From the NCBI GenBank assembly GCA_017619975.1, contig JAFZRH010000014.1, forward strand, positions 1 to 55,781: a DNA stretch of 55,781 bases, given 5' to 3'. Below the pieces are notes generated by a model. The model was given only the letters and a program-made list of their open reading frames with translations, searched no databases and was not told where the DNA came from. Source of the DNA: Lachnospiraceae bacterium. Its GTDB lineage: Bacteria > Bacillota > Clostridia > Lachnospirales > Lachnospiraceae. This document shows positions 1 through 55,781 of this stretch, one piece after another; the first letter of the stretch is position 1, and each line of letters begins with the position of its first letter. A program made the position numbers and the translations under genes.

Positions 1-43
1 AGATCGTATTGTCTATATTGTCGTTTTTTGTATTTTTCGCCAT
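1..43 (-). CDS. gyrA: DNA gyrase subunit A, first 14 codons only
   Basis: An ATG on the minus strand at 43-41 follows the gyrB stop after 10 bases and is preceded by an AGGTGA ribosome binding site. The readable part is MAKNTKNDNIDNTI and then the window ends. The product is too short for homology. The call rests on position: in Clostridia gyrA normally follows gyrB in the dnaA-dnaN-recF-gyrB order seen here. It could be another gene, but an Asn/Asp-rich N-terminus fits clostridial GyrA. Confidence 0.6.
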   Translation of the reverse strand, partial: MAKNTKNDNIDNTI

Positions 44-53
44 ACTTTTTCAC

Positions 54-1997
54 CTACACGTCCAGATTCTTCACGAACTTCGCGTTGGCTTCAATGAAGT
101 CGCGGCGCGGCTCGACCTTATCGCCCATCAGGATATTGAAGGTCATATCCACGAACGAGGCGGTATCTTCGTCGATGCAGACCTTGCGCAGGATCCGCCG
201 CTGCGGGTCCATCGTGGTCTCCCAGAGCTGCTCGGCGTCCATTTCGCCCAGACCTTTGTAGCGCTGGATGCGCGCGCCGTCCTGTCCGACCTCGGCCATA
301 AGTCTCTTTTGCTCGTCTTCGCTGTAGGTGTACCAGGTCTTTTTGTTCTTTTCGACCTTGTACAGCGGCGGCTGCGCCAGATACACGTGCCCCTGATGGA
401 TCAGTTCCGGCATGAAGCGGTAGAGGAAGGTCAGCATCAGCGTCCCGATATGCGCGCCGTCCACGTCGGCATCCGTCATGATGATGATCTTGTCGTAGCG
501 GAGCTTTTCGATATCGAAATTGCTTAAGATCCCGGTGCCGAAGGCCGTGATCATGGTCTTGATCTCCGCGTTGGCATAGATTTTTTCTTCCCGGGCCTTT
601 TCCACGTTCAGGATCTTGCCCCGAAGCGGCAGGATCGCCTGATTGTCGCGGTTGCGGGCGGTTTTCGCGCTGCCGCCGGCGGACTCGCCCTCCACGATGA
701 AGATCTCGCACTGCTTGGGATCCTTGTTGGAGCAGTCCGCCAGCTTGCCCGGCAGACCGAAGGAATCCAGCGAGTTCGCCCGGCGGACGTTGTCGCGCGC
801 CTTCCGCGCGTTCTCTCTGGCTTTCTGGGCCAGCAGCGCCTTGTCGCAGATGGCTTTTGCCACGATGGGGTTCTGCTCCAGGAAATAGACCAGCTTTTCG
901 CCCACGATGGATTCCACCGCGGTGCGGGCTTCGGAGTTGCCGAGCTTCTGCTTGGTCTGGCCTTCGAACTGCGGATCCTCGATCTTGATGGAAATGATGG
1001 CCGTCAAGCCTTCGCGGATGTCATCACCGGTCAGGTTCTGGGCATTGTCCTTTAAGATCTTGTTCTTGCGGGCGTAGTCGTTGAAGCACTTGGTCGTCGC
1101 GTTTTTAAAGCCCGTCAGATGCATGCCGCCTTCCGGCGTGATGATGTTGTTGACGAAGCTTAAGGTGTTTTCGCTGAAGCCGTCGTTGTGCTGGAAGGCG
1201 ACCTCCACATAGACGCCGTTGTAGGTCCCATCGATATAAATGACCTTGTCGTACAGGGCGTTGTTGCTTCTGTTTAAGAACGTGACGAATTCCTGGATGC
1301 CGCCTTCGTAGTGGTAGCTGGTCTCCTTCACTTCCTCCTCCCGCTTGTCGCGGATCGTAATGCGCAGGGCCTTGGTCAGGAAGGCCGTTTCGCGCAGACG
1401 GGTCCGCAGCGTATCGTAATCGAAGACCGTCTCCTCGAAGATGGTCGCGTCCGGCTTGAACGTGACCGTCGTGCCGGTCTGGGATTTTTTGCAGGTCCCG
1501 ATGGGTGTTAAGGGCGAAGCCACGTGGCCGCCGTTTTCGTAGCGCTGCTTGTAAACCACGCCGTCCTGCCGGATCACGACCTCCAGCCACTCGGACAAGG
1601 CGTTGACGACCGAAGCGCCCACGCCGTGCAGACCGCCGGAGACTTTGTAGCCCCCGCCGCCGAATTTGCCGCCCGCGTGCAGGATCGTGAAGACGACCTC
1701 CACCGCCGGGATGCCGGCCTTCGGGTGGATGCCCACGGGAATGCCGCGGCCGTTGTCGACGACCGTTACGGAGCCGTCCTTGTTCAGCTCCACCTCGATA
1801 TTGTCACAGAAGCCGGCCAGCGCTTCGTCCACCGCGTTGTCCACGATCTCATAGACCAGATGGTGCAGGCCGCGCGCGGACGTAGTCCCGATATACATAC
1901 CGGGACGCTTCCGGACCGCCTCCAGGCCCTCCAGGATCTGGATCTGATCCGCGGTATATTCCTGCAGACCCTCCTGTTTGTTTTCCAAATCACTCAT
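54..1997 (-). CDS. gyrB: DNA gyrase subunit B
   Basis: ATPase subunit of type II topoisomerase, which introduces negative supercoils together with GyrA. The 647 residues match the usual length. Visible in order are the GHKL ATPase domain ([14 protein letters not shown] near residue 50, then the [15 protein letters not shown] lid near 120), the transducer domain, the TOPRIM motif [10 protein letters not shown] with DADVDGAHI, and the C-terminal GyrA-contacting part ([10 protein letters not shown]). The start has an AGGAGG ribosome binding site seven bases upstream. It lies in the minus-strand run leaving oriC, downstream of recF, with a family B double-hairpin repeat in the 85-base gap. Confidence 0.98.
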
Positions 1998-2013
1998 TGA
2001 CTATCCTCCTTAC

Positions 2014-2074
2014 TTGCCCTCCCCCGGACGCGGGGGAGGGTGGTCGCCGCCAGGCGACCGGGTGAGGGCGACTT
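2014..2074. repeat. family B double-hairpin repeat, copy 1 (recF-gyrB gap)
   Basis: The unit has a first hairpin CCCTCCCCC/GGGGGAGGG and a second hairpin GGTCGCC-GCCA-GGCGACC, then GGGTGAGGGCGACTT. It fills most of the recF-gyrB gap and ends just before the gyrB ribosome binding site. The same frame, with a different second stem, recurs at 18009-18263 and 37203-37263. Confidence 0.85.
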
Positions 2075-2082
2075 ACTCCCGC

Positions 2083-3159
2083 CTATATCAGGCTGCCTGA
2101 GACAACCCTCCACTTTTTATCTACGTCGACGCGGCGTTCCACGAAATCGTCCATGCCGGTGCAGGTCAGCAGCGTCTGAATATTCCGGATGCTCTTTAAA
2201 AGCTTGTCCTGCCGCTTTTCATCCAGCTCCGAAAGGACATCGTCCAGGAGCAGGACCGGCGCCTCGCCGATTTTTCTCTTGACCAGTTCGATTTCCGCCA
2301 GTTTTAACGACAGCGCGGCGGTCCGCTGCTGGCCCTGGGAACCGTATTGCTTGACGCTGACGTCCCCAAGGGCAAATCCGATCTCGTCCCGATGCGGACC
2401 GGTTCCGGTGGAACCGGCTGCCAGATCCCGGTCTCTTGTCAGAAAGAGGGTTTCCGCCATCTTTCCTTCTTCCGCGCCGGGCTCGTACGCGATCCTCAGT
2501 TCTTCTTTTCCTTCCGTGATCTCCCGGTGGATGGGCGCCGCCGTTAAAGCCAGTTCTTCCACGAACGCGCGCCGCTCCTGCATCAGCAGCTCGCCGGATT
2601 CCGCCAGTTTCTCATCGTAGATATCCAGCAGTTTTCTTAAGTCCGGCTTTTCCCGCACCTCTTTCAGGAGGGCGTTCCGCTGCATCAGGGTCCTTTTGTA
2701 CTCGATCAGAAGGCGCGTGTACAAGGGACTTAACTGACAGAGCTCCACATTCAGGAAGGTCCGGCGCTCGATGGGCGCACTTTTGATGATTTTTAAGTCC
2801 TCCGGCGAGAAAAAGACGACGTGGAGCTGTCCCAAAAGCTCCGAGACCTTTGCCAGCGGTACGCCGCCGACGGCGGCTTCCTTCCCTTTCGATCGGCTGA
2901 TATGATAGTCCAGCCGCGTCGTGACGCCCCGTTTTTCCACAAAAAGCCTCACATGCGCTTCCTCTTCGCCGAAGGCAATGATCTCGCGGTCTTTGCTGCT
3001 GCGGTGGGATGAGGTCGTAGCGCAGGCATAGATGGCTTCCAGTAAATTGGTTTTTCCCTGGGCGTTGTCCCCGAAAAACAGATTCGTTCCGGGGGAAAGA
3101 TCCAGCTGAAGGGATCCGTAGTTCCGGTAATTCTTCAGTTCGACGGATCTTACCTGCAT
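2083..3159 (-). CDS. recF: DNA replication and repair protein RecF
   Basis: SMC-like ATPase that binds gapped DNA and helps load RecA with RecO and RecR. The N-terminus MQVRSVELKNYRNY is typical, with Walker A GDNAQGKTN near residue 36, a signature region QGQQRTAALSLKLAE and Walker B VLLLDDVLSELD. I start at 3159 because the reading frame upstream lies inside the S4 gene and adds 17 residues unlike RecF; this gives 358 residues, the normal size. The start overlaps the end of the S4 gene by 10 bases, which suggests translational coupling. Confidence 0.96.
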   Translation of the reverse strand: MQVRSVELKNYRNYGSLQLDLSPGTNLFFGDNAQGKTNLLEAIYACATTSSHRSSKDREIIAFGEEEAHVRLFVEKRGVTTRLDYHISRSKGKEAAVGGVPLAKVSELLGQLHVVFFSPEDLKIIKSAPIERRTFLNVELCQLSPLYTRLLIEYKRTLMQRNALLKEVREKPDLRKLLDIYDEKLAESGELLMQERRAFVEELALTAAPIHREITEGKEELRIAYEPGAEEGKMAETLFLTRDRDLAAGSTGTGPHRDEIGFALGDVSVKQYGSQGQQRTAALSLKLAEIELVKRKIGEAPVLLLDDVLSELDEKRQDKLLKSIRNIQTLLTCTGMDDFVERRVDVDKKWRVVSGSLI

Positions 3160-3359
3160 GTGATCGTAAAGCGCTTTCCTTCCAGTTCTATGATGTCGCC
3201 GGGGACGCATTTGCGGCCGCGCCGCAAATCGACTTCGCCGTTTACAAGAACTTCTCCGTTCTGGATCCGTTCTTTGGCTTCGGCGCCGTTTTCGACCAGG
3301 CCCGCGAGCTTTAAGGCCTGCCCCAGCTTGATGAATTCGTCTCTGATCTTAACTTCCAT
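3150..3359 (-). CDS. yaaA: small S4-domain RNA-binding protein (YaaA type)
   Basis: A 69-residue protein made almost wholly of an S4 fold (QALKLAGLVENGAEAKERIQ, then GEVLVNGEVDLRRGRK and PGDIIEL). The family is linked to ribosome or RNA binding and sits between dnaN and recF in most Firmicutes. The ATG at 3359 gives MEVKIRDEFIKLGQ; the longer reading frame upstream would run into the family A repeat and is unlikely. Its stop lies inside the recF start region. Confidence 0.93.
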   Translation of the reverse strand: MEVKIRDEFIKLGQALKLAGLVENGAEAKERIQNGEVLVNGEVDLRRGRKCVPGDIIELEGKRFTITCR

Positions 3360-3383
3360 AGCTTGATTCTTTTCTATATTAGG

Positions 3384-3540
3384 GTCTCGCTGCCTCGAAT
3401 CATCCGTGTCAGCCCGATTCGGCACCGTGTCATTCCGAGCAAAGCGAGGAATCTTTCTTTTTAAGAACCTTCCACTTCGACTCAGGCCTCGCTGCCTCGA
3501 CGAAAACTTTCGTCGGCCCGGTTCGGCGACCTTCCTTCAG
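3384..3540. repeat. two partial left-half units of family A
   Basis: CTCGCTGCCTCG starts at about 3386 and again at about 3488, each followed by a variable stretch and then CCCGATTCGG or CCCGGTTCGGCGACCTTCC. These match the left arm and centre of the full hairpin at 3541 but have no right arm next to them. The second unit carries a short self-complementary stretch, CGACGAAA/TTTCGTCG, where the variable stem would be. Confidence 0.7.
3429..3455. repeat. short ATTCC...GGAAT hairpin repeat
   Basis: GTCATTCCGAGC followed by AAAGCGAGGAATCTT forms a small stem (ATTCC/GGAAT) around a GAGCAAAGCGA loop. Very similar intergenic sequences are common in gut bacterial genomes; that is recalled knowledge, not checked here. 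Confidence 0.5.
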
Positions 3541-3655
3541 GCCTCGCTGCCTCGAATCATCTGTCTCACCCCGCTTCGGCGGCCTTCCGGAATAGAACAG
3601 TCATAGTCAGGTCGCCTCAAGGGGGATTCGACAGATGATTCGGGCGCGCTCGGCC
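3541..3655. repeat. family A long hairpin, copy 1
   Basis: The left end GCCTCGCTGCCTCG and right end CGGGCGCGCTCGGC enclose a 13-bp perfect stem (CGAATCATCTGTC at 3553-3565 with its complement at 3630-3642). A central stem GGCGGCC/GGTCGCC with one G-U pair lies inside. The ends and centre match the copies at 29663 and 35248, while the middle stem does not. Confidence 0.85.
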
Positions 3656-3673
3656 CAAAAATCATCCAGTAAC

Positions 3674-4789
3674 TTACCGCGTCACAAAATTCACCGGCAG
3701 GATCAGGTAGATGTAGGTGCCCTCCTCGTCGCGGATGAAGCCCGGCGCGCGGGAATTTGTCAGATACAGCGTCACCGTCTCGTCATTGATGGCCCGGAGC
3801 GCATCGATCAGGAAGCGAGGATTGAAGCCGATCATCAGGTTGCTGCCTTCCTTCTCCACTTCGATCTCTTCTTTCATGGATCCGATGATGCTCGTCAGGC
3901 TCAAGGTCACGCTGCCGTTCTTGATATTCAGAATCAGCGGCTTCTTGTCGGACTCGCGCACCAGGATCACCGAGCGCTCGATGCAGTTTAACAGGCGCTT
4001 GCGGTTGAAGACCAGCTTCGTTTCGTAATTTGACGTGATCATCTGATCGATGCGGAAGTATTCCCCTTCGATCAGGCGGCTCACCAGCGTCGTTCCTTCG
4101 AAAGCGAACAAAATATGGTTCTTTCCGATATAGATGTTCACCATTTTGGAAGCATCTCCGGTGATGATGCGGCTTAAGTCATTTAACGTCTTGCCCGGTA
4201 CGATGACCGAGACCGGATCGATGCTTTCGCGGTTGTTCATCACGCTGTAGCGGATCGCGATGCGGTGTCCGTCCAGCGCGGCGACGCGGAGCGTATTGCC
4301 TTTGATTTCAAAAAGCTCGCCGGTCATCATCTTGTTGTTTTCATTCGCCGCGATCGAGAAGATGGTCTGCTCAATGATTTCCTTTAAAGTAAGCTGCGAG
4401 ATCACCACCGGAATTCCCTTGCTGATGGAAGGCATGCCGATGAAATCGTCCCCGTTCTTGCCGGACATCGTAAAGTAGGCGTCCGCGGAAGTGATTTCCA
4501 CCTGGAGATTGCTGTCTACTTTAATATGGATCTCATCTTCCGGAAGATTCCGGATGATATCGGAAAAAAGTTTGGCATCCAGAGCGACGGTTCCTTCCGA
4601 AATGATCGTTCCGCCGGTCTCGGAACGGATCGCCATCTCCATGTCGTTGGCCATGACGGTCACGATCCCGTTTTTCGCTTCCAGCAGCAGACATTCCAGA
4701 ATAGGAAGGGACGTCCTTGTCGGCACAGCTTTCATGCTTGTATTGATGGCCTGCATCAGTTTCGCCTTGGAAAAGAAAAGGTCTAACAT
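3674..4789 (-). CDS. dnaN: DNA polymerase III beta subunit (sliding clamp)
   Basis: Ring-shaped clamp that tethers the replicative polymerase to DNA. The 371 residues match the family. The N-terminus has LMQAINTSMKAVPTRTSLPILE, domains two and three follow with RLIEGEYFRID, and the end YIYLILPVNFVTR resembles the usual PVR C-terminus. The ATG has an AAGGAGTT ribosome binding site and lies 26-33 bases from a good promoter (4822-4850). It is separated from dnaA by 222 bases, and so may be transcribed both with dnaA and alone. Confidence 0.97.
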   Translation of the reverse strand: MLDLFFSKAKLMQAINTSMKAVPTRTSLPILECLLLEAKNGIVTVMANDMEMAIRSETGGTIISEGTVALDAKLFSDIIRNLPEDEIHIKVDSNLQVEITSADAYFTMSGKNGDDFIGMPSISKGIPVVISQLTLKEIIEQTIFSIAANENNKMMTGELFEIKGNTLRVAALDGHRIAIRYSVMNNRESIDPVSVIVPGKTLNDLSRIITGDASKMVNIYIGKNHILFAFEGTTLVSRLIEGEYFRIDQMITSNYETKLVFNRKRLLNCIERSVILVRESDKKPLILNIKNGSVTLSLTSIIGSMKEEIEVEKEGSNLMIGFNPRFLIDALRAINDETVTLYLTNSRAPGFIRDEEGTYIYLILPVNFVTR

Positions 4790-4821
4790 AACAACTCCTT
4801 CTTTATTGTGACATAGTATTT

Positions 4822-4850
4822 ATTATAATAGGGGCTGTAGAATTGTTGAA
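4822..4850 (-). promoter_or_regulatory. dnaN promoter
   Basis: On the minus strand, TTCAAC (4850-4845), a 17-base spacer and TATAAT (4827-4822) fit a housekeeping sigma-A promoter. The dnaN start codon lies about 30 bases downstream. Confidence 0.7.
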
Positions 4851-4987
4851 AGCCCGGTTTTATTCAGCAGTCATCCCGTTTTCCGCCCTGTATAAGTCCG
4901 TTTAAAGGCCCGGGAAGGAGCGGGGAAAAGCGTGCTCTTGTCCACCCGGCGGAAAGTCCTGAAAAATGACGGCCCGCCGTTCCCATT

Positions 4988-4996
4988 TTATCCACG
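4988..4996 (+). other. DnaA box (TTATCCACG) downstream of dnaA
   Basis: This matches the TTATCCACA consensus at eight of nine positions and lies in the dnaA-dnaN gap. A second weaker match on the other strand (5004-5012) touches the dnaA stop. Boxes on both sides of dnaA would resemble the bipartite origin known in Bacillus. Confidence 0.55.
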
Positions 4997-5011
4997 GGGA
5001 AGCGGTGGATA

Positions 5012-6349
5012 TCAGGGTTTGATCTTTTTGCGGAGGACTTCCATCACATTCCGCAGGGATTCGTCCGTCTGCAGCTGCTCTTCGATCTTCCGCTTTCCGT
5101 GCAGGACCGTGGTATGATCCCTTCCGCCGAGGAACTGTCCGATATTTTTCAGCGGCGTCTGCGTCAGTTCCTTGGCCAGATACATGACGATCTGACGCGG
5201 GAAGACGATCTCGGCATCTTTTTTCTTGCCGATGATATCGGACGTCCGGATGCCGAAGTGATCGGATACGACCTCCAGAATATAAGGAAGCGTGATCTCG
5301 CGCGGCGCGTCCGGATTGATCTGGTCCCGAAGCGCTTCTTCCGCCAGTTCCAGGGTGATGGGCCGGACCGTTACGCGGGACAGGGCCACAATCTTCGTTA
5401 AGGCACCTTCCAGCTCCCGGATATTGGATTTGATGTTGCTGGCGATGTACTTGATGACTTCATTGTCGATGTTGTAGCCGGCAATCTCCTCTTTTTTCCG
5501 CAGGATCGCCATGCGGGTCTCAAAATCCGGCAGGCCGATATCGGCGGTCAGACCCTGTTCGAAGCGGGTACGGAGCCGCTCTTCCAGATCGTCGATCTCC
5601 TTCGGAACGCGGTCGCTGGAGATCACAATCTGTTTATTGGCGCCGTAGAGAGCGTTGAAGGTATGGAAAAGCTCTTCCTGCATACCGAACTTTTTGGAAA
5701 TAAACTGAATATCGTCGATCAGCAGCACGTCCACAAAGCGGTATTTTTCCCGGAAATCCGTCATGGTCGTATTGTTTTTGTTGGCCAGGGCGTCCACGTA
5801 GTCGTTCAGAAACTTTTCGCAGGTCACATAAAGAACACGGGCCTTCGGATTTTCTTTCAGTACAAAATGAGCGATGGACTGCATCAGATGCGTTTTGCCG
5901 AGTCCGGCGCCGCCGTAGATATACAGAGGATTGTAGATCTCGCCAGGCGCTTCCGCGACGGCCAGGGAGGCTGCGTGCGCCAGTTTGTTGTTCTGACCGA
6001 CCACGAAAGAATCGAAGGTATAGCGGGAATTTAAATTGGCGATGCTGAAATCGTGACGGGATGCGGGAGCATCCTCCCGGTTTTCATCACGGGTCGTGAC
6101 GAATTTCAGCGTGCAGTCCGTGCCGGTGATCTCTTCGATCGCGTAATGCAGAAAAAATCCGTAGCGGTTTTCCACGAAGGAAGCGGCAAAGCTGTCGCCG
6201 GGAAAATAGACGGTCAGAACATTTTTATTGCTCAAAGAAACAGGAATCAGAGGCAGGATCCAGGTCCGGTAACTGACATCCGTCAGACCTCTGTCTTCTC
6301 TGACTTTTTCTAAAATATCATCCCATTTGCTTTTAATATCAGTAAACAT
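5012..6349 (-). CDS. dnaA: chromosomal replication initiator DnaA
   Basis: AAA+ ATPase that binds DnaA boxes and opens the origin. The N-terminal DnaB-contact domain (DVSYRTWILPLIPVSL) is followed by Walker A GGAGLGKTHLMQ, Walker B VLLIDDIQFI, and the domain IV helix-turn-helix with RDHTTVLHGKRKI. I start at the ATG at 6349, which has GAGGT five bases upstream; an in-frame GTG at 6361 would overlap that site. This gives 445 residues, the usual length. It faces away from oriC and heads the minus-strand replication genes. Confidence 0.97.
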   Translation of the reverse strand: MFTDIKSKWDDILEKVREDRGLTDVSYRTWILPLIPVSLSNKNVLTVYFPGDSFAASFVENRYGFFLHYAIEEITGTDCTLKFVTTRDENREDAPASRHDFSIANLNSRYTFDSFVVGQNNKLAHAASLAVAEAPGEIYNPLYIYGGAGLGKTHLMQSIAHFVLKENPKARVLYVTCEKFLNDYVDALANKNNTTMTDFREKYRFVDVLLIDDIQFISKKFGMQEELFHTFNALYGANKQIVISSDRVPKEIDDLEERLRTRFEQGLTADIGLPDFETRMAILRKKEEIAGYNIDNEVIKYIASNIKSNIRELEGALTKIVALSRVTVRPITLELAEEALRDQINPDAPREITLPYILEVVSDHFGIRTSDIIGKKKDAEIVFPRQIVMYLAKELTQTPLKNIGQFLGGRDHTTVLHGKRKIEEQLQTDESLRNVMEVLRKKIKP

Positions 6350-6394
6350 AGCATACCTCACCGTATAAGGGCAAACTCCGACTTATACAGGTAT

Positions 6395-6423
6395 AATATA
6401 GCAAAAAGCCGCTCAAAATTCAA
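6395..6423 (-). promoter_or_regulatory. dnaA promoter
   Basis: TTGAAT (6423-6418), a 17-base spacer and TATATT (6400-6395) on the minus strand give a plausible sigma-A promoter 45 bases upstream of the dnaA start. It lies at the edge of the DnaA-box region, so control by DnaA is likely but not shown. Confidence 0.65.
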
Positions 6424-6730
6424 GAAGGGAGGTGGGAAAAATCAATAATCGGAACGAAAATGTGGATGCATTTTACCGGGTTTTGCACAATACGGAAAGC
6501 TTATACACATACATTTTTTAAACAGTCCACAGGAAAGAAAATTAAAGGCCGTGAAAAATGCCGCCATTACAGGAAAATTTGAAAATTATCCACCGAATGC
6601 ACATTTTTTGAGACAGACGCTTTGTGTATAAAAAAGAGACGGTGATATCCACAAATCATGCACATTTCATGCCCTTTTTGGGGATATTGACTTTTTCCGT
6701 ACACGTTTCGGCCGCCAGGAAAAAAAGTGC
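6424..6730. other. replication origin region (oriC)
   Basis: This is the divergent gap between dnaA and rpmH, locally AT-rich in an otherwise GC-rich window. DnaA-box matches are TTATACACA at 6501-6509 (+), TTATCCACC at 6586-6594 (+), TTATACACA at 6623-6631 (-) and ATATCCACA at 6645-6653 (+), with a weak match at 6461-6469 (-). Coding strands flip here: replication genes leave to the left and rpmH onward to the right, as expected for an origin. The unwinding element was not placed exactly; T-rich stretches near 6511-6520 and 6604-6610 are candidates. Confidence 0.88.
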
Positions 6731-6759
6731 TTGACGGACAGGAAACTTTTCCTTATAAT
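6731..6759 (+). promoter_or_regulatory. rpmH promoter
   Basis: TTGACG (6731-6736), a 17-base spacer and TATAAT (6754-6759) form a near-consensus sigma-A promoter. A GAGGAGGT ribosome binding site and the rpmH start follow within 40 bases. Confidence 0.85.
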
Positions 6760-6797
6760 ACCTACTGCGTTTTATTTAAACGAGGAGGTATGTTGCC

Positions 6798-6932
6798 ATG
6801 AAAATGACATTTCAGCCCAAGAGAGTCTCTGATAAAAGAGTCCATGGTTTCCGGGCAAGAATGAAAACGGCCAGCGGCAGAAAAGTGTTATCCGCCCGCA
6901 GAGCAAAAGGCAGAAAAGCTATTTCGTTTTAG
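6798..6932 (+). CDS. rpmH: 50S ribosomal protein L34
   Basis: A 44-residue, strongly basic protein of the large ribosomal subunit. It reads [18 protein letters not shown], followed by [20 protein letters not shown] and RKAISF, matching the highly conserved L34 family over its whole length. GAGGAGGT lies eight bases before the ATG and a strong promoter lies at 6731-6759. It is the first gene of the plus-strand cluster leaving oriC and is followed after 30 bases by rnpA, the order found in nearly all bacteria. Confidence 0.97.
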
Positions 6933-6962
6933 GCCGCGCTGAGTGGTCTATTTTTTACGAAT

Positions 6963-7325
6963 ATGGTCACTTTAACGCCAATGGAATCGCTGAAGAAAAC
7001 AGCGCAGTTTGCCGAAGTCTATGAAAAGGGAAAGGCTTTCGGCACAAAAACCCTGGTCCTGTATGTTTTGAATTCGGAAGGGGACCGGGAGGAAGGCCGG
7101 TTAGGAATATCGGTCAGCAAAAAGGTCGGGGGCAGCGTGGTCAGACACCGCATCCGCCGCCTGATCAGGGAATGCTTCCGCCTGCATAAATCGGAATGGG
7201 CAGCAAGGGATTACGTTGTCGTTGCCCGAAAGGAAGCCGCCGGGAAGTCATACGCGGAGCTGGAAGCAGCGCTTTTGCTTCTCGGAAAAAAATCGAACTC
7301 GTTTGGGAAGGGCGGGAAGCCGTGA
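6963..7325 (+). CDS. rnpA: ribonuclease P protein component
   Basis: Protein cofactor of RNase P, which trims the 5' ends of tRNA precursors. The family signature [13 protein letters not shown] is present, with [14 protein letters not shown] just before it and [10 protein letters not shown] after it. At 120 residues the length is normal. The start is uncertain: the ATG at 6963 lacks a clear ribosome binding site, and an in-frame ATG at 6981 ([14 protein letters not shown]) gives an N-terminus more like other family members. Translation may be coupled to rpmH. Its stop overlaps the yidD start. Confidence 0.95.
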
Positions 7326-7555
7326 AACGTATCCTGATGTCTCTTGTCCGATTCTATCAGAAAAGGATCTCGCCCTTAAAACCCTCCGGAACCTGTAAAT
7401 TTATTCCCACCTGTTCTCAGTACGCACTGGAGGCGCTGGAAAGACACGGCGCGCTGAAAGGGAGTATTCTGGCAATCTGGAGAGTATTACGCTGCAATCC
7501 TTTCTCGGAAGGGGGATATGATCCCGTCCCCGAAGTCTGGCCGGGCAGGAAATAA
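7322..7555 (+). CDS. yidD: membrane protein insertion efficiency factor YidD
   Basis: A small protein of 77 residues with the family core [20 protein letters not shown], then [17 protein letters not shown] and [14 protein letters not shown], including the conserved cysteines. It is thought to help YidC insert membrane proteins. The start is a GTG whose last bases overlap the rnpA stop (GTGA), giving [15 protein letters not shown]; the reading frame extends further upstream but only inside rnpA. An ATG at 7337 is the alternative start. Confidence 0.93.
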
Positions 7556-7570
7556 CAGCTGGAGGAAAAA

Positions 7571-8662
7571 ATGTACTATTTATTACTGAGTGCAGCAGAT
7601 ACAGCCGCCAAATCCACGAAATTCTTCTATGAAGACTGGATTATCATAAAGCCGTTTATCTGGCTGTTCAGTCAATGCATGAACGGTATCATGTTCGTGC
7701 TGGACAAGGTCGGAATCTACAACATTGCTCTTTGTATCGTTCTGTTTACCATTCTGACGAAGATGCTGCTGCTGCCGCTCACCGTCAAGCAGCAGAAATC
7801 CATGCGGATCCAGACGATCATGAATCCGGAAATCCAGGCGCTGCAGAAGAAATACGCCGGCAAAACGGATACGCTCTCCCGTCAGAAAATGATGGAGGAA
7901 CAGCAGGCGATCCAGCAGAAATACGGCGTATCCATGTTCGGCGGCTGTCTGCCGACCCTGATCCAGATGCCGATCCTCTTTGCTCTGTATCCGGTCATTT
8001 ACCGGATGGAGGAATACGTCAAATATCTGGGAACGCTGGAAAGCAAGCTGAGCAGCGAACAGTATACCCGCATGTGGCAGCTGTTCGATCTGAATTTAAA
8101 GAATTCGCCGAAGTCGGCGGAAGGCTTCCCCTTTGCCTGGCCGGTGCTGCTGCCGATTCTGGTAGCGGCGGCCCAGTTCCTGCAGACCAAGCTGATGACG
8201 TCCCGTCAGCAGAACCAGCACCAGAGCGACAACCCCATGGGCAATTCCATGAAGGTGATGAACATCGTCATGCCGCTCATGATCGGTTTTATGGCGATCT
8301 CCTTCCCGGCATTCTTAGGTCTGTACTGGCTGGTCCAGTCCCTGGTCATGCTGGTTCAGCAGATTCTGATCAACAAGTCTCTGGACAAGAAGACCACGGA
8401 AGAATTAATTAAGGAAAACATCGAAAAAGCGAATAAAAAGCGTGCCCGCAGAGGGCAGCCGCCTATCTCTGACAAGGCCAGCATCTCGACCCGGAACCTG
8501 GACCGTCTGAATGCCCGTGCCGAGGATACGCAGTTTCAGGAAGAAAAAGAAGCAAAGATGAAAGCGGCTACGGAATACTATCAGAGCCGTACGGCCGCGC
8601 CGGGCTCTCTGGCAGCCAAGGCAAATATGGTCCGGGATTACAACGAAAGAACCAAAAAATAA
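7571..8662 (+). CDS. yidC: membrane protein insertase YidC/Oxa1 family
   Basis: Inserts proteins into the cytoplasmic membrane, alone or with SecYEG. The 363 residues carry the YidC core: a first core membrane segment (IALCIVLFTILTKMLLLPLT), a cytoplasmic coiled hairpin (residues about 75-120), then FGGCLPTLIQMPILFALYPVIY, a segment near 190-210 and a last one (IGFMAISFPAFLGLYWLVQS). There is no lipobox, unlike Bacillus SpoIIIJ. The tail of about 85 residues is Lys/Arg-rich, as expected for ribosome contact. It has a GGAGG ribosome binding site and is 15 bases after yidD. Confidence 0.96.
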   Translation: MYYLLLSAADTAAKSTKFFYEDWIIIKPFIWLFSQCMNGIMFVLDKVGIYNIALCIVLFTILTKMLLLPLTVKQQKSMRIQTIMNPEIQALQKKYAGKTDTLSRQKMMEEQQAIQQKYGVSMFGGCLPTLIQMPILFALYPVIYRMEEYVKYLGTLESKLSSEQYTRMWQLFDLNLKNSPKSAEGFPFAWPVLLPILVAAAQFLQTKLMTSRQQNQHQSDNPMGNSMKVMNIVMPLMIGFMAISFPAFLGLYWLVQSLVMLVQQILINKSLDKKTTEELIKENIEKANKKRARRGQPPISDKASISTRNLDRLNARAEDTQFQEEKEAKMKAATEYYQSRTAAPGSLAAKANMVRDYNERTKK

Positions 8663-8674
8663 AGAAGGAAAAGC

Positions 8675-9343
8675 ATGAAACAGGAAATCTTTAACGGAAA
8701 AACGGTAGATGACGCCATCAATAAAGCGATCGTTGCGTTTGAAGTGACCAGCGATCAGCTCGGATATGAAGTAATCGACAAAGGATCCAACGGAATTCTC
8801 GGGATTGGAGCCCGTCCGGCGACGATCAAGGCCTGGGTGCTGATCCAGAGCATGGAAGACGTGGCAAAAGAATTTCTGACAAATGTCTTTGAAACGATGA
8901 ATCTGGAAGTAGAGATCGTTTCTGAATATAACGAAGAAGAACGGACTTTATCGCTGGATCTGCAGGGCGAAAACATGGGCATCCTGATCGGCAAGCGCGG
9001 CCAGACCCTGGATTCGCTGCAGTATCTGACCTCTCTGGTCGTCAATAAAGGCAGCGAGGATTATATCCGCGTAAAACTGGACATCGAAAACTACCGCGAA
9101 AGACGCGAGGATTCGCTCGAAAATCTGGCCCGCAGCTGTGCCGCCAAGGTCAAAAAGACCCGCCGCCCGGTAGTCCTGGAGCCTATGAACCCTTATGAGC
9201 GCCGCATTATTCACTCCTGCCTGCAGAACGACCGGAACGTGGTCACCTCCAGCGAAGGCGAGGAACCGTACCGGCACGTGGTTATCTCCTTAAAGCGTTA
9301 CAGCAAGGACAAGAAGAGCGAAAAGACGCCGGAGGAAGAGTAA
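8675..9343 (+). CDS. khpB: RNA-binding protein KhpB (Jag)
   Basis: An RNA-binding protein of 222 residues. The N-terminal Jag domain (VDDAINKAIVAFEV, with GILGIGARPATIKAW) is followed by a KH domain containing MGILIGKRGQTLDSLQYL near residues 105-122 and an R3H domain with PYERRIIHSCLQ (R-x3-H). In other Firmicutes it pairs with KhpA and affects cell division and envelope control. It lies 12 bases after yidC and ends the operon before a strong terminator. Confidence 0.95.
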   Translation: MKQEIFNGKTVDDAINKAIVAFEVTSDQLGYEVIDKGSNGILGIGARPATIKAWVLIQSMEDVAKEFLTNVFETMNLEVEIVSEYNEEERTLSLDLQGENMGILIGKRGQTLDSLQYLTSLVVNKGSEDYIRVKLDIENYRERREDSLENLARSCAAKVKKTRRPVVLEPMNPYERRIIHSCLQNDRNVVTSSEGEEPYRHVVISLKRYSKDKKSEKTPEEE

Positions 9344-9353
9344 AAAGCATGGG

Positions 9354-9379
9354 GGCGGGGCCGAAGGCCCCGCCTTTTT
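9354..9379 (+). terminator. intrinsic terminator after khpB
   Basis: GGCGGGGCC-GAA-GGCCCCGCC followed by TTTTT is a nine-base-pair perfect GC stem with a three-base loop. It separates the rpmH-khpB group from mnmE, which begins 12 bases later. Confidence 0.9.
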
Positions 9380-9391
9380 GAAGGAGTTTCT

Positions 9392-10759
9392 ATGGAATTC
9401 GATACCATTGCCGCCATTTCGTCAGGGCTGGTGCCCGGCGGGATCGGAATCGTCAGGGTCAGCGGACCGCAGGCCGTGAAGATCTGTGAGCCGCTCGTGA
9501 GGATCCGGGCCGTTTCCTTAAGCGGGGCAAAGGCCAATCATTTATACTACGGGAAGATCCTGGACGGGGAAACGGTGCTGGACGAGGCGCTGATCGCCGT
9601 TTTAAAGGCGCCGCACAGCTATACGGCGGAGGACACCGTGGAACTGCAGTGTCACGGCGGTCCTTTTGTGCTGGGGCGGGTGCTGGAGACGGTCCTAAAG
9701 GCAGGCGCCAGACTGGCGGAACCCGGTGAGTTTTCGAAACGGGCTTTTCTGAACGGCCGGCTGGACTTAAGCGAAGCCGAGGCCGTGATGGATCTTATCT
9801 CCTCTCACACCGAACTGGCCCGGGAAACTGCCGTAAAACAGCTGCAGGGCGCACATTCCGAAAAGATCCGCGCCATGCGGGCCGCTCTCCTGGAAAAAAC
9901 GGCCTATCTCGAAGCGGCACTGGACGATCCGGAACATTATGACCTGACGGGCTATGCCGAAGGCCTTCGGCCTGTCCTGGAGACGCTTCGAAAGGATATC
10001 CGAACGCTGCTGGCCTCGGCCGACAACGGAAGGCTTGCGGTCGAAGGCATCAAAACCGCCATTATCGGCCGGCCGAACGTCGGGAAATCCTCCTTTTTGA
10101 ACCGTCTGCTTGGCTTTGAGCGGGCTATCGTGACGCAGATCCCGGGCACGACGCGGGATACGATCGAGGAGAGCTTCCGCTGCGGGGATCTGGTGTTGCG
10201 TCTTTCGGATACGGCCGGCATCCGGGAAAGCACGGATGCGGTGGAACGGATCGGAATTGAGCGGGCCCGGGAGACGGTCCGGGAGGCGGATCTGGTTCTG
10301 CTGCTGACAGACGGTTCGCAGGCTTTTTCGGAGGAAGATGAGGCGCTTTTCGTCCTTTGCGAAGGGAAAAAGACGATCGTTCTGCTGAATAAGGCGGATC
10401 TGGGGCTGGCGGAAACGCCGGAAGCGGTCTCTTCCCGACGGAATCTGCCCTGTTTTGCGGTCTCGGCTTTGAACGGGGACGGGATCGAAGCGGTTCTTGA
10501 AAAAATACGGGTCCTCTTCTGTCTTGCCGAGATACGTCAGCAGCCGCTGCTCGTTACGAATCTGCGGCACAAGGAGCTTTTGCGGCAGGCCGAAGCGTCT
10601 CTCGGCTGCGCGCTGGATACGCTGGATCATCAGGCGCCGGAGGACTTTTTAACCATCGACCTGATGGACGCCTACCGCGCGCTCGGGCAGATCCTGGGCG
10701 AAGAAGTGGAGGAAGACCTGATCAACGAGATTTTCGGAAAATTCTGCATGGGGAAATAG
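9392..10759 (+). CDS. mnmE: tRNA modification GTPase MnmE
   Basis: With MnmG it makes the (carboxymethyl)aminomethyl group on U34 of certain tRNAs. The N-terminal folate-binding domain starts with MEFDTIAAISSGLVPGGIGI. The G domain has GRPNVGKSSFLN (near residue 227), IPGTTRDTIEE, DTAGIRE and NKAD. The C-terminus ends FGKFCMGK, which keeps the conserved cysteine. At 455 residues it is full length. AAGGAG precedes the ATG. It is followed by mnmG after six bases. Confidence 0.97.
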   Translation: MEFDTIAAISSGLVPGGIGIVRVSGPQAVKICEPLVRIRAVSLSGAKANHLYYGKILDGETVLDEALIAVLKAPHSYTAEDTVELQCHGGPFVLGRVLETVLKAGARLAEPGEFSKRAFLNGRLDLSEAEAVMDLISSHTELARETAVKQLQGAHSEKIRAMRAALLEKTAYLEAALDDPEHYDLTGYAEGLRPVLETLRKDIRTLLASADNGRLAVEGIKTAIIGRPNVGKSSFLNRLLGFERAIVTQIPGTTRDTIEESFRCGDLVLRLSDTAGIRESTDAVERIGIERARETVREADLVLLLTDGSQAFSEEDEALFVLCEGKKTIVLLNKADLGLAETPEAVSSRRNLPCFAVSALNGDGIEAVLEKIRVLFCLAEIRQQPLLVTNLRHKELLRQAEASLGCALDTLDHQAPEDFLTIDLMDAYRALGQILGEEVEEDLINEIFGKFCMGK

Positions 10760-10765
10760 AAGCCG

Positions 10766-12673
10766 ATGGGAAAAATAATCGAAAATACGGAAAAGGCTGA
10801 CGTGCTGGTGGTCGGAGCCGGTCACGCGGGCTGTGAAGCCGCGCTGGCTGCTGCCCGGCTCGGCTGTGAAACGGTGCTGTTCACGGTCAGTGTGGATTCG
10901 ATCGCCATGATGCCCTGCAATCCGAATATCGGCGGTACGTCGAAGGGACATCTGGTCCGCGAGGTGGACGCGCTGGGCGGCGAAATGGGGCGGAATATCG
11001 ATAAAAGCTTCATTCAAAGTAAAATGTTGAACGAATCCAAGGGACCGGCGGTCCATTCCCTGCGCGCGCAGGCGGACAAACGGGACTATTCCCAGAAGAT
11101 GCGGGAAACGCTGGAACATACGGAGCATTTAAGGATCCGCCAGGCGGAGGTCGCGAAGATCCTGGTCGGGGACGGAAAGATTCTCGGGGCAGAGACGGTC
11201 AGCGGGAAAAAATATCTGGCGCCGGCCGTGATCCTCTGTACGGGAACCTACTTAAACGCCCGCTGCGTATACGGCGAAGTCAGCGAGGAAACGGGACCCA
11301 ACGGCTTAAAGCGGGCCACGCATCTCTCTGACTCCTTACGGGAAAACGGCTTGAAGCTCCTGCGTTTTAAGACCGGAACCCCGGCCCGGATCGACGGCCG
11401 GACCGTGGATCTTTCCAAAATGGAGGAACAGAAAGGCGATGAAACGATCACGCCCTTCTCTTTCGAAAACAAGCCTGAGGAAGTAAAAAAGCAACAGATA
11501 AGTTGTTATTTGACCTATACAAACGAAAATACCCATAAAATCATAAGAGACAATATTGACCGCAGCCCGCTCTATTCCGGTGCGATCCGGGGAACCGGGC
11601 CCCGCTACTGCCCTTCCATCGAGGACAAGGTGATGAAGTTTCCGGATAAGGACCGGCATCAGCTTTTCATAGAGCCGGAAGGGCTGTATACGCATGAGCT
11701 GTATATCTCCGGGATGTCCAGTTCTCTGCCGGAGGACGTGCAGGAAGCCATGATCCGTACGGTGCCGGGGCTGGAACAGGCGGTGATCGTGCGGAACGCC
11801 TACGCGATCATGTACGACTGCCTGGATCCCATGCAGCTAAAGGCGTCGCTGGAGTGCAAACTGATCCGGGGCCTGTTCAGCGCGGGTCAGAGCAACGGCA
11901 GCTCCGGCTATGAAGAAGCGGCCGCCCAGGGCCTGATTGCCGGGATCAACGCCGCGCGGATGATCCGCGGGCAGGAAGCGGTGGTCTTAAAGCGCTCGGA
12001 AGCCTATATCGGCGTGCTGATCGACGATCTGGTCACCAAAGAAAACACGGAACCGTATCGAATGATGACCTCCCGGGCCGAGTACCGTCTTCTGCTCCGC
12101 CAGGACAACGCGGATCTGCGCCTGACGGAACTGGGCCACGAGATCGGGCTGATCAGCGAGGAGCGCTATCAGCATCTGCTGAAGAAAAAATCGGCCATCG
12201 AGGCGGAAATCCGCCGCACGGAGCATACGGTGATCGCCCCGACGGAAAAAGTACAGGCGCTTCTGGCTTCACGCTTCAGTACGCCGTTAAAGTCCGGCAT
12301 CACGCTTGCGGAGCTGATCCGGCGGCCGGAACTGGGGTATGCGATCCTGGCACCGGTGGATCCGGAGCGGCCGGCTCTTCCGGACGATGTCTGTGAGCAG
12401 GTTGAGATCTCCCTGAAATACGAAGGGTACATTTCCCGTCAGGCCGCGCAGGTGGAACATTTCCTGAAGCTGGAACGCCGGCGGATCCCGGAGGAACTGG
12501 ATTATAAAGACGTCGGTTCTTTGCGGATCGAAGCCCGGCAGAAACTGGAAAAGTTCCGTCCGGAAACCCTGGGGCAGGCATCCCGCATCGCCGGCGTATC
12601 GCCGGCGGACGTAGCGGTCCTGCAGGTCTATCTGGAAAAACACAAAAATGTTTCACGTGAAACATTGATGTGA
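10766..12673 (+). CDS. mnmG: tRNA modification FAD enzyme MnmG (GidA)
   Basis: FAD- and NADH-dependent partner of MnmE. The dinucleotide-binding motif [19 protein letters not shown] lies near residue 16, [22 protein letters not shown] is conserved, and the second family motif [21 protein letters not shown] is near residue 369. The 635 residues are full length. The last codons (NVSRETLM) are encoded by a perfect parS site, so the partition signal lies within the coding sequence. A terminator follows 30 bases after the stop. Confidence 0.97.
12649..12664. promoter_or_regulatory. parS site 1 (ParB binding), inside mnmG
   Basis: TGTTTCACGTGAAACA is a perfect match to the 16-bp palindromic parS known from Bacillus and most bacteria. 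It encodes the NVSRET end of MnmG. Confidence 0.95.
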
Positions 12674-12702
12674 CAAAAAGAGACCGGTGAGTCGGTGAGG
12701 CA

Positions 12703-12759
12703 GGTGAGCCGGGGAAACGTGAGCCAGGGGAACGGTTCTTCCCGGGCTCACCTTTTTTT
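12703..12759 (+). terminator. terminator after mnmG
   Basis: GGTGAGCC at 12703-12710 pairs with GGCTCACC at 12745-12752, followed by seven T. The long interior is partly self-complementary. It lies between the two parS sites and just upstream of the rsmG promoter. Confidence 0.75.
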
Positions 12760-12768
12760 GTCCGCGTC

Positions 12769-12797
12769 TTTACAAAAAACCGGAAATACGGTACAAT
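12769..12797 (+). promoter_or_regulatory. rsmG-parAB promoter
   Basis: TTTACA (12769-12774), a 17-base spacer and TACAAT (12792-12797) form a good sigma-A promoter. The predicted start of transcription, near 12804, falls inside the second parS site. Confidence 0.75.
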
Positions 12798-12802
12798 TCA
12801 GA

Positions 12803-12818
12803 TGTTTCACGTGAAACA
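12803..12818. promoter_or_regulatory. parS site 2, at the rsmG-parAB transcription start
   Basis: A second perfect TGTTTCACGTGAAACA, 154 bases from the first. It covers the expected transcription start and lies just before the GGGAGGT ribosome binding site of rsmG. ParB bound here could repress its own operon; that is inference. Confidence 0.95.
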
Positions 12819-12835
12819 CCGGGAGGTTTACGGAT

Positions 12836-13612
12836 TTGCGCAGAGAATATCTTGAAAAAGCATTTGCGGGACTCGGGATCCGGCTGGATTCCGGGCAGAT
12901 CCTTGCCTTTGAGCGATATACGGAGCTGCTGCTGAGCTGGAACGAAAAAATAAATCTGACCGCCATTACCGATCCGCAGGATATCGTCATAAAACATTTT
13001 GCGGACAGCTGCGGCCCCCTGGGAAAGGAAATCCTCGGAACGGAAGGCCGCCTGGCAGATATCGGGACCGGTGCCGGTTTTCCGGGAATTCCGCTGAAGA
13101 TCCTTTGCCCGGATCTGGAGATCGTTCTGATGGATTCGCTGAAAAAACGGATCGGTTTTCTGGAGACGGTTATTGACGAACTGTCGCTCAAAGGAATCCG
13201 CGCCGTGCACGGCCGTGCCGAGGATCTGGCCAGAACGAAGGAATTCCGGGAACAGTTTGATCTGGTGACGGCACGTGCCGTGGCGCAGCTGCCGGTGCTG
13301 GCGGAATACTGCCTGCCCTTTGTAAAGGTCGGAGGCAGTTTTCTGGCTTACAAATCCGCCGGCGCACAGCGGGAAACGGAACAGGCAGCGGCCGCGATCC
13401 GTCTTTTAGGAGGCGGAAAACCTGAAATCCGGGAATACCTGCTTCCGGATTCGGATTATCGGCGGAGTCTGATCCGGATCGAAAAACGCCGGGAGACGCC
13501 GAAAACATTCCCGAGGAAGGCCGGAACGGCTTCCAAAAAGCCTTTATACCGGGACCGGGGAAAGAATGACGCGGAAAAAGACGTGAAAATAAAGAATCCA
13601 GGTGAAAAATGA
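12836..13612 (+). CDS. rsmG: 16S rRNA m7G527 methyltransferase RsmG (GidB)
   Basis: Methylates N7 of G527 in 16S rRNA with S-adenosylmethionine. The SAM motif LADIGTGAGFPGIPLKI lies near residue 78 and DLVTARAVAQLPVLAEY near 142. The start is a TTG at 12836 with GGGAGGT eight bases upstream; no better start exists. The 258 residues include a basic tail of about 35 residues beyond the usual end. The stop overlaps the parA start (ATGA). The promoter just upstream has a parS site at its start point. Confidence 0.95.
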   Translation: MRREYLEKAFAGLGIRLDSGQILAFERYTELLLSWNEKINLTAITDPQDIVIKHFADSCGPLGKEILGTEGRLADIGTGAGFPGIPLKILCPDLEIVLMDSLKKRIGFLETVIDELSLKGIRAVHGRAEDLARTKEFREQFDLVTARAVAQLPVLAEYCLPFVKVGGSFLAYKSAGAQRETEQAAAAIRLLGGGKPEIREYLLPDSDYRRSLIRIEKRRETPKTFPRKAGTASKKPLYRDRGKNDAEKDVKIKNPGEK

Positions 13613-14379
13613 GTCGAATTATAGCAATTGCCAACCAAAAAGGAGGCGTCGGCAAGACGACAACGGTAATCAACCTGTCGGCTTGTCTGGCGGAAGCCGG
13701 GAAAAAGGTGCTGACGGTCGATATGGATCCGCAGGGGAACAGCTCCAGCGGACTCGGCCTGGAAAAAGACAAGCTGCAGAACAACGTGTATCAGATGATG
13801 ATCGGAAACAGCAAAATCCGGGACTGTCTGGTCAAAAGCAGCATGAAAAATGTCGACGTGCTTCCCGCAACGGTCCATCTGGCCGGCGCGGAGGTGGAGC
13901 TGTTCGGCGAACAGGGCAGCCAGTTTATTCTGAAAACGCAGCTGGATCTGATCCGGAAAGAATATGATTACATTCTGATCGACTGCCCGCCGTCCTTAAA
14001 TCTGCTGACCATCAACGCGATGACGGCGGCGGATTCGGTGCTGGTGCCGATCCAGTGCGAATACTACGCGCTGGAAGGCCTGTCGCAGCTTTTATATACC
14101 ATAGATCTGGTGCGGAAAAGCCTGAATCCTTCTCTGGAGATCGAAGGCGTGGTCTTTACCATGTATGACGCCCGGACGAACCTTTCTCTGGAGGTCGTGG
14201 ATAACGTAAAGCAGTATCTGAAGCAGAAAATCTATAAAACGATCATTCCCCGCAATGTGCGGCTGGCGGAAGCGCCGAGCCACGGACTGCCGATCATTTT
14301 GTATGATCCGCGCTCCGCAGGTGCCGAGAGTTACAGAAAACTGGCAAAAGAAGTGATCGCTTACAACAGGAAAAAGTAA
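13609..14379 (+). CDS. parA: chromosome partitioning ATPase ParA (Soj)
   Basis: Deviant Walker ATPase that moves or organises ParB-parS complexes. The N-terminus SRIIAIANQKGGVGKTTTV has the signature lysine of the KGGVGKTT motif, with DMDPQGN near residue 45 and DCPPSLNLLT near 124. It is 256 residues long, normal for Soj, and lacks the N-terminal DNA-binding region of plasmid ParA. The start overlaps the rsmG stop by four bases. parB follows after 41 bases. Confidence 0.97.
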   Translation: MSRIIAIANQKGGVGKTTTVINLSACLAEAGKKVLTVDMDPQGNSSSGLGLEKDKLQNNVYQMMIGNSKIRDCLVKSSMKNVDVLPATVHLAGAEVELFGEQGSQFILKTQLDLIRKEYDYILIDCPPSLNLLTINAMTAADSVLVPIQCEYYALEGLSQLLYTIDLVRKSLNPSLEIEGVVFTMYDARTNLSLEVVDNVKQYLKQKIYKTIIPRNVRLAEAPSHGLPIILYDPRSAGAESYRKLAKEVIAYNRKK

Positions 14380-14420
14380 TTTTCCCGAAGAGTAAAACCG
14401 AAAACAGGAGAATCAGGAAA

Positions 14421-15350
14421 ATGAACAAGAAAAATGCGCTTGGAAAGGGCTTATCGGCCTTAATTCCTTCCTACGGGGAAGAAAAAGTGGAAAAGCATCC
14501 GGAAAATTTCACGGAAACAAAAAAGTTATCCACATCTGCAAAGGAAAAAGTGGATAAAGCGGTGGACAATTCGAACAAAGTTTTGCAGCTTCCGCTCTCG
14601 AAAGTAGAGCCGCGGGAGAAGCAGCCGCGTATTGTTTTCGATGAAGAATCACTGGCCGAACTGGCGGAATCCATCAAAAGGCACGGTGTTCTGCAGCCGA
14701 TTCTCGTAAGCCAGAAAGGGGATCATTATGAGATCGTAGCCGGCGAGCGCCGCTGGCGGGCGGCAAAACTGGCCGGATTAACGAAGATCCCGGCTATTTT
14801 GGGCAGTTTTGATGAAAAGCAGATCAACGAGCTGGCCCTGATCGAAAACATTCAGCGGGAGGACTTAAATCCGATCGAGGAGGCGCAGGCTTACAGGCAG
14901 CTGATCGATGAATACGGCTTAAAGCAGGACGAACTGGCGCAGCGGATCGCCAAGAGCCGGACGGCTGTCACGAACAGCCTGCGGCTGTTAAAACTGGATG
15001 AGCGGGTTCAGGCGCTGGTCATGCAGGGCTCCTTAAGCGAAGGTCACGCCAGGACGCTTCTGGCGCTTGCCGATAAGAAGCAGCAGTACGCGCTGGCGCA
15101 GGAGATACTGGAGAAGACGCTCAGCGTGCGGGAAACGGAACGTCTGATCAAACGAATGACGGCACCGGCACCGGAAAAGAAACTGGCCGCCTACCGTGAC
15201 CAGACGGCATATGACGAGTTGGTGCTGGCCCTGCGACGTTCTTTAGGTACCAAAGTATCAATCCGCCGGACAGAGCAGGAGAAGGGCCAGCTGGTCATAG
15301 ATTATTATTCGGTAGAAGAACTGGAACGCATTGCGGCCCTGCTGAAATGA
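14421..15350 (+). CDS. parB: chromosome partitioning protein ParB (Spo0J)
   Basis: Binds parS and spreads as a CTP-dependent clamp. The N-terminus NKKNALGKGLSALIPS is typical, with a linker of about 45 residues, then the CTP-binding motif GERRWRAAKLAG (near residue 111), ENIQREDLNPIEEA, the helix-turn-helix QDELAQRIAKSRTAVTNSLRLL, and the dimer domain at the end. At 309 residues it is typical. Two perfect parS sites lie 1.6-1.8 kb upstream. Confidence 0.97.
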   Translation: MNKKNALGKGLSALIPSYGEEKVEKHPENFTETKKLSTSAKEKVDKAVDNSNKVLQLPLSKVEPREKQPRIVFDEESLAELAESIKRHGVLQPILVSQKGDHYEIVAGERRWRAAKLAGLTKIPAILGSFDEKQINELALIENIQREDLNPIEEAQAYRQLIDEYGLKQDELAQRIAKSRTAVTNSLRLLKLDERVQALVMQGSLSEGHARTLLALADKKQQYALAQEILEKTLSVRETERLIKRMTAPAPEKKLAAYRDQTAYDELVLALRRSLGTKVSIRRTEQEKGQLVIDYYSVEELERIAALLK

Positions 15351-15399
15351 TGCGCCGGTTCCGCATAGAATAAGAACAAAAAGCAATATATATAAAAAA

Positions 15400-15448
15400 C
15401 AGTCAATATTTGCATCTTAAATACCAATATATTTGCGAATATTGACTG
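15400..15448. promoter_or_regulatory. inverted repeat between parB and DUF4446 gene
   Basis: CAGTCAATATTTGC at 15400-15413 is repeated inverted as GCGAATATTGACTG at 15435-15448 (13 of 14 paired) across a 21-base AT-rich loop. There is no T-run after it, so it is not a standard terminator. An operator or an mRNA leader structure for the next gene is possible. Confidence 0.55.
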
Positions 15449-15461
15449 CAGCGAGGGTTTT

Positions 15462-16004
15462 ATGGGAAGCAAGATTTTAAGTGAAATCGGAATAGACAGC
15501 GGACTGCTGCTGCTGATCCTTCTGTTTTTGGTCGTCGTTTATACGGTTCTCATGATCTACTGGCTCGTCCGGTCACGGAAGATGTTCCAGCGCTACGAGG
15601 TCTTCATGCGCGGCAAGGACGCGGCTTCGCTGGAGGATCTTCTGGCGCAGCTGACCTTTAAGATCGACAACCTTCAGAATCAGGACATGGCAAACAAGGA
15701 CATGCTGCGGGTCATCAACCGGAATCTGGTCAACAGTTATCAGAAAACCGGTATCACAAAGTACAATGCCTTTGAAGGGATGGGCGGCATGGCCAGCTTT
15801 GCCATTGCCTTGCTGGACCTCAACAATAACGGTTTTATCGTCAACGTGATCCACAGCCGCAGCAGCTGCTACACGTATTTAAAAGAGATCAAAAACGGCA
15901 GCTGCGAGGTGGCGCTCGGCGCGGAGGAAAAGTCCGCGCTGATGCAGGCCATGCGCAAGCGCGACCGCTTTTACGATAACGACGAAGAGATCCTGGAGCG
16001 CTGA
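15462..16004 (+). CDS. DUF4446 family membrane-anchored protein
   Basis: A 180-residue protein with one N-terminal membrane segment (LLLLILLFLVVVYTVLMIYWLV, residues about 15-36), a coiled stretch near 50-85 and a compact C-terminal domain with TKYNAFEGMGGMASFAIALLD and NGFIVNVIHSRSSCYTYLKEI, the hallmark of DUF4446. The function is unknown. In Clostridia this family usually follows parB, as here, which hints at a link with the chromosome or cell envelope, but no role is shown. The start has a GCGAGGG stretch upstream. Confidence 0.85.
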   Translation: MGSKILSEIGIDSGLLLLILLFLVVVYTVLMIYWLVRSRKMFQRYEVFMRGKDAASLEDLLAQLTFKIDNLQNQDMANKDMLRVINRNLVNSYQKTGITKYNAFEGMGGMASFAIALLDLNNNGFIVNVIHSRSSCYTYLKEIKNGSCEVALGAEEKSALMQAMRKRDRFYDNDEEILER

Positions 16005-16118
16005 GACGAGCGCGCGCTTCTTTAGGCAGGGAAAAAGCGCCTCGGACCGGTCGAAAAGATCCGGCAGCGCAGCCGGACGGCTGAAAGAAGAAACGGTAAG
16101 GGAATGCGGTAAAAACCC

Positions 16119-17360
16119 ATGAACGGAACAGAAAAGAAAACAGGTTTTATGCAGAGCGGGCCGGCGGTCAGGATCAAAAAGCTGCTGACGGCCGCTTTGT
16201 TTCTGGCAATGCTGGCGCTGATCGCGGTCGCTGCCCTGCGGATCACCCGAAAAGAAACGGTGACGGAAGAAAAGGCGGTTCATTTTATCCGGACGGAAGC
16301 CTCTCTGGAAGATGAATTCGAGGACGAAACCGTCTGCCCCGTGACGTATGAATCCGAAAACGGTGCATATGAATGTACCGTAAAATACAGCTTTGAAGCC
16401 TGGGAAGCCCTGCCGGAGGATCACAGCTTCGACGGAATCGTATATTTCTTTGCGGACGGGCGCTATGCGGCGTTTGATCATGCCGCCTCAGCAGAGGAGA
16501 TCACGGCGGCGGTCCGCGATCTGAACGCGGATGCCAATCACGCCGCGCTCGGCGCAGCGCTGGCGCTGGGGCTCATGGCCGTCAGTCTGCTCCTCATGGT
16601 GCTCTGGGGGCATTTCTTCACGGATTACGAGCAGATCTGGTTCCTTTCCATCATGATCCTGGCCGGCGTCATCTCCATTCTTTTCCCGGAAGAGGACGTG
16701 AACGGCGTGCAGGGCATCGTCATCATGGCGCTGTACCTCCTGGATACCTTCTTAAATATTCTTTGCGAGCTGCTGATCTCCAAGCAGAGCAAATGGAATT
16801 TCATCGTTTCGGTCTTCGTGGAGATCACCGAGATCGTGATCTGCCTGGTGCTGGCCTACCGTTTCATGACGCTTGCCACGACGCTGTTCTTCTGGCTGCC
16901 GATCGATATCATCAGTTTTGTCAACTGGCACAAGCATCCGGATCGGGAAGAAGAGGAGCTGACGAAGGTTCGCAAGCTTTCGGGGCTTACCAAGGCGCTG
17001 ATCCTGGCCGGCATCGCGGTCTGGACGCTCGGCTTCGGCTGGCTTTTATCCGGGCTGAATATCTCGACGGACCTGTTCGGCGGAAACGCGACCGCGGCGA
17101 CCGTGGTCTGCTACCTGGATGCCTGCGCCTCGGTGGTCGGCATCGTGAACGGCGTGCTGATCTTCCTGCGCTATCAGGAGCAGTGGCTGGCCTGGATCGC
17201 GGAAGCGCTCCTGGAGGGCGTCATCAATGTGATCTCCGGTCAGTACGTGCTGCTGGTCCTAAAGGCCGGGTACCTCACCAACTCCACCTACGGATATATT
17301 AAGTGGAGAAAGTACATTGCGACGCACGAGAAAGAAGAGCAGAAGCTGCTGTCGCTGTAA
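16119..17360 (+). CDS. PnuC-like membrane transporter with extra N-terminal part
   Basis: A 413-residue membrane protein. Residues 20-43 form a membrane segment, followed by an outside region of about 90 residues (EDEFEDETVCPVTYESENG...), then about seven further segments. Two stretches resemble the repeated halves of PnuC vitamin-precursor transporters: FWLPIDIISFVNWHKH near 263 and RYQEQWLAWIAEALLEG with YLTNSTYGYIKW near the end. PnuC proteins usually have about 200-250 residues, so the N-terminal third is an addition. The substrate (a nicotinamide riboside-like or thiamine-like compound) cannot be read from the sequence. The ribosome binding site is weak. Confidence 0.65.
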   Translation: MNGTEKKTGFMQSGPAVRIKKLLTAALFLAMLALIAVAALRITRKETVTEEKAVHFIRTEASLEDEFEDETVCPVTYESENGAYECTVKYSFEAWEALPEDHSFDGIVYFFADGRYAAFDHAASAEEITAAVRDLNADANHAALGAALALGLMAVSLLLMVLWGHFFTDYEQIWFLSIMILAGVISILFPEEDVNGVQGIVIMALYLLDTFLNILCELLISKQSKWNFIVSVFVEITEIVICLVLAYRFMTLATTLFFWLPIDIISFVNWHKHPDREEEELTKVRKLSGLTKALILAGIAVWTLGFGWLLSGLNISTDLFGGNATAATVVCYLDACASVVGIVNGVLIFLRYQEQWLAWIAEALLEGVINVISGQYVLLVLKAGYLTNSTYGYIKWRKYIATHEKEEQKLLSL

Positions 17361-17365
17361 AAACC

Positions 17366-17419
17366 TTAATCAAACGTTAATCTTTCCTCAAAGACCCGTT
17401 AAGGAACGGGGGCTATACT
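17366..17419 (+). promoter_or_regulatory. response-regulator-type promoter with 11-bp-phased sites
   Basis: TTAATC at 17366 and 17377, a weaker TCAAAG at 17388 and TTAAGG at 17399 are spaced exactly 11 bases apart. The -10 box TATACT follows at 17414-17419 with no good -35, so the last sites cover the -35 position. OmpR-family regulators bind such phased direct repeats, and the operon encodes one. Confidence 0.65.
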
Positions 17420-17469
17420 CGGATCATCAAAAGCAAACGGCGGATGATCCGGCGGGAAAGGAAGATACA

Positions 17470-17994
17470 ATGGATAAGTTTGAAAAAGTTGAGAAGTTAG
17501 TGGAGAAGGCGGGCGTTTCCTACGAGGACGCGAACTGGGCTCTTGAGCAGGCGAACGGGGATCTTCTGGATGCAATGATCCTTCTGGAGAAGATCGGCAA
17601 GGCGGCTGCCCCGAAGAAGAGCAGTTACTCCACACAGTATGAGGATCAGGTGCAGTACCTGCCGGTGGAGCAGGCGGCGGAGCGCGGAAAAGACGGGAAT
17701 CGCAGCTCGGAACCCGGCAAGTTCAAAGAGTTCTGCCGGAAGGCCTGGCAGGTGCTCTCCGGAAATTTCCTGGTGATCCGTCATCACGGCGACGTTTTTG
17801 CGAAACTTCCGCTCTGGGCAGTGATCCTTCTCTTGCTCGCGGTCTGGCATGTCGGACTGGTGCTGATTCTGGTGTCCCTGTTCTTCGGCTTCACCTATCA
17901 GTTCCAGGGCGAGGCGGATATGGAGGCGGCCAATAAGGTGATGGATAAGGCTTCGAACGCTGCGGAGAAAGTGAAGGAAGAATTCAGAAAATAG
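17470..17994 (+). CDS. DUF4342 protein with UBA-like N-terminus
   Basis: A 174-residue protein. Residues 1-45 (FEKVEKLVEKAGVSYEDANW followed by ALEQANGDLLDAMILLEK) look like a UBA/TS-N three-helix domain, and the rest contains a membrane segment LPLWAVILLLLAVWHVGLVLILVSLFFGF near 120-148 with a helical tail. This is the DUF4342 layout. Function is unknown; the gene commonly lies beside a two-component system, as here. I start at 17470, since the frame further upstream overlaps the previous gene. Its promoter carries phased sites likely read by the next regulator, so it is probably a target as well as a neighbour. Confidence 0.75.
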   Translation: MDKFEKVEKLVEKAGVSYEDANWALEQANGDLLDAMILLEKIGKAAAPKKSSYSTQYEDQVQYLPVEQAAERGKDGNRSSEPGKFKEFCRKAWQVLSGNFLVIRHHGDVFAKLPLWAVILLLLAVWHVGLVLILVSLFFGFTYQFQGEADMEAANKVMDKASNAAEKVKEEFRK

Positions 17995-18008
17995 AGAGTG
18001 GACCAAAC

Positions 18009-18263
18009 TTGCCCTCCCCCTGACGAGGGGGAAGGATGTCAGCCGAAGGCTGACAGGGCGGGGGCGACTTGCAGAACACTTTGCCTTCCCCCGGACGCGG
18101 GGGAAGGTGTCACGGCAAAGCCGTGACGGATGAGAGCGACATGCAGACCACCTCACCCTCCCCCTGACGAGGGGGAGGGATGTCAGCCGACGGCTGACAG
18201 GGCGGGGGAGACTTGCAGAACACTTCGCCCTCCCCCTGACGCGGGGGACGGCAAGGGCGACTC
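18009..18263. repeat. four tandem family B double-hairpin units
   Basis: Units start near 18009, 18081, 18152 and 18223. The first three have hairpin one (CCCTCCCCC-like with complement) and hairpin two: TGTCAGCC-GAA-GGCTGACA, GTCACGGC-AAA-GCCGTGAC and TGTCAGCC-GAC-GGCTGACA. The fourth is cut short, without hairpin two. GCAGAACACTT joins units one to two and three to four. The array fills the 298-base gap before the response regulator and ends 20 bases before its ribosome binding site. No gene is seen within it. Confidence 0.88.
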
Positions 18264-18292
18264 GCAGAAATCATAACAAAGGAGGCATTATC

Positions 18293-19021
18293 ATGCCGGC
18301 ACGGATCCTGGTCGTGGAAGATGAAGAAAAACTGGCGCGTTTCATAGAGCTGGAGCTGCTGCACGAAGGCTACGAAGTAGAAAAGGCTTTCGACGGCCGT
18401 ACAGCACTTTCCACCGCGCTGGAAGAAGACTTTGATCTGATCCTGCTCGACGTGATGCTGCCGCAGTTGAACGGTATGGAGGTCCTGCGGCGCCTGCAGC
18501 AGGAAAAGAAGGTCCCTGTAATCCTTCTTACGGCCCGCGACGCGGTCATGGACAAGGTGGCCGGGCTGGATGCCGGCGCCGTGGATTATATTACCAAGCC
18601 TTTTGCCATCGAAGAGCTCTTGGCGCGGATCCGCGTGGCGATGAAGCTTTCCGGCATACAGAAGATGGCACAGGAGGCGGAAAAGGCAGCGGCGCAGGCG
18701 AAGATCGCCGCGCCGGAAGAGGGTGTGATCACCTGGGGCGCCCTGCGTTTTGACGAAAAGCGCCGCCAGGTGACTTACGCGGGGCAGGAGATCAGCCTGT
18801 CCAACCGCGAGTTTTTGATGCTGGGGACGCTTCTTCAGAACCGGGACATCGTGCTTTCACGGGAAACGCTCCTGGAAAAGGTCTGCGGCTACGATTATTA
18901 CGGCGAGACGAATATCGTGGACGTGTACGTGCGGCATCTGCGCGCGAAGATCGACGAGAGTTTCGGCGTCAGAATGATCCAGACGATACGGGGAGTCGGT
19001 TATGTCATCCGTTCAGAATAA
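18293..19021 (+). CDS. OmpR-family response regulator
   Basis: A DNA-binding response regulator of 242 residues. The receiver domain has the acidic pair E9/D10, the phosphate-accepting D53 in LILLDVMLP, the conserved Thr in LLTARD and the Lys in ITKPFA. The C-terminal winged helix starts near 145 (FDEKRRQVTYAGQEISLSNREF) and ends with TIRGVGYVIRSE. Between the domains lies an Ala/Glu-rich helix longer than usual (residues 120-140). GGAGG precedes the start. It overlaps the histidine kinase gene by 20 bases and probably acts on the phased-site promoter at 17366. Confidence 0.95.
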   Translation: MPARILVVEDEEKLARFIELELLHEGYEVEKAFDGRTALSTALEEDFDLILLDVMLPQLNGMEVLRRLQQEKKVPVILLTARDAVMDKVAGLDAGAVDYITKPFAIEELLARIRVAMKLSGIQKMAQEAEKAAAQAKIAAPEEGVITWGALRFDEKRRQVTYAGQEISLSNREFLMLGTLLQNRDIVLSRETLLEKVCGYDYYGETNIVDVYVRHLRAKIDESFGVRMIQTIRGVGYVIRSE

Positions 19022-20342
19022 TACACAGGCCGCCGGCGGCACTCAGACCGGCGCCACCCAGGCTGGCTCAGTGCAGGCCGGTTCTGCGCAGCCGGGCAGC
19101 ACCCAGGCGCGACGTATGAGTTCCATCAAACGCCGGCTTTCCGGACTCTGGCTGAACCAGAAGCTGGGCCGGCTGTTTGGCGGAACGCTTCTGCTGCTGG
19201 TTCTGATCCCGCTTTTGGTGATCGGGACGATCGAGTGGCGGGAGCTGGGCGAGATCCGCTTCCGAACGGAGCGGCATATCGAAGCGGAGAGGGATGCGGA
19301 CGGGAAGATTACGCAGCTTCGTTATACGGCAGCGCGGCAGGACGGCGAAAAAAGCCTGGAGATTGAGCTTCTGCCCGAACTGACGGTGTACTGGATCGTG
19401 ATCGGCGGCTTGTTTTTGCTTCGCCTGATTCTGCTCTTTGCGCTGGGACTGCCTTCCTACAACGCCCAGTTAAAGGAGATCCTGCGTCCGCTGGACGAGC
19501 TGGCAAAAAAGGCGGACGAACTGTCCCGCCTGGAATTCGGGGAAAACAAGTACCGGCGCCTTGAAAATGCGATCTCGCAGCTGGAGGCGGATGAATCTTC
19601 CCGCCTGTCTTTAGGCGATCAGGACCTCCTCGGCATCGAGGCGGCCATCAACAATCTTTTGGTCCGCATCCGCGAAAGCAACCGTCAGCAGGCGCGCTTC
19701 GTGAATGATGCCTCGCACGAGCTCAGAACGCCTATCGCGGTCATCAGCGGCTATGCGGACATGCTGGCCCGCTGGGGCAAGGACGATGAAAAGGTGCTGG
19801 ACGAAGCGATTTCAGCCATCCGCACCGAATCCTCCCGCATGCAGCATCTGGTGGAGCAGCTTTTGTTCCTGGCGCGCGGCGATGCCGGCCGGACGCAGCT
19901 GCAAAAAGAGCCGGTCAAGCCGGACGAGCTGATGCGGGAAGCCTACGAGGAGTCCGTGATGATCGACGAAAAGCACATCTACCGTTTTGCGCCAAATCTT
20001 CCGGAGACGACGGTCCAGGCGGATCCCGGGCTGTTAAAGCAGGCCGTGCGCATCCTTCTGGACAACGCGGCCAAATATACGAAGGAGGGCGACGAGATCC
20101 TCCTCAGCACAGGGCAAAAGGACGGCCGGCCCTATCTGCAGGTGCAGGATACGGGCATTGGCATGGCGGAAGCGGACGTGCCACACATGTTCGAGCGCTT
20201 TTACCGGGCGGACGAGGCCCGCAGCTTCGAGGGAACCGGCCTGGGGCTTTCTATCGCCAAATGGATCGTGGACAAGCACGGCGGCTACTTCGAGATCACT
20301 TCCCGCGAGGAACTCGGCACCCGCATCCGGATCGTGCTGTAA
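19002..20342 (+). CDS. sensor histidine kinase
   Basis: A 446-residue membrane histidine kinase, partner of the overlapping response regulator. Two membrane segments (near 60-78 and 128-150) enclose a short outside loop of about 50 residues. The phosphate-accepting His239 lies in NDASHELRTPIAVISGYADM, followed by the N box LLDNAAKYT, G1 DTGIGM and G2 GTGLGLSIAKWI. The first 38 residues are a low-complexity Gln/Gly/Thr/Ser/Ala run before the basic stretch SSIKRRLSG. GGGGAG lies eight bases before the 19002 start; an ATG at 19116 would remove the odd N-terminus but has no ribosome binding site. Confidence 0.93.
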   Translation: MSSVQNNTQAAGGTQTGATQAGSVQAGSAQPGSTQARRMSSIKRRLSGLWLNQKLGRLFGGTLLLLVLIPLLVIGTIEWRELGEIRFRTERHIEAERDADGKITQLRYTAARQDGEKSLEIELLPELTVYWIVIGGLFLLRLILLFALGLPSYNAQLKEILRPLDELAKKADELSRLEFGENKYRRLENAISQLEADESSRLSLGDQDLLGIEAAINNLLVRIRESNRQQARFVNDASHELRTPIAVISGYADMLARWGKDDEKVLDEAISAIRTESSRMQHLVEQLLFLARGDAGRTQLQKEPVKPDELMREAYEESVMIDEKHIYRFAPNLPETTVQADPGLLKQAVRILLDNAAKYTKEGDEILLSTGQKDGRPYLQVQDTGIGMAEADVPHMFERFYRADEARSFEGTGLGLSIAKWIVDKHGGYFEITSREELGTRIRIVL

Positions 20343-20363
20343 GAATACTGTTTTTTATCCTTG

Positions 20364-20398
20364 TCGGGGTCAAAATGCTTTTGCCCCGGCATCTTTTT
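20364..20398 (+). terminator. terminator after histidine kinase
   Basis: CGGGGTCAAAA pairs with TTTTGCCCCG (one bulged base), followed by the T-rich run ATCTTTTTCT. It ends the DUF4342-regulator-kinase operon. Confidence 0.8.
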
Positions 20399-20475
20399 CT
20401 ATCGGAACTGTAAGATCCTTCCCCTCTGATCCGTAATATACGGCAGAAGGACCTTTTTGATACTTGGGAGGCAGT

Positions 20476-21015
20476 ATGCAGGAACAGGAGCTCTTTTGTC
20501 TGATCGAGCAGGATCCCCAGCAGGGATTTACTGAGCTGATGCGCCGCTACGGCGCCTTGGCGGCTTCGGTTGCGCGAAATCTGCTGTACGCCGGCGGTTT
20601 TGGCGAAGCCGACGTGGAGGACGTTCTGGCAGAGAGTCTTCAGGAGCTGTTCCGGAACAGAGAACAGCTTGATTTTCAGAAAGGCAGCTTGAAAGCGCTC
20701 TTTTGCAGTATTGTCCGCCACAAAGCGATCGACAGGCTTCGGCAGAATCGGGAGGAGATTCCTCTATCAGAACTCCTGGATCTGCCGGATGACTTTTCGC
20801 TGGAGGAACGGATCCTTGAAAAAGCGCTGAAAGAAGAGGTCCTGGCTGCCGTCAGGAGCCTGAAGGAGCCGGAGCGGGAGATTATCCTGCGGAAATACTA
20901 TCTGGGACAGAGCACAAAGGAGATCGCGGCCTGCCTGAAGCTCAGTCCCGGCAGCGTGGACGTAAAAACGCACCGGGCAGTGCAGCGGCTGCGGGAAGTA
21001 TTGGGGGAAGCATAA
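20476..21015 (+). CDS. ECF-type RNA polymerase sigma factor
   Basis: A sigma-70 family protein of 179 residues with only regions 2 and 4. Region 2 runs about residues 18-90 (ELMRRYGALAASVARNLLYA, then VEDVLAESLQELFRN, then LFCSIVRHKAIDRLR) and region 4 about 120-175 (LKEPEREIILRKYYLGQSTK, then EIAACLKLSPGSVDVKTHRA). The ATG at 20476 has GGGAGG upstream; an in-frame TTG at 20464 is part of that site. Its stop directly abuts the next ATG, so it is coupled to its membrane partner. An ECF-like promoter (TGTAAGA, then CGTAATA) lies near 20406-20443 and may be self-activated. Confidence 0.92.
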   Translation: MQEQELFCLIEQDPQQGFTELMRRYGALAASVARNLLYAGGFGEADVEDVLAESLQELFRNREQLDFQKGSLKALFCSIVRHKAIDRLRQNREEIPLSELLDLPDDFSLEERILEKALKEEVLAAVRSLKEPEREIILRKYYLGQSTKEIAACLKLSPGSVDVKTHRAVQRLREVLGEA

Positions 21016-23310
21016 ATGGAAAGACGGTTTTCGGATAGTTGGGATGAAATGTCGGGCGAAGAAATGTCCGATCTGCTGGATCCGATCGGGGCGGAAGCAC
21101 CGGACGAAGTGTTTGCCCGGCGCGTTGCGGCAAAAGCGGCAGAAAAGATGAACGCCTCGGCAGAAAAAAGCGCGGTAACAGCCGACGCTGAAGGAAAGAA
21201 CCGGATGACGGCCGTACCCGAATGTAAATATGCGGTAGCGTCCGGCCGGAAAAAGAAGTGGATCCGAACTGCTTTGACAGCAGCGGCCGTTGCCGCTTTC
21301 GTACTGCTGGGCGCCTGCCTGAAACCGCTTTTGTCCGGCCGGATCCCGGCAGAAAATGACACGACCGCAGGCCAAGATACGGCAGCGTCCGTTCGTCAGA
21401 CCGCGGCTCCGGAAGAGTCCGTCCCGGTGCAGAACGGATCGGAAAAGATCCTGACGGCAAAACGTCTGACGTATGTTTATCAGAACAATCCGGAGGAGGA
21501 GAGAATGCCGGAAGCCAATCAGGTCCTGTTTGCCGGCCGTCTTTTCTGTTTTGACGGCGAAACACGTTTGTTCGAACTGGATCTGGATCCTTTTTACATC
21601 GATGCCTGTCTGGAATTGGAAAACGGCGTCCTGCTGACAGGCTGGCTGCAGGCAAAATTCTGGGAAAAGGATGAAGTCGGCAGGACCGTTTACCGAGACT
21701 TTTTTGAATACAAGGGGCGGCGCTGGTCCCGCCTGGAATTGAGCGCTTCTGCTTCCGTTCCCTGGATGATCCGCCTGGACGAAAAGGGAAATATCCTTTG
21801 GGAAAAAGAGCTCTGCCCGGAAGGGGAAGACGAAGCGTATTGGAAAGGCAAACAGATCCTTCCTTTCGGTGCGGCATTCATAAATGATTCCGGATTTGCT
21901 GTATTTTCCGCGGTACGGAATACCGAACAGCAAAACGATCAGACGCTGCTGATCCGGTATTACGATGCGGAAGGAACATGGGAAAAAACACGGTCTCTGC
22001 CGATAGGCGGAGGATATCCGGAAGAGGTTTTCGGGACAGCGGACCGTTTTGTTGTCGTCATGAAGGATCAGAAAGGATCGCTTTCCAGGATCCTGCAGCT
22101 GGATACGGAAGGCAGACTGATCCTGGCGGAAGAAGTCCCGAAGACGCTGTTTCCCGAAGAAAGCCTGTTTTACGAGGAAGACGCGGTCCTGTGGGATCAG
22201 AAGATCTGGTTCTCCCTGCATGAGCTCTCGCCGGATGGATCGCTGTCGGAAACGGAGCGGGAAGCGGCCCGTCAGTATGTCGAAAACTGGCCCACGGACT
22301 GGAAAGAAAATGAGCAGCTGACGGAAAAACTCACCGATCCGCTGTATGACGGAAGTTATCCCGGGGAGGCGGGATTTACAAAATCCATAAAAGAATCCAG
22401 TGCCGCGCTGCTGTACAGTTATGACATCAAAAGCGGAAAGTGGCAGGCGGTATTCGCCCGGGAGGGCAGCGTCGGCGCGCAGCTTTACTTTTCGGAAGAG
22501 GATGTGCTTGTATGGGAGACGCTTGAGATAAAAGTCGGGATCCCGGCGCCTTTCGCCAATTCATATAATATGCTTCTGGTCATGCAGTATCAGAAGAGCG
22601 GCTTTTCCCCGGACGGCAGACTTTTGTCGGAAAGCGACGGGGGGCCGCAGGCCATCGGCAGGATCCTGAGCATGTATTTAATCGGTCCGGCGCAGGTGCC
22701 GTCATGGTATGCGAAAGAGCGGAAGCAGAATGCGGAAAATACACAAGCCTTAAACGAAGAGCCGCCGGTTCTGACGCTTGACGGGCCGGAAGAACTTCAG
22801 GCATTTTTGACGTTAAAGGATCTTTCGGCGGAGAGCTTAAGCCGGTACGGCACAGTGAAAGAAAAAGCCGATTACGACCGCTGTCTTCAGATGCTTGCCG
22901 TGCTGCCGGATCCGGTCTGCGACGGCTGGGAGGTCGAGTCTCTGACTTTATATCCGCAAACCGGGTGGGCAAAATTTTATCTTGTGAAAAGGGAAGAGGA
23001 AGGCGTCAGAGCGTTTTCCCTTGGCCTGTGTCTTGCGGAGGAGGATCCGTGGAAGCTTCTGAATGCAGAGCTTGAAAAGCATGAAAAACCGACGGCGGCT
23101 CTAAGCAACGCGAACGTGGAAGCCCTCTACGGCTGTCCGGGCGAAGAAAACAACGGCTTGTACTGGTACTGGGGCATCGCGGAGGGACACTATTTCAGCT
23201 TAAGTCTGTTCAGTTACAACGATACGGAAGAGGTGGGCCGGGAACTGGCGGAAAGTCTCGCTTTCGGTCATTTTGAGATCCCGGAAAACAAGCTGAAAGA
23301 AGCAAAATGA
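21016..23310 (+). CDS. large membrane-bound partner of ECF sigma factor (likely anti-sigma)
   Basis: A 764-residue protein with a cytoplasmic N-terminus of about 80 residues (DEMSGEEMSDLLDPIG, DEVFARRVAAKAAEKM), one membrane segment (TALTAAAVAAFVLLGACL, about 87-104) and an outside part of about 650 residues. The outer part has repeated stretches such as ENGVLLTGWLQ, DEKGNILWEKEL and DTEGRLILAEE, which resemble blades of a beta-propeller. Abutting the sigma gene with no gap and having this topology suggest an anti-sigma factor with a large sensor outside. I do not recognise a named anti-sigma domain, so the role is inferred from topology and context. Confidence 0.65.
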   Translation: MERRFSDSWDEMSGEEMSDLLDPIGAEAPDEVFARRVAAKAAEKMNASAEKSAVTADAEGKNRMTAVPECKYAVASGRKKKWIRTALTAAAVAAFVLLGACLKPLLSGRIPAENDTTAGQDTAASVRQTAAPEESVPVQNGSEKILTAKRLTYVYQNNPEEERMPEANQVLFAGRLFCFDGETRLFELDLDPFYIDACLELENGVLLTGWLQAKFWEKDEVGRTVYRDFFEYKGRRWSRLELSASASVPWMIRLDEKGNILWEKELCPEGEDEAYWKGKQILPFGAAFINDSGFAVFSAVRNTEQQNDQTLLIRYYDAEGTWEKTRSLPIGGGYPEEVFGTADRFVVVMKDQKGSLSRILQLDTEGRLILAEEVPKTLFPEESLFYEEDAVLWDQKIWFSLHELSPDGSLSETEREAARQYVENWPTDWKENEQLTEKLTDPLYDGSYPGEAGFTKSIKESSAALLYSYDIKSGKWQAVFAREGSVGAQLYFSEEDVLVWETLEIKVGIPAPFANSYNMLLVMQYQKSGFSPDGRLLSESDGGPQAIGRILSMYLIGPAQVPSWYAKERKQNAENTQALNEEPPVLTLDGPEELQAFLTLKDLSAESLSRYGTVKEKADYDRCLQMLAVLPDPVCDGWEVESLTLYPQTGWAKFYLVKREEEGVRAFSLGLCLAEEDPWKLLNAELEKHEKPTAALSNANVEALYGCPGEENNGLYWYWGIAEGHYFSLSLFSYNDTEEVGRELAESLAFGHFEIPENKLKEAK

Positions 23311-23373
23311 GCCAGGAAAGAACCGTCCCCCCGGCTTATAGAATTATCTGTATCCTACGTACACTGTGTTTCC

Positions 23374-24195
23374 TTAAGTCTCCCCCATTCGGGCGAGCAG
23401 CAGGCGGGCCGATGGCGCATCCGGCGTGGCGGCCGCAGAGCAAAGCGTAAAAGGCTGCGGATTTTCGCCCTCGATCAGGAAGAGCGACTCTTCCTTTAGT
23501 GTAAATTCGACCCGGTGCGGTCCGGTCTGCGCGGACAGGACGACAGATCCCTCCGCAACGTAAAGCAGCGTATCGAGGATGCCCTTTTCCGGCAGGATCA
23601 GTTCGGGCGTTAACCCGACGGAGAGCGCTTCCAGGCGGCCGAAGGCCTTTCCTTTCCGCAGCATCAGATTGAAATCCGTGCAGCAGCCGCGGGAGATAGT
23701 GGCATCGGCGCCGTCAAAGGTATGGATCTTATACGGCGGCAGATGGATCTCCGGCCCGCCGCTGTGGGCGATATGCATCTCGCCCTTTAAGGTCGCGATG
23801 AAGCGGTAATAATCCGGCAGGGCCGTGAAATCCGACTCTTCGTTTTCCACCGTGGCGGAGCTGATGCGCCAGAGGAAATTGCGGTCCGGGTATTCCGCCT
23901 CGCGGGGCCAGATCAGAAACTGCGTGGTAGCGCCGCCGGACCAGGCGATGGTGCGCAGATCCGCGTCGGGCACGCGCAGGAAGCTGACAGGCAGCCGTTC
24001 CTCCTCCAGAAGCTCTACGGACTGGATGTCGCGGGAAAAGAAAAGCCGGTCCTCCAGCTGCAGAGCCTCCTCATAGCGGCCGTATTCGTTCATGCTGTAG
24101 TCGCGGGAAAAATATTCCACTTCGCCTTCAAACACTTCCCCGGATTTTAAGAAAATACGCACGGATCGGTCGTGAAAATCGGACAGCTTGCTCAT
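23374..24195 (-). CDS. HutD/Ves-family cupin fused to an LSm-like domain
   Basis: A 273-residue cytoplasmic protein in two parts. Residues 1-60 (VRIFLKSGEVFEGEVEYFSR, then LFFSRDIQSVELLEE) look like a small LSm-like beta barrel. Residues 70-273 match HutD/Ves: RTIAWSGGATTQFLIWP, FLWRISSATVENEESDFTAL, then a second cupin half with FNLMLRKG and YVAEGSVVLS. HutD proteins are linked to histidine use and cold response elsewhere, with no proven reaction. No hut gene is nearby. AGGAGG lies six bases before the start, and a TATAAT-like -10 lies at 24276-24271 on this strand. Confidence 0.75.
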   Translation of the reverse strand: MSKLSDFHDRSVRIFLKSGEVFEGEVEYFSRDYSMNEYGRYEEALQLEDRLFFSRDIQSVELLEEERLPVSFLRVPDADLRTIAWSGGATTQFLIWPREAEYPDRNFLWRISSATVENEESDFTALPDYYRFIATLKGEMHIAHSGGPEIHLPPYKIHTFDGADATISRGCCTDFNLMLRKGKAFGRLEALSVGLTPELILPEKGILDTLLYVAEGSVVLSAQTGPHRVEFTLKEESLFLIEGENPQPFTLCSAAATPDAPSARLLLARMGET

Positions 24196-24432
24196 AAGCG
24201 CCTCCTGTGAAAAAATGAAAAAACAGGGTCAAAATACGGATTTGTGAAGACAGTTCGTCCTTAAGGTGAAATTATAGTAGCACAGACTTTAAAATTACGC
24301 AACTTTTTTTGCCGTTCGCGTGTATTACAGGTAAAGAGAGAAAAGATCTGCGGGAAAAGTACCGGTTTTCGGCAGAGATCACGGTGGAATGAAGCGGAAA
24401 CAGAACGAAAACGACGGGAAAGGAGAAAAGGG

Positions 24433-25233
24433 ATGATGCGTGTACGAAAGTGGATCTGTCCTGTCGCGGCGGCAATACTGCTGCTTTCTCTTTGTGCCTG
24501 CGGCAAAAACAGGGGAAAAGAGACGAATATGACGGGAGAGGACCCGGTGGGATCCGTGACGGAAAAGGCAGCGGCAAAGAGCCTGCCGGCGGAAACGAAG
24601 CCGGTTCAGAACACAGCCGCGGAAACGGGCCGGATCCCGGAGGAGACGACAGTCGATCCGGTAGAAGAGGCAAGAAGAGCGGCGGCAGAAGAAGCGGCAA
24701 AGCTTGCGCATGAGGTCCAGTCGCCGCCGAAGCTTTCGATTCGCTGCAACGGCGAAAGCTATTTGACCGGGAACATCGGGTATACCTGGTGCTGGCCGCG
24801 CGGAGACGGCACGCAAGGCATGGTCACTGCCTGCGGACCGCATCCGCTGCAGGTCAATTTTGAGACGGATGAAAACCGGATCATTCCGGTGCCGGAAGGG
24901 GCGGTTCTGCAGCTGGACTTTGCGGGGGAGAATCCGCCGGATGAGGTCCGCATCCTTTGCTGGGACAGTCAGTACCAAAGCAGCGGAGATGTTTCGGAAT
25001 ACATCACGATGGGTATCGCCGTCGAGCTTTCTTCGGACGGCTCCTTTGCAGCCCCGACGGACACCTCTTATGTTTTTTCGGTCAGGGCCGAGTGGAAGGA
25101 AAGGGTCAAGGATCCTGCGAACAGCGCTTTTGGCGAGTCGGAATACGTTTTCATGACCGTGCCGGCAAAGGACGCGGCCGCACAGCTGGACGGGCGGTAT
25201 GAAATTGCCGTTCTGCCGGACTGGGGACAGTGA
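24433..25233 (+). CDS. secreted lipoprotein of unknown function
   Basis: A 266-residue predicted lipoprotein. The N-terminus RVRKWICPVAAAILLLSLCAC ends in a lipobox with the cysteine near residue 24. A low-complexity Glu/Ala/Thr linker runs to about residue 95. The rest forms a compact beta-rich domain with SIRCNGESYLTGNIGYTWCW and GMVTACGPHPLQVNF. I do not recognise a family with a known role. AAGGAG lies upstream; the start could be the second ATG at 24436. A terminator follows at 25327. The 237-base gap upstream shows no other gene. Confidence 0.75.
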   Translation: MMRVRKWICPVAAAILLLSLCACGKNRGKETNMTGEDPVGSVTEKAAAKSLPAETKPVQNTAAETGRIPEETTVDPVEEARRAAAEEAAKLAHEVQSPPKLSIRCNGESYLTGNIGYTWCWPRGDGTQGMVTACGPHPLQVNFETDENRIIPVPEGAVLQLDFAGENPPDEVRILCWDSQYQSSGDVSEYITMGIAVELSSDGSFAAPTDTSYVFSVRAEWKERVKDPANSAFGESEYVFMTVPAKDAAAQLDGRYEIAVLPDWGQ

Positions 25234-25326
25234 TCTTTGGCGCATGAGGCGCAGGATCTTTCGGATCGGCGGCAGGGTTTTCCCGCATTGGCGCGTGACA
25301 GCGGACCGGCGATATGCTATGATGAA

Positions 25327-25351
25327 GGCGGGAGAGCATCCCGCCTTTTTT
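25327..25351 (+). terminator. terminator between lipoprotein and YfcC-type genes
   Basis: GGCGGGA-GAGCA-TCCCGCC followed by six T is a seven-base-pair stem. It lies 94 bases after the lipoprotein stop. Confidence 0.85.
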
Positions 25352-25452
25352 CACAGACAAAAACGTCCGGCACGGCAGGAAAAAGAAGCGCTTTTGTGAG
25401 AACATCTTTCTGCCCTGGCCGGCGGGAGGCATGAAATAAGAGGAGGCCGCAG

Positions 25453-26853
25453 ATGGAACAGAAGAACAAGGGCCTGGATATCAGTGCGAAAAGTTTCATA
25501 ACGGCGATCGCGATCATTTTTGCCCTCATGGTCGCGACCTACGTACTCACCTTCCTGGTGCCCGGCGGCGAATACGCCCGGACCGTGGACGCGGAAGGCC
25601 ATACGGTGATCGATACGGCGGCGGGTTTCCGCGAAGTGCCCGGCGGTCTGCCCTTCTGGAAATGGATCCTTTCGCCGTTTCTGGTGCTCGGCGCGGAAGG
25701 CTCCGGCACGCTGATCGCGGTGATCATCTTTCTTTTGGTGATCGGCGGCGTCTTCAACGCGCTTTCGGTCAGCGGCCTTATGAATTATATGTTGGACAAG
25801 CTGGTCAGCCGCTTCGGCGCGGTGCGCTACCGCCTGATGGCCGCGCTGGTGTTCTTCTTCATGGCGATGGGCTCGCTCGTGGGCTCCTTTGAGGAGGTCG
25901 TGCCGCTGGTGCCGATCGTGGTGAGCCTTTCCGTCGGTCTTGGCTGGGACGCGGTGACCGGCATGGGCATGAGTCTGCTCGCGGTGGGCTGCGGTTTCGC
26001 GGCGGGCGTCGCCAACCCGTTTACGATCGGCGTGGCACAGACCCTGGCCGACCTGCCCATGTTCAGCGGGATCTGGCTGCGGCTTTTGTCCTTTGTCTGC
26101 ATCTATTTTCTGCTTTTGGGTTTCCTGCGCTTCTATACGAAGCGGCTCCCGGGCTCTGAAGTCACGCCGGCGCCGGCGGCAGCGGCTGTTTCCGATCCTA
26201 AGATGGACCGCGGCTTAAAGCTTTTCGGGATCATTCTGGGCGTCGGCATCCTGCTGGTCATCAGCTCGGGCTTCCTGCCTTTCCTTCGGGATTATACGAT
26301 GATCATCGTGGCGGTGATGTTCCTCGCGGCCGGCATCGCAGCGACGCTGGCCTCCGGCATGAGCGGAAAAGAGCTGGGCAGCGCCTTTGTGAAGGGCCTG
26401 ATCACGATCGCCCCGTCGATCCTGATGATCCTGATGGCCTCCTCCATCAAGTACATCATGACGGAAGGAAAGCTTCTGGATACGCTGATCCACGCGGCGG
26501 TCGGCGCGGCGGATTCGCTGTCGAAGCCGCTTCTCATCCTTTTTATCTATCTGATCTGCCTGGTGATGAACTTCTTCATTTCCTCCGGCTCGGCGAAGGC
26601 TTTCCTGCTGATCCCGCTCATCGTGCCGCTCGCGCAGATCTTCGGCATCAGTCCGCAGCTGTGCATCGTGGCTTTTGCCTTCGGCGACGGTTTCAGCAAC
26701 GTCTTCTATCCGACGAACGCGGCGCTTTTGATCGCGCTGGGGCTGGCAGACGTGGGCTACGGCAAGTGGGCAAAGTTTTCCTGGAAATTCCAGGCGCTGA
26801 ACCTGCTCCTCACGGCGGGCCTTTTGCTCTTCGGTCTGGCGGTAGGGTACTGA
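25453..26853 (+). CDS. YfcC-family anaerobic carrier (amino acid or dicarboxylate transporter)
   Basis: A 466-residue membrane protein with about 12 segments. The N-terminus SFITAIAIIFALMVATYVLTFLVPGGEY and the motifs GSFEEVVPLVPIVV and SGSAKAFLLIPLIVPLAQIFG with NVFYPTNAALLIALGLA are typical of the YfcC/ArcD-like ion transporter group. Substrates in the family include arginine/ornithine and C4-dicarboxylates; the sequence alone does not choose. GAGGAGG precedes the start. No catabolic gene is adjacent. A stem with a T-run follows near 26899-26945. Confidence 0.85.
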   Translation: MEQKNKGLDISAKSFITAIAIIFALMVATYVLTFLVPGGEYARTVDAEGHTVIDTAAGFREVPGGLPFWKWILSPFLVLGAEGSGTLIAVIIFLLVIGGVFNALSVSGLMNYMLDKLVSRFGAVRYRLMAALVFFFMAMGSLVGSFEEVVPLVPIVVSLSVGLGWDAVTGMGMSLLAVGCGFAAGVANPFTIGVAQTLADLPMFSGIWLRLLSFVCIYFLLLGFLRFYTKRLPGSEVTPAPAAAAVSDPKMDRGLKLFGIILGVGILLVISSGFLPFLRDYTMIIVAVMFLAAGIAATLASGMSGKELGSAFVKGLITIAPSILMILMASSIKYIMTEGKLLDTLIHAAVGAADSLSKPLLILFIYLICLVMNFFISSGSAKAFLLIPLIVPLAQIFGISPQLCIVAFAFGDGFSNVFYPTNAALLIALGLADVGYGKWAKFSWKFQALNLLLTAGLLLFGLAVGY

Positions 26854-26898
26854 AAGACAGCTTAAGAAAGAGGAGCCGAAGTCCCTCTTAAATGGAAG

Positions 26899-26945
26899 GC
26901 GGCTGCCATTGCTTCAAACGAAGCGAGACAGCCGCTTACATTTTT
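26899..26945 (+). terminator. terminator after YfcC-type gene
   Basis: GCGGCTG at 26899-26905 pairs with CAGCCGC at 26929-26935, with an inner stem GCTTC/GAAGC, then TTACATTTTT. It lies between convergent genes. Confidence 0.7.
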
Positions 26946-27000
26946 GTTTCGGACGGAGGGAAGCCGCGGGTTTTCACAAAAAGGGGACAGGGAAATGAGA

Positions 27001-27906
27001 TCAGACGGAAGAATCCGGCAGCGTGCCTTCTTCCTTCTTCTTTCCGGCGAGGGTGATCAGGATCACGGCTGTCAGGACCATCGCGATCCCGCACCAGGAG
27101 CGGACGCTTAACTTGTCTCCGAGCAGCAGCACGCCGCCGACAGCCAGCGTGATCGGTTCCAGCGTCGCCAGAATGGTCGTGATGTCGGCACCGACCAGTT
27201 CGATCCCTTTGAGCTGGATGAGCAGCGCGATCAGGCCGAGCACGCCGGCGGCGATCAGGCAGAAAATCACGGCAGGGGACCATTCCGCGTGCAGCTCCCC
27301 CCGGAAGGCGACGTACGCGGAAAGAAAGATCGAAGAAAAGAGCAGCTGCCGGTCGCAGTAAACAGGGGTGTCTTCGTCGGCCAGGCCCGATTTTTCAAGA
27401 TAGAGGAAGGTAAGGCCGCAGCAGAGAGCGGAAACGAAGGCCAGAACGAGCCCCTTCCACGCGCCTTCCGGCAGTGCCTGCGGATCGCACATCAGGGCGA
27501 CGCCGGCGACCGAAAGGATCAGGGCGATCACGGTCGCGCGGGCGACCTTCTCCTTAAAGAAGATCACGTTGAAAAGCAGGCAGCACGCCGGATACAGATA
27601 GTGGATGGTGATGCCGATGCCGGACGGGATATATTCGTAGCAGGCATATAAGAGAACGCAGGTGGCGGTGCCGAGCAGGGCGGCCACGACGGTCTTGGGC
27701 CAGCAGTGCGGCGGCCGCTCGGTCGTTCTGGCTCTTTTTAAGGCTAACGGCAGAAGGAGCAGAAAGCCGATCACCATCCGGGCGGTCAGGCAGAAAGCGC
27801 TGGAGGCGGCGTGAGCGCGTGAAACGGAAAGGATGGCCAGGGGGATGATCCCATAGATCAATCCTGACATGATCGCAAAGAAATATCCTTTTCCGCTTCG
27901 GCTCAT
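27001..27906 (-). CDS. EamA-family (DMT) transporter
   Basis: A 301-residue protein with ten predicted membrane segments in two repeated EamA halves (first near 8-135: GLIYGIIPLAIL, YEYIPSGIGITIHYLYP, VIFFKEKVARATVIALIL; second near 150-290: LIQLKGIELVGADITTILAT, LEPITLAVGGVLLLGDKL). Proteins of this type export or import small metabolites such as amino acids; the substrate is unknown. AAAGGA lies upstream of the start. It faces the YfcC-type gene. Confidence 0.88.
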   Translation of the reverse strand: MSRSGKGYFFAIMSGLIYGIIPLAILSVSRAHAASSAFCLTARMVIGFLLLLPLALKRARTTERPPHCWPKTVVAALLGTATCVLLYACYEYIPSGIGITIHYLYPACCLLFNVIFFKEKVARATVIALILSVAGVALMCDPQALPEGAWKGLVLAFVSALCCGLTFLYLEKSGLADEDTPVYCDRQLLFSSIFLSAYVAFRGELHAEWSPAVIFCLIAAGVLGLIALLIQLKGIELVGADITTILATLEPITLAVGGVLLLGDKLSVRSWCGIAMVLTAVILITLAGKKKEEGTLPDSSV

Positions 27907-28031
27907 CGTTTTTCCTTTCTTTCGGCGGTTTTGCCGCCTTCGGAGGATCCCGTCCCCCGTACCCGTTCAGTATAGCACAGATTGGTCCGGCGAGAAAAGG
28001 CTTTCCCGTTTTTATTCTTTCCGGCCGGGAC

Positions 28032-28061
28032 TTGAAAAAAGAAGGTTATTTATGATAAAAT
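28032..28061 (+). promoter_or_regulatory. udk-degV promoter
   Basis: TTGAAA (28032-28037), an 18-base spacer and TAAAAT (28056-28061) lie 45 bases before the udk start. Confidence 0.55.
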
Positions 28062-28106
28062 AACAATTCCGGACAGGTTTTGTGTTTACGGCAAAGGAGG
28101 TCTGTC

Positions 28107-28736
28107 ATGAATGATATTCTGATCGTGGGAATAGCCGGCGGATCCGGCAGCGGAAAAACGACCCTGACCAACAACCTGATTTCACGTTTCGGCGACCAGG
28201 TGACCGTGGTTCATCACGATAATTACTACCGCTCTCATCACGATCTGACCTACGAGGAAAGAACGCGGCTGAACTACGACTGTCCGGAAGCTTTCGAAAA
28301 CGAGCTGATGATCGAGCAGCTGGGCCTGTTAAAAGAAGGCCGCAGCGTAGAATGTCCCATCTACGATTTTACCGTTCATGACCGGAAGGCCGAAACGATC
28401 ACGATCGAACCGAAGCCGGTGATTCTGGTGGAGGGCATCCTGATCTTCACGGAGCCCGCGCTTCTGGAGCAGATGGATATCAAGATCTTTGTGGACACGG
28501 ATGCGGATATCCGGCTGGCCAGACGGATCCGGCGGGACGTGGAGGACCGCGGCCGCAGCATGCAGAGCGTACTGGACCAGTGGTGCACGACCGTCAAGCC
28601 CATGTATGAGATGTACGTGGAGCCGACGAAGAAAAAAGCGGATATCATCGTTCCGGAGGGCGGCCGGAATCAGGTCGCGCTGGACATGCTGTTCGGCCGT
28701 CTGGAGCGGCACTTGAAGGAAATCAGAAAAGCTTAA
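28107..28736 (+). CDS. udk: uridine kinase
   Basis: Phosphorylates uridine and cytidine with ATP or GTP in pyrimidine salvage. The P-loop GIAGGSGSGKTTL lies at residues 8-20, followed by VVHHDNYYR, LNYDCPEAFENEL, YDFTVHDRK, VILVEGILIF and DTDADIRLARRIRRDVEDRG, all standard for the family. I start at the ATG at 28107 with GGAGGT upstream, giving 209 residues, the usual length. The upstream extension of the frame is not conserved. degV follows after 30 bases. Confidence 0.96.
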   Translation: MNDILIVGIAGGSGSGKTTLTNNLISRFGDQVTVVHHDNYYRSHHDLTYEERTRLNYDCPEAFENELMIEQLGLLKEGRSVECPIYDFTVHDRKAETITIEPKPVILVEGILIFTEPALLEQMDIKIFVDTDADIRLARRIRRDVEDRGRSMQSVLDQWCTTVKPMYEMYVEPTKKKADIIVPEGGRNQVALDMLFGRLERHLKEIRKA

Positions 28737-28766
28737 AACGGAATCATGGCAGGAAAGGAGAAATGT

Positions 28767-29651
28767 ATGGCTGACTATATCATCGCAACTTCATCCACCT
28801 CGGATCTTCCGAGAACCTGGCTGGAGGCGCATCAGGTCCCGTTCATTTCCTACAGCTATACCGTGGGAGATACGGTTTATGAGGACGACTGCCGGGAAGA
28901 AAGCCGCGCGGCCGTCTATGCGGGCATGCGGTCGGGAGACCTGCTGAAGACCTCCATGATCAACGCCTTTGCCTACCATGAGTTCTTTGAGAGCCTGCTG
29001 AAGAGCGGAAAAGACGTGATCTTCCTGGATATGTCCGAAAAAATGTCTGCTTCCTTCCAGAACTGTGCCGAAGCGGCAAAACAGATCCGGATGGAGTTCC
29101 CCGGACAGCAGCTTTACGTCATGGATACCCGCTGTATTTCCGGCGGTCTGGGGCTGCTGGTCTGTGAAATGGTGAAGCGGCAGGAGGCCGGCGCATCGTT
29201 TGATGAGGTCATCGCCTGGGGGGAAGCGCATAAACTGAAAATCGCCCACCGCTTTACGGTGGACGACCTGAAATATCTGAAGATGGGCGGCCGCGTCTCC
29301 AATTCCGCCGCCCTGATCGGTCAGCTCCTTCAGATCAAGCCGGTGCTCTATGTGCCGGACCGCGGGACGCTGGACGTGGTGAAAAAGGTGCGGGGCCGCA
29401 AAAATGCTTTAAAAGCGATCCGAGACGGGATCTTAAGCGACCTGTCGAAGATCGATCCGGCCGGAACCGAGTTCCATATCCTGCATGCGGACTGCCGGGC
29501 AGATGCCGAGTGGGTCCGCGACGAAGTCAAGAAAGCCTATCCGCAGATCGGAGAAGTTACGGTCACCCAGCTGGGCGTGGTCATCGGGGCGCACTGCGGT
29601 CCGGGCCTGCTGACCGTCTTCTACCTCTGCGGCGGAAGGCAGCCGGAATAA
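28767..29651 (+). CDS. DegV-family fatty-acid-binding protein
   Basis: A 294-residue protein of the DegV family, which binds a fatty acid for the FakA/FakB kinase system. The N-terminal domain has IIATSSTSDLPRTWLE and a region with LKTSMINAFAYHEFF; the second part has DTRCISGGLGLLVCEMVK, HRFTVDDLKYLKMGGRVS and the C-terminal LGVVIGAHCGPGLLTVFYL. I start at 28767 because AAAGGAG lies just before it; the frame begins 21 bases earlier. No fakA is in this window. A large hairpin with a T-run ends the operon. Confidence 0.93.
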   Translation: MADYIIATSSTSDLPRTWLEAHQVPFISYSYTVGDTVYEDDCREESRAAVYAGMRSGDLLKTSMINAFAYHEFFESLLKSGKDVIFLDMSEKMSASFQNCAEAAKQIRMEFPGQQLYVMDTRCISGGLGLLVCEMVKRQEAGASFDEVIAWGEAHKLKIAHRFTVDDLKYLKMGGRVSNSAALIGQLLQIKPVLYVPDRGTLDVVKKVRGRKNALKAIRDGILSDLSKIDPAGTEFHILHADCRADAEWVRDEVKKAYPQIGEVTVTQLGVVIGAHCGPGLLTVFYLCGGRQPE

Positions 29652-29662
29652 ACGAAAAATCA

Positions 29663-29827
29663 GAGCGCAGGAGCCGGCGCTTCATACCTCGCCGCCACGA
29701 CACGAACTTTTCTCAGCCCGCTTCGGAGACCTTCCAAAATAAATATTTACAGACAGGTCTCCTCAAGGGGCGTTCGAAAAGTTGTGATCGGGCTGGCGCG
29801 GCAAGCGCCGGCTCCTGCGCTCTTTTT
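29663..29827 (+). terminator. family A hairpin copy 2, forming the degV terminator
   Basis: An outer perfect 20-bp stem (29663-29682 with 29803-29822) is followed by TTTTT. Inside lies a family A unit: CTCGCCGCCACGA, a variable stem GAACTTTTC/GAAAAGTT, the centre GGAGACCT and AGGTCTCC, and right-end-like CGGGCTGGCGCG. So this copy of the repeat also acts as, or is wrapped in, a terminator. Confidence 0.85.
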
Positions 29828-29835
29828 GCGTCTTT

Positions 29836-30495
29836 TTACCGCAGACTGATCTTTGCGTTCGGGCAATGATCCTTCAGATAGCCGAAAACGAAATCAAAGT
29901 CGCTGTCTTTCACGTAGACCTGATTGCGCTTTAAAAGCGTGTGGACCTTGATCAGGTGTTTGCGGCGGATCCCCTTCAGATTCCGTACCTTGTCAAAGCG
30001 GCAGGTCAGACTGCCGCCGCCCATCTGCATCATGCCGATCCCGGTCGCCGTTGCATTGCCGGCTGCGGCGCCGACCAGCATGGTCAGGATGTTCAGGGCT
30101 TCCGCCTTTTCGGTCTTGATCTGGCTGTGTGAGACAGACCGGTCGTCCATTTCAAACAAAACGGTGTATTTCCCGTTGTTGGCCCGGGTCACGATCCAGT
30201 AGGCAGGAAGAGACAGGACGAAAAGGATGCCGAAAACGATGCCGAAAGTGATGCCGGCGTTCTGCAGGCGTTCCAGGAACGAACCGTCGGAAATGATTAC
30301 CGTCAGCAGGAACGGAAGGATCGCGGCGATCAGCAGCACGCGCCAGACTTCAAAGAGCAGGAAAAAGCTCTTTCGCATCGGAAGTTCGTAGATCCAGCGA
30401 TAGGTTCCGTCTCCGCAGAGCAGAACGTCATCGGAACGGGCGGCATCGGGCTGACTGACAGCTCCGGCCTGTTCGGGGTTTTCTAAGTAAGGCAT
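29836..30495 (-). CDS. membrane protein of unknown function
   Basis: A 219-residue protein with two membrane segments (VWRVLLIAAILPFLLTVII, about 52-70, and TFGIVFGILFVLSLPAYWIV, about 83-102). A cytoplasmic part follows with ANNGKYTVLFEMDDRSVSHS and a C-terminal RRKHLIKVHTLLKRNQVYVK, which resembles a bacterial PH-like fold. I do not recognise a function. AAGGAG lies six bases before the start. It ends against the degV terminator and is upstream of nothing obvious in the same direction. Confidence 0.7.
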   Translation of the reverse strand: MPYLENPEQAGAVSQPDAARSDDVLLCGDGTYRWIYELPMRKSFFLLFEVWRVLLIAAILPFLLTVIISDGSFLERLQNAGITFGIVFGILFVLSLPAYWIVTRANNGKYTVLFEMDDRSVSHSQIKTEKAEALNILTMLVGAAAGNATATGIGMMQMGGGSLTCRFDKVRNLKGIRRKHLIKVHTLLKRNQVYVKDSDFDFVFGYLKDHCPNAKISLR

Positions 30496-30591
30496 GGGTT
30501 CTCCTTGTGAAATCTTGCGGGGCCGCCGGCCGCGGCAGGCATCTGTTGTTTTGAATATAAAGGGGAGAACCCTGCCTTGTCAAGCGGTTTC

Positions 30592-31269
30592 TCAGTGCCT
30601 GTCCGTGCGGATTGCCTTCTCCCGGCCGCCTCTTTTTTTATAGTCTGCTTCGATCTCTTCCTTCCAGTTTTCGGCCAGCGGCGCGCCGCAGCGGACGCTG
30701 CAGACCGCCTCGGAAACGACTTTGTAATTGAGGGCGGTGCCTTCCCGGTCGCTGTTGTAGCGGACGGCGCGGTCAGCCCGGATCCCGAAATGCGCAGCGG
30801 TGCTCACGGCATCGATATTGGCGCCGAGGAAAAGGAACTCCCAGCCGTATTCTTCCTGCTGGCGCTTCACCATCTTCCGGACTTCGTCGGCGCCGTAGCG
30901 GCGGCTGGCGTTTTCCATGCCGTCGGTGGTGATCACGAAGAGCGTCTTGGCGGGACGGTCTTCTTCGCGGGCGTATTTGTGGACGTTTGCGATGTGCTTT
31001 ACCGCGCCGCCGATCGCGTCCAGCAGAGCGGTGCAGCCGCGGACGAAATACTGCTTTTCCGTCATGGGTTCGACCTTTTTTAAGTCCACGCGGTCGTAAA
31101 TGACTTCGCTTTCGTGGTCGAAAAGGACCACGGAGACGAACGCGTCGCCCGCTTCTTTTTTCTGCTTTTCGATCAGGGCGTTGAAGCCGCCGATGGTGTC
31201 GCTTTCCAGTCCGGCCATGGAGCCGCTGCGGTCTAAGATAAATACGAGTTCGGTCAGGTTCTTGTTCAT
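30592..31269 (-). CDS. von Willebrand factor A domain protein
   Basis: A 225-residue protein that is essentially one VWA domain. The metal site DRSGSMAG lies near residue 13, the conserved Thr in GCTALLDAIG near 86 and Asp in TTDGMEN near 117, so the ion-binding site looks complete. No signal peptide is seen, so it is probably cytoplasmic. AGGAGG precedes the start. Similar solo VWA genes occur in Firmicutes, sometimes near stress or phosphoprotein genes; its partner is unknown. It is divergent from the helicase gene. Confidence 0.88.
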   Translation of the reverse strand: MNKNLTELVFILDRSGSMAGLESDTIGGFNALIEKQKKEAGDAFVSVVLFDHESEVIYDRVDLKKVEPMTEKQYFVRGCTALLDAIGGAVKHIANVHKYAREEDRPAKTLFVITTDGMENASRRYGADEVRKMVKRQQEEYGWEFLFLGANIDAVSTAAHFGIRADRAVRYNSDREGTALNYKVVSEAVCSVRCGAPLAENWKEEIEADYKKRGGREKAIRTDRH

Positions 31270-31512
31270 GATGTGATCCTCCTGCTTTTCATCTTTTGTG
31301 CCTCTGCTTCATGCCCGGAAGATTTTGCGGGGAGCAGGCGATTTTTGAAAGAGTCCTGCCGCTTTCAGGTCTGCTTTTCCGGACCTTTCGCCGGATGCGG
31401 CGCGGCATGTTTTTTGTTTTCTGTCTGAAGGATACCTGTTTTGAGGACAGAAAAGGTCAACCGTCGATTGACATTTTTGACTTTCCCCGCGCTCTGTGAT
31501 AGCATAGGCAGC

Positions 31513-34083
31513 ATGAGAGACTATCATCTGATCCGGGGACTGAACCCCAAAAAGACGCCGCTTTTGCCGCTGGCGCAGTACTGCGCCGCAGCAGAACTCG
31601 CGGATGAAGAAATGAAGAAAGCTTTACCGAAGGCGGGGGAAGCGCTGGGCGTTTTTCTCGCTTACCGGCTGTTGTCTCTGAGTGAAGGCGGATCGGGCGG
31701 GGAAGAGGAGATTTTTTCCGAAACACCGCTTTCTTCCCGTACGCTTTCCGAGCTGATCTATACGGGTCTTGCGGACGCGGACGGCAGGCTGCGGATGGAG
31801 CCGCTGCACGGCGAAGCTGAAAACTTCATAAGAGAAGCGCTGAAGAAGCTGCTTCGGACGCTCGCGGAAAGCGCTTTTGCCGCGGGCTGCCGGGCCGGCT
31901 TCAACCGCCCCGGAGAACTGGCGGATCATCTGCGGGATGATATCGGCATTTCCCTGTCGGCACCGCTGGAGGTGCTGCTGCCCGCGGAGTGCTGGCAGTG
32001 GACGGTCGGGAAGATCCGGGAAAAGTACGGCGCGGAAGCCGAGCTGATCCGGGCGGAGCGGAAGCGTTTCCGCCGGGACTATGACGCGGCAAAAGCGAAG
32101 AAAGAAAAAGACCTGACGGAGCGCGCGGCTGCGCTGCCGTATGAAGGAGAACCCGGAAAATATTATTCACAGGAAAACAACCGGGAATTCCAGCAGTTGA
32201 AGGAAAAATACAGCGCGGAGGAGATCGGGCTTCTGCTTTTCGGCGGGAAGATCCGCCTTTCTTCGGCCTTCCGGAAGGATTACTATATCAGCCGGGATCC
32301 GCAGCTGGACAAAAAGCTCTATCACACGGAACTGATCCCCGACTGGCACCCGGAAAAAGGGGCGGCGGCCTTCAGAACACTGGCGAAAGCGTACGAGGAG
32401 AGCATCCGCGCGGAGCGCGAGGAGGCTGCCGCGGAGGAAGGCGGCCGCAGGCAGGAGAGGAACCGGAAGAGAAGAAGAAACGCGGCAGTTCGGACCGCCA
32501 TCGTCAATTCGATCCCGGACAACTACATCGATCTTTTCCCGCTGGCGCGGGCTATGAAACGGCACTTCGTGCTGCACATCGGGCCGACCAATTCCGGCAA
32601 GACACACGATGCCATTGAAGCCTTAAAACAGGCGGAGAACGGGATCTATCTGGGGCCGCTGAGGCTGCTCGCGTTCGAGCAGTATGAAGCCCTGAACGAG
32701 GCGGGCTGCCCCTGCTCGCTCGTGACCGGGGAGGAGCGGATCGAGGATCCCTGGGCCTGCTATCAGGCTTCGACCATCGAAATGCTGAACACCCGGACGG
32801 AATATGCGCTGGCCGTGATCGACGAGGCGCAGATGATCGGGGATCCGGACCGGGGCGGCGCCTGGACGAGCGCGATCCTGGGCGTGTGCGCGAAAGAGGT
32901 GCACGTCTGCGCGGCGCCGATCGCGAGAAAGCTGCTGATCCGCCTGATCCGGGACTGCGGCGACAGCTATACGGTCGTGGAACACCGGCGCATGACGCCC
33001 TTAAAGCTCGAAAAAGACCCGTTTACGCTGGAGGAGGACGTTCAGCCGGGCGATGCGCTGATCGTGTTTTCGAAAAAAAGCGTGCATGCGGTCGGGGCGT
33101 ACCTGCAGCGGCACGGCTTCCGCTGCAGCGTGATCTACGGCGCGCTGCCCTACGACGTCAGACGGGAGCAGGCGAGACTCTTCGCCCGGGGCGAAAACGA
33201 AGTGGTGGTCGCGACGGACGCCATCGGCATGGGTATGAACCTGCCCATCCGGCGGGTGATCTTTCTGGAGCAGGAAAAATACGACGGCATCTCGGTGCGG
33301 CCGCTTCTGACAGAGGAGATCAAGCAGATCGCGGGCCGGGCCGGCCGCTACGGGATCTATCCCGAAGGGCTGGTCAATTCCACGGAGCCGAAAAGCCCGA
33401 TCCGGGCCGGTCTGGAAGGGAAAAGCGAAACGGTCCGGGAGGCCGTGATCGCCTTCCCGGAATCGCTGCTCGGCGTGGACGCCCCGCTGTCGGAGATCAT
33501 CGAACGCTGGGGCCAGCTGGAGATCAAGCCGGGCTACACAAGGGCGGATCCGGGCCGGATGCTGAAGCTCTGCCGGATGATCGAGCCCCTGTCGGAAGAC
33601 AAGAGCTTTCTCTACGACTGCATCAGCATGACCTTTGATGAAGAAGAAACGGAGCTGCTTTCCGTCTGGCGCGTCATGTGCGCGAAGGAAGCCGCGGGAG
33701 AAGTCTACGACGTGGAAAACGCCCTCCCGGACGGGAAGAAAATCGAAGATTCCGACAACATGAACGAGCTCGAAGAAGCCTTCCGGCTCTGCGACCTTCT
33801 GTTCGGCTACTGTGAGAAATTCGATCATACCGAATGGCGCGAAGAGATCATGCACAGAAAAAACAGGATCTCCGCGAAAATGACGGAGATCCTGGCGAGA
33901 CAGTCACTGCACGGCAGACGCTGCGCGGCCTGCGGGAAAGCGATGCCCTGGAACGTGCCCTACGGTCTGTGCGAGCGCTGCTATAAGCTCGGGCGGGGCC
34001 GGATGCTGAATCTTCCGGCGGACGCTACGCGACGGATCCGGTCTTCAAGGGGGGAAGACCGCAGTCAAAAAGGGCGATATTGA
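31513..34083 (+). CDS. SUV3-like DEAD/DEAH-type RNA helicase with C-terminal zinc motif
   Basis: An 856-residue superfamily 2 helicase. The N-terminal 330 residues are not recognised. Then come motif I IGPTNSGKTHDAIEAL (near 356), GIYLGPLRLLAFEQYEAL, motif II VIDEAQMIGD (near 436), a second RecA-like half with VIFSKKSVHAV, VVATDAIGMGMNLP and IKQIAGRAGRYG, and a C-terminal CAACGK...CERC zinc motif near 805. These match SUV3, the RNA helicase of the mitochondrial degradosome. The start is chosen at 31513; a longer frame begins with a TTG at 31441. The 3' end overlaps the convergent macro-domain gene by 59 bases. Confidence 0.85.
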   Translation: MRDYHLIRGLNPKKTPLLPLAQYCAAAELADEEMKKALPKAGEALGVFLAYRLLSLSEGGSGGEEEIFSETPLSSRTLSELIYTGLADADGRLRMEPLHGEAENFIREALKKLLRTLAESAFAAGCRAGFNRPGELADHLRDDIGISLSAPLEVLLPAECWQWTVGKIREKYGAEAELIRAERKRFRRDYDAAKAKKEKDLTERAAALPYEGEPGKYYSQENNREFQQLKEKYSAEEIGLLLFGGKIRLSSAFRKDYYISRDPQLDKKLYHTELIPDWHPEKGAAAFRTLAKAYEESIRAEREEAAAEEGGRRQERNRKRRRNAAVRTAIVNSIPDNYIDLFPLARAMKRHFVLHIGPTNSGKTHDAIEALKQAENGIYLGPLRLLAFEQYEALNEAGCPCSLVTGEERIEDPWACYQASTIEMLNTRTEYALAVIDEAQMIGDPDRGGAWTSAILGVCAKEVHVCAAPIARKLLIRLIRDCGDSYTVVEHRRMTPLKLEKDPFTLEEDVQPGDALIVFSKKSVHAVGAYLQRHGFRCSVIYGALPYDVRREQARLFARGENEVVVATDAIGMGMNLPIRRVIFLEQEKYDGISVRPLLTEEIKQIAGRAGRYGIYPEGLVNSTEPKSPIRAGLEGKSETVREAVIAFPESLLGVDAPLSEIIERWGQLEIKPGYTRADPGRMLKLCRMIEPLSEDKSFLYDCISMTFDEEETELLSVWRVMCAKEAAGEVYDVENALPDGKKIEDSDNMNELEEAFRLCDLLFGYCEKFDHTEWREEIMHRKNRISAKMTEILARQSLHGRRCAACGKAMPWNVPYGLCERCYKLGRGRMLNLPADATRRIRSSRGEDRSQKGRY

Positions 34084-35182
34084 TCTGCGGAATGCTGTAC
34101 TCCTTCCGCTCGATATAATACTGGACGACCAGATCCGCTTTGCTGGAACGGGTCAGCGCGTAGCCGGCCCGGTCCAGAAGGGTCTGCGTCTGGGCAAGAT
34201 CCAGCTCCAGCGCGAGCGCGAGCTGGATCGCCGTGCTCTTGCTGGGCTGATAGTTCTTGACGTTGATGATCTTGTTGAAGAGCTGGCGGCTGACCTGCGC
34301 CTTGTGATAGACGGCGGAATCCTTCAGCCCTTTTTCATCGATCAGGCTGATAAGACAGTCGGCGAAGCTCTGCTCCGTCAGCTGATTTAAGAAATCATCC
34401 AGAGACGCATGGGAAGAGACGGTCTGCGGCCGGGACGGCGGGGCAGCCGCCTTTTTTTTCGTCTTTGCCGCGGCCGGTTTCGCCGCGCTCATCGGAGCGG
34501 AACAAGAAGCTTCCGGCAGCGCAGGTTCCTGACAGGCGAAGGCAGCCTTCCGTTCTTCACTTACATAGAGCGGACGGTTCTGCTGCGGGCGCTGGGCCGC
34601 GCCGGCTTCCCGTCTTTCCGGCCGGGGAAAGGCATATTCTTTTTCGGTCTGCTCCCGGACGTAGTTTTCGTCAATGTAGCTTTTTAAGTCCGAAAACAGC
34701 GAGGAGGCGAGCGAAAAAGCCCTGCCGTTGAAGATCACCAGCGTGATCTGCATCTCGTGCGTCAGCAGGAAATCCGTAAAGGCCCCGATGGCGACGGACA
34801 GCGCCTGATCCATCGGAAAGCCGTAGCTGCCGGCGGCCATAAGGGGAAAGGCGACCGAGCGGCAGTGAAGGCTCGCGGCTTCCGCCAGCGCCGCATCGTA
34901 CGCCTTCCGCAGCAGCGGCAGTTCGTCGTGCGAGCCGTCCTGCCAGGCCGGGGAGACCGTGTGCAGAACGTATTTCGCCGGCAGATTGTAGGCCCGCGTG
35001 CTGCGGCAGCTTCCGACCGGAATCTCGCCGATCTTTTTCCTGGCTTCCAGCAGCTTCGGACCGGCCGCTTTGTGGATGGCTGCGTCCGTTCCGGCGCCGA
35101 CAACAGGCGCCGGGTTCGCGGTATTGACGACGGCATCCGCCGTCACTTTTGTAATATCGTTCCGGATGATCTCAAACGGCAT
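34025..35182 (-). CDS. macro-domain protein with C-terminal helical DNA/RNA-binding-like domain
   Basis: Residues 1-165 form a macro domain, which binds or removes ADP-ribose: IIRNDITKVTADAVVNTANP, GAGTDAAIHKAAG and PLMAAGSYGFPMDQA are conserved. A Pro/Ala/Lys-rich linker of about 90 residues follows. Residues 270-385 form an XRE-like helical domain, with QVSRQLFNKIINVKNYQPSK and IQLALALELDLAQTQTLLDR. This C-terminal domain also occurs alone in Firmicutes. I start at the ATG at 35182 with AGGAG six bases upstream. The role is unknown; reversal or sensing of ADP-ribosylation is a guess from the domain. Confidence 0.85.
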   Translation of the reverse strand: MPFEIIRNDITKVTADAVVNTANPAPVVGAGTDAAIHKAAGPKLLEARKKIGEIPVGSCRSTRAYNLPAKYVLHTVSPAWQDGSHDELPLLRKAYDAALAEAASLHCRSVAFPLMAAGSYGFPMDQALSVAIGAFTDFLLTHEMQITLVIFNGRAFSLASSLFSDLKSYIDENYVREQTEKEYAFPRPERREAGAAQRPQQNRPLYVSEERKAAFACQEPALPEASCSAPMSAAKPAAAKTKKKAAAPPSRPQTVSSHASLDDFLNQLTEQSFADCLISLIDEKGLKDSAVYHKAQVSRQLFNKIINVKNYQPSKSTAIQLALALELDLAQTQTLLDRAGYALTRSSKADLVVQYYIERKEYSIPQINIALFDCGLPPLKTGSVA

Positions 35183-35247
35183 AAACAACTCCTAAGTTTG
35201 CGGAATTATAATCAAAACCATATGACAATTCGCAGAAGGTTCTAATT

Positions 35248-35361
35248 GCCTCGCTGCCTCGACACAACTTTTTCAGCCCGGTTCGGAGACCTCCCGGATT
35301 ATCAGAAAGGTCAGGTCTCCTCAATGGGCTGAAAAAGTTTGTGTCGGGCGCGCTCGGCGAG
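35248..35361. repeat. family A long hairpin, copy 3
   Basis: Left end GCCTCGCTGCCTCG, then CGACACAACTTTTTCAGCCC (35260-35279) paired with 35326-35346 except for one bulge, a centre GGAGACCT/AGGTCTCC and right end CGGGCGCGCTCGGC. It lies between the macro gene start and the pepF stop. No gene is seen in the gap. Confidence 0.85.
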
Positions 35362-35381
35362 TACTGTCTTCCGCACCGGCT

Positions 35382-37187
35382 TTATTTCTTCTCGATCTCT
35401 TCCGTCAATCTTTCGATTTCGTCGATGATCGATCCGATGTAGTCGATGGTATCCAAAAGCGGCTTATCGGTCGAGATGTCGATGCCGGCGAGCTTGGCCA
35501 GCCCCGCCGGATCCAGCGTCGAACCGGCCTTTAAGACCTTCTTCCAGTCCTCGACCGCCGGCGCGCCTTCGCGCTCGATGCGGAGCGCCGCCTGCGTCGC
35601 CACGGTCAGGCCCGCGCTGTAGGTGTAGGAGTAGAGACCCATGTAGTAGTGCGGCTGGCGCATCCAGGTCAGTTCCGCGCCGTCGTTCAGCTCGACCGTA
35701 TCGCCCCAGAAAAGCTCCAGGTTCTTTTTGAAGATCCCGGACAGTGTCTCGGCATCCACGGAGCCGCCTTCGTCGATGATCTTGTAGACCTCGCGCTGGT
35801 ACCAGGCCTCGCGCAGATGCGTCACGAAGTTGTGATAGTAGGTGTTGCCGATCATGCAGGCCAGCACCCAGCGCTTGAAGCGCGGATCGTCGTTCGTCTT
35901 CAAAAGATGGTGCGCGAACAGGATCTCGTTCATGGTGGACGGCGCCTCGATGAAGTAGCCGGAAACGTTCGTATCGAAGAGCGACTGGTGCGAGTTGGCC
36001 AGGCGGAAGTGGCCGGCGTGGCCCAGCTCGTGCGCGATGGTCATCACGTCCGACATACGGTCGTTCCAGGAAAGCAGGATGAAAGAGCCGCGTCCGTACG
36101 GCGAAGAGCAGAAGCCGCCGGTGCACTTGCCCTGATTCTTGGCGAAATCGATCCAGCGGTCGCGGTAGGCCTCGTCGATCATGGAAACGTAGTCCTCCCC
36201 GAGGATCGAAAGCCCTTCCCGAACCAGTTTGTGCGATTCGGCGATGGTCACCTTCGGATCGAAGTCCGGATCCAGCGGGAGCTTTAAGTCCGCGAAGGTC
36301 ATTTTGTCCAGGCCGTAGATCTTCTGGATCAGCTTCGCATAGCGGCGCATGTGCGGCGCGAGCTTTTCCGTGATCAGATCGATCTGGCGGTCGTACATCT
36401 CGCGGGTCACCTTCTGGTCAAAGAGCAGGTAATCGAAGACGGAGCCGTAGCCGCGAACGCGCGCTTCCACCTTTTCCTGCGTGACACAGGCATTGTAGGC
36501 GGCGGCGGTCACGTTTTCGTATTCGCGGATCTTTTCGGAAAACTTGCTGAAGGCCATGCGGCGCACGTCTGTATCGCGTTCGTATTCGTAATCGTCCTCG
36601 AAAAGCGAGTAGCCGAGCGGATATTCCTTGCCGTTCACGGTGAAGGACGGAAACTTCATATCGGCCAGCTTGGTAATACTGTAGACTTCGTAAGGGGTCT
36701 GAAAGCTTTGCTCAAAGGCGGCCAGCACGCGCTCGGTCTCCGGAGAGAGCGTGTGGGGCTTTTCGCGCAGAACGTCGCGGAGATATCCTTTGGCTATGAC
36801 GGTCTTTTTGATGGCTTCTTCGATGACCGCTTCCGGCTGCTCCAGGATCTCCGAGCGGATAAAGGTCAGACGGCTGGAGATCTCGGCATTCATCGAGCGG
36901 ATGCGGCGGTCGCGTTCCAGCGCGGCACCGTCGTAATAATCGACTTCGACGGCCAGTCCCGAATAGCTGCCGATCAGCCCGCCCAGCTTTTCGAGCTCTT
37001 CATATGCATCCAGGCAGGCGACGATCGCGTCCGCGTCGGTCAATTTTCCCTGATATTTTCCGCAGATGCCGTCCGCGAGCGCCTTATACTGCGAGACGGC
37101 TTCCTGAAAAGCCTCTTCGGTGGGGTAGATGAGAGACAGATCCCAGGTCTCTTCCACGGGCACGTCTTTTCTCATGACAGGTTCCAT
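35382..37187 (-). CDS. pepF: oligoendopeptidase F (M3 zinc metallopeptidase)
   Basis: A cytoplasmic peptidase of 601 residues that cuts short peptides. The zinc site HELGHAGH lies near residue 388 with the third ligand in the following EAPSTMNEIL. N-terminal ETWDLSLIYPTEEAFQEAV and C-terminal QPHYYMGLYSYTYSAGLTVA fit the family. AGGAGA precedes the start. A family B repeat lies just upstream of that ribosome binding site. The end runs toward the family A hairpin at 35248. Confidence 0.96.
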   Translation of the reverse strand: MEPVMRKDVPVEETWDLSLIYPTEEAFQEAVSQYKALADGICGKYQGKLTDADAIVACLDAYEELEKLGGLIGSYSGLAVEVDYYDGAALERDRRIRSMNAEISSRLTFIRSEILEQPEAVIEEAIKKTVIAKGYLRDVLREKPHTLSPETERVLAAFEQSFQTPYEVYSITKLADMKFPSFTVNGKEYPLGYSLFEDDYEYERDTDVRRMAFSKFSEKIREYENVTAAAYNACVTQEKVEARVRGYGSVFDYLLFDQKVTREMYDRQIDLITEKLAPHMRRYAKLIQKIYGLDKMTFADLKLPLDPDFDPKVTIAESHKLVREGLSILGEDYVSMIDEAYRDRWIDFAKNQGKCTGGFCSSPYGRGSFILLSWNDRMSDVMTIAHELGHAGHFRLANSHQSLFDTNVSGYFIEAPSTMNEILFAHHLLKTNDDPRFKRWVLACMIGNTYYHNFVTHLREAWYQREVYKIIDEGGSVDAETLSGIFKKNLELFWGDTVELNDGAELTWMRQPHYYMGLYSYTYSAGLTVATQAALRIEREGAPAVEDWKKVLKAGSTLDPAGLAKLAGIDISTDKPLLDTIDYIGSIIDEIERLTEEIEKK

Positions 37188-37189
37188 TT

Positions 37190-37402
37190 TTATTCTCCTT
37201 TCTTGCCCTCTCCCGGACGCGGGAGAGGGATGTCAGCCGAAGGCTGACAGGGTGAGGGCGACTGGCATCCACCTTTGCACCCGCATCCACCTTCACAGCC
37301 GCAGCTGCAGCCGCCGTTCTTTTTCTTTTTTATCACGGAGCGCAGCGCCAGAGCGGCCGCCGCCGCGATCAAAATGATTAAAACAATATCCACAGGTCCC
37401 AT
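37190..37402 (-). CDS. FeoB-associated Cys-rich membrane protein
   Basis: A 70-residue protein with one N-terminal membrane segment (DIVLIILIAAAAALALRSVI) followed by a basic stretch and the Cys/Gly tract GGCSCGCEGGCGCKGGC. This is the layout of the small proteins that follow feoB in Firmicutes. GGGAGGT lies just upstream of the ATG, and feoB ends 25 bases before it. The last 24 or so residues (QSPSPCQPSADIPLPRPGEG) are encoded by a family B repeat, so the native C-terminus was probably about 46 residues and the tail is an addition. Confidence 0.85.
   Translation of the reverse strand: MGPVDIVLIILIAAAAALALRSVIKKKKNGGCSCGCEGGCGCKGGCQSPSPCQPSADIPLPRPGEGKKGE
37203..37263. repeat. family B double-hairpin repeat, copy in the Cys-rich ORF
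   Basis: CCCTCTCCCG/CGGGAGAGGG and TGTCAGCC-GAA-GGCTGACA, then GGGTGAGGGCGACT. It lies within the 3' end of the Cys-rich ORF and just upstream of the pepF ribosome binding site. Confidence 0.85.
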
Positions 37403-37427
37403 ACAAACCTCCCGGAGGTTCCCCGTT

Positions 37428-39833
37428 TTACCCCAGCCCGAAGGCCAGGCCGATCAGCCGGACGAGAAGGGCCGCCAGCCAGGCAATGACGCACTGGCCG
37501 AAGACCACGTACAGCGCCCACCGGCGGCCCAGCTCCCGCCGAATCGAGGCCGTCGCCGCCACGCAGGGGGTATAGAGCAGACTGAAGACCAGCAGAGAGA
37601 AAGCGCTCAGGCTGCTTAAGACCGCCGCCACGCCGCCTTCCGCGCCGAAGAGGACCTCCAGCACGGAGACCACGCTCTCCTTGGCTAAAAAGCCGCTGAT
37701 CAGCGAAGTCACGATGCGCCAGTCGCCCAGCCCCAGCGGGGAAAAGAGCGGCGCGATGAGGCCGGCCGCCTGTGCCAGCATGCTCTGATGCGGATCCGTA
37801 ACCGGATCCAGGCGGAAGCTGAAGCTCTTTAAGAACCAGACCGCGATGGTCGCGATCAGGATCACCGAGAAGGCCCGCTGCAGGAAATCCTTGGACTTTT
37901 CCCACAGAAGCTGCAGCACGCTGCGCGGGCTCGGCAGACGGTAATTCGGCAGCTCCATCACGAAAGGCACGGCCTCGCCCTTGAAAAGCGTCTTTTTGTA
38001 GATCAGGGCGATCAGCACGCCGATCAGAATGCCCAGCCCGTACAGGCCCGTCATGACCAGCCCGCCTTTTTTCGGGAAAAACGCGTTCACGAAGAAGGCG
38101 TAGATGGGGAGCTTGGCGGTGCAGCTCATGAAAGGCGTAAGCAGGATGGTCATTTTGCGATCCCGCTCGCTGGGCAGGGTCCGCGTGGACATGACCGCCG
38201 GTACGGTGCAGCCGAAGCCGATGAGAAGCGGCACGATGCTCCGCCCCGAAAGGCCGAATTTCCGCAGGATCTTATCCATAAAGAAGGCGACCCGCGCGAT
38301 ATAGCCGCTGTCCTCCAGAAGGGACAGGAAGAAAAACATGGTCACGATGACGGGCAGGAAGCTTAAAACGCTGCCGACGCCTTCGAAAATGCCGTCGATG
38401 ATCAGACTGTGCAGGACCTCGTTGACGCCGGCAGCGGAAAGCGCCCGGTCGGTCAGGCCGGTCAGCGCTTCGATGCCGGAGGCCAGAAGATCCTGCAAGA
38501 AAGCGCCGATCACGTTGAAGGTCAGGTAGAAGACCAGCCCCATGATCAGAAGGAAGAGCGGGATAGCGGTCCATTTGCCGGTCAGCAGTTCATCCGCCTT
38601 CCGGCTGCGCCGGTGTTCCAGACTCTCGCCCGGCTTCGTCACGCACTGTCCGCAGACTTTCGCGATATACAGGAAGCGCATATCCGCCATGGCGGCGCTG
38701 CGGTCGAGGCCGCGCTCGGTCTCCATCTGCAGCGTGATGTGCTCCAGCATCTCTTTTTCGTTTTCGTCCAGCTTCAGCTGTTCGATGATCCGCTCGTCGC
38801 CCTCGATCACCTTGCTGGCCGCAAAGCGGACCGGCAGCCCCGCGGCCGCCGCGTGATCGTCGATCAGATGGATCACCGCGTGCAGGCAGCGATGCACCGC
38901 GCCGCCGTGTTCCGGCCCGCAGAAGTCCTGCCGGCGCGGTTTTTCCTGATATTTCGCGATATGGACCGCATGGCGCACCAGCTCGTCCACGCCCTGATTT
39001 TTGGCGGCGGAGATCGGAACCACGGGCACGCCCAGAAGGTCCTCCATCGCGTTCACGTCCACGGAACCGCCGTTGCCGGCCATCTCATCCATCATGTTCA
39101 GGGCGACGACCATGGGAACGTCCATCTCTAAAAGCTGCATGGTCAGATACAGATTCCGCTCGATATTCGTCGCGTCCACGATGTTGATAATCGCTTTCGG
39201 CTTTTCTTTGAGGACAAAGTCGCGGGAGACCAGCTCCTCGCTGGAATAGGGCGACATGGAGTAGATGCCGGGCAGATCCGTGATCAGCGTGTTGTCGTAG
39301 CCGCGGATCACGCCATCCTTGCGGTCCACTGTGACGCCGGGGAAGTTGCCCACATGCTGGCGGGAACCGGTCAGCTGGTTGAAAAGCGTGGTCTTGCCGC
39401 TGTTCTGGTTGCCGACCAGAGCAAAAGTCAGCTTCGTGCCTTCCGGCAGCGGATCGCCGCTGCCCTTCGGGTGGAACTTGCCTTCTTCGCCGAGACCGGG
39501 GTGGAAGGCTTTTTTCTTCCGGCCCGCGGAGCGGCCTTCGGACGGAACGTCCTTCGCGGCTTTTTCTTTTGTTTCCTCGAAAGCGACGGCTTTCGTCTCT
39601 TCCGCCGTTTCGGTCTTTTCCACTTCGATGCGGGCCGCGTCGTCCAGACGCAGCGTCAGTTCATAGTCGTGCAGACGCAGCTCCATGGGATCGCCCATCG
39701 GCGCGTACTTGACGACGCACACTTCGGTGCCGGGGATGATCCCCATATCCAGAAAGTGCTGGCGCAGCGCGCCTTCGCCGCCGACCGCAAGGACCCGGCC
39801 GCTTTTTCCGATTTCCAGTTCTTTTAACGTCAT
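37428..39833 (-). CDS. feoB: ferrous iron transporter, FeoA-FeoB fusion
   Basis: An 801-residue fusion. Residues 1-75 are FeoA-like (LKELEIGKSGRVLAVGGEG, then HFLDMGIIPGTEVCVVK), followed by a charged linker to about 135. The FeoB G domain has G1 GNQNSGKTTLFN at 141, GNFPGVTVDRKDG, G3 DLPGIYSM and G4 NMMDE. The membrane part contains two Gate regions (SGYIARVAFFMDKILRKFGL, FGCTVPAVMSTRTL). It imports Fe2+ across the cytoplasmic membrane. Fusion with FeoA is known but less usual than separate genes. The Cys-rich partner lies 25 bases downstream. Confidence 0.96.
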   Translation of the reverse strand: MTLKELEIGKSGRVLAVGGEGALRQHFLDMGIIPGTEVCVVKYAPMGDPMELRLHDYELTLRLDDAARIEVEKTETAEETKAVAFEETKEKAAKDVPSEGRSAGRKKKAFHPGLGEEGKFHPKGSGDPLPEGTKLTFALVGNQNSGKTTLFNQLTGSRQHVGNFPGVTVDRKDGVIRGYDNTLITDLPGIYSMSPYSSEELVSRDFVLKEKPKAIINIVDATNIERNLYLTMQLLEMDVPMVVALNMMDEMAGNGGSVDVNAMEDLLGVPVVPISAAKNQGVDELVRHAVHIAKYQEKPRRQDFCGPEHGGAVHRCLHAVIHLIDDHAAAAGLPVRFAASKVIEGDERIIEQLKLDENEKEMLEHITLQMETERGLDRSAAMADMRFLYIAKVCGQCVTKPGESLEHRRSRKADELLTGKWTAIPLFLLIMGLVFYLTFNVIGAFLQDLLASGIEALTGLTDRALSAAGVNEVLHSLIIDGIFEGVGSVLSFLPVIVTMFFFLSLLEDSGYIARVAFFMDKILRKFGLSGRSIVPLLIGFGCTVPAVMSTRTLPSERDRKMTILLTPFMSCTAKLPIYAFFVNAFFPKKGGLVMTGLYGLGILIGVLIALIYKKTLFKGEAVPFVMELPNYRLPSPRSVLQLLWEKSKDFLQRAFSVILIATIAVWFLKSFSFRLDPVTDPHQSMLAQAAGLIAPLFSPLGLGDWRIVTSLISGFLAKESVVSVLEVLFGAEGGVAAVLSSLSAFSLLVFSLLYTPCVAATASIRRELGRRWALYVVFGQCVIAWLAALLVRLIGLAFGLG

Positions 39834-39981
39834 ACAGATCCTCTTTCCCGTGCCGCAAAGGTTCAGGCGAATTACAGTATATCACAAAACAACCGGGCTG
39901 AAAACGGAAAAAGCCGATCGTATCCGCCCGCGGCGTAAAACAGAAGTGAGAAAACAAAAAACGAACCTGAAAAAGAACGGG

Positions 39982-40010
39982 TGGAAACCACGCGGGCTTC
40001 ATGGTATAAA
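39982..40010 (+). promoter_or_regulatory. promoter of the 40066 gene
   Basis: TGGAAA (39982-39987), a 17-base spacer and TATAAA (40005-40010) lie about 55 bases before the start codon. Confidence 0.6.
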
Positions 40011-40065
40011 ATGGGTGTGGCGGATCCGCACAGCCGGAAAGTCAAAAGAAAGAAGGCAGGAATTT

Positions 40066-40740
40066 ATGAAATACTTCGGATATAACTGCATTGAAACCGG
40101 GGGAATACAGTTCTTCGCAAAACTGGACGGTGCGGAAGGCTGGTTCTGGGGAATGGATTATACGGCCGGCGACCTGTATGAGGCCGAAGAACTCTGGCGG
40201 GAGCAGCACAGGATCACGCGGAACCGCCTGATCTTCCTGCATTTCCCGGAAGGCAGGCAGTATGAACCGCTGAAAGTCGTTCCGGGCCAGTATCTGGGGG
40301 AACCGGTTTTTTATCAGGAAAAGATCTTTTTCCCGCTGGTCGATTTTGAGCAGGGAACAATCAACGTCTTCGGGTGGAAACCTGGGACAGCGTCGGAAAA
40401 GGAGACGGAAGACGGTTTTGAACGAATCGTTCGTCTGCCGCTTTCCTCGGTAAAGGACTGCTACAATCTGCGTTTAACGGGCTCGCCGCTGACGCTGATC
40501 CGCCAGGGCCATGAAAACGATTTTCAGCTGCTTTGGCCGGAAACGGGCGACTTTACGATCGCGGCGGCAGAATCGCTGGACAGCCGCGACGGCGACAAGC
40601 TGCTTTTTTCGCAGTGGTTTGAGGATCCGGATTACCGCGAGGAGACGGTAGTCCGTCATATTCCGGACGGAGAGATCACAGCGCGTCTGCCCGGCAGCCT
40701 GTTTACCGCGCCCGACGGAACGCACTGGATCCTGAAATGA
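40066..40740 (+). CDS. cytoplasmic protein of unknown function
   Basis: A 224-residue protein with no signal peptide or membrane segment. It has many aromatic residues (KYFGYNCIETGGIQFFAKLD, GWFWGMDYTAGDLYEAEEL) and ends with FTAPDGTHWILK. I do not recognise a family. I start at the ATG at 40066, preceded by GGCAGGA, since the frame upstream is an extension through the promoter. It lies just before the TIR gene, which has its own promoter, so a functional tie is not implied by operon structure. Confidence 0.7.
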   Translation: MKYFGYNCIETGGIQFFAKLDGAEGWFWGMDYTAGDLYEAEELWREQHRITRNRLIFLHFPEGRQYEPLKVVPGQYLGEPVFYQEKIFFPLVDFEQGTINVFGWKPGTASEKETEDGFERIVRLPLSSVKDCYNLRLTGSPLTLIRQGHENDFQLLWPETGDFTIAAAESLDSRDGDKLLFSQWFEDPDYREETVVRHIPDGEITARLPGSLFTAPDGTHWILK

Positions 40741-40763
40741 CGGACGGATAAAGCGCGGAACGC

Positions 40764-40792
40764 TTGACATGCCGTTCCCGCATTCGTAAAAT
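40764..40792 (+). promoter_or_regulatory. promoter of the TIR gene
   Basis: TTGACA (40764-40769), a 17-base spacer and TAAAAT (40787-40792) form a near-perfect sigma-A promoter. The expected transcript starts near 40799, about 30 bases before the GTG start. Confidence 0.8.
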
Positions 40793-40829
40793 AGTTTTCA
40801 AAGAAAGATCCATTCATGAGGTTTTTACC

Positions 40830-43052
40830 GTGAGAAGAGCAGCTTTCAGACCCTACGAGGGCAGTGAACCGTATATTTTTATCAGCTATGCCCATAAAAA
40901 TTCCGATGAGGTCATCCCGATCCTGGAGAGACTGGATGCGGCCGGCTACCGCGTCTGGTACGATGACGGCATTGCGCCCGGCAGCGAGTGGCCGGAGTAT
41001 ATCGCCGAGCATTTAAACGCGTCCAGCGTGGTGCTCGCCTTCGTAACGCCGGAATCCATCGATTCCCCGAACTGCCGCCGGGAGGTGACCTACGCGCTCT
41101 CCAAGCGCAAGCCCTTCCTCGGCGTTCTGCTGAGAGAGACGCAGATGTCTCCCGGCATGGAGCTGCAGCTTTCCGCCCAGCAGTGCGTGCTGCGCTACAA
41201 TTACCTGACGGAGGAAGAGTTTTTAAACAGGATTTTAAGCAGCAGCGTCTTAAGCCCCTGCCTGCGGCTGACGGCCGAAGAGGAGCCGGCAGTTTCCGAG
41301 CAGCCCGTCCCGGCTCCCGCCGATGAGAGGAGGACGGCTTTCCCCGCGGGACAGAAATCATCCGCCCCGGAAACGAAGCAGGCCGCAGCGGCTCCGGAAA
41401 AGAAAGCATCCGGCAGCAGAAAAAAGATCCTGATCTGGTCTGCCGTCGGGGCCGCAGTGCTTTTCGCCGCCGTTATGATCATTTCCTCCATTCTGGGAAA
41501 AAATAACAGGATCGACCCGGATGACAGTTCGGCGGCAGCCGGAACTTCCACGGCTTCGGTCGTTCAAAACGAGTCGACGGCGGCCCCGGTGACGGATGCG
41601 GCGCCGCAGAACCAGACGGCTGCTTCCGAGGCGGAAACCACAGACACCCCGACGGAAGCACCTACCGAAGCGCCGGAGGAGCAGCCTTTCAGAGGAGAAC
41701 TCGAAAAAGTGATGTCCGTGACGATCGGGTCAAACCAGATCAGCATGGTACACGGATCGGGTCTGATCTACGGCGATTACGGGACCGCACTGCTCGGCCT
41801 CAGAACGTATGACGGCGTCACCGACACGGGCCTTCTCTACTCGATGAATTATTCCTATCTGTACGGACAGTATGAGAAATATGAAGGAAAGTATCTCGTC
41901 GTGACGTCCGACACCGGCAAACCCGAAAAGAGCGCCGCTTCTCTAAACCGTTTGGGCATTATGGATTCCCGGGGAAATGTGATCGTTCCGGAAGGGTATG
42001 CGTATATCAAAGACGCCAATGAATACTATGCGGTCTGCGTTCGGGTGAGCGAAGAAACGGCGAAGCCGGAAGAAGCGGTCATCACGTGGTCCGCCAAAGA
42101 TTTTTCGTCTGACGCAGGCTCCGGCGACAGGGTCTATTTCAAGGGAGAATGGGAGCTGGTGTCTCTTGAGACCGGAAAACCCGTGCCGGGCTTTGCCGGC
42201 ACGAAACAGTCGGAATATGACAAGTGGAAATACGGCTCCTCCCTTTACGGCAATCTGATCGAAGTGCAGTACAACAAAAAATACTGCCGGGCAGACGGCA
42301 GTGAATTGGAGGCGGGCGCCGAAGTGCTGTATGACGGATCCTATATCGTGAGGGAACCTTCCAAAGGGACGGTTTACGATACGAACGGAAAGGAATTATT
42401 CACCTTCGATCCCAATGAAGGTTCGATTGCACTGGGGGATGGACTTTCCGGCTATTTCGCCGTCCGCGGTCTGCCGGAGGGAAAGGGCTATACGCTTTTG
42501 GATCAGAACGGTCAGGCGATCTCCGTCGAATACGTCAGCAAACGCGGTGATGAGCCGAAGGTCTGCGGTCCTTTCGTGATCGTTCCCGGGGAGGACAGTT
42601 CTCTGGCGGGGCAGGTCTACGATCTGCAAGGCAATCTGATTACGGAAAAACCGGTCAGTCTGACCTATGCCGAATACGATGAACTGCACCGCGTCCTGTA
42701 TCTTGAAACGCAGGGAATGGAACAAGAGTATTACCTCTTTGTCAGTGAAGAAGGCGAGATCCTGCTGGATATTGCGCAAAGTGAAGTCAAAGCCTCCGCT
42801 TTCTTGGTTCGTCAGGGCGAGAAATATTACAATTTTGCGACGAAAGCCTTTGACTTAAGCGGCGAAACGCTCTACTGCGACTGGTGGATCTCCGTCCGGA
42901 ACGCCGGCGGAAAGTATGATCTGGTCGACACTTTTACCGGTGAAGTCCTGCTCCGGGGCTATGACGATTACAGCGTTGTCACGTCCCCGGATTACGGAAC
43001 AATCGTCGGAGCCGTCTACAATCAGACGACGGACGTTTTCATCCTGCGGTAA
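40830..43052 (+). CDS. TIR-domain protein with membrane segment and WG-repeat-like outer part
   Basis: A 740-residue protein in three parts. Residues 13-140 form a TIR domain: YIFISYAHKNSDEV, YRVWYDDGIAPGSEW and the SPNCRREV motif with the likely catalytic Glu85 of NAD-cleaving TIRs. A membrane segment (ILIWSAVGAAVLFAAVMIIS) lies near 200-220, then a Thr/Glu/Ala-rich linker to 290. The outer 450 residues contain WG-repeat-like units (LGIMDSRGNVIVPEGYAYI, TLLDQNGQAISVEYVSK, KYDLVDTFTGEVLLRGYDDY). I start at the GTG at 40830 with GAGGT upstream; the frame before it overlaps the promoter. Role unknown. A terminator follows. Confidence 0.85.
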   Translation: MRRAAFRPYEGSEPYIFISYAHKNSDEVIPILERLDAAGYRVWYDDGIAPGSEWPEYIAEHLNASSVVLAFVTPESIDSPNCRREVTYALSKRKPFLGVLLRETQMSPGMELQLSAQQCVLRYNYLTEEEFLNRILSSSVLSPCLRLTAEEEPAVSEQPVPAPADERRTAFPAGQKSSAPETKQAAAAPEKKASGSRKKILIWSAVGAAVLFAAVMIISSILGKNNRIDPDDSSAAAGTSTASVVQNESTAAPVTDAAPQNQTAASEAETTDTPTEAPTEAPEEQPFRGELEKVMSVTIGSNQISMVHGSGLIYGDYGTALLGLRTYDGVTDTGLLYSMNYSYLYGQYEKYEGKYLVVTSDTGKPEKSAASLNRLGIMDSRGNVIVPEGYAYIKDANEYYAVCVRVSEETAKPEEAVITWSAKDFSSDAGSGDRVYFKGEWELVSLETGKPVPGFAGTKQSEYDKWKYGSSLYGNLIEVQYNKKYCRADGSELEAGAEVLYDGSYIVREPSKGTVYDTNGKELFTFDPNEGSIALGDGLSGYFAVRGLPEGKGYTLLDQNGQAISVEYVSKRGDEPKVCGPFVIVPGEDSSLAGQVYDLQGNLITEKPVSLTYAEYDELHRVLYLETQGMEQEYYLFVSEEGEILLDIAQSEVKASAFLVRQGEKYYNFATKAFDLSGETLYCDWWISVRNAGGKYDLVDTFTGEVLLRGYDDYSVVTSPDYGTIVGAVYNQTTDVFILR

Positions 43053-43072
43053 GAAATAAGCCCGGCCTTTGC

Positions 43073-43105
43073 GGACCGCCTTCATTGACAGAGGCGGTCC
43101 TTTTT
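43073..43105 (+). terminator. terminator after the TIR gene
   Basis: GGACCGCC at 43073-43080 pairs with GGCGGTCC at 43093-43100, followed by TTTTT. The loop contains the -35 box of the next promoter. Confidence 0.85.
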
Positions 43106-43113
43106 GCTATGCT
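43085..43113 (+). promoter_or_regulatory. promoter of the acyltransferase gene, nested in the terminator
   Basis: TTGACA (43085-43090) lies in the loop of the terminator; a 17-base spacer and TATGCT (43108-43113) follow. It supports a start codon at 43172 rather than earlier. Confidence 0.6.
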
Positions 43114-43171
43114 GAAGGCGGTTGATGTCTCCGGCACTGAAGCACCCGGCGGCACAGAAGGACGATCGCAC

Positions 43172-44395
43172 ATGGACGAAAAGAAACAGGGCGCGGCAGC
43201 GCCGAAGAAGAAAAAACAGACAAAGGCCGGCACCCCGGCCGATTTTCGCTACGGGATCCTGCTGCGCGGCACGAAGGTCTTTTTAAAAAGCCGGGTCCGC
43301 TACGAGTGGGAAAAAGGTTCGTTTGAACGGCCGGACGGCCCGGCGCTTTACGTGAGCAACCATCCGTCGTCCCTGGATTTTTTCGGCCTGGCCTGCTCGC
43401 TCTGGCCGAAACGGATCATCTGCATCGCCAACGAATACTATTTCCGCAAAGGGATCCTGAAAAAGATGCTGCTCGGCATCGGCGTGATCCCCAAGAAGCT
43501 CTTTCAGGATGAAGGCGGGGTGATCCTGAAGGCGAAGCGGACCGTGAAGGGCGGCTTCAGCCTTTATATGGCACCGGAGGCGCGGATGTCGATCATCGGG
43601 GAGACGTATCCGATCATTCCGTCTGCCGGTGCCTTCGCACGCTTTCTGGGCGTGCCGCTCGTGATCCTCCGTCTGCGCGGCGGATATTTCAACAAACCGA
43701 AGTGGCGGCCTTTTTTCATCAAACAGACCGTACGGGTGGAGATCCGAGAGGTGATCTCCGCGGAAACGCTGAAGCAAATGACGCCGGAGGCGGTGAATGA
43801 GCGGATCTGCCGCGGGATCCGGAACGATGATTTTGCCTACGCGCGGGAAGCCGGGCTTATCTTCCGGCATAAAAACAAAGCCGAAGGCCTGGCGAACCTG
43901 ATCTACCGCTGCCCGGTCTGCGGAAAGCTGTACGCGCTGCAGGCGGAAGGCGATTCCCTGCGCTGCCCGGCCTGCGGGATGGACCTGACGATCGGCGAGG
44001 ATTATTTTTTCTCCGAAAACCCGTACGGATACCGCAGCATCGCGGATCTGTACCATGCGCTGGAAGAACGGGAACGGCAGGAGGATCCTTCCCTGGAATG
44101 TGAAGTCACCGTGCGGCGCTTTCACGGAGAGGAGGAACATGCGGGAAGCGGCGTGACCCGTCTGACGCCGGCAGGTTTTTCTTTCTCCGGAGAAGTAGAC
44201 GGCCGGCCTCTGTCCTTTGAGATCGCCGCGAAGCATCTGAAGGCGCTTCCTTTTTCCTGCGGAGAAGAATTCGAAACCTACTACGAAAACGATCTGTACT
44301 ATTTCTATCCGAAGGAAAACCGGGCGCAGTGCGCGCGCTGGGGCCTGCTGGCAGACTTAAGGAGCGAGGCGCTGTACAGTCTGCCGGAAGAATAA
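43172..44395 (+). CDS. PlsC-like acyltransferase with C-terminal zinc ribbon
   Basis: A 407-residue protein. After a Lys-rich start, residues 55-215 match 1-acylglycerol-3-phosphate acyltransferases: SNHPSSLDF gives the HX4D motif and MAPEARMS the EGR-like block. Residues from about 270 carry a zinc ribbon (CPVCGKLYALQAEGDSLRCP, then ACGMD), followed by a C-terminal beta-rich part of about 110 residues. Acyltransferases of phospholipid synthesis are usually about 240 residues and lack the ribbon, so the exact substrate is uncertain. The frame extends upstream to 43085, but a terminator and promoter lie there. Confidence 0.78.
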   Translation: MDEKKQGAAAPKKKKQTKAGTPADFRYGILLRGTKVFLKSRVRYEWEKGSFERPDGPALYVSNHPSSLDFFGLACSLWPKRIICIANEYYFRKGILKKMLLGIGVIPKKLFQDEGGVILKAKRTVKGGFSLYMAPEARMSIIGETYPIIPSAGAFARFLGVPLVILRLRGGYFNKPKWRPFFIKQTVRVEIREVISAETLKQMTPEAVNERICRGIRNDDFAYAREAGLIFRHKNKAEGLANLIYRCPVCGKLYALQAEGDSLRCPACGMDLTIGEDYFFSENPYGYRSIADLYHALEERERQEDPSLECEVTVRRFHGEEEHAGSGVTRLTPAGFSFSGEVDGRPLSFEIAAKHLKALPFSCGEEFETYYENDLYYFYPKENRAQCARWGLLADLRSEALYSLPEE

Positions 44396-44499
44396 GATAT
44401 GCCTTTCCGGACCGAGCGAGGCAAAACTGCATAAAATATAAATATATTTGGATTTTCTGACGTTAATCGCACAAAACAGCCTGATATTTCAAAAAACAC

Positions 44500-44527
44500 T
44501 GGACAAATCAATGATTTGTGGTATTAT
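44500..44527 (+). promoter_or_regulatory. promoter of the secreted protease gene
   Basis: TGGACA (44500-44505), a 16-base spacer and TATTAT (44522-44527), with a palindromic AAATCA-A-TGATTT in the spacer that could be an operator. The leader is about 50 bases and contains AAGGAG. Confidence 0.6.
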
Positions 44528-44583
44528 TATTCTGTTGCGCACCTGTTAACAAAGAGCGGAATCTCAACAAGGAGAAATAATAT

Positions 44584-47500
44584 ATGAGTAAAAGATTCAA
44601 ACGCCTTTTGTCACTGCTGATGACCCTGATCATGGTCCTCGGCCTGATCCCCGGAACGGTATCCGCAGCCGGGCAGGAACAGCCTGCTTCTGCCGAACCG
44701 ATCCACGTCTATACCGAAGAGGAGAATGCGCTGATCGAACAGGACGTGTTCGCTTCGATTGAAACGGTCAAAATGAACGCTGCCGAAACCTGCGGCGGCA
44801 TCGGAAAAATGACGGAAGCGGATTACGTCGCGCTGGTCCCGCAGGTTATCGAGACGGTCCTGGCTTCTGCCACTTACGTCCCCGGGACCCTGCAGCGGAA
44901 CGGAAACTTCCTGGTCTGGCAGACCACGGTCGGCATCCCCTGCTGCTTCAGTCCCCGCATGGAAGCAGAGCTTCATAATACGGAAAACGAGCCTACCGCA
45001 GAAGAGATCGCGCTGGCTGAAGCCCGCGCCGATGAACTGTATCAGGAACTTTCCGAGATCCAGGGCGGCTGGCCTTCTTCCGTCAATATCGGCCTGATTC
45101 AGCCTTACTGGGACTCCTCCTCCAACTATGCGGACAGTTCCTTCAACGCTTATTCCCCGTCTTATAAAGCGGCGTGGGAAGCTTTCTACGCTGCGACCGG
45201 CGGCGAGGGCATGCGCTACACCATGTATAACGCTAATGTAAACAACATCGGTTCCGTCATGTCCCAGTGCGGTCTGGTCATGTTCGACTCGCACGGCACC
45301 ACCGACTACGACGGCTACGGCGGGGACTACGTTTCCCGGGCCAACTCCTCTTACCTGTGCCTGATCACCAATACCGGCGTAACCTCTCAGGACACCGCGG
45401 CACAGTCTGGCCCGTACGGTACCTATTATCACTGCATGAAAGGCTCCAGCTACGCTTATGTGGACGGCACCTGCATCGCCAATCATATGCCCACTGCCGC
45501 GCCGAACAGCTATCTTTACATGGGCATCTGCCTGGGCATGGCCACCGACGGCATGGAGGGCGGCCTGCGTGCCAAAGGCGTGGAAGCTGTCTGGGGCTAT
45601 TCGCAGTCCGTTTCCTTCTCCGGTGACAAACAGTATGTCGTGGCCCTGATGGCTTACCTGAAGGACGGCGACGAGCTCGGCGAGGCGGCTGCCAAGGTCA
45701 AGGCCCAGTACGGTGACTGGGATCCGGCCTATTCCAGCTACTCCTATTCGCAGGCGGTGGCAAACTATGTAGCTTTCCCCATCGTTGCTTCCAGTGAAGA
45801 CCCGTACCCGGGCCACGGCAACGTAGACGTGGTCCAGACCGTCAATTCCACCTGGACCCTGTACCCGCAGTACCTGATCGAAGCTGTCAGCAACAACACG
45901 GACTGGGGCACGGTCAGTATCTCGGGCAAGAACATCACGGCCTATCCGGCCACCGGTTATTATGCGGCCGGTTATGAAGTGACCGAAGGCACCGCGACGG
46001 TCGAGCAGAACGGCAACGTGTTCCGCGTTACGCCGCAGACCGACTGCACGGTGAAGATCAACTTTGCGGAGAGAGATAAATACAACATCCATTTCATTGT
46101 GAACGGTGCCGCCTATAATACGCAGATCGTTTATGCCGGCGATTCGATGATCATGCCTGACATGACGTCGGCGGATCCTGACTGGTCATTCATCGGCTGG
46201 ACGGAAAGCGAAGTGGAGCCCACCCCCGACAAACCGGCCTACTACGCCCGCGGCGCGGCCTACACCCCGAGCGGCGAAAAGACCTTCTACGCCCTGTTCG
46301 TCCACCGCGACGGCAATAACACCGAGACCGTCTACGAGATGCTGGAAAGCAAGCCGAACGACTGGAGCGGCGACTACGTCATCACCTTCGGCGACGACAG
46401 CTCCCTGTACGCGATGAAGGGCCTGAACGAGACCGCTTCCTATCAGAGCGCCTCTTCCGGCGGAGCCGTGACCCTGGCCTCTTCCGATATGACGCTGCTC
46501 GAGAACCAGCTGCGCGACGTGGACGACAAATACGTGTTCACGGTATCCGCCTACAATGACGGTTACACGATCTGCAGCAAGGCGACGGGAAAGTTCCTGG
46601 CCAGCCAGAATAACACCCTTTACAGCGCTGCCTTCAGCCCCGATTCCTGCGTCTGGACCGCCGGTATTGTCGGCAGCAAGATCGTGGCGCGCAACCTCGC
46701 CTCGAACCTGTTCCTGGGCTTCAACAAGAGCGGCAATTATTTCCGTATGAACAGCGCGGCTACGTCTGCCATCCGGTTCTGGAAAGAAACCTTTGACGGC
46801 GTCTGCTACTACACGACTTCCCCGGAAGGCTGGGAACCGCCCGTGCATGAGCACGAACTGACCCATTTTGCGGCTCAGAACGCGACCTGTACGGAAGCCG
46901 GCAACATCGAGTACTGGTACTGCGAGGGCTGCGGGAAGTATTTCTCGGATGCCGACGCTGAGAACGAGATCACGCAGGCAGATACCGTGACCCCGGCGCT
47001 GGGCCACAACGAAGTGATTGATCCCGCGGTGCCGGCCACCTGTACCGAACCCGGTCTGACGGAAGGCAAGCATTGCTCCCGCTGCGAAGCGATCCTGCAG
47101 GCGCAGGAAGAAGTTCCGGCGCTGGGCCACGACTTCGGTGATTGGACCGTGACGACGCCGGCGACCTGTGTGGAAGGCGGCGAAGAGACGCGCTGCTGCT
47201 CCCGCTGCGACGCGACCGAAACGAGACCGATCGACGCCCTGGGTCATATCGAAGTGACTGATCCCGCGGTGCCGGCCACCTGTACCGAACCCGGTCTGAC
47301 GGAAGGCAAGCACTGCTCCCGCTGCGAAGCGGTCCTGCAGGCGCAGGAAGAAGTTCCCGCGCTGGGCCACAACGAAGTGACTGATCCCGCGGTGCCGGCC
47401 ACCTGTACCGAATCCGGTCTGACGGAAGGCAAGCACTGCTCCCGCTGCGAAGCGATCCTGCAGGCACAGGAAGAAGTCCCGGCGCTGGGCCACGATCTGA

Positions 47501-48354
47501 CAGCTCATCCGGAAACCCCGGCGACTTACACGGAAGCCGGCAACACCGCGTACTGGAGCTGCAGCCGCTGCGGCAAGTTCTTCAGCGATGCGGAAGGCAG
47601 CGCTGAAATCGAAGAGAACAGCTGGATCATCCCGGTCCTGGAAGCCGTTATCCTGACGCAGCCGGAATCGGTCACGGTGAAAGAAGGAAACCGCGTAAGC
47701 TTTGAGGTTGCGGCCGAAGGCGCGGGACTGCAGTATCAGTGGCAGGTTCAGAGCGCGGCCGACGGTGACTGGACCGACGTCGCCGAGGAAAGCGGACAGA
47801 CGGCAGTCTATGCGTTTACGGCGGCGCTTTCCCAGAACGGATACAGGTTCCGCTGCGTTATCACAGACGCGAACGGAGAGCTGCTGTACTCCGACATCGT
47901 AACGCTGACCGTTACCGCTGCAGCCGGCTGGAGAAGAAATGCCTACGGCTGGTGGTATATGCGGGAGGACGGCACTTACCCGGTCAATCAGTGGGAAAAG
48001 ATCGGCGGCAAGTGGTATCACTTCGACGCGAGAGGCTACATGCAGACCGGCTGGCTGAAAGTGGACGGCAAATGGTATTACCTGAGCGATTCCGGCGCCA
48101 TGGTCACGGGCTGGAAGACCATTGACGACAAGACGTATTACTTCAAGGCTTCCGGCGCGATGGCTGCCAGTGAGTGGTGTAACGGCTGGTGGCTGAACGC
48201 CAACGGCAGCTGGACATATCCGTACAAGGCGACCTGGCGGAAGAATGCCAAGGGCTGGTGGTTCGGTGATGAATCCGGCTGGTATGCCAAGAACTGCACC
48301 ATCACGATCGACAGCAAGAGCTACACCTTTGATGCGAACGGATATATGCAGTAA
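44584..48354 (+). CDS. secreted clan-CD-like cysteine protease with cell-wall-binding repeats
   Basis: A 1256-residue secreted protein. The signal peptide runs to about residue 29 (LMTLIMVLGLIPGTVSAAG). The first 430 residues contain a His-Gly block (LVMFDSHGTTDY, His237) and a Cys block (YLYMGICLGM, Cys316), like gingipain/caspase-clan peptidases. Then come an InlB-like part (near 498-580), Cys-rich repeats (near 755-968) with CxxC pairs and near-identical units, an Ig-like domain (near 1018-1113) and cell-wall-binding repeats (GWLKVDGKWYYLSDSGAMVT). AAGGAG precedes the start. The protease call rests on two motifs and is a strong guess. It lies beside a cyclophilin and a serpin. Confidence 0.78.
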   Translation: MSKRFKRLLSLLMTLIMVLGLIPGTVSAAGQEQPASAEPIHVYTEEENALIEQDVFASIETVKMNAAETCGGIGKMTEADYVALVPQVIETVLASATYVPGTLQRNGNFLVWQTTVGIPCCFSPRMEAELHNTENEPTAEEIALAEARADELYQELSEIQGGWPSSVNIGLIQPYWDSSSNYADSSFNAYSPSYKAAWEAFYAATGGEGMRYTMYNANVNNIGSVMSQCGLVMFDSHGTTDYDGYGGDYVSRANSSYLCLITNTGVTSQDTAAQSGPYGTYYHCMKGSSYAYVDGTCIANHMPTAAPNSYLYMGICLGMATDGMEGGLRAKGVEAVWGYSQSVSFSGDKQYVVALMAYLKDGDELGEAAAKVKAQYGDWDPAYSSYSYSQAVANYVAFPIVASSEDPYPGHGNVDVVQTVNSTWTLYPQYLIEAVSNNTDWGTVSISGKNITAYPATGYYAAGYEVTEGTATVEQNGNVFRVTPQTDCTVKINFAERDKYNIHFIVNGAAYNTQIVYAGDSMIMPDMTSADPDWSFIGWTESEVEPTPDKPAYYARGAAYTPSGEKTFYALFVHRDGNNTETVYEMLESKPNDWSGDYVITFGDDSSLYAMKGLNETASYQSASSGGAVTLASSDMTLLENQLRDVDDKYVFTVSAYNDGYTICSKATGKFLASQNNTLYSAAFSPDSCVWTAGIVGSKIVARNLASNLFLGFNKSGNYFRMNSAATSAIRFWKETFDGVCYYTTSPEGWEPPVHEHELTHFAAQNATCTEAGNIEYWYCEGCGKYFSDADAENEITQADTVTPALGHNEVIDPAVPATCTEPGLTEGKHCSRCEAILQAQEEVPALGHDFGDWTVTTPATCVEGGEETRCCSRCDATETRPIDALGHIEVTDPAVPATCTEPGLTEGKHCSRCEAVLQAQEEVPALGHNEVTDPAVPATCTESGLTEGKHCSRCEAILQAQEEVPALGHDLTAHPETPATYTEAGNTAYWSCSRCGKFFSDAEGSAEIEENSWIIPVLEAVILTQPESVTVKEGNRVSFEVAAEGAGLQYQWQVQSAADGDWTDVAEESGQTAVYAFTAALSQNGYRFRCVITDANGELLYSDIVTLTVTAAAGWRRNAYGWWYMREDGTYPVNQWEKIGGKWYHFDARGYMQTGWLKVDGKWYYLSDSGAMVTGWKTIDDKTYYFKASGAMAASEWCNGWWLNANGSWTYPYKATWRKNAKGWWFGDESGWYAKNCTITIDSKSYTFDANGYMQ
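46996..47490. repeat. in-frame tandem repeats within the secreted protease gene
   Basis: A unit of about 120 bp encoding PALGHNEVTDPAVPATCTEP, GLTEGKHCSRCEA and LQAQEEV occurs at about 46996, 47238 and 47361, with a divergent version between the first two. The copies differ by only a few bases, so they expanded recently or are kept alike by recombination. Each has one CxxC pair (CSRC) and one TCTE cysteine. Confidence 0.85.
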
Positions 48355-48393
48355 AGAATCCGCTGTTTTGAAAATCGGCCTGGCAGAGGGAAA

Positions 48394-49005
48394 ATGATGA
48401 AGAAAAGTATCTGGGTTCTCACACTGATCCTGCTTCTGTGCGCGGTCTGCGCCTGCGGGAAAAAGGACGAAGAGACAGAAAACGACGTCTCCAAAAGGAA
48501 GACCGAGGCAGCGGCTTCCGGACTGCACCATGCGGAGATCACGGTTCGGGATTACGGCGTCATCAAGGTAGAACTGGATGAGAAGGCGGCGCCGATCACG
48601 GTAGCCAATTTTATCAGGCTGGCAGAATCCGGTTTTTACGACGGCTCGACCTTCCATCGGATCATCGACGGCTTTATGATTCAGGGCGGAGCCCTGAAAG
48701 ACGGAAAGACGGTTTCGATGATCAAAGGCGAATTTGCTGCCAACGGCGTGGAAAATCCGCTGAAGCATGTGGTCGGCACCATCTCCATGGCGCGTGCCAA
48801 AGCCCTGGACAGCGCCAGCTCGCAGTTCTTTATCATGGTCGGAGATGCCCCGCATCTGGACGGCAATTATGCTGCTTTCGGACACGTTACGGAGGGGATT
48901 GAGATTGCGATGAAAATAGCGAAGGACGCAAAGCCCACCGATAATAACGGGACGATTCCGAAGGATCAGCAGCCGGTGATTGAGAAGATCGTAATTACGG
49001 ATTAG
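48394..49005 (+). CDS. cyclophilin-type peptidyl-prolyl isomerase, lipoprotein
   Basis: A 203-residue enzyme that speeds proline cis-trans changes in proteins outside the membrane. The N-terminus IWVLTLILLLCAVCAC ends in a lipobox cysteine, followed by a short charged linker. From about residue 47 the cyclophilin core shows APITVANFIRLAESGFYDGS, TFHRIIDGFMIQGG, GTISMARA and SSQFFIMVGDAPHLDGNYAA, with the catalytic Arg in FHR. GAGGGA lies before the ATG. It is 39 bases after the protease gene and probably co-transcribed with it. Confidence 0.92.
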   Translation: MMKKSIWVLTLILLLCAVCACGKKDEETENDVSKRKTEAAASGLHHAEITVRDYGVIKVELDEKAAPITVANFIRLAESGFYDGSTFHRIIDGFMIQGGALKDGKTVSMIKGEFAANGVENPLKHVVGTISMARAKALDSASSQFFIMVGDAPHLDGNYAAFGHVTEGIEIAMKIAKDAKPTDNNGTIPKDQQPVIEKIVITD

Positions 49006-49063
49006 GAGGACGCACTGCGTCCTCCCACGGGATCCTTTCATCAGGAACGATGTTCTGTTTTTG

Positions 49064-49109
49064 TTCCGGGAGTTTTTCTTTACCGAAGAGACTCCCGGAA
49101 TATTTTTTT
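49064..49109 (+). terminator. terminator after the cyclophilin gene
   Basis: TTCCGGGAGT at 49064-49073 pairs with ACTCCCGGAA at 49091-49100, followed by TATTTTTTT. A separate perfect inverted repeat (GGAGGACGCA-C-TGCGTCCTCC, 49005-49025) directly follows the stop codon but lacks a T-run. Confidence 0.85.
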
Positions 49110-49174
49110 CTTCGGCCGATTTCCAGGACCGGCGGATAGCGGGTATCAGAAAAACCGGACCGGAGGAGCGCAGG

Positions 49175-50593
49175 TCACTCCACAATTTCTCCGGCAAAGA
49201 GGATCGCCGTCGTGTCGTTGCAGGTCGTATAAATGTAGAAGGAGAAGGGCCGGTCGGCCGTGAAAACCTTCGGCTGCTGCGGCTCGATATAGGCGCATTC
49301 TTCAAACATGATCGCGGTCACGGCAGCCGCCTCGACGCCTTCCTCGTCCAGTTTGATGCGGGTCTTCTGAATGATGTCGCTGACAAAGACCGGATAGTCG
49401 ATCATGGCGGAAAAATCGGCTCTTTCCCCGTCAAAAGCGAGCTGTACGCCGTATTCTTTCAGGAAATTCACCAGTTCTCCGCCGGAAAAACTCGTTTCCA
49501 GGTCCAGCTTCGGGATCGTGACCTTTACGTTCTCCGAGCCCGCCCCGGAGATCTTCTCCGCAAGGCCTTCCGTGGAGCCGAGCACGAAAGCCATGGATAC
49601 GCCGCCCTTCATGGGCAGGATGACCAGCTGGGTATCTTTATCTTCATAGTAGGAGAATTGATCCTCTACGGTCATGAAATCCTTTTTGGTTGTCTGGCCG
49701 CTTCGGGCGTGGAAATCACCTTCCTGCGTCAGGTACTCGGCAAAAGAGGTCACCCAGGAATCCTTGAAGTACAGCGCGTTCATCAGAACGATGGCCAGCT
49801 GCGTGGTGGGGTAATCGTCCGGAAGCAGCTTCGGGATCATATGCTCCGTCTTGATATCCGCCCATTCATTGATCTTTTCCACGGCGCTTTCCGGCGTAAA
49901 ATACCGGTATTCCGCCGCATAATTCTTCTCGACGGACTCCCGGTAGGCTGCCGTAAAGTCTTCCGTGATCCGCTCCGCCTTCCAGACGGAGTTGGCGATG
50001 CGCAGTGCGCGGAAAGGCGCCGGAGAGTCCTGCGGGATCCAGCCCTGCTTTTGCATTGCCTGATATTCCGCGATCTCGCGCTCCAGATCGGAGGCGAAAT
50101 ATTCGACGAAACCGTTGAAATCCAGGCAGGACGCGATCCATTCCTCTTCGGAGGAAACGCCGAGCGCGTTTAAAAGCTCGGCCTTCGTTTCACCGTTCGC
50201 GCCGGCCAAAAGCAGTCCCAGCGCATAGCGGAAGGAGAGCGGCGAGGCCATGTAATTGCCCTCGGTGTGTTCGGAGAGGAAAGCCAGGAAGCGCTCGTCA
50301 AAAGAAGAGGCGTTCAGGGCCTGCGCAATGCTTTCGGTCTTTCTGACGCTCATCTTTTCGGCCCAGCGCACGGGGACAGGGTCTTCGGATGCGGTGGGGC
50401 GGACGGCCGGATCGGTGCTTTGCGTCGGAGCCTCTGTATTTTGAGCCGGAACCCTGGACGCAGAGGCCGGCGCCTGGGACGGATCGGTCGGAGTCACGAC
50501 CGGCGCCGAGCCGCAGGCAGTCAGCAGGGAAAGCAGCATAACGATGACGAGCAGCAGCCCGGCAGCTTTGAAATACTTTGTCTTGTTCTTCAT
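49175..50593 (-). CDS. serpin-family protease inhibitor, lipoprotein
   Basis: A 472-residue secreted serpin. The signal GLLLVIVMLLSLLTAC ends in a lipobox. A low-complexity Pro/Thr/Ala region of about 45 residues precedes the serpin fold (FLSEHTEGNYMASPLSFRYA, LNALGVSSEEEW, NALYFKDSWVTSF, MTVEDQFSYYEDK). The reactive-centre loop lies near 425-450: the hinge EEGVEAAAVTAI keeps the conserved Glu-Glu-Gly and Ala-rich run, followed by MFEECAYIEPQQPKVFTADR. It ends with the serpin strand FYIYTTCNDTTAILFAGEIVE. I start at 50593 with GGGAGGT upstream. Serpins trap proteases by cleavage of the loop. Confidence 0.93.
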   Translation of the reverse strand: MKNKTKYFKAAGLLLVIVMLLSLLTACGSAPVVTPTDPSQAPASASRVPAQNTEAPTQSTDPAVRPTASEDPVPVRWAEKMSVRKTESIAQALNASSFDERFLAFLSEHTEGNYMASPLSFRYALGLLLAGANGETKAELLNALGVSSEEEWIASCLDFNGFVEYFASDLEREIAEYQAMQKQGWIPQDSPAPFRALRIANSVWKAERITEDFTAAYRESVEKNYAAEYRYFTPESAVEKINEWADIKTEHMIPKLLPDDYPTTQLAIVLMNALYFKDSWVTSFAEYLTQEGDFHARSGQTTKKDFMTVEDQFSYYEDKDTQLVILPMKGGVSMAFVLGSTEGLAEKISGAGSENVKVTIPKLDLETSFSGGELVNFLKEYGVQLAFDGERADFSAMIDYPVFVSDIIQKTRIKLDEEGVEAAAVTAIMFEECAYIEPQQPKVFTADRPFSFYIYTTCNDTTAILFAGEIVE

Positions 50594-50731
50594 AAACAAA
50601 ACCTCCCAATCGATCCTTTCCTTCGCGGAAGGATCTTTTCTATACCCAATACAAGCGAAAAGGGCGAAATGTTTCAGACATTCAAAAAAAGTACGGCTCC
50701 AGTATAGCACAGAATTGCCGGAAGGGATGAA

Positions 50732-50760
50732 TTGACAGAGGTTTTTTGATGTTTTACAAT
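50732..50760 (+). promoter_or_regulatory. promoter of the beta-mannosidase gene
   Basis: TTGACA (50732-50737), a 17-base spacer and TACAAT (50755-50760) lie about 50 bases before the start. Confidence 0.75.
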
Positions 50761-50810
50761 GAAGCTGCCTGCCGGCTGCCATGCGGCGAATACCCGAAGG
50801 GAGAGACAAA

Positions 50811-53258
50811 ATGATACGTCAGAAACTTGATAAAGGCTGGTCGATGACGCGGCTCTCGACAGGCGAGAGCTTCCCGGCACGCGTGCCCGGGTCCGTCTAT
50901 TCCTGCCTGCTTGAAAACGGACGGATGGACGATCCGTTCTACCGCGACAATGAAGCGGCGGCGTTAAAGCTGATGGACGAGGACTATGAATTTGTCACGC
51001 ATTTCCGGACCGACGACGCGATGCGCGGCTGCGGAGACGTCCTGCTGCGCTTTGAGATGCTCGACACGATCGCGGACGTCTATCTGAATGAGATCCCGGT
51101 CGGCTCGGCCCGAAATATGCACAGGACCTGGGATTTTTCCGTCAGGGAAGCGCTGAAGGCAGAAAACACGCTGCGCGTGGTCCTGCACTCGCCGACAAGA
51201 TATATCAAAGAACGCTTCCGGGAGGATCCGCTGTACGGCACGGCGGATGCGATGGAGGGCTTTCCGCACATCCGCAAGGCACACTATATGTTCGGCTGGG
51301 ACTGGGGGGCGCGTCTTCCCGATGCCGGCATCCACCGTCCGGTCACCCTGCTCGGCGTGGAGGAAGCTCTGTTTACGGGCGTGTACGTACACCAGGAACA
51401 TACGGCCGATACGGTCTTTCTGTCCCTTTCCGCGACGGTCCGGCGTGCCGGTTCCGATCAAGAGTCTCCCCTGGCGGAAGACAGCGGCCTCTCGCTGAGG
51501 CTGAGCGTGACCGATCCCGACGGCCGGGAGCTGATCGAGCAGATGCCGTACCGCGGGCCGGTCGGGATCCGGGATCCGCAGCTCTGGTGGCCGAACGGCT
51601 TCGGCGGTCAGCCGCTTTACATCGTAACAGCCGAACTGATGGCCGGCGGAAAGCCGGTGGACCGCTGGGAGCGGAAGATCGGCCTGCGGACGGTGACGGT
51701 TTCGCGGCAGAAAGACGGACAGGGAGAAGGAGAGGAATTCGCGCACGTTGTGAACGGGGTGAAGATCTTCGCCATGGGAGCCGACTATATCCCGCAGGAC
51801 AACATCCTCAGCCGTGTGACGCCGGCGTCGGCCGAAAAGCTGCTGCGGCAGTGCGCCGACGCGAATTTCAACGTCATACGAGTATGGGGCGGCGGATACT
51901 ATCCCGACGATTTCTTTTTCGATGCGTGCGACCGGCTGGGGCTTCTGGTGTGGCAGGATCTCATGTTTGCCTGCGCCGTCTACCGCCTGACCGGCGAGTT
52001 TGAAGAGAACGTCCGCGCCGAGGTGACCGACAACGTCCGGCGTCTGCGGCATCACGCCAGTATAAGCCTGTGGTGCGGCAATAATGAAATGGAATGGTTT
52101 ACGGAGAGAGGGTACTGGAAAGCAGATGAGAGCCGGGACGATTATCAGAAGATGTATGAGACGATTTTCCCGGAGATCCTGAAAAAAGAAGACCCGGACG
52201 CGTTCTACTGGCCGGCCAGCCCTTCCTCCGGCGGCGGGTTTGACGATCCCAACGATGAAAACCGCGGCGACGTTCATTACTGGGAGGTGTGGCACGGCGG
52301 CAAACCGTTCACCGAGTACCGCCGCTTCCGCTTCCGTTATCTTTCTGAGTTCGGCTTCCAGTCCTTTCCGTCGGTTAAGACCATCGAGACCTTCACCGAA
52401 CCGGGCGACAGAAACATTTTCTCTTATGTGATGGAGAAGCACCAGCGAAACGGCACGGCCAACAGCCGGATCATGAGCTACATGGGGATGACCTTCCTGT
52501 ATCCCGAAAACCTCGACACCCTGGTGTACTACTCCCAGCTGCTGCAGGCGGAGGCCATACGGTACGGCGCGGAGCATCTGCGCCGGCACAGGGGACGGTG
52601 CATGGGAGCGATCTACTGGCAGCTGAACGACTGCTGGCCGGGGGCTTCCTGGTCGTCGATCGATTATTGCGGCCGATGGAAAGCCCTGCATTGCTATGCC
52701 CGGCGCTTTTTTGCCCCGCTTATGCTTTCCTGCGAGGAAGAGGGGCTGCTTTCGCATCCGAATGTGAATGAGGAGCACCGTCAGGCGGATTGTTCCATTC
52801 GTCTGAACGTTGCCAACGAGACGAGAAAGACGCACTTCGTCACGGTCCGGCGGCAGCTGCGCGATGCCCTGGGCTGCGTGCTCGACGAAAAGGAATATGA
52901 GCTCACCGTGCCGGCGTCCTCGTCCGTATGGCTCGACAGGGAGGCGCTGCCGCAGGCGGATCCTTACGGGAACTACGTCAGTTTTCAGCTGACCGAAGCC
53001 GGCGAAACGGTTTCCGAGGGGACGGTGCTGTTCTGCCCGCCGAAGCATTTCCGGTTCCGCGACCCGCAGCTGACGCTTTCGCTTGACGGCGACAGGATCA
53101 CGGTCCGCGCTTCGGCCTTTGCCAAAAGCGTTTTCATCCGCAATGAAAACGATGATCTGATCCTGTCCGATAACTTTTTTGACGTAAGCGGCGGAGAAAA
53201 GACCGTACAGATCCTGAGCGGCCGGCCGGACGGGCTGACAGTGCGGTCGGTCTTCTGA
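50811..53258 (+). CDS. beta-mannosidase-type glycoside hydrolase (GH2)
   Basis: An 815-residue cytoplasmic enzyme that likely removes terminal beta-linked mannose. The N-terminal sugar-binding domain has FPARVPGSVYSCLLENGRMD, then RKAHYMFGWDWGARLPDAGI. The catalytic barrel has NFNVIRVWGGGYYP, the acid/base in WCGNNEMEW and the nucleophile in LSEFGFQSFPS. This matches the GH2 beta-mannosidase branch over the full length. I start at 50811 (AAGGGAG upstream). It is divergent from the serpin gene and has no other sugar genes beside it in this window. Confidence 0.92.
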   Translation: MIRQKLDKGWSMTRLSTGESFPARVPGSVYSCLLENGRMDDPFYRDNEAAALKLMDEDYEFVTHFRTDDAMRGCGDVLLRFEMLDTIADVYLNEIPVGSARNMHRTWDFSVREALKAENTLRVVLHSPTRYIKERFREDPLYGTADAMEGFPHIRKAHYMFGWDWGARLPDAGIHRPVTLLGVEEALFTGVYVHQEHTADTVFLSLSATVRRAGSDQESPLAEDSGLSLRLSVTDPDGRELIEQMPYRGPVGIRDPQLWWPNGFGGQPLYIVTAELMAGGKPVDRWERKIGLRTVTVSRQKDGQGEGEEFAHVVNGVKIFAMGADYIPQDNILSRVTPASAEKLLRQCADANFNVIRVWGGGYYPDDFFFDACDRLGLLVWQDLMFACAVYRLTGEFEENVRAEVTDNVRRLRHHASISLWCGNNEMEWFTERGYWKADESRDDYQKMYETIFPEILKKEDPDAFYWPASPSSGGGFDDPNDENRGDVHYWEVWHGGKPFTEYRRFRFRYLSEFGFQSFPSVKTIETFTEPGDRNIFSYVMEKHQRNGTANSRIMSYMGMTFLYPENLDTLVYYSQLLQAEAIRYGAEHLRRHRGRCMGAIYWQLNDCWPGASWSSIDYCGRWKALHCYARRFFAPLMLSCEEEGLLSHPNVNEEHRQADCSIRLNVANETRKTHFVTVRRQLRDALGCVLDEKEYELTVPASSSVWLDREALPQADPYGNYVSFQLTEAGETVSEGTVLFCPPKHFRFRDPQLTLSLDGDRITVRASAFAKSVFIRNENDDLILSDNFFDVSGGEKTVQILSGRPDGLTVRSVF

Positions 53259-53288
53259 AAAAAGTCAAGAAGCCTGCCGTTTGGCTTG

Positions 53289-54071
53289 TTACAGTTTCTG
53301 CAAAATATCCAGCGTGTGGTGGGACGCGCCGATCAGGTCCTGCCGCTCGCAGATCGTGAAGTGATAGTCCAGCCACTTGCCGAAGGTCTCATCGTCCATG
53401 GCGTCGATCTGCTCTTTCATGTAGTGCGATGCGCCGTCAGTTGCGACCAGCCGGATGCGCCTCACCGGCATTTCGGCATCCAGCGCGGCAATGTCCTCCG
53501 TCCGCACCATCTCGAAAAGATCCTTTGGCTCGCTGATGCAGCGCCAGTCGGGCGTCAGCATGCTCAGCTCCATCACCTCGTGCAGATGGTTCAGGCCGAA
53601 TACGTACTGAACGACGGTCGGATCGTTCATGCAGTACGCGACCAGGATATGGCCGCCCGGTTTTGTCACGCGCACCGCCTCGGAAAGCGCCCGCAGCTGA
53701 TGCTCTTTCGTATAGAGGTGGTACATGGGACCAAGCAGCAGAGTCAGATCGAAGGCATCGTCGGAGAAGGCGGACAGATCCAGCGCATTTCCCTGAAGGG
53801 CCGTGATCGGTTCCGATCCGTCCAGCTTGGCCCGAAGGATCTCAAGGTTGTGGGCGATCAGTTCGACGGCCGTAACGTTTAACCCCTGTTTGGCCAGTGT
53901 CACGCTGTAGCGCCCCGTTCCGGCGCCGACTTCCAATACCCGCGGATCGGAAAGCCCCTCAAGGCACGCGCGGATGTATTTCATGGTGGTCAGATATTCG
54001 ACCTGACCGTGACGGGACAGAAGCCGCCCGTCTTCATTGTAATTGTTGTAGTATTCTTCCAGATAATTCAT
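53289..54071 (-). CDS. class I SAM-dependent methyltransferase
   Basis: A 260-residue protein with a Rossmann-type SAM-binding domain: motif I RVLEVGAGTGRYSVTLAKQG near residue 39, then VTAVELIAHNLEIL and DAFDLTLLLGPMYHL. The N-terminus (MNYLEEYYNNYNEDGRLLSR) and the C-terminus (WLDYHFTICERQDLIGASHH) resemble small-molecule methyltransferases of Firmicutes. The substrate is unknown. It has its own promoter (54124-54152). It converges with the beta-mannosidase gene, with 30 bases between stops. Confidence 0.9.
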   Translation of the reverse strand: MNYLEEYYNNYNEDGRLLSRHGQVEYLTTMKYIRACLEGLSDPRVLEVGAGTGRYSVTLAKQGLNVTAVELIAHNLEILRAKLDGSEPITALQGNALDLSAFSDDAFDLTLLLGPMYHLYTKEHQLRALSEAVRVTKPGGHILVAYCMNDPTVVQYVFGLNHLHEVMELSMLTPDWRCISEPKDLFEMVRTEDIAALDAEMPVRRIRLVATDGASHYMKEQIDAMDDETFGKWLDYHFTICERQDLIGASHHTLDILQKL

Positions 54072-54123
54072 AAACGGTTCTCCGTAAAGCAGGATAGCAA
54101 CGCCCTTTTTAATATTTTACCGT

Positions 54124-54152
54124 AGTATACCACAAAGTATGGGGGGAGACAA
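54124..54152 (-). promoter_or_regulatory. methyltransferase promoter
   Basis: On the minus strand TTGTCT (54152-54147), a 17-base spacer and TATACT (54129-54124). The start codon lies about 50 bases downstream. Confidence 0.65.
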
Positions 54153-54171
54153 TTCGGCTGCTGTTACAAGA

Positions 54172-54208
54172 ATAAAAGTGAAGCCTGTCCCGGTAAGGAG
54201 CAGGCTTC
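54172..54208 (-). terminator. terminator-like stem for the minus-strand sigma operon
   Basis: Read on the minus strand, GAAGCCTG (54208-54201) pairs with CAGGCTTC (54187-54180), followed by ACTTTTATT. It lies about 180 bases after the stop of the last gene. Confidence 0.55.
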
Positions 54209-54389
54209 CTGCAGGAAGAGAGAAAGAGTAATGAAGATGCGGCTTGCCTTCTTGCAGTGACGGCTTGCCGTCTTTCTTATTATCTGTCCACAGTAAAACA
54301 TGAAAATGTGTGCGGATTGTGAGGTGCTTGTGAAGTCGGTGTGAAGCTTAAAAAATTTTTTGCTTCGGCTTTATATATCAATCACGCAC

Positions 54390-55022
54390 TTAATGAGGAT
54401 TTGCCTTGCCCGGATAGTCCTGCGCTGCTTTTTTTGCCCACTCAGGCCAGTTCTCCGGATCCGGCATCACGCCGACGCGCTGTACCTGCCCGTTCGGATA
54501 ATAGAGCTGTTCCATCCATAAGCTGCAATACTCTTTCGGTCCGTCCACCAGGACTTCATCCAATATCATTTCTCCCACAAAAATGATATGCCGGATATTC
54601 TGTTCATCCGTATATTCATATTTGTAATAATCCTTCCCGCCGGCGACGATGTCCGTGATATCCGTCTTGATATCCTTGAAAACAAAATATGTCCGTCCGT
54701 TTTCATAAACGGTGTATCCGGCATCGTCCCAGTGGGACTCTACCCGACTATAGCTCCCGTTCTCATCCTCCCGGAGTTCTGCTTTTGCTCCGTTTGCCAG
54801 CACTGTAGTCCAGACCTTTCCTACCCAAGTTTCTCCGGTTGCGGCATAACATACCCCGTTTGACAGGACAAGCACGGCAATTGCTGCGCAGATAATCGAT
54901 ATGACTTTTTTAGTCACCGTCCTTTTCCTGATCTCTGCGTCTCTTCTGATCATATCCAAGGCGGGCACGGCGGAAGCGTCGGGTATGGAGAACCTTGCCT
55001 TATATTCTTCTCTGTCAATCAT
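54390..55022 (-). CDS. membrane protein downstream of ECF sigma factor (likely anti-sigma)
   Basis: A 210-residue protein with a cytoplasmic N-terminus of about 37 residues (MIDREEYKARFSIPDAS), one membrane segment (VISIICAAIAVLVLSNGVCYA, about 40-60) and an outer domain of about 150 residues with YTVYENGRTYFVFKDIK, YKYEYTDEQNIRHIIFVGEM and MEQLYYPNGQVQRVGVMP. The overlap with the sigma gene by eight bases and the single-span layout suggest that it controls that sigma factor. I do not see a named anti-sigma domain. Confidence 0.7.
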   Translation of the reverse strand: MIDREEYKARFSIPDASAVPALDMIRRDAEIRKRTVTKKVISIICAAIAVLVLSNGVCYAATGETWVGKVWTTVLANGAKAELREDENGSYSRVESHWDDAGYTVYENGRTYFVFKDIKTDITDIVAGGKDYYKYEYTDEQNIRHIIFVGEMILDEVLVDGPKEYCSLWMEQLYYPNGQVQRVGVMPDPENWPEWAKKAAQDYPGKANPH

Positions 55023-55521
55023 CTTCCCATTCCTCCATCATTTTGGCTTTCAGCATGTCACGGGCACGGCACAGTCTCTTGCGCACATTGGCCTCTGAGA
55101 GATGAAGCATTCCGGCGATCTCGCTGCACGAGTGGTCCTCATAGTAAAACAGATGGACAACGATGCGGTATTTTTCCGGAAGCGTCATCACGGCGGATGT
55201 CAGCTGCTGCTGTTCATCGATCCGGCAGAAATGTTGATCCACGCTTCCGGTTTTCTCAGCCCCGCTCATATATTCTTCAAGCGGCACCTTGTTTTTCCGA
55301 TAGAAGCTTCGGGTCAGATCTCTGGCACGGTTGATGGCCGTTCGCAGAAGCCATGCCTTGATATGCTCTTTGCTTTCAAATTGTCTGTTGTGCATGAAAT
55401 ATTTGACAAAAGTGTCCTGGGCAACGTCCTCCGCATCCATTCGGTCCCGGCAGACGATGTATGCGGCCGCGTAAACGGACTGCCAATATTCAGTAAACAG
55501 GTCTTCCGTTTCCAGCCTCAT
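55015..55521 (-). CDS. ECF-type RNA polymerase sigma factor
   Basis: A 168-residue sigma factor with region 2 (LFTEYWQSVYAAAYIVCRDR, MDAEDVAQDTFVKYFMH, HIKAWLLRTAINRARDLTR) and region 4 (LPEKYRIVVHLFYYEDHSCS, EIAGMLHLSEANVRKRLCRA). This is the common ECF group of Firmicutes with single-span partners. I start at the ATG at 55521, where MRLETEDLFTEYW begins; the frame continues upstream to 55752 only through a palindrome and is not credible. Ribosome-binding sequences GGAGG and GGAGAG lie upstream. Confidence 0.92.
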   Translation of the reverse strand: MRLETEDLFTEYWQSVYAAAYIVCRDRMDAEDVAQDTFVKYFMHNRQFESKEHIKAWLLRTAINRARDLTRSFYRKNKVPLEEYMSGAEKTGSVDQHFCRIDEQQQLTSAVMTLPEKYRIVVHLFYYEDHSCSEIAGMLHLSEANVRKRLCRARDMLKAKMMEEWEDD

Positions 55522-55562
55522 ACGATCTCTCCGCCTCCTTTGTCGTTTATCATACACTGTCT

Positions 55563-55576
55563 TGAAAGATCTTTCA
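55563..55576. promoter_or_regulatory. perfect 14-bp palindrome upstream of the sigma gene
   Basis: TGAAAGATCTTTCA lies between a TATTAT-like -10 (minus strand, near 55584) and the sigma start. It could be an operator or a leader hairpin. Confidence 0.4.
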
Positions 55577-55639
55577 CCTATAATACGATTCGGGAAACGA
55601 AAAGTGACAAATAATTTCCAGCCTTTTATCGGAAATTTT

Positions 55640-55781
55640 TCCCGCTGCAGGCGGCGTTTGGCGCGCATGTGTTCAACCCGAAATCTTTTCTCCGCGAAAA
55701 AGGAGCTCGTACGAGCTCCTTTTTCGCGGAGAAAAGATTTCGGGTTGAACACATGCGCGCCAAACGCCGCCTGCAGCGGGA
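55640..55781. repeat. perfect 142-bp palindrome reaching the window end
   Basis: The last 71 bases are the exact reverse complement of the 71 bases before them, with the centre between 55710 and 55711 (CTCGT/ACGAG). No mismatch was found over the arms. The centre alone (AAAAAGGAGCTC with its complement) would make a normal bidirectional terminator. The remaining arm is more likely an assembly fold-back. Confidence 0.95.

Follow-up and report, generated by a model that had tools for sequence, protein, structure and literature searches.

Dispersed long hairpins with covarying stems in a Lachnospiraceae genus: candidate small mobile DNA elements

Three hairpin copies and their neighbourhood

The window, a stretch of 55,781 nt that makes up one contig of a Lachnospiraceae genome (here G000; 2.12 Mb in 82 contigs, 94% complete), carries the gene order gyrB-recF-dnaN-dnaA, a DnaA-box-like cluster at 6501-6653, a sign change in GC skew, and yidC-jag-mnmE-mnmG. 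Given the dnaA neighbourhood, the box cluster and the skew change, the replication origin probably lies at about 6361-7571. The first-pass annotation of this DNA had described three long hairpins that share a left end, a centre and a right end, with middle stems that differ between copies and are complementary within each; all of these features are borne out in all three copies (Table 1). The centre of copy 1 reads GGCGGCCT/AGGTCGCC, with one imperfect pair. Copy 2 is on the plus strand with its core at 29686-29802, and the span originally given, 29663-29827, also covers the arms of a terminator-like hairpin and its T-run. With copy 2 left out, these surrounding arms form a 20 bp hairpin with a 3-nt loop.

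The hairpin cores of the three copies measure 111-117 nt. Folded as single-stranded DNA they give z-scores of -5.1, -5.7 and -9.0, and none of the 200 shuffles of each folds as well. No Rfam family exceeds its gathering threshold in the window, the best match of copy 1 having E = 0.79 and 16.9 bits against the 95 needed. The truncated left half 5′ of copy 1 gives weak model matches at 3486-3527 (R1, E = 0.31; R2, E = 0.003). A composite of half-elements, the GTGTCATTCCGAGC... repeat and a full or chimeric element is found both at 3384-3654 of the window and on contig C36 at about 2908-3154, and looks as if it had been moved as one unit. Other hairpins are present as well: a second dispersed family (CCCTCCCCCTGACGAGGGGGAGGG with TGTCAGCCGAAGGCTGACA) occupies 18012-18251, 2002-2045 and 37191-37301 of the window, partly in tandem with 72-nt spacing, and a related shorter family (CGCGCCCGGACGAAAACTTT...CGAAAGTGTTGTCCGGCTCGCG) adjoins main-family copies at C65:6790-7059 and C10:3122-3199.

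Table 1. Hairpin elements of the window and the genes and hairpins next to them.
Feature	Position	Strand	Remarks
recF	2083..3210	-	TIGR00611; downstream of copy 1
Second truncated left half	3384..3426	+	followed by another repeat hairpin (GTGTCATTCCGAGC...) at about 3427-3453
Element left half, truncated	3486..3535	+	directly 5′ of copy 1
Copy 1, full hairpin element	3541..3654	+	between dnaN and recF; stem AATCATCTGTC / GACAGATGATT; 122.4 bits
dnaN	3674..4789	-	TIGR00663; stop codon 19 nt from copy 1
DegV-family gene	28746..29651	+	end 34 nt before copy 2
Terminator-like hairpin, left arm	29663..29682	+	around copy 2
Copy 2, full hairpin element	29686..29802	+	stem ACACGAACTTTTC / GAAAAGTTGTGA; 103 bits
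Terminator-like hairpin, right arm	29803..29822	+	after copy 2; T-run at 29823..29827
Convergent ORF	29836..30495	-	no family match; end 33 nt after copy 2
Macro-domain gene	34025..35188	-	downstream of copy 3
Copy 3, full hairpin element	35248..35358	+	stem ACACAACTTTTTCAGCCC / GGGCTGAAAAAGTTTGTGT; 114.6 bits
Oligoendopeptidase F gene	35382..37187	-	TIGR00181; stop codon 23 nt from copy 3

The main subtype is built around a conserved, partly unpaired outer motif, TCGCTGCCWCG facing CGGGCGCGCTC, in which T4 is unpaired in 19 of 19 aligned copies and T8 in 18 of 19. The outermost three base pairs vary and are mostly still paired (GCC/GGC, GCG/CGC, CGC/GCG, CTC/GAG, TGC/GCA, GTC/GAC, ACC/GGT). 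Inward of the motif the stem is paired but variable as far as a conserved CCC/GGG step; beyond this step a further paired stem again varies (GGCGACC, GGAGACC, GACGACC, GGCGGCC and others) and ends in a loop that is fairly conserved. The centre is missing from some copies, others have an additional arm pair, and in others the centre sits on outer arms with unique sequence. The part that varies least across the genus is ACGAAAACTTTTCTC facing TCGAAAAGTATTGT. The elements have conserved, inverted ends on both sides of a spacer that pairs, the layout of REPINs and REPs, and are single long imperfect palindromes in intergenic DNA, as are ERIC and MITE elements.

Distribution in the genus and position relative to genes

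Exact copies of the 12-mer CTCGCTGCCTCG number 25 in the G000 genome; allowing at most one mismatch raises this to 49, where the reversed control gives 16. A first covariance model, built from 19 copies, gave 66 matches at E ≤ 1. Eight of these were opposite-strand palindrome duplicates; with them we removed a remnant of 32 nt (E = 0.0136) and a match with E = 0.31. Two of the 56 matches kept, e24 and e53, overlap. The same model found 29 matches in the genome of a sister species (G121), one of them a reverse-strand duplicate, and zero to seven in each of the other 14 genomes of the genus. A second model, for shorter relatives, matched all 16 genus genomes. Outside the genus, neither the first model with stricter filters (0 of 119 genomes from other genera of the same family) nor the second (0 of 39 genomes of the family) found any match. 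The first-pass annotation had proposed such a search of this genome and its relatives, which indeed returned many copies, and neither of the outcomes it had named as counting against it, few copies elsewhere and unpaired stems, was seen. In a pattern search of named genomes 14 of the 16 matches were Lachnospiraceae assemblies, several of them from ruminants (RUG isolates are presumably of rumen origin), and the other two were Actinomadura and Trinickia; one strict pattern had no exact match in viral contigs. Searches of an open-licence library turned up no description of the hairpin family.

Most copies lie behind genes. Among the 51 copies of the G000 genome with genes called on both sides, 50 follow at least one gene; 37 are in tandem, 13 in convergent and one in a divergent setting, compared with 30, 6 and 7 in a baseline of 43 (divergent 1/51 versus 7/43, p = 0.02), which takes in overlapping stretches; genes were called throughout with a codon-usage script. 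The count covers 51 of 56 copies: for e09, e14, e16, e41 and e48 genes were not called on both sides or a gene was called across the copy. The median distance of tandem copies from the stop codon that precedes them is 44 nt. In the sister genome, where 21 of the 29 matches were examined and 17 counted, 13 copies are tandem, one is convergent and three are divergent, so a position behind a gene is no strict rule. Of 24 copies looked at in other species, the 21 that were counted are all tandem.

Within tandem settings one orientation of the element relative to transcription predominates: in the sister the ratio is 13:0, and in the G000 genome it is 27:10 (p = 0.008). The ratio is 9:12 in other species (n = 21; 12 copies with '++' signs and 9 with '--'), and the family as a whole therefore does not share this orientation. 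Copies of the TCGCTGCC type show 38:9 over three genome sets (p = 2.5e-5) and the remaining copies of other species 8:1 the opposite way, in a split that was made post hoc and partly by eye and includes some orthologous or neighbouring copies; within the G000 genome the difference between canonical copies (20:5) and non-canonical ones (7:5) is weak (p = 0.24). Replication strand as the cause of the bias is ruled against by copies 1 and 3, which lie on opposite sides of the origin and yet each stand behind their gene, and by copies on sister contigs C13 and C93, which follow their genes on opposite strands. On contig C41 of the G000 genome two opposite copies lie between genes of the same direction, an arrangement that fits neither a replication-strand nor a transcriptional explanation.

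Covariation, nesting and turnover

In an alignment of 19 copies made from sequence only, 93.0% of cells are paired, against 86.1 ± 0.6% after shuffling, and both sides change in 15 of 34 pairs against 6.9 ± 1.6, a value that none of 500 shuffles reached; sliding the partner by 1-3 columns lowers pairing to 34-51%. With 68 distinct copies aligned to the model, an alignment that leans towards structure, 94.1% of cells are paired versus 80.8% shuffled, and two-sided change affects 31 of 34 pairs versus 15.5, again above all 500 shuffles. The proposal of the first-pass annotation that structure is kept while sequence changes, with significant covariation, is thereby upheld in both alignments. Its remark that this is unusual for a simple mobile repeat finds no support, since REPINs have compensatory changes too.

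Selection on an RNA should tolerate G·U and not A·C. We compared the elements with the RNase P RNA of 14 genus genomes. Among 2101 cells of the 68 distinct copies the G·T to A·C ratio is 36:30, with 94 other mismatches; among 1428 cells of RNase P it is 156:4. When the RNase P count is restricted to cells that differ from the commonest pair (24:4), the contrast with the 36:30 of the elements has p = 0.005 under an RNase P structure chosen by RNAalifold, which favours G·U. Treating both with RNAalifold shrinks the contrast (p = 0.04): the 19-copy alignment then gives 26:8, or 10:8 for non-dominant pairs. In the inner stem of 34 canonical copies, counted over all but 8 of the 34 pair columns (the outer pairs and two with bulge-shifted register), 799 of 810 cells are Watson-Crick, 4 are G·T and 3 A·C. 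Between close copies, one-sided changes passed through G·T 17 times and through A·C 43 times, compared with 255 and 35 in RNase P.

Two-sided changes do not discriminate in this way. Over compared pairs of copies, which are not independent, the elements show 159 against 19 expected, with clustering of 20 against 6.7 and transitions equal to transversions; RNase P shows 731 against 120, 167 against 74.5 and a type ratio of 316:359. As RNase P has a similar excess, the excess cannot separate RNA from DNA, and we no longer take two-sided change as evidence that DNA was copied. According to one study (PMC8794818), template switching can also produce paired change in the absence of selection. The two-sided, clustered Watson-Crick changes of the elements resemble those described there; that work compares genes by descent and ours copies that are dispersed, and two-sided change by itself has no diagnostic value. 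On the wobble counts, plain RNA selection on pairing is disfavoured, and pairing is likely kept at the DNA level.

Copy 2 is one of several elements that lie within other hairpins. In 8 of the 48 copies tested the left flank pairs with the right one (p ≤ 0.01), where about 0.5 would be expected; the 48 are those other than e24, e40, e42, e43, e45, e46, e49 and e53, which have an edge inside a larger element or an overlapping or adjoining neighbour. Joined without the copy, seven of the eight flank pairs form compact hairpins with loops of 3-4 nt. T-runs follow the hairpins clearly at e12, e17, e19 and e51 and more weakly at e14, e50 and e52. Three near-identical 79-nt copies, e50-e52, sit in three unrelated hairpins.

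We searched the joined flanks of 12 copies in the sister genome; six sites were aligned in full, e07 was also read, and e12, e14, e21, e22 and e50 were left out. At three of the six the element is absent, with the genes less than 15 nt apart in one case; two others carry a plain terminator-like hairpin of other sequence and one an apparent element right end. At six further sites (e04, e06, e17, e31/e45, e37 and e07) both species have superfamily hairpins with different stems, and two orthologous pairs, e04-L188 and e17-L183, are in opposite orientation. Element sites turn over fast. Simple empty sites for copies 2 and 3 were rejected as the sister has other genes there, and no target duplication, TA included, was recognised at the sister sites, the flanks of which have diverged.

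What the hairpins may be

Our preferred reading, which we hold with somewhat better than even confidence, is a genus-specific family of small mobile elements that are non-autonomous, are of the same kind as REPINs and ERIC, and consist each of one long, imperfect DNA hairpin (about 70-180 nt). It is built on the observed dispersal, conserved motif, covariation, location, nesting and absence from some sister sites. The elements would move as a single-stranded or cruciform DNA hairpin through a putative enzyme acting in trans. Pairing at the DNA level would come from selection on the hairpin, from copying of one arm from the other by template switching or repair, or from both, and the bulges may be retained because they are recognised.

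No mobilising enzyme could be linked to the hairpins. A Y1 transposase has no match in the G000 genome, which is richest in copies; such transposases occur in 7 of the 16 genus genomes, with three matches in the sister, the second richest. Around ten Y1 loci we found no core-motif match, only scattered three-mismatch matches to the outer ends, and Y1 was therefore rejected as the driver despite the three matches in the sister. IS110 transposases are present in 2 of the 16 genomes, neither of them G000 or the sister. Each of the 16 has one strong reverse transcriptase match; that of the G000 genome (L249 1078-2316 on contig C3, 412 aa) matches the UG26 class along its length with 577.8 bits. 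The reverse transcriptase too was set aside as a mobiliser, with no link to the hairpins found. In the loci examined, from an assembly in 82 contigs, no parent element combining the same ends with a transposase was seen.

On this reading the family is a new one within a known kind of small mobile repeats; it fits none of the known families tested. REPINs, REP doublets that form hairpins in Pseudomonas and E. coli, have conserved inverted ends, a less conserved pairing middle, frequent compensatory changes, extragenic location and many copies, as set out in PMC3116915, and all of these recur here. The differences are that our elements have no GTAG-tagged REP ends (by eye) and no Y1/RAYT in the copy-richest genome, that copies lie in loops of other hairpins and that bulges run along the outer stem. 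We did not file the family as REPIN because the Y1 transposase and the tag that define such elements are both wanting; in the way it works the family looks REPIN-like. With ERIC/IRU, a 127-bp enterobacterial repeat which in Yersinia is transcribed with its neighbours, has effects that depend on orientation and has a proposed role in mRNA (PMC2229807), the elements share a single long hairpin and an intergenic position; our alignments have no TA ends, and we set the two apart by the description of ERIC, not by its sequence. GTAG/CGTC repeats, found in many phyla, are likewise palindromic, and their CGTC class apparently has no dedicated transposase; the words Firmicutes and Clostridi- are absent from the paper that describes them (PMC3733652). 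Here no unpaired terminal tetranucleotide tag, GTAG or CGTC, is seen by eye at the alignment ends.

The most serious competitor, which we regard as unlikely, is an RNA-level element: a transcribed hairpin behind the stop codon that protects, cleaves or separates parts of operon mRNA, its covariation reflecting RNA selection. It would make sense of the near-universal position of the G000 copies behind genes with so few divergent settings, of the tandem bias there and in the sister, and of copies that follow their genes across the origin and on contigs C13 and C93; two-sided changes are, relative to expectation, as frequent as in RNase P, and orientation is crucial for the mRNA effect of ERIC (PMC2229807). 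A model with DNA alone fails above all to explain the orientation bias. On the other side, the elements show no preference for G·T over A·C, unlike RNase P, tandem copies of other species are not biased in the same way, and 3 of the 17 sister copies lie between divergent genes. Moreover, none of 27 tandem copies has a U-run 3′ of the hairpin (at least 5 T in the first 8 nt after the element), so the element is no simple terminator. The same count, together with the lack by eye of attC end boxes, makes intrinsic terminators or integron attC-like sites barely credible, even though strong hairpins do stand behind stop codons and the bulges recall the unpaired bases that attC sites carry on one arm.

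That the elements are true REPINs moved by RAYT, the REP-associated Y1 transposase, is very unlikely: the common layout of conserved ends, variable paired middle, compensatory changes and extragenic position speaks for it, as do the Y1 matches in the genus and in the sister; against it, the genome with the most copies has no Y1 match, core motifs are missing around the ten Y1 loci and by eye the ends have no GTAG tag. Native 3′-end hairpins that are not mobile, and whose growth and convergence are due to template switching only, seem highly improbable. Sister sites that hold hairpins of different sequence, two of them in opposite orientation, are what such a process might leave; against it stand the near-identical 79-nt copies in three unrelated hairpins, and ends and loops common to dozens of places require dispersal.

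Compared with our preferred reading of a REPIN/ERIC-kind element, a more specific one, in which the single-stranded tips of other hairpins, including terminators, are the target of a mobile DNA hairpin that is moved by an undescribed kind of system and kept paired at the DNA level, is advanced tentatively and seems to us unlikely. Were it true, strong covariation here would be a DNA signature and not proof of RNA function. More generally, if pairing is kept in DNA, covariation alone would be poor evidence that repeated hairpins function as RNA. With dozens of paralogous hairpins in one genome and relatives across the genus, RNA and DNA causes of compensatory change can be weighed against each other through G·T versus A·C, with RNase P as a control, and the family raises the question of terminator loops as landing sites.

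Finally, repeats of a different sort are found within a gene of the window: the ORF at 44584-48354 (1256 aa, with choline-binding repeats) contains three 140-nt direct repeats at 46993-47495 with 91-96% identity.
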